From the NCBI RefSeq assembly GCF_016097555.1, contig NC_054708.1:7532160-7596159 (forward strand): a stretch of DNA of 64,000 nt. The letters are read 5' to 3'. A model generated the notes under the pieces. The model was not told the DNA's origin. It was given only the letters and a program-made list of their open reading frames with translations, and did not search any database. This document shows positions 1-64,000 of this stretch, one piece after another. Positions within the stretch are counted from its first letter, which is position 1, and each line of letters opens with the position of its first letter. The translations under genes were made by a program, and so were the position numbers. Origin of the DNA: Gigantopelta aegis. Taxonomy: Eukaryota > Mollusca > Gastropoda > Neomphalida > Peltospiridae.

Positions 1-3000
1 ACTTCTTCATACCCAAAAGAAAAGAGAGAAGTGTGATAAAGACGGGTGAAGTGAACGTTTATCAGTTCATTTTGTAATATTTCGTCATGTTCCGCGTTTA
101 TTTGGAAACGCTCCCAATTAGACTCTTGGTTTGAATCGTAATATTTCATTATCAAACATCATTACTTCCAGTAATAAAATTTAAACAAAACAATTAAATA
201 TTTTCATTAAAATGTGATAGTATTAAAGAAATGATAATATGTCATTGTTACTTCAATATCAAAGTAATAATGAGTATTTTCTGTCATTACTGAAATGATT
301 GTGACTGAAAATGAACAATGCTTGACTGGTCACTGCAAATGGGCATGACATGTGTTGATGTACAGTCAGGCACCAAAGTAAAACCACGGACTGAGAAGGT
401 CTTACGAGAGCTGTGGCACTACACAAGTCAGGGTCTTGATGTCTTTTGTGTTAGTTTGCTTTTGAAATCGGATTAGGTCCAAAATACAACAACAACTTCT
501 CACTGCTGTTAATAGAGAAAACTTCATTTCACAGGTTAGATTAGGGCCTGGATAATGCAAGCAATATTAATCTTTCTGGATGTTTAAAAGCAAGTATTAA
601 AGCTGAGTTGTGAATGTTTTAGACTGAAGCCTGATGAGCCGGTTCCGAGTCTGACATTCAATGAGGGCGATGAGAACTGGGATGACGAGTGTATTCCCCA
701 GGAGGAGATGGACAAACACTACCACAGTCTGGCCGTCACGCTGGACCAGGTGACCATCATCGACACCAAACAGAAACTCAAGACGTGTGTCCAGCATCTG
801 ACAGTGGTCAGTGTTAAACACATTCCAGGGATTTATACAGGCATTCTGTGGGTCAGAACATAGGGCAAAACAAAGTGGCATTGAAATTTCCCAATTTTTG
901 TACTAAAAGTTCCCAATATATATATTTACTTTTGTCTGTTAAATTAATTTAACAGTGGTGTACTGCATCGTTTAGTGGCTTGAAAACATATCCCAAGTAT
1001 GATTTACTCACATTAATTTTCACAATCCCACCAGACATAAGATCCTGGTGACGTATTCCACATATATTCCTGCATTCCTTCTTTCTAAATTGATGAGAAA
1101 ACATTTCTAAAAAAAAAAGTATGTTTGTAATAACCAACTATCTTGTGAAAATTATTAAATAGACTTTAATATTTTCAGTCCTTTTTCTTTTTCAAAAATA
1201 TTTTCTTGGTTTAAAAAAAGCAGAAAATAACACACAAAAATTAACGTAATTACTAATCACATTCATATGCTAGTTTTGAATAATTTTGTTCAAATTTACC
1301 TAAAAAATTGTAATTTACTAGCACCAGTTCTCTTATTTTTGGAGTGAAAAAGAGCAGTAAAGTGATTGGGGTATCTGGTTAAAGGGATCTGACATTTAGA
1401 TACTCGCAGATTATAGTATGTACTTATGAATATTTATTAAAAGTGAGTTTCAAATTTGTCCGGTAGTTAACAAAACTACTAAACATTACATGTTGAATGT
1501 TGTAAGAATGAAGATGTCTACCGATTTGTTTTTCTTTCAGCCCGGCACTGTTATTGGGATTGATTCTGAATGGAGGCCTGCTTTTGCCAATACGCCTGCA
1601 AGGTATGTGTCGTATGTGAACCTGGTGGCAGTATATTTAATATGATTAATAATAGCACTGTCATCACAGGCATATGGGATGATACTTTATGAAAAAAAAT
1701 TCCCTTGAAATTGGGGGGAGAAAGAGACAGACAGACAGACAGACAGAGACGGACAGAGAGAGAGAGAGAGAGAGACAGACAGGAATAGGTGTGTGGCAGG
1801 GAGATGGTTTCAAGGAGAAAATGGCTAGTGAAGCGATAGTGATTGATTGCAACTATTCAGTTTGGCACTGTGTTATCCCTTTTATACCCAGCTAAACTTA
1901 TTACTGTTCTATTTATTTTAATTTTAAAACAACTTATCCAAAAACTATAGAGCTGAAATGGTTAAAAGATGTCTGGCACATCACTTAGTATTTACTTAAT
2001 CATATTGATGTACTTACCTTTGTTTGACTCCCAACAGCCGATCTCTGTGTTTGTGCTGGGGTGTCATTAAACATACATTTCATTAGTATTTACTTTCAAA
2101 TTGATATTTATTATTTCAGAGTGGCCTTCTTACAGATGGCGGTGAGAGACCACGTGTTTGTCACTTGATGTTTCTAATTTCAGAGTGGCCTTGTTACAGA
2201 TGGCAGTGAGAAACCACGTGTTTGTCACTTGATGTTTATCATTTCAGAGTGGAATTGTTACAGATGGCGGTGAGAGACCACGTGTTTGTCACTTGATGTT
2301 TATCATTTCAGAGTGGCCTTGTTACAGATGGCGGTGAGAGACCACGTGTTTGTCACTTGATGTTTATCATTTCAGAGTGGCATTGTTACAGATGGCGGTG
2401 AGAGACCACGTGTTTGTCACTTGATGTTTATCATTTCAGAGTGGCATTGTTACAGATGGCGGTGAGAGACCACGTGTTTGTCACTTGATGTTTATCATTT
2501 CAGAGTGGCCTTGTTACAGATGGCGGTGAGAGACCACGTGTTTGTCACTTGATGTTTATCATTTCAGAGTGGCCTTGTTACAGATGGCGGTGAGAGACCA
2601 CGTGTTTGTCACTTGATGTTTATCATTTCAGAGTGGCCTTGTTACAGATGGCGGTGAGAGACCACGTGTTTGTCACTTGATGTTTATCATTTCAGAGTGG
2701 CATTGTTACAGATGGCGGTGAGAGACCACGTGTTTGTCACTTGATGTTTATCATTTCAGAGTGGCCTTGTTACAGATGGCGGTGAGAGACCACGTGTTTG
2801 TCACTTGATGTTTATCATTTCAGAGTGGCCTTGTTACAGATGGCGGTGAGAGACCACGTGTTTGTCACTTGATGTTTATCATTTCAGAGTGGCCTTGTTA
2901 CAGATGGCGGTGAGAGACCACGTGTTTGTCACTTGATGTTTATCATTTCAGAGTGGCATTGTTACAGATGGCGGTGAGAGACCACGTTTTTCTTATTGAC

Positions 3001-6000
3001 TGTCACGTCCTCAGCTCTGTGATGGACTCGGAAGACTGGTCTCACTTCACCAGCAGCATCTTCTGTAACCAGTCTCTTCTCAAACTTGGTAAGTATATTG
3101 CTCCTTTGTAGACAAGTTGTCTTCCATTCTGTGTCATAGGGTGGGACGTAGCCCAGTGGTACAGCGCCTACTTGATGTGCAGTCGGTGTGGGATCAATCT
3201 GCGTTGGTGGGCCCATTGGGCTATTTCTCGTTCCAGCCAGTGCACCACGGCTGGTATATCAAAGGCCGTGGTGTGTGCTACCCTGTCTGTGGATGTTGCC
3301 TATAAAAGATCCCTTGCTGCTTAAAAAGAGTAGCCTATGAAGTGACAACAGCAGGTTTCCTCTCTCAATATCTGTGTGGTCCTTAACCATATGTCTGACG
3401 CCATATATCCGTAAATAAAATGTGTTGAGTTCATTATTAAATAAAACATTTCCTTCCTTCCTTCCATTCTGTGTCACTACTTTAGAGTGTAACTAGGTCA
3501 CACTTACCGTGTAACTATAGGTTGTATTGGATTTCAGATTATAGGGATAAGATGTTGTTTTTATCTACAACCATAGCTCAATACTTATTTGTTGCTTAGG
3601 ACTTTTTGAATGTAGCTCAGCTTCTTGTTTTAAATTCAATAATTTGTGTGTAAGAAGAGAAAATGATATTTAAATTGATATATTTAATAGGATTTGGTTT
3701 TGAGGGAGACTTGAAGATGCTGGTGAACACATTTCCTAGCATGAAGGAACCTCTTCTTGAAATGAAACGAGTGATAAACATCGAAGATCTCACAAAACAG
3801 GTAACTCTTTCTTCATTTCAAGGGACATTCCTGAGTTTGCTGCATTGTAATATGTTTCCGACTAATAAAATATTTCTATGATTTAACTTATATATTAAAT
3901 ATATTTTCTTGTTTAGAATATCAGTGTCTGTATATTCAATGAGTTTCTGGTCGTCTTAATATTTGTAAGAAGCCCAAACTGGAATTTGTCTTCAAATAAT
4001 TTTGTAAGTACGAAAAAACAATATTTTAGGAAATAAAATGAAATTTAACCTAGTACAAATATTAAAATGATCAAAAACACATTTAATATAGAGCCAATAA
4101 TATTTGATGCAGAAAAATATATTTGATATGTAATTACAATCATTAAAAAGTTTCTGTTAGTCGATAACATCTTAAAAATTGTAGCAAACTCGGGAATGTC
4201 CCTTTAATATTATAGCCTGTGTCACAATGGTGGATTTTTCTCTTTATACCAAGTGGTGCACTTGTCATATGTTGGACATTAGAGCCAAAATTTAATATTA
4301 TACTCTGTGAATTTTTCTTTCTTCCATTTGTTGCACTTACCATATGTTGGACATTAGAGCCAAACTTTTAAAATTATAGTCAGTGACGAAATGATGGATC
4401 TTTCTGTGTCTACTAAGTGTTGCAGTTACCAGTATTATGTTGAACATTATAGCCTCAATTTGTGTGATGTTACCGATAAGAGTCCCTTACTAAATGAGCG
4501 ATAGGTCATAAGATTGAGAGCCCTCAATGAACATGTGGTATTTGCTATCCTCGTTATGGAAATTTGCAATATAAAAATATTTTGCAGATGTTTGGTAGGA
4601 ATAGCCAATGTTGCAGCAGAGCATTACATCTCTCAATCTCAAGTCAATAGACAGGTTGGACAATGCTGCATCTCTCAATCTCAAGTCAATAGACAGGTTG
4701 GACAATGCTGCATCACTCAATCTCAAGTCATTAGACAGGTTGGACAATGCTGCATCTCTCAATCTCAAGTCAATAGACAGGTTGGACAATGCTGCATCTC
4801 TCATTCTCAAGTCAATAGACAGGTTGGACAATGCTGCAAGATATTGAGTTGAAATGTTATGTATAGCTTTATCATGAAGAGTTACTGATCAAATTTGACT
4901 TTCATGGGGAGTTCATAGTTTTGACGGAGTTATGGCCCTTAAATTTAGGAGATATTAAAATTTGTTGGGTCTGTGTGAAAACATGTACTATGTTAGAAGG
5001 ACTCTCAGAATGCTAACAGATTATTTTCCTTTCTGTAAACAGGCCACAAACCAATGGATTGATTCTCCACTTAACCTTTCATGTGTTTGTGTTCTGTTGT
5101 ACAGATGTTTGGTGATGGCCCGGTTATGTTGAATGAAAAGCTCTTGGAAGGAGATGAGGCTGTAGCAGGTCCGAGCTGTGTGGACAGGGACGATGTTGAT
5201 GTGGATGACGACGATGATGACGAAGGTGCTATGGTGGCCAGACCGTTCAAGTTTCAGAAGAAAGAGGAGCGCGGTTTGAGTGAGCTGGTTCGTCGGTGTC
5301 TCGGGAAGCCGCTGTGTAAGATAGAACAGATGTCAGACTGGGAGAGGAGACCGCTCAGAACAGAACAACTTGTTTACGCAGGTTCGTCACGTCAAACTCA
5401 TTGATATTAAAACACAATACAGTTTATTAGTCTCCTACTGGTCCAACAAGAGGGAACTATAGGTTTTGTCTCCATTTTTCTGTCGGGGCGGGATGTAGCC
5501 CAGTGGTAAAGCTCTCGCTTAATGCACAGTCAGTTTTGGATCAATTCCCGTCGATGGCCCCATTGGGCTATTTCTCATTCCAGCCAGTGCTCCGCAACTG
5601 GTGTAACAAAGGCCGTGGTATGTACTATCCTGTCTGTGGGATGGTGCATATAAAAAGATCCCTTGCTGCTAATCAAAAAGAGTAGCCCATGAAGTAGCAA
5701 CAGCGGGTTTCCTCTCTGTGTGATCCTTAGCCATATGTTTGACGCCATATAACCATAAATAAAATGTGTTGAGTGTGTCATTAAATAAAACATTTCCTTC
5801 CTTCCTTCGTTCCTTCTTTCTGTCCTTCAGCCCTTTCTTCTGTCTATTCTGTCCATCGGTTTGTCTGTCACACATACTAGTTTTCCAGTGTCTTGATACT
5901 GAGCTGAAATTGTGTGTATAGTTATATCATGTCCAGTTTCAGATCAACTTTCACTTTCATTTTCAATTTACTCATTGTTAACAGCATTATGGCCCTTGAA

Positions 6001-9000
6001 CTTAGAAGATTAGAAAACATGTTGGGCCTGTTGGGGACATGTATTGCTTTAGCAGTACATTGAAAATGCTTGTTTTAATCTTCAAACGTACACTGTATTT
6101 TTTAAGTATTATAAAAGTATATATGGGTATATGAGGCACACAGATATTTATTTATATTATAGGCTTGCACCAGAATTTGTTTCTGGTTCATATATCCTCC
6201 ACATTTTCTCAAGTAAAACTCTCCATTATATATTTTTTAAATGTAGAAGAAATATCTAATGTGTCCTTCAAAGGTGGTTCATTTTACACAACAAAACTTC
6301 CTGGGCGCGGGTTGTCCCTCTCCCCCCCCCCCCCCCTCTCCTGGTAACCTCTCCCTCTCTTTTTTTTCGGATTAGGCTATGGGGCAATTAATTGGTAAAA
6401 TTAAATATGTTAAATTAATTTATTTTTAGGCAGCCCAGTCCAACTGCGACCAAAGTTTTAAATTTAAATTAAAATCCTAGAGCTCTGTATTTATTAGTGA
6501 CACCTTTTTGGAAAGGGCAATTTAATTTATTTATTTTTTATATTAAAGTTCCAAGTTTTATTATTTTGGATTTAAATATCAAAATTGTCCCTTAAAGTTT
6601 TCTGCCCCGAGTCAGGCCACTGGCATCCAGACGGGACTCAGGATAGACATGCTCGAAACCTTCGTGGTACATGAGCATGGAAAAATCTTCAAGTCAAGTC
6701 ATTTTACATGAGATAATATATTTATTGAATGAATACTGCATTGTGTATGCTGAAGACTAATGTTTATCTTTGTGTGTGATTTCCACCTCTTTAATGCCTT
6801 TGTTCTGTTAGAGATTTTTGGTGTTTTGTATGCTAAAGACTAATGTTTATTATATGTGTGAATTGCAGCTCTAGATGCCTATGTTCTATTAGAAGTTTAT
6901 GGTGTCCTCCTCAAGCACATTGATGCTAACCACCTTGACATTGACCCAGAGCCACTTCTATCTCACAAGTGGTGCAAACCAACACGCAACGACAAGAAAA
7001 AGGCCAAGGCAGCAGGAAAGAAACTTCCAAAACCTGAAACGGTTTGTGTTTTAACCATTTATACATAAGAAATGAACACAAAGATAAAATATACTGGATT
7101 CAACTTTTAATTTTAAAATCAAATGCAAACAGATCACAGCAAAACAAAAACCCCCAATGTTCAGTGTTTTTAGAACCTGTATATATCACTGATTTATATG
7201 CAGTGAAAGCCCTCTAAACCGGACAATCTTGGGATCAAGTAAAACGTTCAGTTTTAAGAGGTATCTGGTTTAGAGAGGTTAAATTCTGTACTGATTTTTA
7301 AAAAGTCACCATGTAAAATGTAAACATACACTTTGTATTAAACAAGTAATTTATATGGTTATCTTCATTTTTCCCAATTTTGGACTTAACATTTTTATGA
7401 TAGCGCTCTTAAGTTGGTACTTATTATTTTAATAGTGATGGCCATGTTATAACTATTAACCTGACAGTTGTTGTCTTTGTTTGTGTTCAGACAGAGACGT
7501 CGTGGTGTGTGCCTCGCTCCGGTCCGCCGATGCGCCCAAACCAGCTGCGCGTGGTGGTTGACACGATGCTGCAAGGTCTTGGACGTCACCTCAGGAGTTG
7601 TGGTGTGGACGTGAGGATTCTCGAAAATAACGAAGACCACGAGAAAACCGTACAGGTGAAGAGTACTAACACTGTTTCTGTTATCTCGGTCAGGGCAGGA
7701 TGTAGTGCAGTGGTAGAGGCCTGTGTCAGTCAGGGCAGATGTAGTGCAGTGGTAGAGGCCTGTGTCAGTCAGGGCAGGATGTAGTGCAGTGGTAGAGTGC
7801 TTGTGTCAGTCAGGGCAGGATGTGGTGCAGTGGTAGAGGCCTGTGTCAGTCAGGGCAGGATGTGGTGCAATGGTAGAGGCCTGTGTCAGTCAGGGCAGGA
7901 TGTGGTGCAGTGGTAGAGGCCTGTGTCAGTCAGGGCAGGATGTGGTGCAATGGTAGAGGCCTGTGTCAGTCAGGGCAGGATGTGGTGCAGTGGTAGAGGC
8001 CTGTGTCAGTCAGGGCAGGATGTGGTGCAGTGGTAGAGTGCTTGTGTCAGTCAGGGCAGGATGTAGTGCAGTGGTAGAGGCTTGTGTCAGTCAGGGCAGG
8101 ATGTGGTGCAGTGGTAGAGTGCCTGTGTCGGATGTGGTGCAGTGGTAGAGGGCCTGTGTCAGTCAGGGCAGGATGTGGTGCAGTGGTAGAGGGCCTGTGT
8201 CAGTCAGGGCAGGATGTGGTGCAGTGGTAGAGGCCTGTGTCAGTCAGGGCAGGATGTGGTGCAGTGGTAGAGGCCTGTGTCAGTCAGGGCAGGATGTAGT
8301 GCAGTGGTAGAGTGCTTGTGTCAGTCAGGGCAGGATGTGGTGCAGTGGTAGAGGCCTGTGTCAGTCAGGGCAGGGTGTGGTGCAGTGGTAGAGGCCTGTG
8401 TCAGTCAGGGCAGGGTGTGGTGCAGTGGTAGAGGCCTGTGTCAGTCAGGGCAGGATGTGGTGCAGTGGTAGAGGCCTGTGTCAGTCAGGGCAGGATGTGG
8501 TGCAGTGGTAGAGGCCTGTGTCAGTCAGGGCAGGATGTGGTGCAGTGGTAGAGGCCTGTGTCAGTCAGGGCAGGATGTGGTGCAGTGGTAGAGGCCTGTG
8601 TCAGTCAGGGCAGGATGTGGTGCAGTGGTAGAGGCCTGTGTCAGTCAGGGCAGGATGTGGTGCAGTGGTAGAGGCCTGTGTCAGTCAGGGCAGGATGTGG
8701 TGCAGTGGAAGAGGCCTGTGTCAGTCAGGGCAGGATGTGGTGCAGTGGAAGAGGCCTGTGTCAGTCAGGGCAGGATGTGGTGCAGTGGTAGAGGCCTGTG
8801 TCAGTCAGGGCAGGATGTGGTGCAGTGGAAGAGGCTTGTGTCAGTCAGGGCAGGATGTGGTGCAGTGGTAGAGGCCTGTGTCAGTCAGGGCAGGATGTGG
8901 TGCAGTGGTAGAGGGCCTGTGTCAGTCAGGGCAGGATGTGGTGCAGTGGTAGAGTGCTTGTGTCAGTCAGGGCAGGATGTAGTGCAGTGGTAGAGGGCCT

Positions 9001-11814
9001 GTGTCAGGTGCCATGGGTTGTAGGATCAATCACTGGCATAGCCAGCAATGTTTTTTGGCGGATTGGGGCCATGTTTTGGTGTGACAGTAAAATATTAAAT
9101 GTGGTGGTTGGGGAGGGGGTTGTGATTTGAGTGGGTCTGCTCTCCCCAACCCACCCACACTCACCTCTTTAGCTATGTTCAATGGAACCTGGGTTTTATT
9201 CCATCTCAATCAGTGCCCTCAAATGCTGTGGTATGTGCCGTCCTGTTTATGGAGAAGTGCATATAAAAGATTTCTTGCTACGTTTCAGTAGGAGTAGCCT
9301 GTGTGGTAGCAGTGGGTTTTCTCTACAAAGAGAGTGAAATTATTAATTTTAAAAATAATATACATTGTCAGCAAATATTCTAAGCAAAAGTTGGAACAAA
9401 GACATTTTGTTAATTTTTTACAATTTGTTTTGCATAAGTTTGTCTTTTAGATTCTACTGTGGAAACCAGTTTATCTGGACTTACCTTAAATGTTTACAAT
9501 ACAGTCTATTATTTGTTTTTGTAATATTCATAAGTGACAGAATTTGGTGATTTAACTCAAGATGTGTTATTTACAGATTTGTCGACAAGAGGGAAGACTT
9601 GTACTTAGTAGTGGTAAGCCCTTTGCTATGGTAAGTACCACAAGTTAATATTTATGTTAACTTCTACTGAACGTTGTATACCATGTATTACCACAATAAT
9701 AGTTAGAAGTTTATACTAATTGTTTTCAGGTTGGTTGTAGTTTTTAATTTTTTTATTTTGTGGGGGTTTGTTTTTGTGTTTGGCATCCCTAATCTGGTAT
9801 TAACTGTATTGTCTTCGTACACTTAGGTGTTTGGCATCCCTAATCTGGTATTAACTGTATTGTCTTCGTACACTTAGGTGTTTGGCATCCCTAATCTGGT
9901 ATTAACTGTATTGTCTTCGTACACTTAGGTGTTTGGCATCCCTAATCTGGTATTAACTGTATTGTCTTCGTACACTTAGGGGAGCAAGACATAGCCCAGT
10001 GGCAAAGCGCTCGCTTGATGCGTGGTCGGTTTGTATCAATCCCTGTCAGTGGGCCCCATTGGGCTATTTCTCGTTTCAGCCAATGTACCACGACTGGTAT
10101 ATCAAAGGCTGTGGTATGTGATATCCTGTCTGTGGGATGGTGCATATGAAAGATCCCTTGCTACTTATGGAAAAATGTAGCAGGTTTTTTAAGATTATAT
10201 GTCAAAATTACTAAATGTTAATAATAAATCAATGTGCTCTAGTAGTGTCGTTTAACAAAACAAACTTACATGTAGATAAATAATTATACATTTGCATCAA
10301 TTATCAGTTCATAGTTGTATTGACAGAATTTAATGTTTATATTTCAAAAATGGGTCGACAACCAAAATTAATATCTTCACTGGATGAAGGAATGTTTGTC
10401 AAATAAATGTAGGTATTTATCCATAAACCAGAGCTGAAAGATGTTTATCCAGTCTGTGTATGTTTAAGTCAAATATCGCTGTTAAAACAGTACTGACAGA
10501 TGTACAGTAGGCCATGTCACCATGTGACCATTAGTAAATAAAGAGGGTTGGATAGTTATTTGATGATTAGTTAATATCTTCAATAATTAATATTCATTGT
10601 GTTAAGTGTGACAAATCAATAAATGTTCAACAGCATGTACAAGATTTGTTATACAGATGAGGTGGTTATTTTTGTGTGTTTCAGATACGTGCTCATATAT
10701 TGCCAGAAATGTGTTACAACGTGCAGTCGGAAAAAGCGCGAGACCAAGCTGCTGAAGTATTACATCATTTCAATGTCACTGTCACACAGGAAGACATTTT
10801 CAGTCGCTGTCAGGTGAATAATAAATATAAGTTTTTACTTTTTTATATTTTAATCATCATTTTAAAATAAAATAAAATGTAGCACGAAATTTGTGTGCTC
10901 GTTATGATTTGACTTAATAATCTCCTTAACCATTAAGTTATTCCATGTACCCTTTCTTCTTTTTTAATGTGTTTTATACAAAGATTTATTTTAACTGCAT
11001 GCTTTGGCAACTTTTTAATTATCTTTAAAAAAAACCCCATTATATATTGAATGAAATCATTAACTACTTCACAAAACTAGGAACATCAGTAACTATTAGT
11101 TAACAATCACTGTTTCAAAGATAGGATTTTTATTAAATCCTTGGCTGTTTCATTATGTATTTTAATGGGTTATTGACAAATTCCTCATTTTTAAATTCGC
11201 TGACATTAGTTCTCCAAGAACTTAACTTTTCTCTTTCACATAAGATGTATTTTTAGGTATCACAAACTTTAGGACTACCACAAACATACTGAATTTGGAA
11301 AAACAAAATCAATTAAAAATTATAACTGAAGGAATTGTAAATATTGTGTAATTTAATGGTAGTTGCTAAAAGTATTTTACACTGCCTAATAACTAATTTT
11401 AATGATTTTATGAACATTTGTTTTCATTGTGTTTTTTGTCAGATTTGCAATGGCGACAACTACATCAAGATTCCAAGCCCTGATCTTAAACTTCTGTATC
11501 AGAGGCTGGATCAGCTGAAGAAGGGAAATAACTCTACTGAACAGAGTATTCCAGACAATGTGTCACGATTTCTCATCGATTACGGCATTGACTGGTCGTC
11601 TGTTCGTCTCGTCTCAAACGGCGTCTTGCTGCAGGTTGACGCCATGCCGAAGCCGATGTTTGACAAGGTTGACTTGTTCTTCTGTTGTGCCACGTGTGGG
11701 AAAGTGTTCTGGGAAGGAACCCACTTCACTCGAGTCTGTGATCAGTTCAAACATGTACTCGACGTAAACGATAAATCTAAAACTGTGTATAACAGTCACA
11801 TGCAGGAAAAGTAA
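1..11814 (+). CDS. EXD3: Exonuclease mut-7 homolog (EXD3), 3' part; 5' end outside window
   Basis: Predicted 3'-5' exonuclease of the Mut-7/EXD3 family. Coding exons by splice sites and phase: 1-45 (tentative, cut by the edge), 623-806, 1541-1602, 2952-3088, 3691-3800, 5105-5381, 6869-7041, 7491-7655, 9577-9630, 10685-10813, 11443-11814 (stop TAA). All junctions keep the frame. DEDDy exonuclease motifs are visible: VIGIDSEWRP (motif I, D and E), GFGFEGDLKML (motif II, D) and YAALDAYVLLE formed across the 5381/6869 junction (motif III, Y-x3-D). An acidic run (DVDDDDDDE) sits inside the domain. The C-terminal Mut7-C part starts at LRVVVDTMLQGLGRHL and carries two CxxC pairs (SRCQICNGD, CCATCGKVF), a zinc ribbon. 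About 570 residues are seen; human EXD3 is longer because its N-terminal region lies upstream. Family identity is certain; the substrate is not shown by the sequence. Confidence 0.93.
1728..1783. repeat. AGAC/GA microsatellite in EXD3 intron
   Basis: Runs of AGAC followed by GA dinucleotides. Reading frames on both strands here are low-complexity artefacts. Confidence 0.9.
2056..2951 (+). repeat. 64-bp tandem array copying the acceptor and start of EXD3 exon 2952-3088
   Basis: Acceptor-plus-exon-start units begin at 2120 and recur every 64 bp; 13 intronic copies precede the true exon start at 2952 (832 bp = 13 x 64). Each unit has the sequence ATTTCAG, then about 36 nt matching the exon (AGTGGC...ACCACGT), then a segment unlike the exon with an in-frame TGA. 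Copies are almost identical, differing mainly at ggcc/ggca. Every copy has a usable-looking AG acceptor and a donor-like GCG|GTGAGA 22 nt further on. Only the last copy continues into conserved EXD3 coding sequence. Confidence 0.95.
3138..3470 (+). mobile_element. tRNA-derived SINE, tail type A
   Basis: The head GACGTAGCCCAGTGGTACAG matches a polymerase III box A, followed by a box B-like GTGGGATCAATC. The body includes the family signature CTATTTCTCGTTCCAGCCAG and GATCCCTTGCTGC, and it ends in ATTAAATAAAACATTTCC plus a (TTCC)n tail. It starts 50 nt after the donor of EXD3 exon 2952-3088. Confidence 0.88.
3820..4205. mobile_element. Inverted-repeat MITE (AAGGGACATTCC type)
   Basis: The left end starts AAGGGACATTCCTGAGTTTG and the right end is its near-perfect complement, CTCGGGAATGTCCCTT. 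The inverted similarity continues inward (GTTTCCGACTAAT against GTTAGTCGATAAC). No coding capacity. It begins only 20 nt after the EXD3 donor at 3801. Related element: 37141-37522. Confidence 0.85.
4612..4850. repeat. 42-bp tandem repeat, about 5.5 copies
   Basis: The unit reads roughly CATCTCTCAATCTCAAGTCA...GACAATGCTG. Because 42 is divisible by three, several frames stay open on both strands with a 14-residue period (for example SLNLKSIDRLDNAA). It lies in an EXD3 intron, and no splice evidence supports it as an exon. Confidence 0.9.
5487..5816 (+). mobile_element. tRNA-derived SINE, tail type A
   Basis: Nearly complete copy: head GGGATGTAGCCCAGTGGTAA, body with CATTGGGCTATTTCTC and GATCCCTTGCTGCTAATC, tail ATTAAATAAAACATTTCC followed by (TTCC)n. 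Same family and orientation as 3138-3470. Confidence 0.88.
6746..6868 (+). repeat. 83-bp diverged duplication of acceptor and start of EXD3 exon 6869-7041
   Basis: The segment from 6746 matches the real junction shifted by 83 bp: TATGCTGAAGACTAATGTTT against TATGCTAAAGACTAATGTTT, then CTCTTTAATGCCTTTGTTCT against the exon start CTCTAGATGCCTATGTTCT. In the upstream copy the acceptor TTGCAG has become TTCCAC, so it cannot act as a splice site. An older, decayed case of the event seen at 2056-2951. Confidence 0.85.
7197..7280. mobile_element. Short foldback of the CAGTGAAACC-TCTAAACC family
   Basis: The left arm CAGTGAAAGCCCTCTAAACC faces a right arm GGTTTAGAGAGGTT. It is a shortened relative of the elements at 26731, 36640, 37788, 40255 and 63025. 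Confidence 0.7.
7686..9008 (+). repeat. 40-bp satellite (about 33 units) derived from a SINE box A region
   Basis: The unit is TGTGGTGCAGTGGTAGAGGC followed by CTGTGTCAGTCAGGGCAGGA. It matches the SINE head GGGGCAGGATGTAGCCCAGTGGTA, and the rest of a SINE follows the array (9009-9320), so the array grew inside the 5' end of a SINE. Units from about 8340 onward are nearly identical (variants: gta/gaa, extra g). It lies in the EXD3 intron between exons 7491-7655 and 9577-9630. Open frames through it are repeat artefacts. Confidence 0.92.
9009..9320 (+). mobile_element. SINE body and tail downstream of the box A array
   Basis: After the array come GGTTGTAGGATCAATCACTG (box B-like), an unrelated stretch, and then SINE body matches: TTCCATCTCAATCAGTGCCC, GCATATAAAAGATTTCTTGC and AGGAGTAGCCTGTGTGGTAG. 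An old, diverged copy. Confidence 0.75.
9776..9979. repeat. 51-bp tandem repeat, four copies
   Basis: TGGCATCCCTAATCTGGTAT starts at 9781, 9832, 9883 and 9934, an exact 51-bp period with essentially identical copies, so the expansion is recent. A SINE starts at the right end of the array. Confidence 0.93.
9979..10265 (+). mobile_element. tRNA-derived SINE, tail type B
   Basis: The head GACATAGCCCAGTGGCAAAG (box A) and body are as in the copies above, but the tail is the other type: AATAAATCAATGTGCTCTAG followed by TGTCGTTTAACAAAACAAAC. Confidence 0.85.
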
Positions 11815-12002
11815 CTTGACATTTTCTGTGTAAAACCTCTTCACTTCTTAACATTGGAAAATATTTTACTTAAATGTTTATTTTTGCACAACTTTTGTAC
11901 TCATTATAAGTTCAGTCATCATTTTATCATTGGACAAAAATCATGTTGATTGTGTCCCACTGAAAGCATTATATTAAATGTGGACTTCTGAGACAAGTAT
12001 AA

Positions 12003-12008
12003 AATAAA
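12003..12008 (+). terminator. Candidate polyadenylation signal of EXD3
   Basis: AATAAA 189 nt after the EXD3 stop codon, the first canonical hexamer downstream. Cleavage site not determinable here. Confidence 0.55.
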
Positions 12009-12409
12009 TGTGTACTTAAAAACATGAAATACATCTTTGTTATGATGTACGTTTTTGCTTTTTGTTGTTCTGTTGTAGTTTTCTCCTGTCTCACAAGATT
12101 GAATGCAGTGTAATTTTTATAAAAAGTGTCACACTCAGACTGTGCATGTGAAATATGACTTAATTTTTGTCATCACTCACATGTAATATTACACTCACTT
12201 GTGTTAGGATTCATGTACACAAACATCCTGACACTCGTTTCATAAAAATCAGTACGACACACAACCTCGGGTTGTTTCCTATTCTTAGTATGTACATTAC
12301 TTTTATCTGTGACATTCAGATGAAATTATAAGAGCAACTTCCTCTCCTCACATATCTTTAAAAAGATGGAAACAACTTTGCATTGGTTTCAGCATGGGCA
12401 TCTAATGGA

Positions 12410-12570
12410 AAGTTTCCAGGGGAGGGTGGGGAGACATGTTGGCACATAATAAAGGTTAGGCGTAGTCGGGCAGAAGCAAGTGAACACTGGAGGGGCTTAC
12501 TTATCGATTTTGAGGGCATGAGTCACCCTAGTTTTTAGACGGGTGGGTTAGAAGCCTGCTCCCCTGAACA
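12410..12570. repeat. Dispersed repeat fragment, unclassified
   Basis: Contains CAGAAGCAAG...GAGGGGCTTA...GATTTTGAGGGCATGAGTCA, resembling 20640-20810 (AGAAGCAAG...GGGGGGCTGA...GATCGAGGGTGCAAAG) in order. No coding potential or terminal repeats seen. Confidence 0.45.
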
Positions 12571-12954
12571 TCTTTAAAACTAGATGTTCTGAAATTACAT
12601 TTCCATGCATTCTACAAGTAAAATTTACATTATGAATGCTGATAAATGCAACATTTTAAAAATCTATTTTTCACAATGTATTTTCCGGTCCAAATTCAGG
12701 ACCCACTTGCCTCTGTGAAATATATATAGTGTGTAATGTTCCTCTTCAGCTAACACCATAAGCAGTTTTGCAAACATTTGAAACGTTTGTTAGGTATTGT
12801 GGGTTTGGTTGTTTTTTTATATAGTTAGCCATAATTTAGCTAAATACCAAAATATTGATAACTACTGGGTTGTGACAACCATGTAGCCAAAATAATAAAG
12901 TATCTTTGAAGACAAATTTGGACACCATTTTGTTTTGCCATTTAGTAATCAACT

Positions 12955-13245
12955 ACAGTGCAATTCTTGGGTTGAAGGATCGAACCTCATCGGTGGACCC
13001 ATTCTCTGATTGGGGTTTTCTCCGTCTCAGCCACTATGCCAAGACTGGCATATCAAAGGCCATGGTATGTGTTGTCCCATCTGTGGGCAAGTGCATATTA
13101 AAGACGCCTTGCTGTTAGTGGAAAAATGTAGCAGGTTTCCTCTGAAGATCATGTATTAGAATTGCCAAATGTTTGACATCCAACAGCCAGTGATTAATAA
13201 ATAAATGTGCACCAGTGGTGTCGTTAAACAAAACAAAGCAAAGGA
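12955..13245 (+). mobile_element. SINE, tail type B, diverged
   Basis: The head is degraded; the body TCTCAGCCACTATGCCAAGA, ATATCAAAGGCCATGGTATG and tail TGGTGTCGTTAAACAAAACA are clear. Confidence 0.8.
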
Positions 13246-13335
13246 TCTTTTCTATCCACTTTGTCACAGACAGGACAACATATAGCATAGCCTTTGATAT
13301 TCCAGTTGTGATGCACTGGCTGAGACTGGGGAAAA
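13246..13335 (-). mobile_element. SINE fragment, opposite orientation
   Basis: GGATCTTTTCTATCCACTTT...GACAGGACAACATATAGCAT...ATTCCAGTTGTGATGCACTGG is the complement of the SINE body. It abuts the plus-strand copy, giving a tail-to-tail pair. Confidence 0.75.
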
Positions 13336-13468
13336 AACCATTGTTACATGTATGTGAAGTAGATTAGTTACTATGGTCAAAGATACCGAAGAGTGGCATG
13401 CAAGGCTAAGAACATTAATTAATGTGGATGATCTATTCTAAAATATGATTAAATAATATAAATAGAGG

Positions 13469-13583
13469 ATAATAAACAAGTTACTATTTATTATCAAATT
13501 TATGTTCCGAGTGAAATAATTTAAAATTTAACATTTCACGAGGGACATAAATTTGATAATAACTGGTACGGAGTTTGTTATTT
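13469..13583. repeat. Imperfect inverted repeat (hairpin)
   Basis: ATTATCAAATTTATGTTCCG...GTGAAAT on the left faces ATTTCACGAGGGACATAAAT...GATAATAACT on the right. It may be an end of a larger element, since TTTATTTATTACCCC at about 13583 is mirrored by GGGGTAATAAATATTA near 14039-14054. Confidence 0.7.
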
Positions 13584-14384
13584 TATTTATTACCCCAACT
13601 ATTTGAGGGTTTTTTTAAAGCCTTTATTTTCTATATAGCCTACATCGGCTACACGTCCATGAATATAGAAATGAAGTAAACTACTTTACTGTGCTGGGTA
13701 TTGCTTTAACTTTGTATTTTATTCACAGTTCACAGATAATTTTCAAAACCCTAAGTTCTATATATTCTGTGAAAAACAAATCTATAATGAACTGCATTAA
13801 ACTACCATTTTATTACAATTTTAACACTGAAACCAGAAAGATGTAAATGCAAACGCTGTAAACTATGTGACATCATTGTTGTGCTTTGCTAAATCGTGAT
13901 GACTTCATATTTAGTACTGACATGGTGATTAGTTTGTTGGCGTGAAATCGTCCAATAGTTGTGTATGTTAAACCAATGCATGATAATTTCTCAGTGAGAA
14001 ATTATGATTTTTATTTTCCACGTTATGAGTGCCTGCTGGGGTAATAAATATTACTTGAGACTGAAGATTTAATATTTTAACATGATATTGCTCTAAAGTG
14101 CTACAAATACCAGTTATTTATATTTTATTATTGCTGTGTTGGCATAGCCAGAGGCACCATAGAGGCCATGCTCTCCTCCATTTACACCCAGATTGTTTCC
14201 CCACCACCTTTAATACAAACAGCTTTGACAGTGTGACCACACACACACACACACCTCAATATGTGTGCTCCCTCTAATACATATAATTTTGGCTACTCCA
14301 ATGATGGAGAAAATGTTCTCCAACCCTTATAAAAAAAATATTGTTTGAAATCTTCCCTTTTTTGTGATCAGGCATCTTTGGATC

Positions 14385-14703
14385 CATTCAAATGATTAAG
14401 TTTTTTCTCATTCCAATCAGTGCACACAACTGGCTAGTTTATCAAGATTAACCTTGACTGCATTGTGCTTGCACAAGGTTAATCTTGATGAACTACACAA
14501 CTGGCCAAAGGCTGTGGTGTGTGCTTAGATCTCCTTTATCTGTGAAACAGTACATACAAAAAGGTCCTTGCTGCATTAGCCTTAGGGAAAATGTAGCGGG
14601 TTTCCACTGATGACTTCGTGTCAGAATTACCAAATGTTTGGCATCCAATAGCCGATGATTAATTAACCAATGTGTTCTAGTAGTGTCGTTAAACAAAACA
14701 AAC
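14385..14703 (+). mobile_element. SINE, tail type B, interrupted by a 61-bp foldback
   Basis: The body TTCTCATTCCAATCAGTGCA, the signature CACAACTGGC...CAAAGGCTGTGGTGTGTGC, and the tail GTGTCGTTAAACAAAACAAA mark a SINE. It is split by the insertion at 14435-14495. Confidence 0.82.
14435..14495. mobile_element. 61-bp palindromic foldback with exact 10-bp target duplication
   Basis: Arms of 22 bp (TAGTTTATCAAGATTAACCT... and ...AGGTTAATCTTGATGAACTA) flank a 17-nt loop. CACAACTGGC occurs immediately before (14425-14434) and after (14496-14505), and SINE sequence resumes exactly, so this is a true insertion. A sister copy lies at 15059-15130. Confidence 0.9.
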
Positions 14704-14918
14704 CATTTTTAATGTATTTCTGGGATCGATACTTTCGCTTTCTTTTCAGGCAAAAACAAAAATTACGGAATGAGACGAGCGAAGGGGCATAACTCTAAAT
14801 GTTACACATGCGCAGATCATAGTCTTAAAAAAAGTGACAACAACTGTACACGTTGCGATCATTATTTTTATTTATTTACCCTAAATATACTATGAGTTGA
14901 CAGAATAATAATCAGCTA

Positions 14919-17900
14919 ATGGGGCAGTTAGTTAGTGCAACCGCTAGTGCTGCCCAGCAGCAGGAATCCGGCGTGCCAGAAAAAAAAGGAGCATGGTGGT
15001 GTCGAATGCTTGCTCGTGGGATTGGCGTTATTGGTGGTTCAGGTAGGCCTGACGACTGTAGTTCATCAAGATTAACTTTGGCTACAAATGCAGTGCTTGC
15101 ACTTGTAGCAAAGTTAATCTTGGTGAACTAGCCTAACTGAAAAATAACCATAATAATTTGGTTTTCTTATAATATATTCATGTACAAATCGTGGATTAAT
15201 AGGGAGTGCTTTAAAGGAATGCTAAAGCAAGGCTGTTGGACTGGTATGCATATTCAACAATACATAATGCACATTATTGCTTAATATCAACAAGTATAAT
15301 CGTATAGTTAATTAATAAAACAGTTAAATGTGAAGGCTATTGTATATAATGGGCACAGCCATTTTGTACTATCCCAGTGAATACGCTCTCTGGCGAGCTG
15401 GTGGTTACGTAATACGTGTCACGTCAGGAATTGGTTTTCGAACTGAAGAAACAAAACATACCTGATTTTTGCGGATGCATCGCAATGTTCTGTAATAATC
15501 CCAGTAACACAGCAACGTGTATATGTGGTTTATTTTTCAAAATAAACTACCATTGTCAAAGTATTGAAATAACTGTATTATGTTTTGTATATAAATTAAC
15601 CCACATACTGAAATAATAGTTGGAGTGTTTTCTTGGTTAATTAGTGTTTTCTTTCCGTGGCCTGTACCTGTGGTTCTTGATTGGCAGGTGTATATTTAGA
15701 CGGTCCCTAGACACACTAAAAAGACGTGCGTCTTTTATTAAGATCACATGGTATTGTGTGATAACCTCAAATCGTAATGGACTTTACCAGCCTTCCTGCT
15801 TTATTACTGTAAGTAATTCTGTAAAACCCTTGATTAAGTTGACTTTCCCCATCTAAAATCACAAAATTGACCAATTACATAGTCCCAAAGAAAAGAAAAT
15901 TATCACTTGGTATCGTGAATGGTCGTTTTTGCTCAAACATGTCCTACCAATAGGCCTAATAATATGCATTTTTTCTTTGGATTTTTTAAAAGAAAAAAAT
16001 ACTATAACTCCATTTCGTTATGTTGATGCAAATTGAAATATATTTAGTTAAATAGTTTATTATACTATCAAGTCATGTATGTTGTTTTACAAGTCAGGTT
16101 GATGAAAGCGAAGCGTCTTGTCGTAAATTAAAGCAATTGTTTACACTGTGCATATGTAACCATGTGGGTTTTATTGTTTTAATGATTTTATTATGCACAA
16201 CGCACATGCACCTAAACCTTTGGCTAGGAGCTGTAGGGACATGCATTTACCTGTCTTTACATCTGACCTCTGACCAGGGACAGTGACGATCAACCAATAG
16301 ACTGGCCAGCTGTGTTTGACCCAGTTGGTGGCTATTCACTGTCACTCACCTGACATTCCTTGACACATCACGAGCTGCACAGGCCACGCACTCATCTGCT
16401 TTAATCTTAAACTGGAATAATTGGTGAGTTATATTTCTACTTTTCTAATTCACTTTACTATTTTACTAACATATAAACTGTACTTTATATGTTAGTAAAA
16501 TAGTAAAGTGAATTAGAAAACATCCCGAAAGATATTTATGTTAAAACATATATGGACCATATACAATGCAACCACCGAAGCAGGACAACAGACAATAATA
16601 GCATCATAATTCTGACTCGTTTGATATATTAGTAAGTGACCAGTTATCAGTCGGATTACAAGACGTGAAAAGCAATATCTGATAATAATAGGTAATAATC
16701 TGATTTATTATTTATTTATTACAGATCCATAGTCTGCTTGATTTGCTTCTTAAATGGTTTGTAGCAGCTGTCATTTGCAAATTGAAGTGTGAAGGTGACA
16801 GCTTAACATGAGTTGTTAATGGGACTTTGTCTCATCCTTAGGTATATAGGACAGAGCTATCCCATGAAAATAAGCTATGTAACAAATTTCTATCCTACAT
16901 GGGATATCATGCGCACTCGTTTAACATGACATCATTAGTAATTTATGACGTCATATTAATGTGAGATTGTGACATGAGGTCATTAGACACTGTTTTAAAT
17001 TAATATTTTGTTATTAAAACCTTCATGATAAAAGCTATCTTGTTAATTTGTTGTGTTTAATTTTATTTAACTCGTAAAACAAACATGGCAAATATGATAG
17101 CATAGTTTATTTATGACAAAATTATCAAATAAAAAAGTTAGTTGTTCAGCCATCTTTGTCTATTCGTGTAAAATAATGGTTTATTTACCGAATAGATGAT
17201 ACTGATACAAAAAGATTCCATCATATGCGATCATGTGGGATAGAAAAAGTACACCCTCAGTGGTGAAACATTTCGACCATGGGACTCTGCAAGCCTCGTT
17301 CCAGGTAGAAATTTCCACCACCTCGTGTATACTCTTTCTATCCCACATGACCGCATATGATGGAGTCTTATAATCCTGACAGTGACAATGAACATTTAGT
17401 TGAGTATTGTGTCACGATTAGTTATGCAAGTTTCAGAGATCACTACATAGTTTTAAAACATTGAACAGTTGGTGCTAATACATGTTCAATTGACTTGAAA
17501 TATCGCGGATCAAGATTTTGAAAACAAAAAGGTTTGCTGCCATTATAACATATTTATAACATGATGATTATAATTATATATTAAATATATTTTCAGTTGC
17601 TGTGATAACAGGGATCGTCTCACTGATCACATTTACTCCACTATGTTTGGTATCCGGGATCTTGTTAATGTGAGTATTCTTGAAGCTGTCTTCTCTAGAC
17701 TATTTATAATATTTCCCTTTTAGACTACTGGATTAATTTTTGAGGAAAAAACAACCCCAGAAAAACATTTTGTGAGGGAGCAAAAGTAGTTTATAAAATA
17801 ATGTTCACATGTGAAAGGATAAAGTATAATTTTGGGGATTTAAAAAAAACCCACCCAGTTTTTAATATTTTAGAGTAGTGATGTATGTTAAAATTAGATT

Positions 17901-20542
17901 TTTGGGGGGTGCTAAAACCGGCTTCGTTAGAGAGAAAAAAAGAAACTTGTTTTTGTCATGTAAGTTATTCCTAACGATAAAGTGATGGATCTTTCTTATA
18001 GACAGGACAGTACATACCATGGCCACTGATATACCAGTTCAGTTGTGGGGCACTGGTTAGGACCTGAAAGATCTGAGAACGAGCCATCACAGCTCAGGCA
18101 GGGTGCTCTACCACTAAGCTACTTCCCACCCTGTGTGCATGCGATATACAGACCAGTTCCATGTTTGTGATCATTACAAACCATTTCTCTTACAGGCTCC
18201 TTGGGTTCTTTGTGGTTCTTCTAGAGGCTCCTTGCTGTTGTGCATTTCTTGATTTTATCCAACCAATCACCCGCTTCTCAGAGAGACGTCCATACTATCA
18301 GAAGGCATTATTGTATGGAATGTAAGTAAATATTTCACTTTCAATTTTCATTTGATACATAAAAATCAGTTCAATAAGAAAATTTTGTTATTTTTTATAA
18401 CACATACAGTGTTAACACACATACATGCGATAACATTTTATTTAACCATTCAACAGTCACATAATCCTCTTGGAAAAGTAGGTATCATGTGATACATTTA
18501 TTAAACATTATTGGGGAGGGAGAGTTACATGTCTAACTTGTGAATGTATATGCTCCATAATCTAAGTTAGGGTAATCACTAGTCTACATTTTATTCACTG
18601 GGAGATCTGCTGTCCTAACAAGATCTCAGAACCGAAGCCAGATTTTATACCATGTCAGGTTCATTCTGGTTCTCTCTTGTCAGACCTGTGTCTGTGTGCA
18701 CTCATTCTGGATATAACCAACCCCTGCAATTAAGAAAATGTCCACAGCATAAAAACATGCAGAGCAAAAAAAATAAAAATCAAATATAGTCCCCCTCCCC
18801 TTCCCCCCCCCCCCCCCCCCCCCCAAAAAGTGTCGTGGAGAATTAAACATTCCACAGCATTGCAGGGTTGTTGACTAACTCAATCAGTACTCAGTGGAAC
18901 TATTTGTCTCATGATATGTTTTTGTGTTTTTCTTGTAGACCAGCCATTCTGCCAGTTGCACTTTGCTTCACGCTGACGTCATTCTTTGGGTGTGGCCTCG
19001 TGTTTGCATCAGCCGTCTTCTACATGATGATGAGTGTCGGCAACAAGTAGGTCTAACAGTGCCAAGTATATTACAAGTAGCCATTCATCAGCTTATTCCA
19101 TTATTTTATTCATCAGAGATTTAATTTTTTACCATTATTTTACCAACTCATACAAATGTGATCACGTTTTATTATATAATGTACATATCCATTCCGTAAA
19201 ATATATTTATATCAGTTGTACGGAGCAGGTTGGGTGAGCAGTGTTCAACAGAAATTTTTCTAGTTATTTTCAGCTTTTAGGAGTGTGATTTTTATACGCC
19301 CATCTTTGACCGATTGTATTATTGTATGGGACTGTCCGTATGTACGTTCGTCCGTCCATAAACGTTTAGTTTTCTGGGCCATATCTTCCTTATCAATTCA
19401 TAAAGGATCATCAAACCTTGCATGCAAGTACAACTGGGGATGGTGTGGTGTCATGTAACTTAATCCATACCTGTGACGTCACATTGTTGTTCAAGGTGTA
19501 GATTATTTTTCAAGAATCAACACCTGTGAAACAATGCAATTTGAACTTTTTATGAGTTTAGGTCAGGGATTCGAACCCACTACTGATAGAACTTGTACAT
19601 TATAAACAAGTACAATGCTTTAGCCCTCGAGGCCAGGCATCTGCATCATCAAATAAACATGTAAACCTGATACTAATGATAGTAATGTATTCCGGCAGAA
19701 CACAATTTTTTTGGGGGGAAACCAGAGGTTACACGTTTAGCATGTGCATCATGCTTAATGTCTGCTATCCACTGCTGAAGTTTTGTTGAACGAATTGGTC
19801 AGGTTAGATCCGAAAGGTTCCTACCATTTTGGGTTATTAGTTTTGTCAATATTCTTTGCCATTTTAACCAATATTTTCATTAAAAAAATATCAAATAGAA
19901 GTTAATTTAGCAGTCACATAATTAAAAAAAAATTAATAATGGATAAGTTGGAGAATGCATTCGGAAGTGTAGATTCATGAATTATTTTTCGCGAATCTAC
20001 ACTTCTTGGTACATTCTCCATTACATAACTATTAACTATGTCACCATGACCTACTTTTCACTCATTATTGCACATTAAAGGAAATCCTTATCTGGGCCAT
20101 ATCTTTATCAATTTATATAGGATCATCAAATTTTTTATGCAAGTACAACTTGGGATGGCGGTGTGTTGCGTATCATAACTAGGTCACAACAACCTACTTT
20201 TGACAGACGTATCATGTACCTCATCGGTACTCACGTTTCAGCTTTTTATTATTAGTTTTTTCTTCTTTTTTAAAATAGGCTGAATTTGATAAAAAAAAAT
20301 GTTGATAAATAATCTATATTTATTTATAGTATAGAATGTTGAGCTTTTCAAATAGTTCAGCTTTTGTCTTTAAGGGGATATAACATCCCTGTACTGTACA
20401 GACAGTTGAATCAATAGACAATTGTTTTTCTTTTGATTGTTTCAGAGCTGACCGCGAGACGATGGCTTTGCGGGCTAGAGGACAGGATATGGAGATGAAG
20501 TCGGATCTAATTAATAACGAGGAAGCACAGACTGCAAATTGA
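14919..20542 (+). CDS. CACFD1: Flower-like four-pass membrane protein (calcium channel flower homolog)
   Basis: Complete gene in five coding exons: 14919-15042, 17597-17669, 18196-18321, 18939-19046 and 20446-20542 (stop TGA), 175 residues; human FLOWER is of similar size. All introns have GT-AG ends and the phases join. The cytosolic N-terminus ends in a Trp-rich stretch (KKGAWWCRMLARGIGVIGG), as in the family. Hydrophobic segments follow: AVITGIVSLITFTPLCL, ILLMLLGFFVVLLEAPCCC, AILPVALCFTLTSFFGCG and LVFASAVFYMMMSVG. The acidic residue in LLEAP matches the conserved intramembrane glutamate linked to calcium conductance in fly Flower. The C-terminal tail is polar (KADRETMALRARGQ...). Flower acts in synaptic-vesicle and granule endocytosis and in cell-fitness signalling; that role is from the family. 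A palindromic element sits 17 nt into intron 1. An acceptor-like TTCTTCTAG lies inside exon 3, but the conserved protein needs the full exon. Confidence 0.94.
15059..15130. mobile_element. 72-bp palindromic foldback next to the Flower exon 1 donor
   Basis: The arms TAGTTCATCAAGATTAACTT... and ...AAGTTAATCTTGGTGAACTA are about 28 bp, with a short loop rich in TGCTTGCAC. It shares its outer arms with 14435-14495. It starts 17 nt into intron 1; flanks (GCCTGACGACTG and GCCTAACTG) give only an imperfect target duplication. Confidence 0.85.
15215..16160. repeat. Dispersed repeat of about 0.95 kb, copy 1
   Basis: Shares long collinear stretches with 54955-55945: GGTATGCATATTCAACAATA, CAACAAGTATAATCGTATAG, GGCGAGCTGGTGGTTACGTA, TTTTACAAGTCAGGTTGATG. 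No coding frame is conserved between the copies. Probably a non-autonomous element; ends not resolved. Confidence 0.85.
16441..16520. repeat. Perfect 37-bp inverted repeat with 6-nt loop
   Basis: 16441-16477 (TTTTCTAATTCACTTTACTA...) is exactly complementary to 16484-16520 (...TAGTAAAGTGAATTAGAAAA), separated by CTGTAC. No mismatches over 37 bp, which suggests a recent origin or active correction. Confidence 0.93.
17214..17367. mobile_element. Foldback MITE with about 52-bp arms
   Basis: The left arm GATTCCATCATATGCGATCA...GGGATAGAAAAAG...GGTG pairs with the right arm CACCACC...CTTTCTATCCCACATGACCG...ATGATGGAGTC, around a roughly 50-nt centre. Lies in Flower intron 1. Confidence 0.85.
17985..18135 (-). 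mobile_element. SINE with third head type, minus orientation
   Basis: The complement reads GGGTGGGAAGTAGCTTAGTG (box A-like), then the family body: CACTGGCCATGGTATGTAC-like and CCTGTCTATAAGAAAGATCC. The head resembles those at 35536 and 45745. Confidence 0.75.
18799..18829. repeat. Poly(C)-poly(A) tract
   Basis: A run of about 20 C is followed directly by a short A run. Similar C-then-A tracts occur at 60421-60439 and 61387-61412. Confidence 0.9.
19285..20240. repeat. Dispersed repeat, two partial copies around a tRNA-like SINE piece
   Basis: TTTCTGGGCCATATCTTCCT...CATGCAAGTACAACT appears at 19370-19440 and again at 20090-20150. Between them, 19560-19640 contains GGGATTCGAACCCAC, the complement of a polymerase III box B. 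No conserved coding frame. Confidence 0.65.
19932..20036. repeat. Imperfect hairpin, about 45-bp arms
   Basis: TTGGAGAATGCATTCGGAAG...TAGATTC on the left pairs with GAATCTACACTTCTTGGTAC...TTCTCCA on the right; inside the dispersed repeat at 19285-20240. Confidence 0.8.
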
Positions 20543-20639
20543 CCCCATTCTGCTTTAGGACAGATTGTCAGTTGGGTCATTGGATATTGTATGTTAGGTG
20601 GCTACTTAACTGGTATTACAAGTCTTCACAAGCCAGCAG

Positions 20640-20830
20640 TACTACTCTGAATTAGGTACGGTAGAAGCAAGTAGTCTTTGGGGGGCTGACTGAGATCGAG
20701 GGTGCAAAGCAAAGTTTCTAGGAGAGTTCAGTGGTATGTTCTGTAAAATTTGATTCGGAATTATTGGTGGGGGGCTAGAGCCCCCCAGCCCTCTACCGTG
20801 CCTGTGTATATAAACTCCCCGTCTGCTATG
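20640..20830. repeat. Dispersed repeat fragment
   Basis: GGTAGAAGCAAGTAGTCTTT, GATCGAGGGTGCAAAGCAAA and GGGGGGCTAGAGCCCCCCAG (itself a short palindrome) form a block similar in part to 12410-12570. Confidence 0.5.
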
Positions 20831-23800
20831 GTTCACACTTGTATCAACTAACAATGCATTTTCATTGGATGCCTGTAAGAGGGTAGGATCCAATCATATT
20901 GTTTGTTATACATTTGAAATGAGTGTGTGCCAATGTTGGACAAATATAAACATGATTAAAAGAAAACAAATTTGTTATTGAGAGGGATAATCATAGTTTT
21001 AATGTCAAATGATCATGGTTTGGTTGGTTAATAATAATATGGAATGTTATTCATTTTTTTAATGTTTTTCCAACAGAGGATGATATCAGGTTATATGGCA
21101 GCTGGGTTGTTGCCATGGCTTGTGAAGATGGTATTGTGCATTTAGTCATAGTTCATATTGTTTGTCTGTGAATTCACCTTTGAATGTATCTGGTATTATT
21201 TATTTTCCTTTGGATCTGTGGTGTTGTTATAAGCTTAAAGCTTAGGAAATGAGAAAATCTTAATTGTGTTTTCTCTATTTCTGCTCGGTTTCACAATATT
21301 TGCTATGAAGATACCATATACTTGAGGCTGAGGTTGATTTGTATTCATAATGATAATTTAAATAATTGTAAGGGTTATCTAACAATATTTTCTTTTCAAC
21401 CTAGCCTGGCATTTCCACGATTTAAGTCAGAAGTCGGGCTAAATATTCATCAAAAAAGAAAATGTATATCTATAAATGATAATTAAACGGTCTAAATATT
21501 TATTGTCTAAATTCTTTATTCACACATATTCTACTTTTTGTTTTGTTAGGAGAACCATTGTTGTTATTGTATGTGGGGAAACCCCTGGTAGATTAGCATA
21601 TACATGTAAGGTAGCTCGTCATGAATGTTTCAGTTACCAAACGTCATGTATTTTTGTTTATATATGATATGACTATTCCAAAACGTTTTCCTTTATTAAC
21701 GGAATTCCTTCGTACAGTTTGGTGCATGTATAATTCCTAAAGTCTTGCAATACTGACCATTATGTTGATTAAACTGCTAGTATGTAGAGTTGTTTTTAGT
21801 TTCCCTATGCAATTTTTACAATCGAAGTGTTATGTCATAATAGATAGGTATTCTAATGTTAGCGTTGCTTTCTTTTGCATAAAAATCAACATTTTTGTGA
21901 CAGTAATGCTTTCAGTTATAAGAATTTAGTTATTCCACCTTGGCCAATGTTAATGACTTTACTTCACGACTATACTTGTCAAACTGACAGCTGAGAAATT
22001 CTTGCAAAACTGGCAAGTAATTTTTGATATGGAAGCAATTAAAAATATTTTTTTGTTTTACATGTTGATAAATAAATGGATACTGTTAAAGAATTAAAAT
22101 GACAAAAAGGACACTGACATAGTTTCTTTAAATATATCATTAATTCAATTTTTACTTGACAGTGACAAAAGGTGCAGAAGAAAAATATAGATTATACATT
22201 ATTTTCTGAGGATGACATCACAATTACAAGTGCTAGATAATATATTTATAGATAAACGAACATCAGTAGTGACTTTCATTAAACATTGACATCAGATACA
22301 TAACAGACGTGACATACTGCACACACGGTAAACTTTACATAATGTTCACAGGGTTTACACCATACATGTACTTAAATGGAATTCCCCCACCAATATGTTT
22401 TTTCTCCCAAAGGTATTGGTCATAATTTATTTTTTAAGTTAACACTTTCTGGTTTGAGTTAGGTTTTTTAATAATTATAACAGGGTTATTTTTAATTTTG
22501 AGAGGAAGCTGTAAATATCAATTTATGTCATACATGAAGTAAATATTTCATGCACCTATAAACTGTGTTTATATACTAAACATAGTTCACGTGGTTGTTT
22601 CTTTCCCTTAGCTGCCAAAATTTGAAATATTTAAATTATGGAATCTGTTGTTGTATGTTGTACGTGTACTTCATGGTTAAAACAAACATTTGGCATTTGG
22701 GGCAGATTGTATTTATACATAGGTTTTTAATAGCAGCCACATTTCAAATTAACCTACTGGATGTATCTCCATGTAATTTATATTGAGTCTACTTCAACCA
22801 ATGATTTCCCTGGATAACAAAAAGTATTAATATTCACACAGGCCTACGTTAAAAAAATTCTGGTTTGTTGGATTATCTCCCTTTATTAGTTACTCGTACT
22901 TGTATTGTTAGATAATTTTATAATTTTTTTATTCACTTGAAAGATTTCAAATGTGTCAGTTAAAAACTGTTATTATTAATATTTATTTATTAACTTTGGA
23001 TGCAATGTCTTGTTTGCTTTCTGCTGAATACAAAGTTAATTTGAACATTTGACACTATTATGTTTTTATCTTAAACAGCGATTTGTTTTAGCTGCTATTA
23101 TTATTATTAAGGCCATGTTATCAATAATCAGCATTGAGTGAAAGATTTTAGTGTGGATTATGTTTTAGTTTATTCAGTTACTGTTAATAATGATTTCTCC
23201 CATCGTTGACATAAAGCTTATATTTACATGTTTTTATATGATTATCTATAAACTTTGCAGATGTGCAAGTTTTTATTATACCTGTTATGCAAGATATTTA
23301 ATTGTTATAATTACTTTATGATTTTTTTTGTATATTTAATTGGATCATAGGATTTGTTTATTATTATAAGCTTCATTTGAAACAGGAAGTTTTCATTGGA
23401 TCACTATTTTCAATGAAATTGATTTTTCTTCACCACAGAACTTGTATAACTGAATTTAGAAACAGTGGAACTTGTAGCATTTCTGTTTTATATTATTCAA
23501 ATTTAGGCACATTTTATGAATAATTTATAATAAAAAGTTAATATATATACATTTTAAAACCACACATTATATAAAAAATAAACGTGTAGAATAAAAATGT
23601 TAAAGGGTTGTTTTTCTTAGTTCGTTAATGTTGTAATTATATTTTAAAGTCCATTAACATCACACCAACTTACATTTTAGTCTGGTAAAATGTTTGATTC
23701 CATGATTGGACATCATTTTGGTGCATTTGATTTTATTTGTAATTTTACCAGTCATTTTGTACATTTAATACCATCATTTATTGACTTATTTTAATTTTGA

Positions 23801-25504
23801 TTAAATCTAATGTGTTAGTTATTATATAAATCGTTTGTATGGATGTTAGATCTCTAAACTTTATTACCAGTATATGAACTTTATTAAGACATTTATGATG
23901 CAGGATAACTTCTGAATTATGTTAATTAAATGATTTGTTATGTTTTGAAAGGTAACTTTTCATACTGTTTATCAGAGTCTTGTTGTATCTGGGACTTCAG
24001 TATGGTGAATAAGAAATTATATATTTATTTACTTCAGTTTTCAGTTTATCCATATTTTATGGAATTAACCACATCCGGTATTCAAAGTGACATTGGATGA
24101 ACAAACCATTCTGGTTTGAACCGAATAATACAATTCAAAAGCTGCTTTTAACAGTATATACATAATTTACATCATATATTATTGATACTGAAGAGATACA
24201 ATTGATGACTGAGAATTACAAACATTGACCGTAGAAAAAGAGATGTGTTCAAAACAGTTATTAAAAAAAATTCTATTTATGTTTTAGCATGGATTCCTTT
24301 TTTCTTTTCTTTTTTAGACCTTTTATCTCTTTTAATAATTGTACCAAGAAAGGTAGTTTTCAGGTTATCTCCTTTGTTTTAAAGTTTGTAACAAAACCCA
24401 ACATTACCCGTATATCTGTCTGTCTGTGTAACTTTTTAAACCAACACCTTTAATGAAGTTGACTTGGTATGTAGGTCTTTATCTTGCATAACTGTGTTTG
24501 GTAATGGTTGTAAATTGGGTTCATTAATCAAATAAAATAATCTGTCTTCTCTTTTTTCTGAAGTGAAAAGATGCTCACAAAACTAATTTGTATTTTTACT
24601 GTGTAAGAAATATTAAACTGAGTTATTTATATCTGTGCATGTTTTAACATGTAATTACCTGTATGTTCATCATATTTACATGTTGAACGATGGCAGAGTT
24701 TCATATATAAGAATGAAATGTGTTATATTTATGCATTGAATGTCTATACTGGTTATATCATATCAGGGAATTACACTACTTGTACACATTGTGTGGTCAT
24801 AAGTGACAATCGGTCACAGGAATTTCTGTAAATTCATGTATTTACACCAAACAAATTGGTTAAATTTTTAACATAACCACAACAAATATTTAACATAACC
24901 AGAAATCATTACAAAACCAGCTTAGCCAAGATGTTTTATGTACACTCATATTGCCTAAAAATGTTTGAGCACAGATCATCTGTATTTAAATTGACATAAC
25001 TTTACTCTGCTTTACCTAACTACCCAACACCCCACCCTCATTATCCGCCAACACATTGGGTGACACATTCCTATACGAAAGCACAGTAAAACAACCCGAT
25101 ATACAATATCATGAGGTACATGCCAGTTTTGTCTCAAATGATGGTTGTTCAACAATTTCGTAATCAAAAATCAAGATTGCTACTTTTTTATTTATTTATA
25201 TATATTTTTTAATCTTTTAAAATAGTATGTAAAGTTAAGTCCCCGCCACCTTCCAAAATTACTTCATTAACTCTTACAAATAAATAATAGAAATTGTTTT
25301 GAAAATGTTGCGTAACTGTAAACAAATGCCCCATCCTCAAATTTTATAACATACCCTATTTTAGCCTCTCTTTGGGCATTTGTTCATCAGTACTTGCAAG
25401 CATATTAATCAGAATAAAGAGGGCTGTAATAATAGTGTAGCATATTTTTTTGTTACTCTGTAACACAACTAGGGTATTTTGGGGCTGATACTGAGCTTTA
25501 GTGC

Positions 25505-25606
25505 ACTTACCGGAGTGGAAATAATAAAACTCTTAATAACGCCAAACTCGCTACAATGCCAAAATCAGTCTTAAAGTGGGCGATATAACGAGGTTTGACT
25601 GTACAT
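25505..25606. mobile_element. Remnant of a TA-flanked inverted-repeat element
   Basis: The right side reads ATATAACGAGGTTTGACTGTA, a terminal motif of the form TACAGTCAAACCTCGTTAT seen at ends of Tc1/mariner-pogo type elements. The left side has a weaker match. Small and decayed. Confidence 0.45.
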
Positions 25607-25987
25607 CCAATCAAAGGAGTTTCATTGACGATAGCAAGAAGTTTGTTCCTTGAGTTACCATGGTTGCAATCACACATGATTATTGCAATCACACATTGTT
25701 AAACAGTTTAATGAGTAAAAATGGATGAATTAATTTTTTTTTTTTAAATGGATCAGTAAAAACTGTGTTAATAAGCAACATGCTAAAGTATTTTGTGTTT
25801 ATGGTAGCATAGCTCCCAAGGTGATTGAAGTATTCTGTAGGAGTACAGCTTAAAAAGTGAGCACATACAGTATTCCTAACTGGTCAGGTCAGGTCAGAGT
25901 GTTTAACATGCACATTTAGAACAAGCTGTTGTAGCGCACGCCTGTCCTGGGCACAGGTGTCGACCTCGGCCAGCTCCTCCGTCCAGG

Positions 25988-26138
25988 GCCCATGCTTATA
26001 AAACCTTTAGAGTCCAGACTCGATCTCTAATGACGTCACATGCATGCAGTTTGTATGACTTTGCCATGACGTTACTGTTTTAGACTTATTAGTCTCGAGT
26101 CTAAGACTCTAAAAGTTTTATAAGCACCAGTCCTGGAC
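25988..26138. mobile_element. MITE with GCTTATAAAAC ends, copy 1
   Basis: The left end GTCCAGG...GCTTATAAAACC with TTTAGAGTCCAGACTCGA faces the right end TCGAGTCTAAGACTCTAAAA, GTTTTATAAGC...CCTGGAC. The centre has TGACGTCACATGCATGCAGT. Same family as 38460-38597. Confidence 0.82.
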
Positions 26139-26730
26139 TAAATTCCTAACTACACTAACATGCATTATATACTAGGCAGTCTTCCTGAGAAACGCACAGA
26201 CAATCAAGACATCACAGTCCCCGGTATATCTGTCATGTGTTAAATAGAGTTTGGGAGGAGGGTACACACCCCAAACACTCATCCCTAGATCTACCCGGAG
26301 CTCTTAAGTGCTTGTATGCTATCAGTGTCGGGTTTTTAAAAAAAAAAATTAAAAAAATAATCATGTTTTTTTTATTATTTCTACACGGTCATGATACAAG
26401 ACACATTAACTAAATGTATCCACTCTTTGATTGTAAAATGACATTTTCAAACATTAAGTGCATAATTGTCATGCCCCACTGTTTAACTGTAACAGATTCC
26501 ATAGTTATTGGTTACAGTGTTTGTGTATATAGCTGTTGTATAATTTATTTATGTGCAATACTGTGACATTGTGTACAGATGTTTATTTACATATAGCCAT
26601 TCAATTTTTATTTGGAATAAATTCAAGTTGTGGGTGTCATTTCATTTTTAGATGCCTATGTTAATAAAAATGATGTAGACCAATACACCAATTCTTTGTT
26701 AATGGTTTGTCTTTTGTCAGTTTATAAATA

Positions 26731-26907
26731 GTGAAACCTCTGAAAACCGGACCCTCTGTAAACTGGAATTCCCTCAAAAGTGGGTGTTTATTGCGGCCCC
26801 CTTTTAAATATCTGTACAGAAGAGAACCTCTCTAAACTGGATACTTCTTAAAACCAGACATTTTACATGTTCTGAGGGTGTTTGGTTTAGAGGAGTTTCA
26901 CTGGATA
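26731..26907. mobile_element. TA-flanked foldback MITE, CAGTGAAACC family
   Basis: Left AGTGAAACCTCTGAAAACCG, right GTTTGGTTTAGAGGAGTTTC-ACT. The internal ACTGGAATTCCCTC and CCTTTTAAATATCTGTACAG are shared with 37788-38137 and 63025-63222. Confidence 0.82.
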
Positions 26908-26979
26908 TTAACGTGTGAAGATCTTTGTGCAGGTTGAGTTGCCTGACCATTCTTGGGATTGGCAGTCACCATGGCGACC

Positions 26980-27290
26980 TGGGGAACGTCATAGCCCAAT
27001 GGTTAAACGCTCACCTGATGCATATCTATCTGATCAAATTCCATCAGTAGGCAGGCTACATGTATTTCTGGTTCCAGCCAGTGCTCCGCAACTGGTGTAA
27101 CAAAGGTTGTGGTATGCACTCTCCTGTCTGTGAGATGATGCATATAACAGATTCCTCGTTTTTAATCAAAAGGTGTAGCTCATGAGTGGGTGTAGCAGGT
27201 TTTTTCATCTAAATATCTCTGACACCATACAAGTACTTTAAATGTGTTCAGTGCATCTTTAAAGACCCAATGGGAAGAAAGTTTCATTCA
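26980..27290 (+). mobile_element. tRNA-derived SINE, tail type A, diverged
   Basis: Head GGGAACGTCATAGCCCAATG, then TTCTGGTTCCAGCCAGTGCT, TCCTGTCTGTGAGATGATGC and TTTAATGTGTTCAGTGCATC. Confidence 0.82.
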
Positions 27291-28462
27291 GGGATGTGGC
27301 AATCTTATAGATGAAGCATCTAATGGCAGTTCATGAGAGCATGGCACCACGACCTAGTTAAAACGTCCATTAGACTTCAATTTGAATGTGTTCATGATTT
27401 TTTCATTCAGATCTGCATGTTTTCTCATAGTCTGCTGTTAATGTTTGACAGTAATGATGTGATCAGACCTCCAATACTCTACAGTAACTCAATATTTGTC
27501 TTAAGATCAATACTGTAGTGTTTTCTCTTTGAAATGTTTCAAACACATAATAATGGTCTATAACTGGTTTCTTGAATGCTGCAGTCAGCAATGTAAATAC
27601 TCAAGCTAAATACACACAAGTCCACTGAATATGTTTTATGACAATAATGATCTTTCGATTTATGAATGTTTACCCATATCGAGGGGTTAGTGCTAGAACC
27701 CATTACATGATGAATTATACAAAAATTAGTTAATCACCTTGTCAGAATCATGGGAAGGTGTACTATCATTTCACAATGTCTCATTCAAACCAATCATTTA
27801 TTTATGCTTTTATAGAACAGAACCCAAACCAATTATCTTTTATGTCCATTTCCACAAAAGGGCAAAACCATGTTTTCAGCACTACCTTATTCTGTCTCTC
27901 TAGAATTTTGTAGTATTACCCATAGCTGACAGACATAACACGTTAGCTCACAACACTGAATTGTTGTGGGCTGTAAACTCTGAGGAAATTGAATCCTAGG
28001 TGCCATACCTCATGACACGCTAATGACACATGCTAGCTCTAAGTGTTTACATCCAGCAATGGTGTTTTATGTAAACTATCTCTGGCTGGATGTTTTGGCT
28101 TACAAAGAAATAACAATGCTGGCAGAAGTAGCTAGAAGTGATTGTTTACGCATGACAATGACCAGTCCGTTGGTGGTAATCTGAGATGGACTGCCCATGG
28201 GTTGGAAGTGTGTAGTGGATAGACATCTGGAATGTGTGTGTGTTGTCAACTAGTTGCTGAATAAATGCTGGTTATGTAAATAGTTTAATCAGAAGTGATT
28301 GCAGAGTTCATTTAGTTCTACAGAAGAAACACGCAGTTGAGAAAATATTAACTGAACAGAGACATAGAGAAACTAGTTAAACAGGAAGGTTGTTTTCCTT
28401 ATTTTAGTCTGAATAATTACTATGTGTATTTCAGAAAAAAATATTATAATTAAATTAATTTG

Positions 28463-28765
28463 CCGGGGGCAGGACGTAGCCCAGTAGTAAAGTGCTGGCC
28501 TGGTGTACGGAATCATTGGACTATTTCTCGTTCCAGCCAGTGCTTCACAACTGGTGTTACAGACCATGATATGTACTATCCTGTCTGTGGGATGATGCAT
28601 ATATTAAAGATCCCTTGGTGCTAATAACAAAATAGTTGCCCATAGTTTCCTCTCTAAAATATATTTGTGGTCATTAACTACATGTCCGACACCACATACA
28701 TGTACATGTGTAGTTGTGTTGAGTGTGTCATTAAATATAAAATTCCTTTCTTTGTCTGTTTGTTT
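28463..28765 (+). mobile_element. tRNA-derived SINE, tail type A
   Basis: Head GGGGCAGGACGTAGCCCAGT, body CTATTTCTCGTTCCAGCCAG, tail GTGTTGAGTGTGTCATTAAA plus a (TTTC)n-like end. A short deletion removes the box B region. Confidence 0.85.
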
Positions 28766-29846
28766 CTTTCTTTCTTTTAAACATGGTTCCCATATGCAAC
28801 AACCTTAGTTAAAAATTATGGTCGAGCTGTCTGTATTTTGTAGATAATTTGAATATTATATAAAAAAAAAAATTTAAGTTGCAATTTAAAATGAAAATGC
28901 CTGGGAATTGTTTATTGTGAAAAGGATGCCGGCCCAAAGATGATAAATGTTTTATGACCATACGCAATAAAATATTTTAATTTACTTAGCATAGAGGGAA
29001 ATTAGTTTATATTATTTCAAAGGCATCATCACATGGTTGTAACTTTTCTAGTCATTGTATATTTTATAGACATTATATAATATTTGACATATAGTTGAAC
29101 ATGAATTAGTAGATAAAGGTCAAGTATTTTTTCTTTAAATCGGAGTCCGTTCATGGTAGTTCATATTATAACTAATTGGTTAGAAGAAGCAACCCCTTTA
29201 TATAAATGGCATAAAATAAATATGCATACTAATAATAAATGGTGTTCATTGTAGTAGTTGAAATGTATGCACATTCATATTTTCTGGGCTAAAATATCTA
29301 GATATTACTACATTAACTGGAATAATTGTAACATTTCAGATGTTCCAATGATGAGAGATCTCTGGTCATTATAACAAAGTGGTTACTGCTATTTAAATAA
29401 AATGTGTGTGTACATGTATATTATTCTACAAGCGCATTAGACAAACATTATACTTAATCACGCACCACCTCAATGCTGATGACGAATGCATTAAACTGTA
29501 TTTGGATATTTTTTACACCTGGTCTTATTGTACTTAATGGCATTCACTGTTATCATTATTATAACATCAATTTATTAAATATTTTAATCAACAGTCTTTA
29601 TTCAATTAACAAATTGTTTTCAAAACATGGACAATCAAAACATGAATCTATACCTGAAAATGTCTTATTTTGAATCTACATTTACCGCAATGTATTTGAA
29701 ATTTATATATGATAAGACTAGTAGAGTAGTTCATTCCTGTACACACATGCAGTATACCACCCATGTCAGCATAGTTTAGTGGTACAGGTAAGATGCGATG
29801 GGATATATGATTGATTGCCCTTAGTTTATGATAAAGATTATGATAA

Positions 29847-30176
29847 CTATGGTTTAAACAACTTCCAGATCAGGTTGCCGGGGTCTGGATTAAAAATTAA
29901 CGTTGCGGAAAGACACTGGCTTAAAATGTGATAATAATCCAGCTTAGATTTTAAGATGTCACTTGCCGGATTCGTTTCAAGTTGTGCTGTGTCATAGCCA
30001 GCTTTGTTTTGTAGATCCACATAGTCACGATCATGGCGGGACATATACACCTTCCCACCTACGCCAAATTGAATACTTAGGGGAACAAAAATAACAGTTA
30101 AAAGTTGATACACAACTATCCACAAGCACCAAACGCCTAGAGTTTGAGGATTTAAAAAAAACAATGCACTGAACAT
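29847..30176 (-). other. Unassigned 109-residue ORF with one hydrophobic segment
   Basis: Not recognised. The frame runs from an ATG at 30176 to TAG. It begins with a hydrophobic stretch (LGVWCLWIVVYQLLTVIFV) followed by a polar, protein-like part (GGKVYMSRHDRDYVDLQNKA). A plausible acceptor (TTTTGTTCCCCTAAG) sits in the middle, so the downstream part could be a terminal exon of 60-70 residues. No neighbouring exon was found. It is better balanced in composition than other short frames here, but could be chance or a decayed gene piece. Confidence 0.3.
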
Positions 30177-30899
30177 GGAATATGTGATTTTAATAATTCA
30201 TTAACCATAGTAAAACACCTACCAGCCCTTCTCCTGTGTGTACTGTACACTGGTGCTAATAATACTACAAGTAGAACATAAAACCAGAATCCAACATGAC
30301 CAAAACACTTTTATAATCACTTTAATAATTAGCACGCAATTTGTGAAATATTTGTGCACATACCATGTTAAAACTATTCCAGTAAATTAATTCCATTTAA
30401 TGTACAATTGCAATGCATCTACAGTTCACCTGAGATTGACATTTGTTTAAGACAAAATTTAAAAATACAAACTTTACTTTCTACAAAATTGGGGGTTTCT
30501 AATTAACACATTTATTTTATCTCAAATGCCACGAGACAAAATATGTGCTGGTAAAATAAAATGCAAGGTGCCACACGTTATATGTGTTGCCTGAGTAAAT
30601 CGATACATTGTTTTTATCAGATAAATGTTTTATTACAAAATGTTTACATTATCAACAATGAAATCTAATTTTGTGAATTTGACTGTTGACCATCTGCGTT
30701 TCGCCTACAGTGTATTACTAAGAATAACACATGTTTGAGTACCAGTGTCAATAAAATGGCGAGTTTTATTAGGAATCGTTTTTGTCTGTTCAAGTATAGG
30801 CTAGAAGGCATTAAAAATATCATGTGCTGGTGTGCCATTAAATATATGTTTCCCATCCATGCCAATATCCAACTAGTCAATAAACCCTAACGGGGCATA

Positions 30900-30930
30900 T
30901 ACATATATATATATATATGTATATATATTA
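30900..30930. repeat. (TA)n microsatellite
   Basis: Alternating AT tract ending next to the element at 30931. Confidence 0.85.
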
Positions 30931-31082
30931 GGGTAGCCAGGATTATTTATTGGGGGTGGAGTGGAGATAGAGGGCACTGCTTTTACACGTTATGGGGTGA
31001 CACGCATTATAAAGTTGGTATTGTGAAAAAAGAGGTATATTCGAGAAGGCAACGTCCTCTTGTGCCCAATCCCTGGCTACCC
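30931..31082. mobile_element. Small TIR element, GGGTAGCCAGG ends
   Basis: GGGTAGCCAGGATTATTTAT at the left and CCCAATCCCTGGCTACCC at the right are inverted copies; 152 bp, no coding capacity. Confidence 0.7.
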
Positions 31083-32870
31083 GGATACGCCAGTGCATAT
31101 ATGTGCAATTTAAAGTATATCCATCAATAGATTTTAGTTTCAACACGGGTACCTTTAGTAGTATTACTTGCATATTTAACTCAACAAAATGAATTAAGGG
31201 ACAGTAGAATTGTGGTAATTATTTGCTAATGTCATATTATTTTAGTAAGTTTTTATCACATATAACTTCTAAACATTGTTTCAGTAACATCTGACCTATG
31301 TTACATGCAAACATCTTACACACGATGAGATTTTTGTGCATTTTTGTAAAACCTACGAAAATGCGCATTCTGTTAGGAATTATTACACATTGATTGTAAA
31401 TATATTTGTCATTTTATTCTCTCTAAATTGCTGTTTAAATCATTAAGTTGAAGAACATTTGTTTTAGAACATGTAAAAACGCAGACACTTTAGAACGAAT
31501 GAAAACTTTTAAGGAAAAATGCCGAATATAGTTACTGACCCTGTATTCCTTTTGTTTTGTTAAATTACTGTGTATTAAAAATCATTAAACGTATTAACTT
31601 ATTTTAACGGTTGATTATTAATTCAGTCAGTAGCTCAACACTACAGATGGAGCAGTTTACTCTGATAGCTTACATTTCGTATTTAATTAGTGTAATAAAT
31701 ATATATGTTATAACTGGTATGATAGCTTACATTTAATGTAATAATTAGTATAACAAATGTATCTATTATAACTGGTTTTAAGGCTTTGTTTTGTTTGACA
31801 AATTGTTTTTCTAAAGTTATTAAGAGCTTCTAGCAACCTGCTACAATACCAGGGAGCTCAATTCACCATCTCAGTGTAGGAAAAGGTTACTGTGCACACA
31901 GCTGGAAACACCCACGACCATTTCCAGTGTCTGCCATCCAAAGATAATTTGTTATTGTTTACAATTACTTCCTGCCGCCAGTACATTTTCAAAGTATTAA
32001 CAACACAGACCCAATTAGGTGTCTCAGAGCTACTACGAAATTAAACATTTACTGTATGCCACGTGGACACTGCAAGATAACATTATTCTTGACTTAAGAT
32101 TTCACACAATTTGTCACATATGCTGGACTGTAAGAAAAACTGTTTATAAAATAGCTTGCTCTGGCATGCTGGTTGGAGCTGTTTGTTCCAGGAGCCAGAA
32201 TAAATTAAATAGTTCTTCATCAAATTACATCATGATTTATTATTATTAGCAGACAAAACTTTTAAGGTTTATACTAAAACAAATAACTGCTAGCATCTAA
32301 AAGCTAAATATTTAGCAAAAATTAAGTTTCCGATTTTTCAGTGCAGTTTTCTCAAATTGAAGTGGAAAGAAGATAAGTGGTTCTGGCACTAACCCCTCGA
32401 TATGTCTAGTGGTGTGTGCTGCAATAAACACTTACGTTTGTGACAAGAATTGTAAGGAGTAATAATGATCTGTCCGATACAAGAATGTATCATGGTATTC
32501 CTTGAAATTCTGTCTAATTGGACAGAAGACATTCAGCTACTTCTTTCAACATCCTATATGCGTGCAAGAAAGTGGCATAAAGCTTTGTATCCTATGTGAA
32601 GCAGTTTATAAATCTTCATCAAAATAAGATCTTTTACTACTATTGTGAAATGCTCCATGCTGCATGTAGATCTTCATAGACTGGTGACAAATCTTTGATG
32701 ATAGGTTTGATACATAGATAATGGCAGAGATCAAAGTGGGTTACAAAAACAAAATTATTTTTACTAGTTAATTGGGTACTGAGATTGGCCCACGGGTTTG
32801 GATTGCACAATAGTATAAAATGGCAGCCTCCATTCAGAATGTATGTATACATGTAGCATCAGTTGAAACC
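31083..32870. other. Intergenic, no gene seen
   Basis: AT-rich. A degenerate tandem pair of about 65 bp (GATAGCTTACATTT...ATAACTGGT) lies at roughly 31663-31775. No exon, RNA gene or clear element recognised. Confidence 0.5.
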
Positions 32871-32879
32871 ACATTTTGT

Positions 32880-33215
32880 AAATTTTGGAACATCAAAGGC
32901 ATTGTAGGTACAGTCCTGTCTATAGGAAACGCCATATAAAAGATGCTACTGTATAAGTAAGAGTAGCCAATGTGGTTGTTTTTTCATTTTTTGGTCTTCT
33001 CTACTTCACCAAAGATGGCCATGCATTTTTGATGCAGCCACAACTGGTGTAACGAAGGCCGTGGTATGTACTATCCCTAGTTGAAAAGAATAGCCCATGA
33101 AGTGGCGATAGCGGGCTTCCTCTCTCAATATGTGTGGTCTGTAACCATATGACTGACGCCAGATAACCGTAAATAAAATCTGTTGAGTGCGTCATTAAAT
33201 AAAACCCTTCCTTCT
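32880..33215 (+). mobile_element. SINE fragments, tail type A
   Basis: 32880-32990 carries ACATCAAAGGCATTGTAGGT...CCATATAAAAGATGCTAC; 33036-33215 carries CACAACTGGTGTAACGAAGG...AGTAGCCCATGAAGTGGCGA-like sequence and the tail GTTGAGTGCGTCATTAAATA. Two adjacent truncated copies. Confidence 0.75.
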
Positions 33216-33791
33216 TGATGCAGGAGCATGGTAAGCCATTTTGATAGTGTACAGTTAGATGGATGATACCCACCGTGTGACTTGAAATATAATGCGTCAC
33301 ACGTCTGTGCTACAAATTACTACTGAGCTGTACAAATCACATAATCTATAAGGAATAATAATTATCAGACATTTGCATTCACTTGACATATTACACTTTA
33401 TCATTTCACAATGACCTATCCAATGTAGCCTACCTGTCATGAACAGTATCCCATATATAAATATATATTAATAGACAAATCCAACGAAAAAATCTATAAA
33501 ACTTTTAAAAGTTGTAATATATTATTTTATTAAGACATCGTAGTAATAGTAAAACATTAAAAAATAATAGGAATACACTTATTATGCATATGTTAAGACA
33601 TTGAGTACATTACACATAGGCCCCCAAGTAACGATAATGCATCCACAACCACCCCCCACTCACAACTATTTCTGCCAAACATCCCACCCACACTGCTGAC
33701 ATCTTGTTGCTAGATACACGGAGTAACAAAACAAACTTGGTCATATATACATTGTGTATGTAGCTATCGTAACAATGGTACAATTTAAGTA

Positions 33792-34614
33792 CAGTTGAAA
33801 CGCGTTGACTGGAACCCCATCGATGCTCGAGAAAGTGTTTGACCCATCGGGTAGTTCGACCGAACCATTTGATCAACATCGGATATTTCCGTAACATCAG
33901 AAAGCTGAATTTGATACATATTATTTTTGGTAACTGCAAACTTTAAAATTTCATCAATGTGTTATATAGCAACATTTCTGAGTGAAAGAATTTATTTGAA
34001 ATTATGCCGATTTTGTGATGCAGAAGCCCTTGACAGTATTAATTAAATATGTGGTTGCTGAAGTGATGACAGCTGATTAACTCAAACATTGTTTCATTTC
34101 AAACTGCTCTTGCAGACATGTTCAAAGTAATGCTTTATGCCAAGGCCCGTTTGTGCACCAATTGTTTGATTGGTATCACGGTTCATCTAACAGTTACCAT
34201 AACACTAGCTGTACTTGAAAGATCATTACCGATAGGCGCCTAACAAACAACATAAAGAAAGGATTGCATGGCTATTGTTGTGATTCCCCGATTCATCTAT
34301 AGTTCATTCCACCTAAATAATTAATCCCAAAGTTGTAATAACCAACTGCGTAAGCGCAGCAATAGTTCGTCCTTTTCTGTGGTTTCCCCATTTAATATTT
34401 GATGGATCACCAGTTCGAAGGAAATATAGCTCATAACACAGACGGGGCCGATAATTTAGTTTCGAGTGAAGGCTTATAGTCGACTCTGGACATGTTTGAC
34501 CCATCAGCAGTTAATATAAGGGTTTGCCGAACAAAAAACTTGGGACTTCATTTTTGGTTCGAGCATTGCGGTGTGTTCGACCGTTTCCGAGGTCGAGCCA
34601 ACGAGATTCTACTT
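33792..34614. mobile_element. TA-flanked non-autonomous DNA element, about 823 bp
   Basis: The left end CAGTTGAAACGCGTTGACTG after TA, and the right end GAGCCAACGAGATTCTACTT before TA, are inverted and match at about 18 of 25 positions. TCGA-rich motifs (GTTTGACCCATC, GTTCGACC) recur near both ends. No transposase frame seen. The ends suggest a Tc1/mariner-pogo relative. Confidence 0.6.
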
Positions 34615-35535
34615 TAATTAAATGTTTACATTAACAATTCCACGACTCACATACTAGCAGTACCTACTAATTCTCATTAAGTAAGTCATCAAGGAGAATA
34701 TAGTAACCATTTTAAATGAGTGATATACTGAGATATGTACGTGAACCAGCACTGATCCGTTGTTCTGAAACCAAGGCAATTATATATCAGTCTTGTGGGG
34801 AACACTTGTACGAGTTGTAACAGGTCATCATCAATAACTCGAGTTATTTTATTCCATTCCATTGAGGTCTCACAAATGGTATGTATGAAAGACATGGTAG
34901 GGGAGTGAATTATGGAGTTATCACTCATTGCTGGCACAAGTGGTTTTCTTCTCCAATACTTGGTCATGTGTCACAATTGACATATGTCACAATTACGATG
35001 CATCAAAATTAGCATTTCACAATCACCATGTCTCACTTAACATATCACATTAAGGGTGTGTTATAATTACCAGTCAGCATATCATCTCACAATCAGCATA
35101 TGTCACACTTAAAATATTCCAGTTACAAGTGTCATAGTTAACATTTCAAACTTACTATGTGTTATAGTTAACATGTCACATTGACCATGTGTCATATTTA
35201 CTCTATTTTTGTACTTAGGGAGATAGTACTCGTTTCAAAGAGAAAATCATTAACTATCACATATTATTAATGTTAAGTAAATAACTTGAAAGCATTGATT
35301 ATCCTCAATAATACAAAGTGGCTGGCTTTGTACATAGTGTACTGTTAAGAATAATCGATGCTTCTTCATTATTTATCCATGATATATCTGTCTGAATCAA
35401 TATCAGCACAATTATTACTCGGCTGGCAGAAAAACAAATCTCATTAGTCTTGCACACATGAGCAAGGCGCCACCAGTGTGGTTAGCAGAAACAGGCAATC
35501 GGTTGATATACAATAATCTGTTAACATTCTAAATA

Positions 35536-35830
35536 TGAGGGGTGGGAATTAGCTTAGTGGAAGAGTGCTCACCTGAGCTATGATAGGTCAGCGGATCTAT
35601 TGTCCTCAGAGGTCTTAGGCTTTCCCCAATCCCAACCAGAGTCCCACATTGGTATATCAAAAAACATATTTACTGTCCTGTTTGTAGAAAAATGCATATA
35701 AAAATGTGTTCCTGCTTTATCATTAGGACTAGCCTCTATGGATTTCTTCTCTTTTTACTGACCAAATTTTAGACATTACATAGCTGTAGTTTAAAATTTG
35801 ATGAGGTGTCATTAAACAAATATTCCATTC
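35536..35830 (+). mobile_element. SINE with third head type
   Basis: Head GGGGTGGGAATTAGCTTAGT with box A-like TTAGCTTAGTGG; body CCCCAATCCCAACCAGAGTC and TGCATATAAAAATGTGTTCC; tail GAGGTGTCATTAAACAAATA. Confidence 0.75.
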
Positions 35831-36639
35831 ATTTTATTTCAAAATTTGATTTTTCTGCTGGCAATTTATTGTTTTGATTATGTAAGGTGACTACATACCA
35901 GTACTAAAAATAAAAGATTAAAAAAGTATACTGCTCTAGAATATACATATAAATTTGTGAAGGAAAAAACAAAAACATTACAATTTCTCAAACTAATTAC
36001 AAAGTACAATGGAATTTCTCCCAGTATGTATCTGTAGTATATAATGACCATTTTTATGAAAAACCATATTTCCTTCCCCTGATGATCTGAGGTAATATGA
36101 ATCTGTTTACATATTTTGATTAACGAGATGTTCATCCTATTTTTGTTTATATCAATAAACGAAGTTTGAGGAATCACATATATTTTATATTTATTCCACT
36201 TGTAAGTCATATAAATATAGCATGTATTAACAGTTTCATCTGAATATATCTAAATTTTGTTTTGCAAGAATATAATGGAATTTATAATAAAAGAATAAAT
36301 GATAAAAAAGCAATTGCTTACAATTTATTATGGTGCTCATAAATGACCAAGTGAATATACTTTAAGTGCTTGTAGAAAGTAGCTAATTTTACATGTTTAA
36401 AACATAACATTTTCAATCTGTACTCATCAAACTTCAATAAAATAGTTCATTAATAGCTGAGGTATTAAAATTGGAAACATAATGAAATCAAAGATATCTT
36501 GATATGTTTATATTGAAATTCTGTTAACAATACAATTATTTGAGTTTTAACAAACTGCATCTGCTGATGTATTAAATTGAGAAACAAAAACAGAAGATAT
36601 TGTATCTTTAAAATATTAATATTATGAGTACAGAAGAAA

Positions 36640-36705
36640 ACCTCTCTAAACCAGATTGTTTACGTCGTACCATTGGTGTCTGGTTTAGAGAGGTTCTCTG
36701 TACAC
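36640..36705. mobile_element. Short foldback, CAGTGAAACC family
   Basis: AGAAAACCTCTCTAAACCAG faces CTGGTTTAGAGAGGTTCTCT around a short centre. Confidence 0.75.
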
Positions 36706-37140
36706 ACATAACATTTATATTGGCACAATCGAAATTACTAGAATCATTTTATGATTTGCTATTCATTGTTATTAAAACCAAATATTACAGTAAAACCACT
36801 GAAAAAAGAAAGAGCTACATTCCATTATGAATATATAAGTAGCTAAAATGTGAATACATTATTGAGTATTGATATTAATTAATAATAGTAAATCCACAGG
36901 TTAGTTAACATGGAGCTGCTAATATCTGATAACATACGTTTACATTACAACATATATACATCTATGTGGTCATGTAAAAAAATCAAGTGATTTATTGTCA
37001 TAATTAACAGTGTGATATCACAAAATAACAATTCTGAAGGATGAACGTATCACTTCAGACTAAAACAAAACATATAATTATAATTATTCATTCAAACAGA
37101 CTAGCTTGAAAAGTGGCTTTTAATATCTACATTGTATTAT

Positions 37141-37522
37141 AAAGGGACCGTCCCGAGTTTGCTGCCATTGTGAGATGTTTACGACTAACAGATCCTTTTT
37201 GATGACTAATATTACATACTAATATATCTTCCTGTTTAGAATATCCGTAGCTATATAAACAAGGTGTTTGCTGTCAACCTAATGTTTATAGTACCCCAAC
37301 CCAGATTTTATCTCCCAATAATTTCGTACACATGAAAAACAAAAATCATGAATAAAATCAACCTTGGTTGATACAAACATTAGCACATAACGCAAACACA
37401 TTGGAAATATAGACACTGGTATTCTAAACAAGAAAATGTATTTAATATGTAATTTTAGTCACCAAAAGGCTCTGTTAGTCAGAAACATCTCACAATGACC
37501 GCACACTCAGGACAGTCTCTTA
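37141..37522. mobile_element. Inverted-repeat MITE, sister of 3820-4205
   Basis: The left AAAGGGACCGTCCCGAGTTT-GCTGCCATTGTGAGATG pairs with the right CATCTCACAATGACCGC...GGACAGTCTCTT. The middle shares CTTGTTTAGAATAT and AATATGTAATT with the copy at 3820. Confidence 0.82.
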
Positions 37523-37787
37523 AGGCACTTCAATGTTGGACGAACTTGAAACTTGGACAGAATTTCATGTTAGCAGATGTTTAGTCAATAACATTAAAGC
37601 ATCAATCTCAAATATATTTTATACTGTTTAAGCAAAACAGACCATCCACATTAATTTCCTTACCAGTGCATATCATTTTGTTTCCATATCCTTTGGCTAT
37701 ATTCGTCACTCTGGGTCACATAATTAAGTGTATTCACTTTAACACACAGGAATGGGGCACTTTCCAGCTGTCATGTGTTCCAAAATA

Positions 37788-38137
37788 CAGTGAAACCCCT
37801 CAAAACATGACCCTCTGTAAATGGGAATTCCCTCAAAACATGACCCTCTGTAAACGGGAATTCCTTCAAAACCAGACCCTCTGTAAACCAGAATTCCCTA
37901 AAAACCAGACTCTCTATAAACCGGAATTCCCTAAAATCAGACTCTGTAAACCAGAAGTCTCTGAAAATTGTCCCTTTGTAAACCAGAAATTCCCCTCATA
38001 ACCAGATTGTTTCCACAGTCCCTTTTTAAATATCAGTACCGAATATAATCTTGCTAAACCAGAAACCTTTTAAAATTGGCCTGTTTACTTGGTACGGTGG
38101 GTGTCCAGTTTGGAGGGATTTCACTGCATTACAAACC
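37788..38137. mobile_element. CAGTGAAACC-family MITE with internal tandem expansion
   Basis: The ends TACAGTGAAACCCCTCAAAA and TCCAGTTTGGAGGGATTTCA are inverted. Inside, about five units of 25-37 bp of the form GACCCTCTGTAAACCGGAAT-TCCCT repeat, diverging steadily. Relatives elsewhere in the window have one or two units. Confidence 0.85.
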
Positions 38138-38459
38138 TGGTCGGAGATATATTGTATAAAGACTACTTATGGTAAACGCTGAAAGCAATAAAGACTTGAG
38201 TTTACTAAAACTAATGATGTTTGTATTTTGCTTATTAAGTAAATGATATAGCATGGTGTGGTGTGGCAATATTATAGCTTTAATTCTATACCCTTTTGCT
38301 TATCATTAAAGACCAAAGAAAACCTACAAGTTATATATTGCACTACATCGATGAATGTAGGTGAAGCTTGGCTACCAAGACTGTTAGAAACACGTAACAT
38401 AAGAAACCAACGTAACTAGTGACATTAAGTAACAGCAAATGACAACACAGTGTGTTTGT

Positions 38460-38597
38460 TAGTGACCTGTGTTTATAAAACTGTTAAAGCTTAGACACAA
38501 GACTTCAAGGCCATGACAATGACATACAAACTTCATGCATGTGACATCATCACAGATTCGAGTCTAGACTGTAAACGTTTTATAAGCACAGGTCTTG
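38460..38597. mobile_element. MITE with GCTTATAAAAC ends, copy 2
   Basis: GACCTGTGTTTATAAAAC at the left and GTTTTATAAGCACAGGTC at the right are an 18-bp inverted pair with one mismatch. The centre shares TTCATGCATGTGACATCATC and GATTCGAGTCTAGACT with 25988-26138. Confidence 0.85.
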
Positions 38598-38751
38598 GTC
38601 CCAATGTCTAAAGCTATAATTGTACACTACTTGTGGCAAACAGCACCTGTACAGCTTAGTACAAAGTGTCAAGTGAATATGTGACTATAGCACATGCAAT
38701 GCATTCTTTTTTAATCTTTCATTGATGACTTCAAAAAACAGCTGTAAAATA

Positions 38752-38757
38752 TTTATT
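38752..38757 (-). terminator. Candidate polyadenylation signal of ATAT1
   Basis: TTTATT on the plus strand (AATAAA on the minus strand), about 310 nt beyond the ATAT1 stop. One of several possible signals. Confidence 0.4.
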
Positions 38758-39068
38758 GTTTTGCACTGTATGGGACAGAATACTTTAAGCAAATCTGTCC
38801 TTCATGCCAGCTCAACCTTCCTTTAAATAACTAGTAAGACAGAGAAGGCACTTTTAAAAACTAAAATCATGGTAATTTTTCTTCTTTTTAACAAAGAAAG
38901 AAACACCCCCACCCTCATGCCCACCCCTGCTAATTTGAGCCCTAATGATGTCTTCAATGAGTAATTTGTGGCATAACCCTACTTAGCTGTGCATCCAGCG
39001 CCTGTGAACAAACTCACAAAGCCTTGCTGCTAACTGGTGCACCAAACACATCAAACTCTAATGGGCTG

Positions 39069-42000
39069 TCACCAGAGCCTGTTGTGAGCATTGTGTTTTG
39101 ATGCTATAGTTCTGTGATTGGGCACAACCCCGAATACTGTCCACGCTGTGTCTGCATTTGTGTAAGGATTGTACACCACAGGCGGGGCTGAATAGCCTCG
39201 GTACACTCCTGTAGGTATCACTGGCTGGGACGGTGGCTCACGTGGGATACTTGGACTGAAAAAGAAAAAATATATAAACATGTATATATGTATTATGTAC
39301 AAGAAATGGTGTATATCTGTGTGGTGTGTGTGTATACATATGAAGTCCACAGGAAAAACCTGTGATGTCACATTTTTAGTAAGGTGATATATTTTTATTT
39401 TAAAATTCACAATTCTGCAATTGTGGAATATATGTGCCTAAAAAAGCATAATTTACCAACTACTTTTAATAGCCTACCATAATTATAAGTTTTTAATTGT
39501 GTGTGTCACTGTGACCTTCACATACACGACCCGTATAATACTGACTATCTGTCTGGACATATACATATATATCATATATATGATACACTAATCAGACACT
39601 GAATTGTGGGCTTTAAAAATATATATATAACACTGTCACTGTGACCATCACATACATGCCCGTTATAATACTGACTATCTGTCTGGACATCATACATATA
39701 TATCATATATATGATATACTAATCAGACACTGAATTGTGGGGTTTAAAAATATATATATAACACTGTAATAAAACAAAATGATAAATATTTTTGGATTCC
39801 ATCTCATAATTTTACACTTCTGACCCAAAATCTGAGATTCACAGAATCCTGCTAAATTTGCAGCCTGGTAATTCATTTACTAGTTTATGGGTTGTTTTTC
39901 TGAATAACACATTAAAAAATTCAACACTGGTTTTGTCTAGTCTAGCTGTAGAAACAAACTGCTTTCTCCGACTGTACCTAGGTGTATTCTGTAAAACTTT
40001 AAGATGGCCGCCTCTTCCTTGATAATCCTGATGCATGTTCAGCATGTTGTAGTAGCTCTCAGGTGGATTGTCTCGAACTAGAGGAGGTAGTTTGTCTGGA
40101 AAACAAACACACGACAGTATACGTAAAAACATAGACATAATTTGGGTAAAAAATGTAACGTAAATAACTATAATAGTTGTACACTCTCTTTGTAACAGAT
40201 TATAACAGTTACAACAATTTTTTTTTTTTAATTGCTGTGGGAGACAAAGTTCGAGCCCTGGAATGTCTGGTTTTAAAGGGTTATTCATTTCAGAGAGGTT
40301 CGGTTTTGTCAGGGTTCGACAAGCCTTCAGTCCTGGCTAGTGAATGTTTGGTCTGGGCTAGTGGAAATTATTAACTGTATTACTGTAATATATTGGGCTC
40401 TAGCCAAAGCTTCTGTGAGGTTTCTCAAACATTTGTCAAACACTGATTTTGTACTAATATTTAAAACGAATTTGTGAAAAATGTCTGGTTTTGAGAGGTT
40501 TCACTGTACATATGTTTAATGCTATAAAATCATGTTAATAACTATACACTATGAGCTGAATTTACAAAGCCTGTTTATGTCTTACACGCATGTAACTACA
40601 TACAGTTACAATGCTTAAACACTGTACATATGTTTAATGCTATAAAATCATGTTAATAACTATACACTATGAGCTGAATTTACAAAGCCTGTTTATGTCT
40701 TACACGCATGTAACTACATACAGTTACAATGCTTAGACACCTGCATTTATGAAAAACAGGCGTCGTAAATTCGACCCCTTATGTTTAACTGATTACTGCC
40801 AATTATAAGTCTTCAAGTTCTATTGATAACACCATATTTTACTAGAAAATAAATGACAAGTTTCAAATATACTAATATCACACAAAACGGGTCAAAGAGG
40901 GTTCAGGGGGTGCAAATGACACCCATGCATGATTTTTTAAAAACAGTTATTTGCTTTGAAAAACTTAAAACATTAATGAATAAAACATTCTAGTTTACCG
41001 TATATCTTCGCCTATAAGTCAAATTTTTTTCACCCAAAAATTATTTTATAACTTGGGGGGTCGACTTATAAGAGGGTAAAAAAATTTCACCAAAAAATAT
41101 TACTGTTTTGGGGATTATTTTACAAGTTTTATTGTTGAAGTATGCCATGTAGTTATACTCAAATATGTTAATTTGACACATTTATTTTTTATAACCTATT
41201 TTATTTGGCATTAGAACGGTTTTGGTTATGCGAAAAAGCGTGCGATCTCACTCACATGCCAAAGACAACAGTCCACTTGGTTAAATTAACAGTCATCACT
41301 AATAGTAAAAATGTAAACAATACTAACTACCTGTTGCCTGAGTTTATTTTGAAATCTGGTCACTGGCATTAATGGTTGTTCAAACAATGTTTTGTCGGTG
41401 ATTAACTTCATGAATATTACTGAGCATTCCCTTAAAATAGACTGATCTCTGCAGTTCACTAGAGCAATAACTACATACATGTATATGTACAACACACATC
41501 ATTTGGTACAAAAACAGTGTACTTCAACAGAGTTATCCTCCTTACATGTATTAATATGGCGGCAAAATGTGATACTTTCAGTTTTATCGTAGTGATCTGT
41601 TGTCAGTGTTTATAAATAAAGTTGTTGTCTGTGCACAAAACCATCTGTACAGTACCATACAGTAACAGTCAAACAGCTTTCACTCTCTACTAAGGGAATA
41701 TTTCGTTTTGATGCTATGTAATAATGATAGTTTGATTGGAATAGTCTGATTATATTGCGATGTACAAAACGTGAAAACCGAAGTTTGTAAAATAATTTTC
41801 TTTTGTTCAAATATTGTACATTATTGTTCTCATGTGCTGAAAATAAGAAATATTTCAATATTTATAAGTTGTTTTTCATGGGTCGACTTATAAACGGGTC
41901 AATAAAAAAAATATCTTTTCAGGGCTTGAAATTAGGGACTCGACTTATAGCCGAGATCGACTTACAGGCGAAGATATACGGTAGTTCATTACAAAAATTA

Positions 42001-45000
42001 GTCAAAACATCCATGCATAAAAAATTGTGGGTTGAGAGTAAGAAGGTGCTATCTGCAATTAAAAAGTATAAAGTAAAAAGTAGAGGCAGACCTGTCAACC
42101 TTTAGTCAAGAGAAAGCAGGAGGTGCGTGTTGAAAAAGCAGGAGATTTTGTCAAAAAGCAGGAGATTTTTTAAATTCACACAATTTAACCCAAAATCGCA
42201 AGATTTAAAAAAATCATTATTACATTAAGTTATATGAATACTTTATAATGTCATATATACTTCTTAACCTTAGATCTTGGCATTAAAAAAATATATATAT
42301 ATATTATTTTTTTTTATTTTTTTTTAAGTTTAAATATTATTATGATTTAATACATATTTAAAAAAAAAAAAATATTTTATCCAAAAATGTTAAGTGCATG
42401 AACAAGAAAAAAAATAATTAATTAGTACATTTACGGTATTACACTTACATTCTTACAGGTTGCGTTACATTATCATTTGTGGTTAGTGTACCTAAGTACT
42501 AAAGACAAATTTATATAAATCTTATAAATTAATATTCAGTTTTTACTATAATGAGGAACGGTGGCATGGTACTTATTTAAAATCATTATAATGATGCATT
42601 AAACATTGTATTTTCATTAATCATAAGTAAAACCTCATTACGGACATCGTGTGAAATATACCGGAATTATACCCATTTCCGTGAGTAACTTTATGTCAAT
42701 GTCAAACACAATTTTTTTTAATTGTACAAAAATAATTTCTTGAAGTGTACCCTTATAACCAACATTTTACCGCATAAATATACAAAATTATCATTTGTGG
42801 TTAGTGTACCTAAGTACTAAAGACAAATTTATATAAATCTTATAAAGTAATATTCAGTTTTTACTATAATGATGAACGGTGGCATGGTACTTATTTAAAA
42901 TCATTATAATGATGCATTAAACATTGTATTTTCATTAATCCCAAGTAAAATCACATTACTGACAATTATGTATTCCCAAATATACCGGAATTATACCCAT
43001 TTCCGTGAGTAACTTTATGTCAATGTCAAACACAATTTTTTTTAATTGTACAAAAATAATTTCTTGAAGTGTACCCTTATAACCAACATTTTACCGCATA
43101 AATATACAAAATTAACTGACACAAGTATGTTTATACAGCTAATTGGTCTTTTCGTTGTCTTGCTGTGACATGTGATTTTAACAAGCATGTGTGTATTGGT
43201 CAACTCGGGAGTCTGGCAGTTCAGATTCGTCATAGTTGCATTATGTAATCCAGTGGGAAGACATTTTACAATTCAGAGGTGTTATTAGAACTAAATTGGG
43301 TAGGTGTTTTTTTTTTATATGGCAACAATGAATGTCAATACATAGCCTGTTGAATTAGCGGCAACACGCTTCGTAGCCATTACGATGACAACAAACATTA
43401 TAATAACATGTCATTTTATAAACTCCATGTGCTTTTTTAACAATATAAATAGGCTATCCCACAATTCTCACTTCAGCAAAGGTTAAACAGTCGGGACAAT
43501 TCGGCCTGTTACATTCTCGGAAACCGAAAGTAGTCGACATTTTCCGAATGAGAAAAAAAGGCAGAGTTACTTCCCTTCTGTTATTTTGACAAAAGAGGAT
43601 CAATTTTTTTTTTATGATTACAAAAATGTCATTTAACAGGAGAAACTGTCTCCCGCACAGGTGAAAAGGAGATTTGATCAAATACCGGGAGACTCCCGCG
43701 GAATCCGGGAGGGTTGACAGGTCTGAGTAGAGGTAGCCCCTTTTTGCTCTCAACGGATGAAACATAATTCATGCAACGTACATGTAGGTCTATAATTATG
43801 GAAACAATTTGATGCTATTTCATGTAATTAACAACAGAATATGTTACACACAGTTGAAATGGACACCAACACCCAAGTGTGTCTAGATCTGTCTCTAGTT
43901 TTAAAATCTTACCTCTGCTGTTCTGTTTCCTGAGTGTTCTGGGTAACTGCAGTGTTGGCGGTGGTGACGGTGTAGCACCATGGCGACTGTACCGATTGTA
44001 AACTGCATCAGCTGTCTGCTGGTCGTATCCATTAGGGACACTTTATTATTGGAGAAAAAAACCCCATTAAAACTAAGGTTAAAGTTTAATTACAACAAAT
44101 TAAATTATTTACATTCTATAGTCTGCTAAAATATGTTAAATTTATTATAAAATATAATATACCAAAAAAGTATATAACAATCCAATACAGTACTTAATTT
44201 TGTTTTTCATATCCCATCTAATACAGTACTTTTGTTTGTCATATCCCAGTCCAATACAGTACTTACTTTGGTTTGTCACATCCCAGTCCAAAAAAGTATT
44301 TACTTTTGTGTCATATCCCAGTCCAATATAGTACTTACTTCTGTTTGTCATATCCCAGTTGACAACAGTATTTTTGTTGGTCATATCCCATCCAATACAG
44401 TACTTTTGTTTGTCACATCCCAGTCCAATACAGTACTTACTTTTGTTTGTCATATCCCAGTCCAATACAGTATTTTTGTTTGTCATATCCCAGTCTAATA
44501 CAGTACTTTTGTTTGTCATATCCCAGTCCAGTATAGTACTTACTTTTGTTTGTCACATCCCAGTCCAATACAGTACTTAATTTTGTTTGTCATATCCCAT
44601 TCAATACAGTATTTTTGGTTGTCATATGCCAGTCCAATACAGTACTTTTGTTTGTCGTATCCCAGTCCAATACAGTACTTTTGTTTGTTATATCCCAGTC
44701 CAATACAGTACTTACTTTTGTTTGTCACATCCAGTCCAATACAGTACTTACTTTTGTTTGTCACATCCCAGTCCAATACAGTATTTACTTTTGTGTCATA
44801 TCCCAATGCAATACAGTACTTACTTCTGTTTGTCATATCCCAGTCCCGTTGTTTTCTGTGCAAGCATGGTGGGTACTGGTGATATCATCAAGTTCTTTAT
44901 TGCATTATCCTACAAAAAAGAGAGTAAATATATTGCAAAAACTCAACTAATGAGGCACAATATGTGTAGTTTGCTGATAATATGTTTGTAAAGTTCTCCA

Positions 45001-48000
45001 AAATAATGTAGATATAGAGCATAATACATGAGTGGCCGTTAGATACCATTTATCTCACGAGTTGTTTTAAAATGTATCAAACAAGCAAAAGCGAGTTTGA
45101 TACATTTTTAAACGAGCTGTGAGATAAATGGTATCTAACGGCCATGAATGTATGCATTAACAAGTATGTAAAGTCATAAATAACACATGGTGTTCTCACC
45201 AATGGGTGTGTAACAAATTATGTCAATCACTAAATACAATACACACATTTAGAATAAATTAAATCTGGAAGTAAACGCAATCAATTCTTACATGCATAAT
45301 TTATGTATGTATCTATTTCAACAATAGATATTTTATGTCTAAAACCTATTATGTAAAAACATAAATGTTGCTATTCTTGATCTAATAGTATTTTATTTAA
45401 GATAAGGTATGCAATATAATGAAATTAGTAACAATGATGACTGTTCAAATATTTTGAATAATGAAGGAAAGGATTATTAGCTTAATGCTAACTCAGCACA
45501 TTTTACATGTACACCTAATATATACATGTATTGTTAATTCAATACTTGGTTGGGAGGAAACCCACTGTATCCTCATAGAACACTTTTATATCTACTTCAC
45601 CACAGACAGGATACCACCAATCGTGATGTGCCAGTCATAGTGTACTAGTTGGATGGGAAAACATTAGCGTCCACTGGTAGTTGATCCTAAGACCTACCGC
45701 TCCTCAAGAGAGCACTCTGCCACTCAGCTATCTCCCAGCCCTGAATAACAAGGGACAAGCCATGGCAAACACACCTCATCCCGATACCCATCAATTACAC
45801 TGATAGATCTGTTCCTAGATAAAGGACGGCTTGGTTTCCCAGCGGACTGATGAATCACGTTCCCTGATAACGGACGGCTCAGTTTCCCTGATGACTGAGA
45901 GCCATTCTTAGAATAGCCAGGAACATACGACGTCTTCGAGCTGTATGGATCTACCAATTATACACAAATAAATACCAGTATTACAAATGCTGCAAATACA
46001 TAGAAATGCTTTCATTTTTAAATGTACTATATTTAATACATGTAATTAACTAATTAAAAAACAAAGCAAACATCTATGCTGAATCTAGCCACCATTAAAG
46101 GAAGTGAAAACAAAATTGATGAATCTGTCTTTAAGACTTATAGTTACAGATTATTTTCATTTCTTCTATACATTGGATCTTAGATAAGAAGTAAAAGAAT
46201 TATTGATGACTCTGTCTTTAAGACTTCCATTTCCAGATTACCTTCATTTGTCCTGTACATTGGAGGCTTGCCTGAAGCATTCTGGTTATTGTTCATGCCT
46301 GAAACAACATAACAATACAAGTTAATATTGCCTTGTTAGTGTAGGGAATGTTTTGTTCTACATCATGTCACCATTAGCTACGCAAGTTTCAGAGATTATT
46401 ATGCAATTCTTAAACATTAAATAGTAGTTGCAAATCAATTTTTAATTGTTGCTATTCAATTATGGGTTTTTTAAAGTTCCCTGTATAATAGGAAAATATT
46501 TCACACAAAAGAAAAGCAGGCAAACAAAGAATCTGACATGATATTTCAAAGAGTTTCATAAATAGGTATAACTTGTCAGACTGTTCTCAATTCTTGCAAC
46601 ATTTTCAAACCTGCATGTGGATGGAATGAATGAATAAATGAATGTTTAATGAAACTCCAGCACAAAAATTCCCATCGGCTAATGGGTGCATATGGACAAA
46701 GTCTGACAAATGATTAGCAACACACTCACCTAGTTTCTGTGAGAAGAATCCATCATACACAACAAAATTGTTCATCTGTGGTATTTCCGTTCTCAGGTTG
46801 TAGTGCTTGGCGAGGAAGGATAAAAACTTGTGAGATGGTTTGTCAACAGCAAGATGCAGTGGGTTTACATTCCTGTCCTGATAACAATATAAAATTTAAA
46901 AAAAGTAAAACACCTAAGTAGATTGATTGAAACATTTTATAGTAATGTATATGAGATGGTTTGTCAACAGCGAGATGCAGCGGGTTTACATTCTTGTCCT
47001 GATAACAATATATAATAAAGAAAAAGTAAAACATCAAGTAGACTTGATTTAAACATTTTATAGTATATAAGATGGTTTGTCAACAGCGAGATGCAGTGGG
47101 TTTACATTCCTGTCCTAATAACAATATAAAATAAAGAAAAAGTAAAACACCAAAGTAGATTGATTGAAACATTTTATAGCATATATAATACAAAAGGATT
47201 GGGTAGACGTTCTCCAGCTTACAGGGCCTTCTCCTAACCAAAGCAGATGTGACACTTGATCTGCAGCGTGAGAGAAGATGACGTTGCTTGTTAAAATGGT
47301 ACACTGTTTTTATTAACAGCAAAGGGCACATATTAAAGCCGCACACCCTAGTTCCATCCAGCGAAAATAAATTATAATTTGGTTAATCTACAAACCTGTA
47401 ACACACAAAGATCACGTTTTTATCAAATGGAGTGAAAAAGCAGGTTTTATATCAATAAATACCATGGGAATCCCCATGTCCCAATTGCTTGAAATAATTT
47501 TGAAAGTTAGTATTCTGATGTCACCGGTAGATGTCGCTCGAAGCACAACAATGCCTACGTCACGACAAATTTCACAGACTTGGGGGTGCGTTCGTTTCAC
47601 CTCTCCTGGACATGTTCCAACTGTTCTGTCCTGGTTGTATCCCCTCTTCAGATATCGTAAGACTATTATTGGTTTTAAGGGTTTGTAACATTTTGTATTG
47701 AGACACTTACTTGTCTGAACTTTATTGTTACTGAAAATGTTCACGAACTGTGAAGAAAAATCTCACAAATGAACAACAAATCGGATGTTGATTGCGCGAA
47801 CCGTGCACGAGAAAACAAACCGAACCAAAATGATAACGGTCACGTGATATACCAACGTCTAAAACATTGAAATGGAAATATCCCCTCTAAAAATAGATTG
47901 GACCTCGCTTGCTTAACGGTTTTTTCTCGACAACACGTCTTGTGAAAAAATGCAAAAAATGCATTTCGTGGTTTTACAAATATCACGATTACCAAAAAGC

Positions 48001-51000
48001 ACTTCAAGTGAATGGAAATGTGTATTCTAAATAATAAAATGTAAGTAAAGTGCAATTTTATTTGTGAAAAATGGGGTTTAATAGCGAAAAACAACGCCGT
48101 AATGGTTAACAAATAAACGTAACTAGGGTGTGTCCCTTTAAGAAGTAACATCAGTCATGCCTTTAAAATATTTCCCATTAAATAAAGTCTGGAGTACAGT
48201 GTTAACCTAAACCAAATTCAATGGAGACTGACGATATGTACAGGTATGTACAGAGTGCTGGTATAAACATATTCACCCAAGCTATTGTCACTAGATGAAA
48301 CTTTGAAAATGTGAAAACAGAAATCTGGATTACACAGATGCTGGTTTGGACAGAGTTCTCTGTATTTACAAATACACAGAAACTAATCCACTTTCAAAGT
48401 AATACACCAAACTTCATTGAAAACACACCACATAATTTTCAGTTGTTATTGCTATAAAACACACAATAAGTTAATGTATTATTTTTTCTTCTCAGATTGG
48501 TGCATTTTCTGTGTTCCTATAATTTCATATAAACTACATTCAAGAAGACCAATCTTCTAACACAAACTCAAAGTACTGCCTTCATATATCATAGAGAATA
48601 CAATTTCATTGATGTTTAAAAAGGAGTTTCAGTTTGTTTTGTTTAACAACACCCATGGTGCACATTGATTAATTAATCATTGGCTAATTGGCTAAACATT
48701 TGGTAATTCTGACACGTAGTCATCAGAGGAAATCCGCTACAATTTTCCAAATGAAGCAAGGGATCTTTTATATGCACCATTCCACAGACAGGATAGCACA
48801 TATCACAGCCTTTGATATACCAGTCGGGGTGCATTGGCTGGAACAAGAAATAGCCCAATGGGCCCACTAACGCGAATCGATTAAGTGAGCACTTTACCAC
48901 TGGGCTACTCCCCCCCCTCCCTCCCCCAATGATGTTCATGTATATTGTTACATACATCTAGACAAATAAACAGAAATTTAACATTAACTACATAAAAGTG
49001 AACTGACCTTTAACATAAACTCAAAGAGTTGTTTTCCACACCCCATTCTCTGCCGCGATTCATGGACGTAGAAATCAAGAACACAATGAGGCTGCATTTC
49101 ATGCTGGACACCATTTTTATCATACACAAACAGTTTCTTGTGACCCACTTTTAGAATGCCAATCACTGCACCCTTACCACTAGATAAACAACAAAACAGT
49201 TAATCAGCATACACGGTCTGGATTGATCAAAACATTTATAGAAACGCTACACTATCATATGAGTTAATAAATCACCTTACGAAAACAAAGATTAATTGGC
49301 AGTAATAAATTTCCATCTGTTAGTCCAACTTTTAAATAATATACACAAGAAACTTTATACATAAAAGTTAAAGTTAAAGTTTGTTTTGTTTAATGCCACC
49401 ACTAGAGCACACTGATTTATTAATCATCAGCTATTGGATATCAAATATTTTGTTATTTTGACAGTCTTAGAGAGGAAGCCTGCTACATTATTCCATTAGT
49501 AGCAAGGGATTTTTTACATGCACCATCCCACAGTCACAATAGCACATACCACAGCCTTTGATATACCAGTTGTGGTTCACTGGCTGCACGAGACTTTATA
49601 CATAAAGAAAGAAAGAAAGAAATGTTTTATTTAACGATGCACTCAACACATTTTATTTACAGTTATATGGCGTCAGACATATGGTTAAGGACCACACAGA
49701 GTTTGAGAGAAAACCCGCTGTCACCACAACATGGGCTACTCTTTCCGATTAGCAGCAAGGGATCTTTTATTTGCACTTCCCACAGGCAGGATAGCACAAA
49801 CTATGGCCTTTGTTGAACCAGTTATGGATCACTGGTCAGTGCAAGTGGTTTACACCTACTCATTGAGCCTTGCGGAGCACTCACTCAGGGTTTGGAGTTG
49901 GTATCTGGATTAAAAATCCCATGCCTCGACTGGGATCCAAACCCAGTACCTACCAGCCTGTAGACCGATGGCCTAACCACGATGCCACCAAGGCCGGTCT
50001 TATACATAAAGGGGATGGGATCTAAATGTACAGGTATCTCCATCAGTAGAACATGGCTGTTAACAAAAGTAAAATGTTGTGACTGAAATTTCAAGGTACA
50101 GGGCATTGTCCTGGTTGTGGGTTTAGATGGCGGATGTCAGTGCCATGATTATATCACCATTCAAAATGGTAGTGTTTTACATGACAATTGTAGTCCACTT
50201 TAAACATGTATTTCTCCCAACCCAAACCCTTTTATTTTTGACAAAAACATTAATTGATGGGTCCTGCAGTGAACCTATATTAATAAAAATAGTCCTATTA
50301 GGCTGACATTTGCTGGGGTTTGCTATGGAAATTTTTTTTAAAGTTTGCATTATTACTTGATATTATTTATTTAGGCTTGACCGCCAGCTAATGGACGGCA
50401 AATCAAATATTCAAATACATTTACATTGGGTTGCCGTAGTCTTATTGCAAATTCATTATGGTCGTTAAAAAATGGGGTAAAAGCCAATGTCTGATACTGC
50501 ATTACGCTAACGTTGAATAGTCCTTTGTTGATCTTTGTGTCCATTTAACAAATATGTAACGCAAAATCTTGCAGTTTTAATACCCCTCTCGCTCGTGTAA
50601 CGTTTTGTGACCATGTCATATTTTACTTTGGGGTCTTTAGTAATATATATATGTTAAAATAAAACAGCAATGACTGGTTGCATACTTTATTAATTAACAT
50701 TACGTTGTACAATAACCCCCCCCCCCCCCCCCCATTACGTTTTGTGACACATCCCATAATTCCTACTCTCCTTAGTGCACGTTGAGTAGTTCTCGAATGA
50801 CCCCATTATTCAATCGTAAATAATAAAGAAGTAACATACCACTGGTCGGTAAATGTTAATTTTTCACCGGATCAATTTTATTAAGTCTCAATATCTATAA
50901 TACGCAATCTAATAATCTCCCAGCAGAACTATTACATTGTAACAGTGTTCAAACTCGCACGTGCTGTTCGTCACATGGTGTGACATCGGGTATGGCCATT

Positions 51001-54000
51001 ACTTCAAAGGGAGTGAGTAGCACATTTAAATTAGAGGGTTTTTTCACTTAATTTACAACTACTGTAGTAACGGGGTTTTTTTTAGGGGGTTTAATTACAA
51101 AAACCGTACCAAACATGATTTTAATTTTTTTTAAATAATAATAATAAAATATCTGGGGGAAAAAGTACGAAACATATGTACACACCTTTTTACAAAATAA
51201 GATCGTCTGCTTAAAATAGCACAGCAAATGGTAGTGCAGGATGAACATTAAGTCAATACTTTTACTTTCTACATCCGTAAATAGCGGATTGGATAGATAG
51301 ATAGATAACAATTTAATGTGCCCATATACCACTAGGGTTGGACGTGTTGCGATACATCCCAAATATGTGTTAACGCAAATGGATGATTAAAACAAAAAGT
51401 TATATTCTTCTACCAAAAATATATTATATCAGACAATGTAGGCATTATTACTAAAAACTACGATACAACAGACTGTATCAAAACAGGATACACCTAATTT
51501 GCATATCTAGGTCAGAGTTGTTCGTCACGTGTTCATAATCGATCGGAAAACCAATGTCGATGTAATTAGCTAAATTTGTAAACATTTTTATGAGTTCAAG
51601 TGTCCACGATAAGAGCAACTTTGGGAATCTTTATTGGGAAACTGTTGGGTTGAAGGGTCTAATTGGGGAAAAGTTTGATATTGGATTGGGAATTTACGTT
51701 AGGGTAATGGGGCCGTTCACCGGCCCCAAAATGTATAGTAGTTTATACCCTGGGATGGGTCCCTAAAGGGGGTCAGTGGGGCGAAGAAAACATCCGAAGC
51801 GATCGGGTTGACATTATGGAAACCGAAAACGGTCGAAGTGATTTTCATTTTGAAAAAAAAAAAAAAAAAACCTGACTGAAAAAATAATTTCAACAATTTC
51901 TCTGACGACGGAAATCCGTCTCACGACGGACAGTTAACAGCCATGGTAGAAAGAAAGAAAAGAAAGAAATGTTTTATTTATCGACGCACTCAACACATTT
52001 TATTTACAGTTATATGGTGTCAGACATATGGTTACGGACCACACAGATATTGAGAGAGGAAACCCGCTGTTGCCACTTCATAGGCTACTCTTTTCGATTA
52101 GCATCAAGGCATCTTTTATATGCACCATTCCATAGACAGGGTAGTACATACCACAGCCTTTGATAAACCAGTCGTGGTGCACTGGATGGAACGAGAAATA
52201 GCTCAATGGGCCCACTGATGGGGATCGATCCCACATTGAGTGAGCGCTGTATCACTGAGCTACATCCCCCCCCCCCCCCCCCGTCAGTACAGTGATTGCC
52301 TGATGTCGTCGACTCTAATCCCCTCAGTTGACCCATTCTCCAATTTGTTTTCCCATCATAACCAGAGTCCCATGACTGGTAAAACAAAGACTGTCGTATG
52401 TGCTGTCCGTTTATGGAAAAATGCATATAGCCCTTGATGCTAATGGACAAATGTAGTGGGTTTCCTCTGATGACTATGTGTCAGAATAACCAAATGTCTG
52501 ATATCCAGTAGCCGAAGATTAATTAATCAAAGTGATCTAGTGGTGTTGTTATTAACTTCACAGAAGAGTAAATGCACGTTTCACAGAAACAAAACTTCCC
52601 TTGAGAATGGGAAAAATAAATTAATAAACTTGTATTTTGTTATTTATACATTTTTATTTTCACATTTTTAACATTATAGTATCATTAACAAATTTTATTT
52701 TATAAAACGTGACCGATGAGAAATTATAACTAAATTTAATTATATTACATATTGTGTTAAAATTGCCTGTTGGTGCTAAATGAAAATTATACTGTATGGG
52801 CCGAAGTTCTGTAGCCTGTTTATTTTAAATGCAGGTGTTTAAGCTTTGTAAAAGAGGCTTTGTAAATTTGGCCCTATACATACATGTACAAGTATATCAA
52901 GATGAAACTCACTTGTTAGCACCTGCATCCTTCATGATGTACAGAAGATGTTCCGATAGTTCTAGCTTGCGGCCTCCAGTAATAATAGTGTACAGACCTT
53001 GTGCCTTAACAAATATAACTTAAAATCATAAAACCATACAAATTATTGTGGATTACTTTGTTGAAATGAAAAAAGAGTAAGTTACATAGATCTATCTCTT
53101 GTTAAATCTTCTATAAATTTGAGAATGATATAAAAGTGAGAAAGCAATGATGTACTTTCTATGTTGACCAGCTAATATTTCAATTGTATAATGATTCCCA
53201 TCTGTTAATATAAAGAGAAATAAATATTGTTTAAATCAGAAAGCAATGATGTCTAAGAGATTAAATACAAATGTACAAACCGTTGTACTGAATATTACAG
53301 AACTGTCTAACCAAGTAACACATTCTGGAGATATTAGAATTAAACTGTTTTCTTTCAAATGATAAAAAACACAGAAACTGAAGTGGAATATTTGACATAA
53401 ATTTGCATTCCATTACCAAATTACTTCATTTGCTAAAACAACTAGTAGGTGCACATATAATATTATTTAAAAAAGTAGAAATATGGAAACAACTTTTTGA
53501 ATAAATAAATAAATGATGATAATTTTACTGTTTTATAATTGGGACAAACATTTTAAAAATAAATATTTAACATTTATACCTTTGATGATGCTTCGCCCAT
53601 TTTGTCAATGACAAGGAGTAAATTTCTTCTTAGTTCACGCATAATACTGAAATAGAAATTGAGGAGAGAAAAATACTAGAATTAGGAAAGAATGGCATGT
53701 CATCAAATTAACAAATTAACAAATCAATTTTTATCATACAACTGATATCATTGCATGTGAATGGGGTGAGGGATAGGATATGAATATAAAATTAGTTCTC
53801 AAATATGTTCTGTTCAAGCAGGATAAGAGATTAACAGAAATATATCAAACCCATGAACTACTATGTATAATTATGCCTGGCACTGTGTGTGGATGCTGTC
53901 AAGACAGATGTAACGCAGTGCTGGCTAGGCTAACGTGCAATACATGCAGGTTCAATTCCTTTATGGCTAATGGTAACCCACTATATCATGTATCAGAAAA

Positions 54001-57000
54001 ACACTTTAAATCTTTGTTGTACTTAATTCCAAGCTTGGTGTAAAACAAAGTCTTTTAGAAATAACACAATGTAAACATTTTATGAAACTGACATTGTTAT
54101 AAACACTTGTTGGTTCATATCGATTGTAAAATGAACATGTAAAACATTATTTCATGAATCATCATATCAATGATACATTAAACTGTGTGTGCACAGAAAC
54201 CCACCACAATATTTTTGTGTAAACAAGCCATGGTAGGTGCTGTCCGCTCTGCTTGAAAGTGCATATATTATATAAAGATCACTTGCTGTTAATGGAAAAC
54301 ATTAGTGGGATTTCTCTGAAGACAGAGTATAAGAATTATCAAATGAATGACATCCATTTGTTGATCAACAAACGATCGCAGACCTTGCCTTTTAAGGTGC
54401 GCGGGTGCGATCGTGCTCGTACAGCACACGTAATTTCAATCTGACAAGTGTGAAAAATAATGCATGTTACACTTAGCAAACAGCACATGTAAAATAATTT
54501 TGTATATTGATTGCCATTATTTACCTTATGTAGCTGACAGAAAGATCTGTTTAATAATACCAGAAAAAAAAAGTTACGAGAATGGTAGCATCCATGCACG
54601 ATTTTAAAATATGACTGGTATTTATCTTTGCTATACAAATCCGAAAACACAGGTTTAATAGAAATCTTCGAAGATGTACCAATCCGATCAAAACTTCTTT
54701 GCCTATTTAATTTATTATTAATTAGAAACAGTCCATTTTTATAAGGTAATAGATCACAGCGTGTGATAATGATAACTCATTTATACTGTTCATATAGTTA
54801 TGACAAAATGACAAAAGGGATTGAATTAAATAGCGGCTTCTGTAGCCTACACAAATGAACTCGTTACAGAAATCAGCGAAGTCAGTAAAATTGTCTCGAT
54901 TAGTTCATAACTGTTAGCCTACAAAGCTTAATTAAAGGAAGGGACAATTAAGGCATTTGGCCTGGTAACAGTGGTATGCATATTCAACAATATATAATCG
55001 ACATTATTGCTTAATATCAACAAGTATAATCGTATAGTTAATTAATAAAACGGCTAAATGTGACGGCTATTATATATATCGGGCGCAGCCATTTTGTACC
55101 ATCTCAGTGAGTACAACCTCTGGCGAGCTGGTGGTTACGTAATACTTAACGCATAACGTCAGGAATGAGCCTTAGAACTAGAGAAACACAATCTACCTGG
55201 TTTTTGCGGGATGATAAATAGTCATACATTGCAATGTTCTGTAATAAAACACATCCCAGTAAGCCAGCAATAAGTATATCCAGCACTATATATATTATTT
55301 TTCAATACAAAATAAAACACCATTGTCAAAGTGGCTACACAACAAGTTGAAATAATTAACAATGTTTTGTCCATGCATTAACCTACGTACTGAAATGCTA
55401 CACGGAGTGTTTTCTTAGTTAATTGGTCTATGCTGTTAGTTGCTTCTACCTGTGATTCCTGATTGGCAGGTGTGTATTTGATTGGTAAACAGACGAGACA
55501 AGTAATTGTTGCTGTCTAGACACAAAAATACATACCGGTATTGTGGAATATTACCTGTCGCCCATAAAATGGTAATGGACATGGTTTATTACTGTAAATA
55601 GTTCTGTAAAACTATTGATTAAGTATACTTTTCCATCTAAAACCACAGAACCGACCAATTACATACATGTAGTTCCAAAGAAAAGAAAATTATACCTTGG
55701 GTATCGTGGGTTGTCGTTTTTGCTCCAACGTAGCATATCAATAGGCCTAATAGTGTACATTTTTCCTTTGGATTATTTAACAGAGAAAACTACTATAACC
55801 CCATTTTGTTCCGTTAATGCAACTTGAAATATATTTAGTTAAATAGTTTATTATACTATTACGTCATTTATGCTGTTTTACAAGTCAGGTTGATCAAAGA
55901 GAAGCACCTTGTCGAAAATTACTGCTTTTGTTTACACACTACATACAGGAGATGGCCAGGAGCTGACATCACTTTGCCCCAAGCTATCCCACTGGATGTC
56001 ACAAAAACAAAACAAAATGGCTGCCCCCAGTTAGCAGAAATAATCGTGGTTTTTTATTAACTCTAAAATTACGCGTTTTTCATTTGCAAAAGTGTCAGTA
56101 TGTGTTGGTGGTCCGGGTATGCATCTTTCCAACACATAAGGCTCTTGTTTGAGTTGACCCTACTTTTAAGGTCCCGAAAATGAAAATCGTTTCATTTTAT
56201 ACTTCTTCTTTTTTTAAAAAAGCAATGAAATTTAGACGGAATAATAAAAAGAAGAAAAAGAAATGATAATAGGTATGTATGAATAAGCCTAGGTATTGTT
56301 TACGTCTATTATTTTTCTTTTTATCTTTAAAAAAAAATCCAATAAAACTTCATTTAAATATTTGTATTTCAGCCAGAGGTTTATGAATGTGCATGTTATT
56401 TATATATGTATATATGTACACACTATAGTAAAAGTAATCAATTATCATTGCCGATTATTTAATTTTTGTTTCGTTTGTTAGAAAGTCACAGACCATGTGA
56501 CTAGAACATGATTTGATGCGCAGTACTCTGTGGCATATTGGCCAATCATAGCTATCAGGGTCAGATTATTTTTACTCTTGGAATTCTGCACACACATGCT
56601 GGTCTACTTGACAACTTATTACGTACTGATGATGGTGTTTAAAATTATGGGGGTTTTATTATCTTTATTATGGCATCCAACGTTTGGAATAAAATCCTTT
56701 GTAATGACAGATTTTGTCAGAGTTTGTATATTTTTTTATGAACAACATTGGGGCTGTTCTAGATCAATGACGTAACGCTGTCAGAGCCGTTCATAACCTG
56801 TAGCAGTAGGTCAAATGACGTATTACAAAATGTTGAGGGAAGGACACTGGTTACGTAATTGTTGAATTAAAAATGCCAAGTGAATGTCAATGTCCCAACC
56901 AACACTATCATTTAAAGTAAATGTAGGCCTACATTTCACGAGTTATTTAAAACAATGTTTTAATAATACGAGTCGGTAGTGCACACCTGAGATGCTTGGG

Positions 57001-57745
57001 TCATAGTTCATGAACCACCACCTCTGAACCAGTGGGTTTTTCCCATCCCAACTATCCTAATCATGTTCATTGTGCATAATAATAAAATTCAAAACAAGTT
57101 GATTCCTATATGTTTAGCTGCACATTCATCAAACCATCTAACATTGAAAAGGTATATATATAATTGTGTGCATCAAATTATCTGAATAGTACATATTGTA
57201 ATTTAAAAATCAAATTGTCTGCATCAGTGTTTACAATACATGCCATAATTATATTTCTATAGTACTACTCCTGAAACGGTTTTATAAATTATAACTCCAT
57301 TCTTGAAAGGGAAAAGAAGTCAGACTACACTAATGAACCAAAACATAAGATTAGAAGAAAACATTATTTGTTTATTGCTTAATTTTTGCAACATATGTCT
57401 CTGCATTTACATGTACCAATTACTTCATAAATTAATAATCAATATGCTTGGTTTTCACTCGCCTTAGCATTTTGATGAGTGCGATTTTTCACTAGTCTAA
57501 GAGTTTTGAGGTGTGCGATTTTTCACTCGCCTTTGTTTTTCAAAAGCCAAGTACTGCGATCGTACTCTATCGGTATTAATAGTGACAGTGTTATTAAATG
57601 ATTAACAATTTTCAAGTTCAATCTTATATTATCTTAGTATTTTACGGTCTTACCTGTTATTTGGGTGTCTTTGGGGCATTACGCGGTTATCAAGTTTTGA
57701 AATGACATCTCCCAACAGAAGATTTATATTAAAATCGAATTCCAT
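39069..57745 (-). CDS. ATAT1: Alpha-tubulin N-acetyltransferase 1
   Basis: Acetylates Lys40 of alpha-tubulin in the microtubule lumen, using acetyl-CoA. Complete gene on the minus strand in 11 coding exons: 57654-57745, 53580-53646, 52913-53004, 49008-49179, 46730-46877, 46242-46298, 45775-45950, 44824-44909, 43913-44040, 39978-40095, 39069-39255; 440 residues, human ATAT1 about 421. All junctions are GT-AG and in phase. Start [13 protein letters not shown] matches the family N-terminus. The GNAT-like core is intact: [20 protein letters not shown], then [10 protein letters not shown] (conserved Cys), the CoA-binding [14 protein letters not shown], and [13 protein letters not shown] with the conserved Asp. 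The core ends at [15 protein letters not shown]. The remaining roughly 235 residues are a Ser/Pro/Gln-rich tail expected to be disordered. Duplicated junctions flank exons 5, 6 and 8. It faces GNL1 head to head. Confidence 0.95.
39507..39766. repeat. 130-bp tandem duplication in ATAT1 intron
   Basis: CACTGTGACCTTCACATACA at 39507 recurs at 39637. Each copy ends in a palindromic ATATATATCATATATATGAT block and GGGCTTTAAAAATATATAT. Confidence 0.88.
40255..40508. mobile_element. CAGTGAAACC-family element, diverged
   Basis: The right end GGTTTTGAGAGGTTTCACTG with TA, and internal GTCTGGTTTTAAAGGGTTAT, mark a decayed member; the left end is unclear. Confidence 0.55.
40503..40738. repeat. 118-bp tandem duplication in ATAT1 intron
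   Basis: ACTGTACATATGTTTAATGC starts at 40503 and again at 40621; the copies are nearly identical. The first copy begins in the terminal bases of the adjoining element. Confidence 0.92.
40998..41981. mobile_element. 984-bp TIR element flanked by TA, no transposase seen
   Basis: CCGTATATCTTCGCCTATAA at the left and TTACAGGCGAAGATATACGG at the right are inverted ends, each flanked by TA (40996-40997, 41982-41983). The motif GTCGACTTATA recurs near both ends (around 41050, 41880, 41940), as subterminal transposase sites do. No transposase-like frame; non-autonomous. Superfamily not assigned. Confidence 0.85.
42087..43725. mobile_element. hAT-like non-autonomous element, 1639 bp, 8-bp target duplication
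   Basis: AGTAGAGG stands directly before (42079-42086) and after (43726-43733) the element. Ends CAGACCTGTCAACC and GGTTGACAGGTCTG are perfect inverted repeats of 14 bp. An 8-bp target duplication is the hAT hallmark. Contains a direct duplication (about 42465-42785 and 42787-43107, period near 321) that starts TTATCATTTGTGGTTAGTGT. No intact transposase seen. Confidence 0.9.
44165..44823 (-). repeat. 33/37-bp tandem array copying the donor of ATAT1 exon 8
   Basis: About 19 intronic units follow the real donor at 44823. On the minus strand the 37-bp unit reads GGACTGGGATATGACAAACA(A/G)AA, then GTAAGTACTGTATT. The first 23 nt equal the end of exon 8 (GLGYDKQ) and the rest is the donor and intron start. 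A 33-bp variant lacks GTAA, removing the donor consensus. Roughly eight units keep GTAAGTA. Frames through the array on both strands are artefacts. Confidence 0.93.
45034..45143. mobile_element. Foldback MITE with 49-bp arms
   Basis: 45034-45082 (GGCCGTTAGATACCATTTAT...) pairs with 45095-45143 (...ATAAATGGTATCTAACGGCC); about 5-6 mismatches, 12-nt loop. Similarity extends a little outside (CATGAGT/ATGAATG). Confidence 0.88.
45545..45745 (-). mobile_element. SINE with third head type
   Basis: The complement reads GGGCTGGGAGATAGCTGAGT with box A-like TAGCTGAGTGG, then TTTTCCCATCCAACTAGTAC and GTATCCTGTCTGTGGTGAAG. Confidence 0.75.
46121..46207 (-). repeat. 87-bp diverged duplication of the donor of ATAT1 exon 6
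   Basis: On the minus strand the real junction TCCAATGTACAGGACAAATG|AAG|GTAATC is followed by intron to GTCTTAAAGACAGAGTCATC. The same order recurs 87 bp further into the intron as TCCAATGTATAGAAGAAATG, then AAAATAATC, then GTCTTAAAGACAGATTCATC. The donor GT is lost in the copy. About 80% identity by eye. Confidence 0.85.
46878..47118 (-). repeat. Two upstream copies of the acceptor and start of ATAT1 exon 5
   Basis: On the minus strand, ATTGTTATCAG|GACAGGAATGTAAACCC... opens the real exon at 46877. Copies begin at 46998 (period 121) and 47114 (period 116); the farther one reads TATTAG at the acceptor. About 46 nt of exon (to ...GACAAACCATCTC) is shared, then the copies run into intron (ATATAC...TATAAAATG). 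Both keep an AG acceptor. Confidence 0.92.
47333..48141. mobile_element. TTAA-flanked inverted-repeat element, about 0.8 kb
   Basis: The left TTAAAGCCGCACACCCTAGT and right AACTAGGGTGTGTCCCTTTAA ends are inverted. The outer TTAA and AGGGACA-type ends match the element at 62142-62493, suggesting piggyBac-like mobilisation. No intact transposase frame noted. Confidence 0.78.
48625..48915 (-). mobile_element. tRNA-derived SINE, tail type B
   Basis: Begins with the complement of the tail (GTTTGTTTTGTTTAACAACA), then GCAAGGGATCTTTTATATGC and ATAGCCCAATGGGCCCACTA, ending at the head CACTTTACCACTGGGCTACT. Confidence 0.88.
49366..49592 (-). mobile_element. SINE, tail type B, 5'-truncated
   Basis: Complement of tail and body: GTTTGTTTTGTTTAATGCCA, AGCAAGGGATTTTTTACATG, CAGTTGTGGTTCACTGGCTG. 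Flanked by ACTTTATACATAAA at 49352-49365 and 49593-49606. Confidence 0.85.
49607..49997 (-). mobile_element. SINE with longer tRNA-like head, tail type A
   Basis: The complement starts GCCTTGGTGGCATCGTGGTT (box A-like TGGCATCGTGG), then GTACTGGGTTTGGATCCCAG (box B-like), a linker, and the shared body and tail ending ATTAAATAAAACATTTC(TTTC)n. Flanking copies of CTTATACATAAA (49593-49606 and 49998-50010) are its target duplication. Confidence 0.88.
50011..51944. other. ATAT1 intron 3 portion without recognised exon
   Basis: Holds a C16 run near 50717, a GATA microsatellite near 51290, a fragment CCCATATACCACTAG at 51318 that recurs at 58521, and an unclassified GC-richer block at 51600-51900 (AATGGGGCCGTTCACCGGCC, GAAGCGATCGGGTTGACA). 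Nothing coding is supported. Confidence 0.5.
51945..52265 (-). mobile_element. tRNA-derived SINE, tail type A, nearly full length
   Basis: Begins with (GAAA)n and GAAATGTTTTATTTATCGAC, then GGTTACGGACCACACAGATA, GGAACGAGAAATAGCTCAAT and GGGATCGATCCCACATTGAG, ending at box A complement ATCACTGAGCTACAT followed by a C run. Confidence 0.88.
52283..52560 (+). mobile_element. SINE, tail type B, diverged
   Basis: AACCAGAGTCCCATGACTGG, TGTGCTGTCCGTTTATGG, then TCTGATGACTATGTGTCAGA and ATTAATTAATCAAAGTGATC. Faces the minus-strand SINE at 51945 across a C run, forming an inverted pair. Confidence 0.78.
53890..54370 (+). mobile_element. tRNA-like SINE head and separated SINE tail
   Basis: 53890-53965 has a box A-like GATGTAACGCAGTGCTGG and a perfect box B, GGTTCAATTCC. 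A SINE body and tail piece lies at 54225-54370 (GTAGGTGCTGTCCGCTCTGC, TCTGAAGACAGAGTATAAGA). They may be one split copy or two fragments. Confidence 0.5.
54955..55945. repeat. Dispersed repeat of about 0.95 kb, copy 2
   Basis: Collinear with 15215-16160, including GGCGAGCTGGTGGTTACGTA and TTTTACAAGTCAGGTTGATC, with many small differences and indels. Sits in ATAT1 intron 1, near a further block at 55960-56200 (CAAAATGGCTGCCCCCAG). Confidence 0.85.
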
Positions 57746-58150
57746 TTTTGAAAATATTGCCAAAAACGTCTTAATCTGATCAATACTATCTGCAAATCAC
57801 TATGGATAGCTGCCTTAGTTGTCTTTCTAACAAACTTTCTTGGTATGTCGCCATGTTTACTTCTCCAAGCAAACATGCCAGATTCGCAGCAAATGTATTA
57901 TACAGATGTTTATCAAAATATTAATTAAACCAGAATATGAACTAGTAAGCTGCGTGTAGCAATGTCTTCTACTATACTAAAGTAATATTGAATTAATGTG
58001 AATATATATTTTTTTATTCAGTACAGTGTGTGCGGTTCTATAATATGGCTGCGTCCATTTTCAGTACATGTTTTTCTTCTCCTCCTTCAAGAAGAAATAC
58101 TACATTATTAATAGATTTAGCGTCTTATTAACTTGCGGTAAATACAGATT
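57746..58150. promoter_or_regulatory. Probable ATAT1 promoter side of the ATAT1-GNL1 interval
   Basis: Immediately upstream of the ATAT1 start. Contains TCGCCATGTT (57848) and AATATGGCTGCGTCC (58043), both close to the YY1-type motif common near transcription starts. No TATA box stands out. Whether GNL1 starts here too, or closer to 62 kb, is not decided by the sequence. Confidence 0.35.
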
Positions 58151-58499
58151 CATAATGGTATTTTGTAAATAAAACATTTATATATCATGTAACACATTAA
58201 AACAGTACCTAGTTTAAAAATAAGAGCTGTTGTATGGTACACTGTACAGTTATCTATAACCGAATGTCACCTATTTCCATTCGACTGGGGCTAGGTACAC
58301 TGCGATAACTTACATTTATTGCAGAAACACGCTGCCGCCCGCGTATATATCCATTGCAACTGGGTCCATTTAATGAATGAAGAATTTTTTTTATTCTAAA
58401 AATGTTATGAAGATAATTTAATAAATGATACTAAATTAATTTTCATACTCTTAAAATTTAGAAAATTAGATATCCTGAAACTGAAAGGGTGCGAGTGCA

Positions 58500-59200
58500 T
58501 GAGTGCGAATGATTTTAACATGCTCATATACCACTAGAGTTTCGAGCATGTCCGCCCCGGGGCCTGTCTCTGGATAGCCAGTGACTTGCTCCGGGACAGA
58601 AAAAAATTAAGGGGATAATTTTGAAATTTACATCTAAAAATTAAATAGTGGGCCTTTAAAATGGACAGAATTTTAAAAATAGCAATTAGTAAAAGAAATT
58701 AGTAGGATTAAAATTAGAAAGAAAAATGTTACAAGCCAAAAATAATTGAATTGACTGCTCTTCCGAATATTTATATAATTTGGAGCATTTTAGAAGGACA
58801 GTCCAAAAATAAATAAGAGAAAGAAGAGAGGATCGGACTATTTAATAATATTTTTTTTTTAAAGAAGTAATTTCGACATAAAATTTTGAATGAAGGTCTA
58901 AAAGTTTAAAGTCCGATCTATATGGTCCGGGCCAGGGGGGAGGGTAAGTTTGAGGTGGGCGGAATTTGGAATACAAATTTAGTAGTTAGATCAAAGATCG
59001 AAGACCAAAATGTGCTACAAAAATTTAAGTCCAAACAATAAAATTAGAGTGCTCGACCGAAAAGGTATTAAGGTGATTTGAGCAATTTTGACGGGCTGCC
59101 AAAATAAACTGCGTTGGACTGTTTACAAAAAAAACCACCATAAAATTTTGAACTGCGGCCAAAAATGTTTTTAAAGTCCAACTAAGCCCTAAAAAAGAAA
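58500..59200. repeat. Unclassified repeat-like block
   Basis: TGCTCATATACCACTAGAGT, GGGCCTGTCTCTGGATAGCC and a long purine-rich tract. CATATACCACTAG is shared with 51318. No frame or terminal repeat identified. Confidence 0.35.
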
Positions 59201-59233
59201 GTACATATCCTAGGAGAGGGTGTGCAGCGGAAC

Positions 59234-59521
59234 TCATGGCGAGTTGATGGGATGATCGGCTCCGAACTTCGGGAAGAAGTGAGGCAGGTCGATGTAGCAC
59301 TCTCCCCGAAGTATTGCTAAGTAGTCTTCCGGAAGTATCAGCTTGATAATCTGATGGACGATTGGATTATCCATGTCTGATTTCAGCAAGCTTTGCCGGT
59401 ACATCCCGTTCCGCTCCGACGTCAGGTAGTAGGTGCGACTTCCCTCGACGTACTGGAACTGGTACCGCCCTTGACCAGTTGGTTTTGGTCTCCAGCTCTT
59501 GGTGACGAAGAGCCCAGCACA
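59234..59521 (-). CDS. C-terminal coding fragment, unknown family
   Basis: Not recognised. On the minus strand an open frame of about 95 residues ends at TGA (59234-59236) and looks like real protein: CAGLFVTKSWRPKPTGQG, then YQFQYVEGSRTYYLTSERNG, LLKSDMDNPIVHQIIKLILP, EDYLAILRGECYIDLPHFFP and KFGADHPINSP. Its base composition is much more GC-balanced than its surroundings, in keeping with former or present coding use. A C/G homopolymer lies just upstream, and the 5' extent cannot be told; AG at about 59489-59490 could be an acceptor. It could be the last exon of a small gene, a retrocopy tail or part of a mobile element. Confidence 0.5.
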   Translation of the reverse strand, partial: CAGLFVTKSWRPKPTGQGRYQFQYVEGSRTYYLTSERNGMYRQSLLKSDMDNPIVHQIIKLILPEDYLAILRGECYIDLPHFFPKFGADHPINSP

Positions 59522-60221
59522 GCCCCAATGGGGGGGGGGGGGGGTTTAGAGAAACCTTGACGTTTGATAAACACAACTGCATTCTGTGCTGTCTCGAGTA
59601 GGAATCCCCTGAAAGGGTGCAATGATTTACCCAATACTTACCCAATACCACTACTAACTATTATATCATCACGCAAGAACCCCTAAACCTGGATATTAGT
59701 TACACATGTTGTTTGCGGCAAATTGTATACACTGCAGACTCCAGTACATTGACTTACCTCCCTTCGTTCACCCTTCTATAATACGAATAATTTTTATAAA
59801 ATAAAAAAAGAGGTAAATATAAAAAAAAATTATAATTCTAATCTTGATGATATGGACAATTTTTATCACATTACTGTGATCAGAAAACATTAAAAAACCC
59901 ACAAGAAAACCCCCAAACAATTAAAACAGGTGTGAGAAAAGTAAAAATACACCTTCAACATGCATGTAGATCTACGATAACAATATTAGGTAGTGTTGGG
60001 TAAGTATTGGGTAGTATTGGGTAAATTGGGTAAATCGTCGCACCGTCCTGAAATGCAATTTCCTGAATTCTACAAGTAAAATTCATATCTGCCTCCAGAT
60101 TTAATACCAATGATATTTTTTATTTAGAAAATTTGAGGGTCTTGAGCCCTCTCCCCCCCCCCCCCCCTCCCTCCTTGCTCTGTCGTACCTGTTGAGTATT
60201 TCATGTTTCATTATCGGGGTA

Positions 60222-60330
60222 GGACTTTCCTTTGGCACTGTCACGTATAAAGAACATTATAAATACTTATCATAAATAGGGTTATGGTTAGGGTTATGGT
60301 TAGTGACAGTGTCAAAGGAAAGTCCTTCCG
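60222..60330. mobile_element. Small inverted-repeat element with telomere-like centre
   Basis: AGGACTTTCCTTTGGCACTG-TCAC faces GTGACAGTGTCAAAGGAAAG-TCCTT, with AGGGTTATGGTTAGGGTTAT between. About 109 bp. Confidence 0.85.
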
Positions 60331-60420
60331 TTAACACTTACAGAGACTCGTGAATGGTGGGATTTCAGACACCAATGACTTAAGTCTCTTGTTAATTGTG
60401 GAGTAACCGGAGGATGTGCC

Positions 60421-60439
60421 CCCCCCCCCCCAAAAAAAA
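60421..60439. repeat. Poly(C)-poly(A) tract
   Basis: C run followed directly by A run, as at 18799 and 61387. Confidence 0.85.
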
Positions 60440-61386
60440 AATCTGGTAGCCCAAAGTACTACCGGTTTTAGATATCTGGTAGCCCTTAGTGAAAAATTGG
60501 AAGTCTAAACATTCCGGGCTACCGCTAAGGTCGAGCCCTGAAATTTGTGCAATGCATATATGTACTGGGTGACTAGTATCTGTAATGGTCTGTTGAGTAT
60601 TACATCAGGCAGTAAATTCGAATAATCTGATTTTAAAAACTTTACTAAACTGCAACGCTGCAGAGGGACAATTAAGCTTCCTAGTTACGAAACGCAAATT
60701 ATTTATTTAAATTCATTGATATATATGCTGTTATAAATATGTGATATAAGCAGAAATACAAGTTTGAAAAGACTTTTCCTCTGCATTTAATTCATGCATT
60801 AATGACACATTTTATTTGTAACAAATTGGATTTTAAAAAAAAAGTACTAAGTATTTTCCATGGAAAAGATGGGAAAAGTGCCTTGTAGTTGTAACATTGC
60901 AAGTAATACATTCGGGAATCTTTGTATTATATTCAGGATTAGCCGATAGTAAACTGGTTTTCTACTTTATGCTAATGATGTGTTTACATGTTGCATATAA
61001 AAGGTTGACATAGATCCCAATTTATGTTAATCACATGATCAACATTTAAAAAAAAGTTTTTGATACGATTATAATGTTTTGTTACAAACTTTTACTTTCC
61101 TTTTAAATGAAGTGTTTTATAAGGTGTACCAAGACATGTTTTATAACTATTTAGATATTTTGCTCTGATATTATATACTTGTTAACATTTAACTTTGATC
61201 ATTTGGTGAAAACATGGCTGCTGTCTGTTTTCGTGGTGATCATATTATCGATGATATAATGATTTTTATCTCCACAAAATTGATTTTGCCTATGCATTTA
61301 ACAAGGCAAAATTTAGTGGTATAAAGCGACTATTGCTTGTCTGTTTATATCAACTTTGATTCAGACCATATAAAATGTTGTAGTCG

Positions 61387-61412
61387 CCCCCCCCCCCCCC
61401 CCCAAAAAAAAA
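61387..61412. repeat. Poly(C)-poly(A) tract
   Basis: About 17 C then about 10 A. Confidence 0.9.
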
Positions 61413-61777
61413 ATATGGTTGCATATGTGACCAAATTGGTCGCAGTGTAGAGTCTTGCTGTGGGGTCATTCTGTCTTGAAGCACACTTTCCATTAATGTC
61501 TTTTCACACATGGAACTCTGCTTTCACAAGTGAATTACTATACAAATGAGATATTGTCAAAGTGGGGTTTTTACTATATTTTAGACCGCTAATAAATACT
61601 GCACGTTATGAAAAGGTACTATGTACATGTACATGCACTGTATCAATAAATGTGTGCAAAATTGAGTAAGTGGCATTTGTGGAAATAGAATTTTCAATAG
61701 ACATTGATTTAATATTAGTATCTATAAGCATTTCTCTATTTTCAATAAAATGTGTCTAAATGAATATCATCTGCTGC

Positions 61778-62012
61778 AGGGGGCAGGATGTAGCCCAGTA
61801 GTAAGGCACTCACTTGATGTGCGGTCGGTCTAGGATCAATCCACATCTATGGGACCATCAGGCTATTTCTCACTCCAGCCAGTGGCATGTGTTATCCTGT
61901 CTATGGGATGGTGCATAAAAAATATTGCCATATGTTTGACATCCAATAGCCGATGATTAATAAATCAGTGTGCTCTAGTGGTGGCGTTAAACACACACAA
62001 ACTTTAATTGCT
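61778..62012 (+). mobile_element. tRNA-derived SINE, tail type B
   Basis: Head GGGGCAGGATGTAGCCCAGT, box B-like GGTCTAGGATCAATCC, CTATTTCTCACTCCAGCCAG, then an internal deletion to the tail GACATCCAATAGCCGATGAT and GTGGCGTTAAACACACACAA. Confidence 0.88.
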
Positions 62013-62141
62013 GCATGTAAATTATATATTACAATGAATCGTTTTAATTATGATGTTATAACTAAGTTGTTGAAAAATAATACTTGTAATTGACCATATA
62101 ATTGAGATTTGTTTGGTAAAATTGTGACAAATAATTTGTCA

Positions 62142-62493
62142 TTAAAGGGACATACCCTAGTTTTTAAACACTACGGCATATTTTTCATTATTAGAGCCTT
62201 TTATGATCACTGAAATCAAACATTACCTATATTTTATTGTTTAGATTATCCATTTCCATACAACCGAAGTGTTTCTGGTCATCCTGGTGTTTCTTTTACC
62301 ACATAATGCATTTTTCATATTTAAAAAAACAAGAAAAGATTATTGAATCGCGTTTTAGTCACAGACTATTGTATTCAAATTTGTTACAGGTTTGTAAATT
62401 AACCAAACTTAAGTGTCCATTGTTATGGGTTGAAACTAGGGTTTAGGTGAAAAGCATGCCGTAGTGTTTAAAAACTAGGGTCTGTCCCTTTAA
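62142..62493. mobile_element. TTAA-flanked MITE abutting the GNL1 first coding exon
   Basis: TTAA at 62142-62145 and 62490-62493 flanks ends AGGGACATACCCTAGTTTTT-AAACACTACGGCAT and ATGCCGTAGTGTTTAAAAAC-TAGGGTCTGTCCCT, nearly perfect inverted repeats of about 35 bp. TTAA target use suggests piggyBac-like mobilisation. The right end is 7 nt from the AG of the GNL1 acceptor. Confidence 0.9.
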
Positions 62494-62505
62494 TTTTTCA
62501 GAGAC

Positions 62506-63635
62506 ATGCCGCGGAAGAAGCCTTTCAGTGTAAAAGAGAAGAAAAAACAACTTCAAGAAAGACGGCACAGGAAGCAAGGTTGTTGTACATTATTATATGT
62601 ACAGTTATAATTATAGTGGTAGATGTTGTTACAAGTGATATAGATTCTGTTACTAGTAGAAGTAGATTCTGTTACTAGTAGAAGTAGATTATACTTTTAG
62701 TCATACTGGTAGTAATATTAAAATTAGATTTTATAGTAGAGTAATAATATTTTATTTTTTTAACATGAATTTGTTTATCATTGAATACTTATTTGATGTC
62801 TAATAATCGGTCATAAAAATTCATTACCTCTAATCTCTTGGTCGATAACCATGTGTAACAACACACACGTTTATTAAAACTGTAGTTGTGTTTGTATTTT
62901 ACATTAGTAATTGAGGTAACAATATAGTGTCAAGTGAGGTGATATTGCAGCTTTAACTAATTAAATTAAATGGTGCTGTAATATATTACATTTAATGAGT
63001 TTGTCCATGATGTTTTCAGTACTACAGTTAAACCCCTAAAAGCTGGGCTCTCTGTAAACCAGACTTCCTTCAAATCTGGACATTTTTCACAGTCCCTTTT
63101 TAAACATCAGTGCAGAAGCTGAACATACATATTTATGTAATATTTCTAAACCAGATACCCCTTCAAAGCAGACTTTTTACCTGGTTCCACAGGTGTCCAG
63201 TTTATAGGGGTTCAGTGTATTGAGATTTATGTTCTCGTTCCTACCTTTATTGATTGAAGTTGATCTGGAGACCAAATACCTCAGTTATATATGCTAAATT
63301 AAACCGTGGTCAGGGTTTCATCGAAACACCTGTGTGATATTTCTTTCCTTTTGTTCAGGTTACTTGTAAATAATTATGGTACATGTACATAATATTTAGA
63401 GCATTACTTTTTTATGACGTAACTAATAACAATCAGTGACAATTGTACTATCTAGCTGTTTAATATTTGCAGATGCTCTCTATACGAATAGTGATGATGA
63501 TGAATACAGGGACGATGACAATAAAAGACCTGGAACGTCGGAGAGCAGTGAGGGAGACACGAACATATCACAAGATATTGACAGTAACCTGAGAAAAATT
63601 CAGGAGTTAAAAGACCTGAAGCATGACCCAAACAG
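62506..63635 (+). CDS. GNL1: Guanine nucleotide-binding protein-like 1 (GNL1), first coding exons; continues past window
   Basis: GNL1 is a circularly permuted GTPase of the YlqF/HSR1-MMR1 class. Two coding exons are present: 62506-62578, starting at ATG four nt into an exon whose acceptor AG is 62500-62501, and 63473-63635. They join in phase (G|AT, Asp) and the second ends at a good donor (AG|GTAAAC). The N-terminus MPRKKPFSVKEKKKQLQERR is almost identical to vertebrate GNL1. The second exon is acidic and Ser-rich (NSDDDEYRDDDNKRP) and ends DLKHDPNR, matching the DPNRYR region of human GNL1. The GTPase motifs lie beyond the window. The acceptor implies a 5' UTR exon upstream, not located. 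The donor after exon 1 (AAG|GTTGTA) is weak. Confidence 0.93.
62645..62700. repeat. Short tandem repeat in GNL1 intron
   Basis: GATTCTGTTACTAGTAGAAG occurs twice in a row, with a partial third copy. Confidence 0.85.
63025..63222. mobile_element. TA-flanked foldback MITE, CAGTGAAACC family
   Basis: Left TACAGTTAAACCCCTAAAAG, right CCAGTTTATAGGGGTTCAGT-GTA. The internal CACAGTCCCTTTTTAAACAT is shared with 37788-38137. Confidence 0.82.
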
Positions 63636-63685
63636 GTAAACTGATTTTCTTACTTCTCACCCTAAAGTGCAGTTATTAGGATACA

Positions 63686-63770
63686 GTAAAGTACGCTTAT
63701 AACGAACTGCAAGGGACCAGCTTCATTGGTTCGTTATAACAGTAGTTCGTTGTACACATTTGCAGAAGTT
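63686..63770. mobile_element. End of a TA-flanked element, cut or truncated
   Basis: ACAGTAAAGTACGCTTATAA-CGAACTG and the inverted TTCGTTATAACAGTAGTTCG resemble pogo/Tc1-type ends. The other end is not seen. Confidence 0.45.
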
Positions 63771-64000
63771 GGTAATTTTTATTCCGAAAGTCGGCCATTT
63801 TGAATTTTGAACTCAATATAATAGTAAAAAAAAATAAAAAATGCCTTGGTGATTATAAGACATTTATAAAAAAATATATCATTTATTACAATCAATAAAT
63901 ACAACAAAACATTACTGAAAGATCACATCAAAAGAGTTTAGTGAATTACATGTACCTAATCACGTTTCGTCACGTAATCACTAATCGTGGTTTGTTTACT

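Follow-up and report, generated by a model that had tools for sequence, protein, structure and literature searches.

The window, a 64,000-nucleotide stretch of the genome of the deep-sea vent snail Gigantopelta aegis, contains exons of EXD3, an exonuclease mut-7 homologue, and of ATAT1. Five tandem arrays lie over splice junctions of these two genes (Table 1), all of them at the places given in the original prediction. All five arrays straddle genuine splice junctions, since the joined exons formed a single open frame in each gene, the ATAT1 model built with the exon-attached sites was identical to the deposited G. aegis protein at 440 of 440 residues, and EXD3 aligned without gaps to a clam homologue through both array junctions; no G. 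aegis EXD3 protein appeared among the 120 of 155 matches listed. The 87-bp pair in ATAT1 was absent from the TRF list at score 50 and was detected by repeat search and self-BLAST.

Table 1 Tandem arrays over splice junctions in the window, and the exons that they adjoin.
Feature	Positions	Strand	Remark
64-bp x 13.9 array, 97% identity, over EXD3 acceptor 2951/2952	2101..2991	+	13 decoy acceptors intact
EXD3 exon	2952..3088	+	first ~40 bp are part of the 64-bp array
83-bp x 2 duplication, 81%, over EXD3 acceptor 6868/6869	6741..6905	+	intron copy without decoy AG
EXD3 exon next to the 83-bp duplication	6869..7041	+
33/37-bp x ~19 array, ~80%, over ATAT1 exon 8 donor 44823/44824	44172..44849	-
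ATAT1 exon 8	44824..44909	-
87-bp x 2 duplication, 81%, over ATAT1 exon 6 donor 46241/46242	46101..46264	-	decoy GT lost (AT)
ATAT1 exon 6	46242..46298	-
~118-bp x 3 array, 89%, over ATAT1 exon 5 acceptor 46877/46878	46831..47186	-	2 decoy acceptors intact
ATAT1 exon 5	46730..46877	-

The introns had been predicted to collect decoy splice sites, and this held for three of the five window arrays but not for the two two-copy arrays, in which the decoy AG or GT is gone. The acceptor (TTTCAG/AGTGG) was intact in every one of the 13 upstream copies of the 64-bp EXD3 array, and the donor GT of the ATAT1 exon 8 array was kept in 8 of 10 matched intron-side copies. Over all arrays, in the window and at the other loci described below, GT or AG was kept in 99 of 108 matched intron-side copies, the EXD3 copy at 6869 being unmatched at the threshold used; three two-copy duplications (EXD3 6869, ATAT1 exon 6 and position 4110 of locus L027) have no decoy site. 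The trains contain up to 44 decoy sites, so that a junction can be one of as many as 45 near-identical sites; locus L018 has a donor array of 45 copies. Splicing to any of the 99 intact decoys would give a stop (99 of 99). Selection for stop-bearing decoys was considered but not adopted: stops are frequent enough among simulated duplications that the agreement of 11 arrays has P ~0.03. The deposited ATAT1 protein model bypasses the copies at all three ATAT1 array junctions, and the suggestion that the copies are a source of new splice sites is unsupported; judged from this one deposited model together with homology, the decoys appear to be silent.

Arrays span 5 of the 51 junctions in the window, and whether this exceeds chance depends on the null chosen. 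Sliding of whole arrays gave a mean of 2.86 and P = 0.14 with the blastn set (P = 0.28 with the TRF set), whereas sliding of the founding units gave a mean of 0.97 (P = 0.002), and a baseline drawn from the genes' own introns gave an expectation of 1.57 (P = 0.02). Whole-array rotation was set aside and the founding unit taken as the fitting null, because the growth of an array displaces neighbouring sequence and overwrites none. Since the window was picked post hoc, with the pattern spotted by eye ahead of any formal test, the real test was provided by 270 kb from elsewhere in the G. aegis genome, 210 kb of it at pre-fixed positions.

Exon calling in this sample produced 149 calls, 90 of them non-repeat, from which 27 exons with 49 junctions were retained. 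Two of these exons, L018 7517-7656 and 3680-3764, were identified by manual reading, and training exon L026, which had a wrong reading frame, was only partly used. A further 28 junctions were dropped because the exon or its end was doubtful, and the other calls were excluded as probably transposon-derived or fortuitous frames. With exons curated when the arrays were already known, and with binomial P values that are optimistic because junctions of one gene are non-independent, arrays spanned 9 of the 49 junctions, where genome-wide array density predicts 1.3 (P = 5e-6) and the genes' own introns predict 2.4 (P = 5e-4). The 21 pre-fixed stretches by themselves gave 7 of 34 against 0.9, and removal of the gene with three arrays left 6 of 35, again against 0.9. 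When 28 doubtful junctions, none of them spanned, were restored, the count became 9 of 77 against 2.0 (P = 2e-4), and the harshest version, in which the intron baseline raised this expectation to 3.7, still gave P = 0.012. Junction-spanning arrays are therefore commoner than array density predicts, the comparison that the original prediction had itself proposed. Both ends of all 90 calls gave 17 of 180 against 4.7, in a set that includes many false exons, partly drawn by arrays (L003, L004, L008, L015).

Pfam named 12 of 20 submitted exon translations at E 0.01 or better and two more only weakly (E above 0.01), and gave no name for the other six (two from L012, two from L018, one each from L013 and L007). 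Of the nine exons that adjoin spanned junctions outside the window, Pfam directly named L001 2417-2677, L020 442-551 and L027 6799-7122. The three array-junction exons of L018 were backed by paralogue alignment, two straight through and the last only across a gap; the homologue search for this locus returned four same-species paralogues, the locus itself not being among them. The exons L001 3954-4241, L012 and L027 3964-4110 were backed by coding score, splice signals or phase.

Taken together, the window and the other loci have 14 of 100 junctions spanned (14 of 128 including the doubtful ones) against 2.5-4.0 expected, the upper figure being that of the intron baseline (P = 4e-5). None of 4000 pooled rotations in collapsed coordinates reached 14 (mean 2.85, maximum 9). 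Donors (8 of 47) and acceptors (6 of 53) were both affected. The analysis thus shows a concentration of arrays on splice junctions of about 3.5-5-fold overall, and one of several-fold in sequence away from the window as well.

Analysis of the position of the founder units revealed that their coverage was highest at the junction itself, with 14% in the 20 bp flanking it on each side and 11% at 20-40 bp, and fell into the intron to 7% at 41-60 bp and then to 0-7.5% per 20-bp bin up to 800 bp. Coverage at 61-800 bp was 4.0%, compared with 2.2% for the whole window and 3.0% for the whole of the other loci, so that beyond the vicinity of the junction the deeper intron is not depleted of arrays. Two readings had been offered, that splice junctions are preferred sites of duplication or that only intron-side copies escape selection, and the first is favoured over the second because deeper introns are undepleted. 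The placement of the extra copies on the intron side is in itself a geometric necessity, the copy that adjoins the exon body being exon by definition.

The exon share of the unit in the 14 spanning arrays ranged from 0.26 to 0.77 (mean 0.55), and the centring of units on the junction gave P values of 0.001, 0.010 and 0.086 at assumed detection limits of 5, 10 and 15 bp, the signal weakening as the assumed limit grows. Arrays of at least 88% identity alone spanned 7 junctions against 1.1 expected. An annotation-free test, in which a few arrays are counted twice, found a very strong donor motif in 9 of 89 array units against 2.2 expected; the overall distribution of donor scores showed no significant shift (P = 0.065), and acceptor motifs were no commoner than expected at the top threshold (3 of 89, with 2.9 expected) and scarcer than expected lower down (5 at one such threshold, with 12.6 expected). 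Mutability driven by GC content was rejected (GC of 0.372 in arrays and 0.367 in the rest), as was a longer detectable life of exon-anchored arrays, with a median identity of 86.7 for spanning arrays and 85.2 for the others (P = 0.8).

The original prediction knew of no named phenomenon that matched, but the "mirages" (mirage minisatellites) of amphioxus do so; they are described in Adh3, the globins BflGb6 and BflGb9 and troponin C, with PGBD5 likened to them, and their host mRNAs are reported as normal (PMC3087553, PMC3902484). One of these papers calls their origin unclear and regards them as possibly general in lancelets (PMC3087553). The amphioxus and G. aegis arrays are alike in that the unit contains the exon-intron boundary (AG/GT checked in the five window and nine other arrays), both 5' and 3' boundaries are hit, AG or GT is present in many but not all copies, units measure from tens of bp to ~160 bp, and the exon-attached copy appears to act as the junction. 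They differ in host, here a mollusc and not a cephalochordate, and in that the G. aegis arrays are known from one haplotype and have a rate over 100 junctions, set against the tandem-array background.

Other systems share fewer of these features. Intron gain by tandem genomic duplication or internal gene duplication, as reviewed in PMC3443670, which cites Gao and Lynch 2009 and Hellsten 2011, also involves short intragenic duplications carrying splice signals; those duplications create a new transcript intron, whereas in G. aegis an existing junction is copied into an existing intron. No new intron arising from duplication was seen, all five window arrays lying at junctions of an existing intron and the ATAT1 and EXD3 products being unchanged. 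The internal tandem repeats found in human segmental duplications (PMC2812944) are likewise minisatellites at exon-intron boundaries, able to alter gene structure, but belong to recent human paralogues, and the passages of that paper drawn on here do not describe them as concentrated at junctions. The direct repeats near splice sites described by Rogers and Bendich 2025 (PMC11782384) are similarly above chance near intron borders; as presented there they are 4-30 bp long, lie at or near both borders, are read as insertion scars and form no head-to-tail arrays. Among the literature matches listed, no description of junction-spanning arrays in molluscs was recognised.

We consider it likely that these arrays are mirage minisatellites, common in a mollusc and concentrated at its junctions, and that this concentration is mainly mutational, the last point being the one that goes beyond the counts. 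A segment of ~40-145 bp containing a splice junction would undergo head-to-tail duplication; the copy still joined to the exon would remain the working junction, and extra copies would build up in the intron via slippage or unequal exchange. Under exon definition, splicing normally uses the exon-attached site, and the same choice would normally be made here; if an intact decoy were occasionally chosen, the transcript would gain an in-frame stop and would be cleared by nonsense-mediated decay. Junction duplications would be tolerated because the mRNA is unchanged. Splice junctions would be more frequent starting points of tandem duplication than other parts of genes, possibly through transcription-linked nicks or breaks at junctions, followed by fill-in and rejoining, and this preferential start is probably the cause of the concentration.

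Four alternatives were weighed against this reading. Duplications might be frequent anywhere in exons, with selection removing internal ones and sparing those at the edges. This would account for the finding that none of the 111 arrays lies wholly within any of the 55 curated exons (9,420 bp) and that 14 overlap an exon end; it also predicts units that are mostly exon, contrary to the exon share given above, and the overall base composition of the arrays is unlike that of exons, so that we regard it as unlikely. It is decidedly unlikely that the copies are retained because they help, for example as spare or reinforcing splice sites, or through additional U1 binding close to the donor, which would shield long AT-rich introns from early polyadenylation. 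The GT or AG kept by most copies in multi-copy arrays and the excess of very strong donor motifs in array units would fit such a benefit, but homogenisation within arrays accounts for intact copies without selection, the three duplications with two copies have lost the decoy, splicing to a decoy would bring in stops, and donors and acceptors are both affected. Chance straddling of junctions by abundant short arrays, made conspicuous by the ease with which a reader notices exons, draws on the density of arrays (111 in 334 kb, 18% of bases), on the whole-array sliding in the window alone and on the modest P value of the harshest count elsewhere; when founding units are counted, both the pooled count and the count from elsewhere alone exceed their expectations, founder-unit coverage peaks at the junction, and we judge chance very improbable. 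Assembly artefacts, in which long-read errors or collapsed haplotypes made the arrays, are scarcely credible, for even though one amphioxus mirage was aberrantly assembled in a draft genome (PMC3087553), substitutions are scattered between copies, each gene has different units, the copies in 7 of the 14 spanning arrays share no more than 74-84% identity, the PGBD5 repeats of amphioxus were borne out by Sanger data on re-examination and by new Illumina data, and amphioxus Adh3 is reported to be somatically unstable (PMC3087553, PMC3902484).

The mutational origin might extend to a broader and more tentative proposal, possible in our view though not one that we would expect to hold, in which junctions act as hot spots for short tandem duplication in the germline, nicks or breaks tied to transcription or splicing centre on exon borders, about one junction in 7-9 carries an array, and the decoy trains, which the spliceosome has to disregard, serve as a lasting source from which new exons and introns may arise. 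Mirages had been known gene by gene in lancelets, and they are now seen at 14 of 100 curated snail junctions, or 14 of 128 with the doubtful ones, above the array background. This makes it testable why junctions draw short tandem duplication and how the spliceosome chooses one site among so many near-identical ones, and the arrays offer naturally occurring intermediates in the gain of introns and exons through duplication.

The window carries four genes, with exons read by hand and then joined: EXD3, a calcium channel flower homologue, ATAT1 and the start of a GNL1-like gene. We take the CG6151-P gene to be flower, and the last gene presumably resembles GNL1. The joined exons of EXD3 and of ATAT1 each gave a single open frame, and the ATAT1 product was identical at 440/440 residues to the Gigantopelta aegis alpha-tubulin N-acetyltransferase-like protein (P0121); since the model equals the deposited protein, its three array junctions are those used in that gene model. 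EXD3 aligned without gaps to a clam homologue at both array junctions. The original prediction had placed five tandem arrays over splice junctions of these two genes (EXD3 acceptors 2952 and 6869; ATAT1 exon 5 acceptor, exon 6 donor and exon 8 donor). TRF, repeat search and self-BLAST recovered all five with the position, unit length and copy number predicted, and an AG or GT junction lies inside each.

Self-BLAST detected 14 arrays in the window, five of which straddle one of 51 junctions. Sliding of whole arrays gave an expectation of 2.86 (P = 0.14), sliding of the founding unit that remains after array collapse 0.97 (P = 0.002), and random placement of units inside their own gene 1.37 (P = 0.0075). 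When the TRF list was used instead (4 of 14 arrays straddle), the corresponding P values were 0.28, 0.0067 and 0.021. The founding-unit null is the fitting one, because a growing array shifts the flanking sequence instead of replacing it. Note that the window was chosen for its pattern, so window-only statistics are no proof.

Elsewhere in the genome of this peltospirid snail, twenty-one 10-kb stretches at round-number coordinates were fixed before inspection, and six were added later, each beside a gene-bearing one (three with junction arrays already seen, three without). For exon calling, a codon and splice-site model was trained first on the window genes and later on additional exons; of 20 exon translations, 12 received a Pfam name at E <= 0.01. 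Pooled TRF and self-BLAST results for 334 kb, window included, comprised 111 arrays totalling 60,099 bp (18% of sequence). A junction was counted as spanned when an array reached at least 5 bp beyond it on both sides, and AG/GT was verified in all 100 curated junctions. The window architecture recurred in five sampled stretches (L001, L012, L018, L020 and L027). The L018 donor array (83-bp unit, ~45 copies) occupies a whole 3.7-kb intron. In L012, the ~102-bp unit consists of a GT...AG stretch (~43–51 nt, counted by eye) and a 55-nt exon piece, so that, judged from sequence, each copy looks like a mini-exon, a putative ready-made cassette exon.

Genes, junction-spanning arrays and other repeats in the window and in sampled stretches (L handles)
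Feature	Position	Strand	Remarks
EXD3, window	exons 623-11813	+	5' end outside window; Pfam Mut7-C and 3'-5' exonuclease
Flower homologue, window	14919-20542	+	Pfam CG6151-P
ATAT1, window	57745-39058	-	Pfam Mec-17 acetyltransferase
GNL1-like gene, window	from 62502	+	first exons only
Array, window	7689-9007		40 bp x 33, apparently built from head of the window's common SINE-like repeat; lies 33 bp beyond EXD3 donor without spanning it
Array, window	9776-9980		51 bp x 4, TRF matches 100%; array end is start of SINE-like element
MITE-like element, window	~41000-41985		terminal inverted repeats CGTATATCTTCGCCTATAAGTC and near complement (by eye)
Interspersed element, window	~15190-16140 and 54960-55920		two diverged ~1-kb copies (by eye, unaligned)
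Ig exon, L001			90-bp unit, 11 copies after donor; donors read GTGAGTAG
Second Ig exon, same gene, L001			junction array
Array at exon, L012	7349-7868		102-bp unit, AG at its end too
EGF/zona-pellucida-like gene, L018	3793-7565, 841-1749, 9058-10000	-	arrays at three junctions
Antistasin exon, L020			40-bp unit
Thyroglobulin exon, L027			77-bp unit
Acceptor, L027			two-copy duplication
Satellite, L021	1-6989		70-bp unit, ~100 copies inside one 10-kb stretch

Fourteen of the 100 curated junctions were spanned, 5/51 in the window and 9/49 elsewhere, where array density and unit length predict 1.0 and 1.3. The 21 pre-chosen stretches alone contributed 7/34 (0.9 expected), exclusion of the three-array L018 gene left 6/35 elsewhere (0.9 expected), and restoring 28 doubtful junctions, none spanned, gave 9/77 elsewhere (2.0 expected, P = 2e-4). 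Arrays were somewhat denser in introns of the same genes than across the genome sample; therefore founder-unit coverage 61–800 bp into these introns (4.0% overall) served as a stricter baseline. It yielded expectations of 4.0 for all curated junctions (P = 4e-5), 2.4 elsewhere (P = 5e-4) and 1.6 in the window (P = 0.02), and, with doubtful junctions, of 5.1 for 14/128 overall (P = 6e-4) and 3.7 elsewhere (P = 0.012). The excess over background held outside the window under both baselines; relative to genome density it is ~5-fold, and relative to neighbouring intron 3.5-fold.

Base composition did not account for the excess, GC being no higher in arrays (0.372) than in the rest (0.367). Junction-spanning arrays were no more diverged than others, and arrays with identity of at least 88% spanned 7 junctions where 1.1 were expected, which means that the excess does not come from exon-anchored copies remaining detectable for longer. 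An annotation-free test agreed solely for very strong donors, which occurred in 9/89 array units where 2.2 were expected, with a few arrays entering the count twice; across all donors the distribution did not shift significantly (P = 0.065), and no acceptor excess was seen in array units. Exon sequence made up 0.26 to 0.77 of each of the 14 units. The assumed detection limit decides whether this range is tighter than uniform (P = 0.001, 0.010 and 0.086 for 5, 10 and 15 bp); it hints at duplications centred on the junction.

Tandem arrays grow through slippage and unequal exchange, and Schiml and others reportedly found in 2016 that repair of paired nearby opposite-strand nicks can produce short tandem duplications. 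A nick or break source tied to transcription or splicing could act at junctions in the germ line, and such mutational targeting has an even chance or somewhat less of being the right reading. Founder-unit coverage was 14% up to 20 bp from the junction in both directions, 11% at 20–40 bp and 7% at 41–60 bp into the intron, then 0–7.5% per 20-bp bin to 800 bp. None of the 111 arrays lay wholly within any of the 55 curated exons. Mutability across the whole exon followed by purging is an unlikely source of the junction arrays. Retention of junction arrays by selection seems more doubtful still. Chance is less credible again; in 4000 random rotations in collapsed coordinates, 14 was never reached (mean 2.85, maximum 9).

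The splice dinucleotide was intact in 99/108 matched intron-side copies (decoys). All 99 intact decoys, from arrays of EXD3 2952, ATAT1 exons 5 and 8, L001, L012, L018, L020 and L027, would introduce an in-frame stop if used. When duplications were simulated at other junctions, a stop arose in 84% (acceptor) and 66% (donor) of cases, so that unanimity across 11 arrays has P ~0.03. The decoy AG or GT was absent in all three two-copy duplications (EXD3 6869, ATAT1 exon 6 and L027 4110). Read most simply, decoys go unused or their products are discarded, and decoys decay when not homogenised.

The original prediction knew of no named phenomenon; a name exists, since two papers describe amphioxus arrays over exon-intron boundaries as mirage minisatellites, with troponin C as a further case, PGBD5 likened to them, and regular splicing undisturbed (PMC3087553, PMC3902484). 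The globin paper considers mirages possibly general in cephalochordates, leaves their mechanism unclear and proposes them as a route of intron gain (PMC3087553). We recognised no report of such arrays in molluscs in the open-licence literature. Unlike the amphioxus mirages, the G. aegis arrays have a mollusc host and come with a frequency and a comparison with the array background; these three points, mollusc occurrence, frequency and background comparison, are what is new here.
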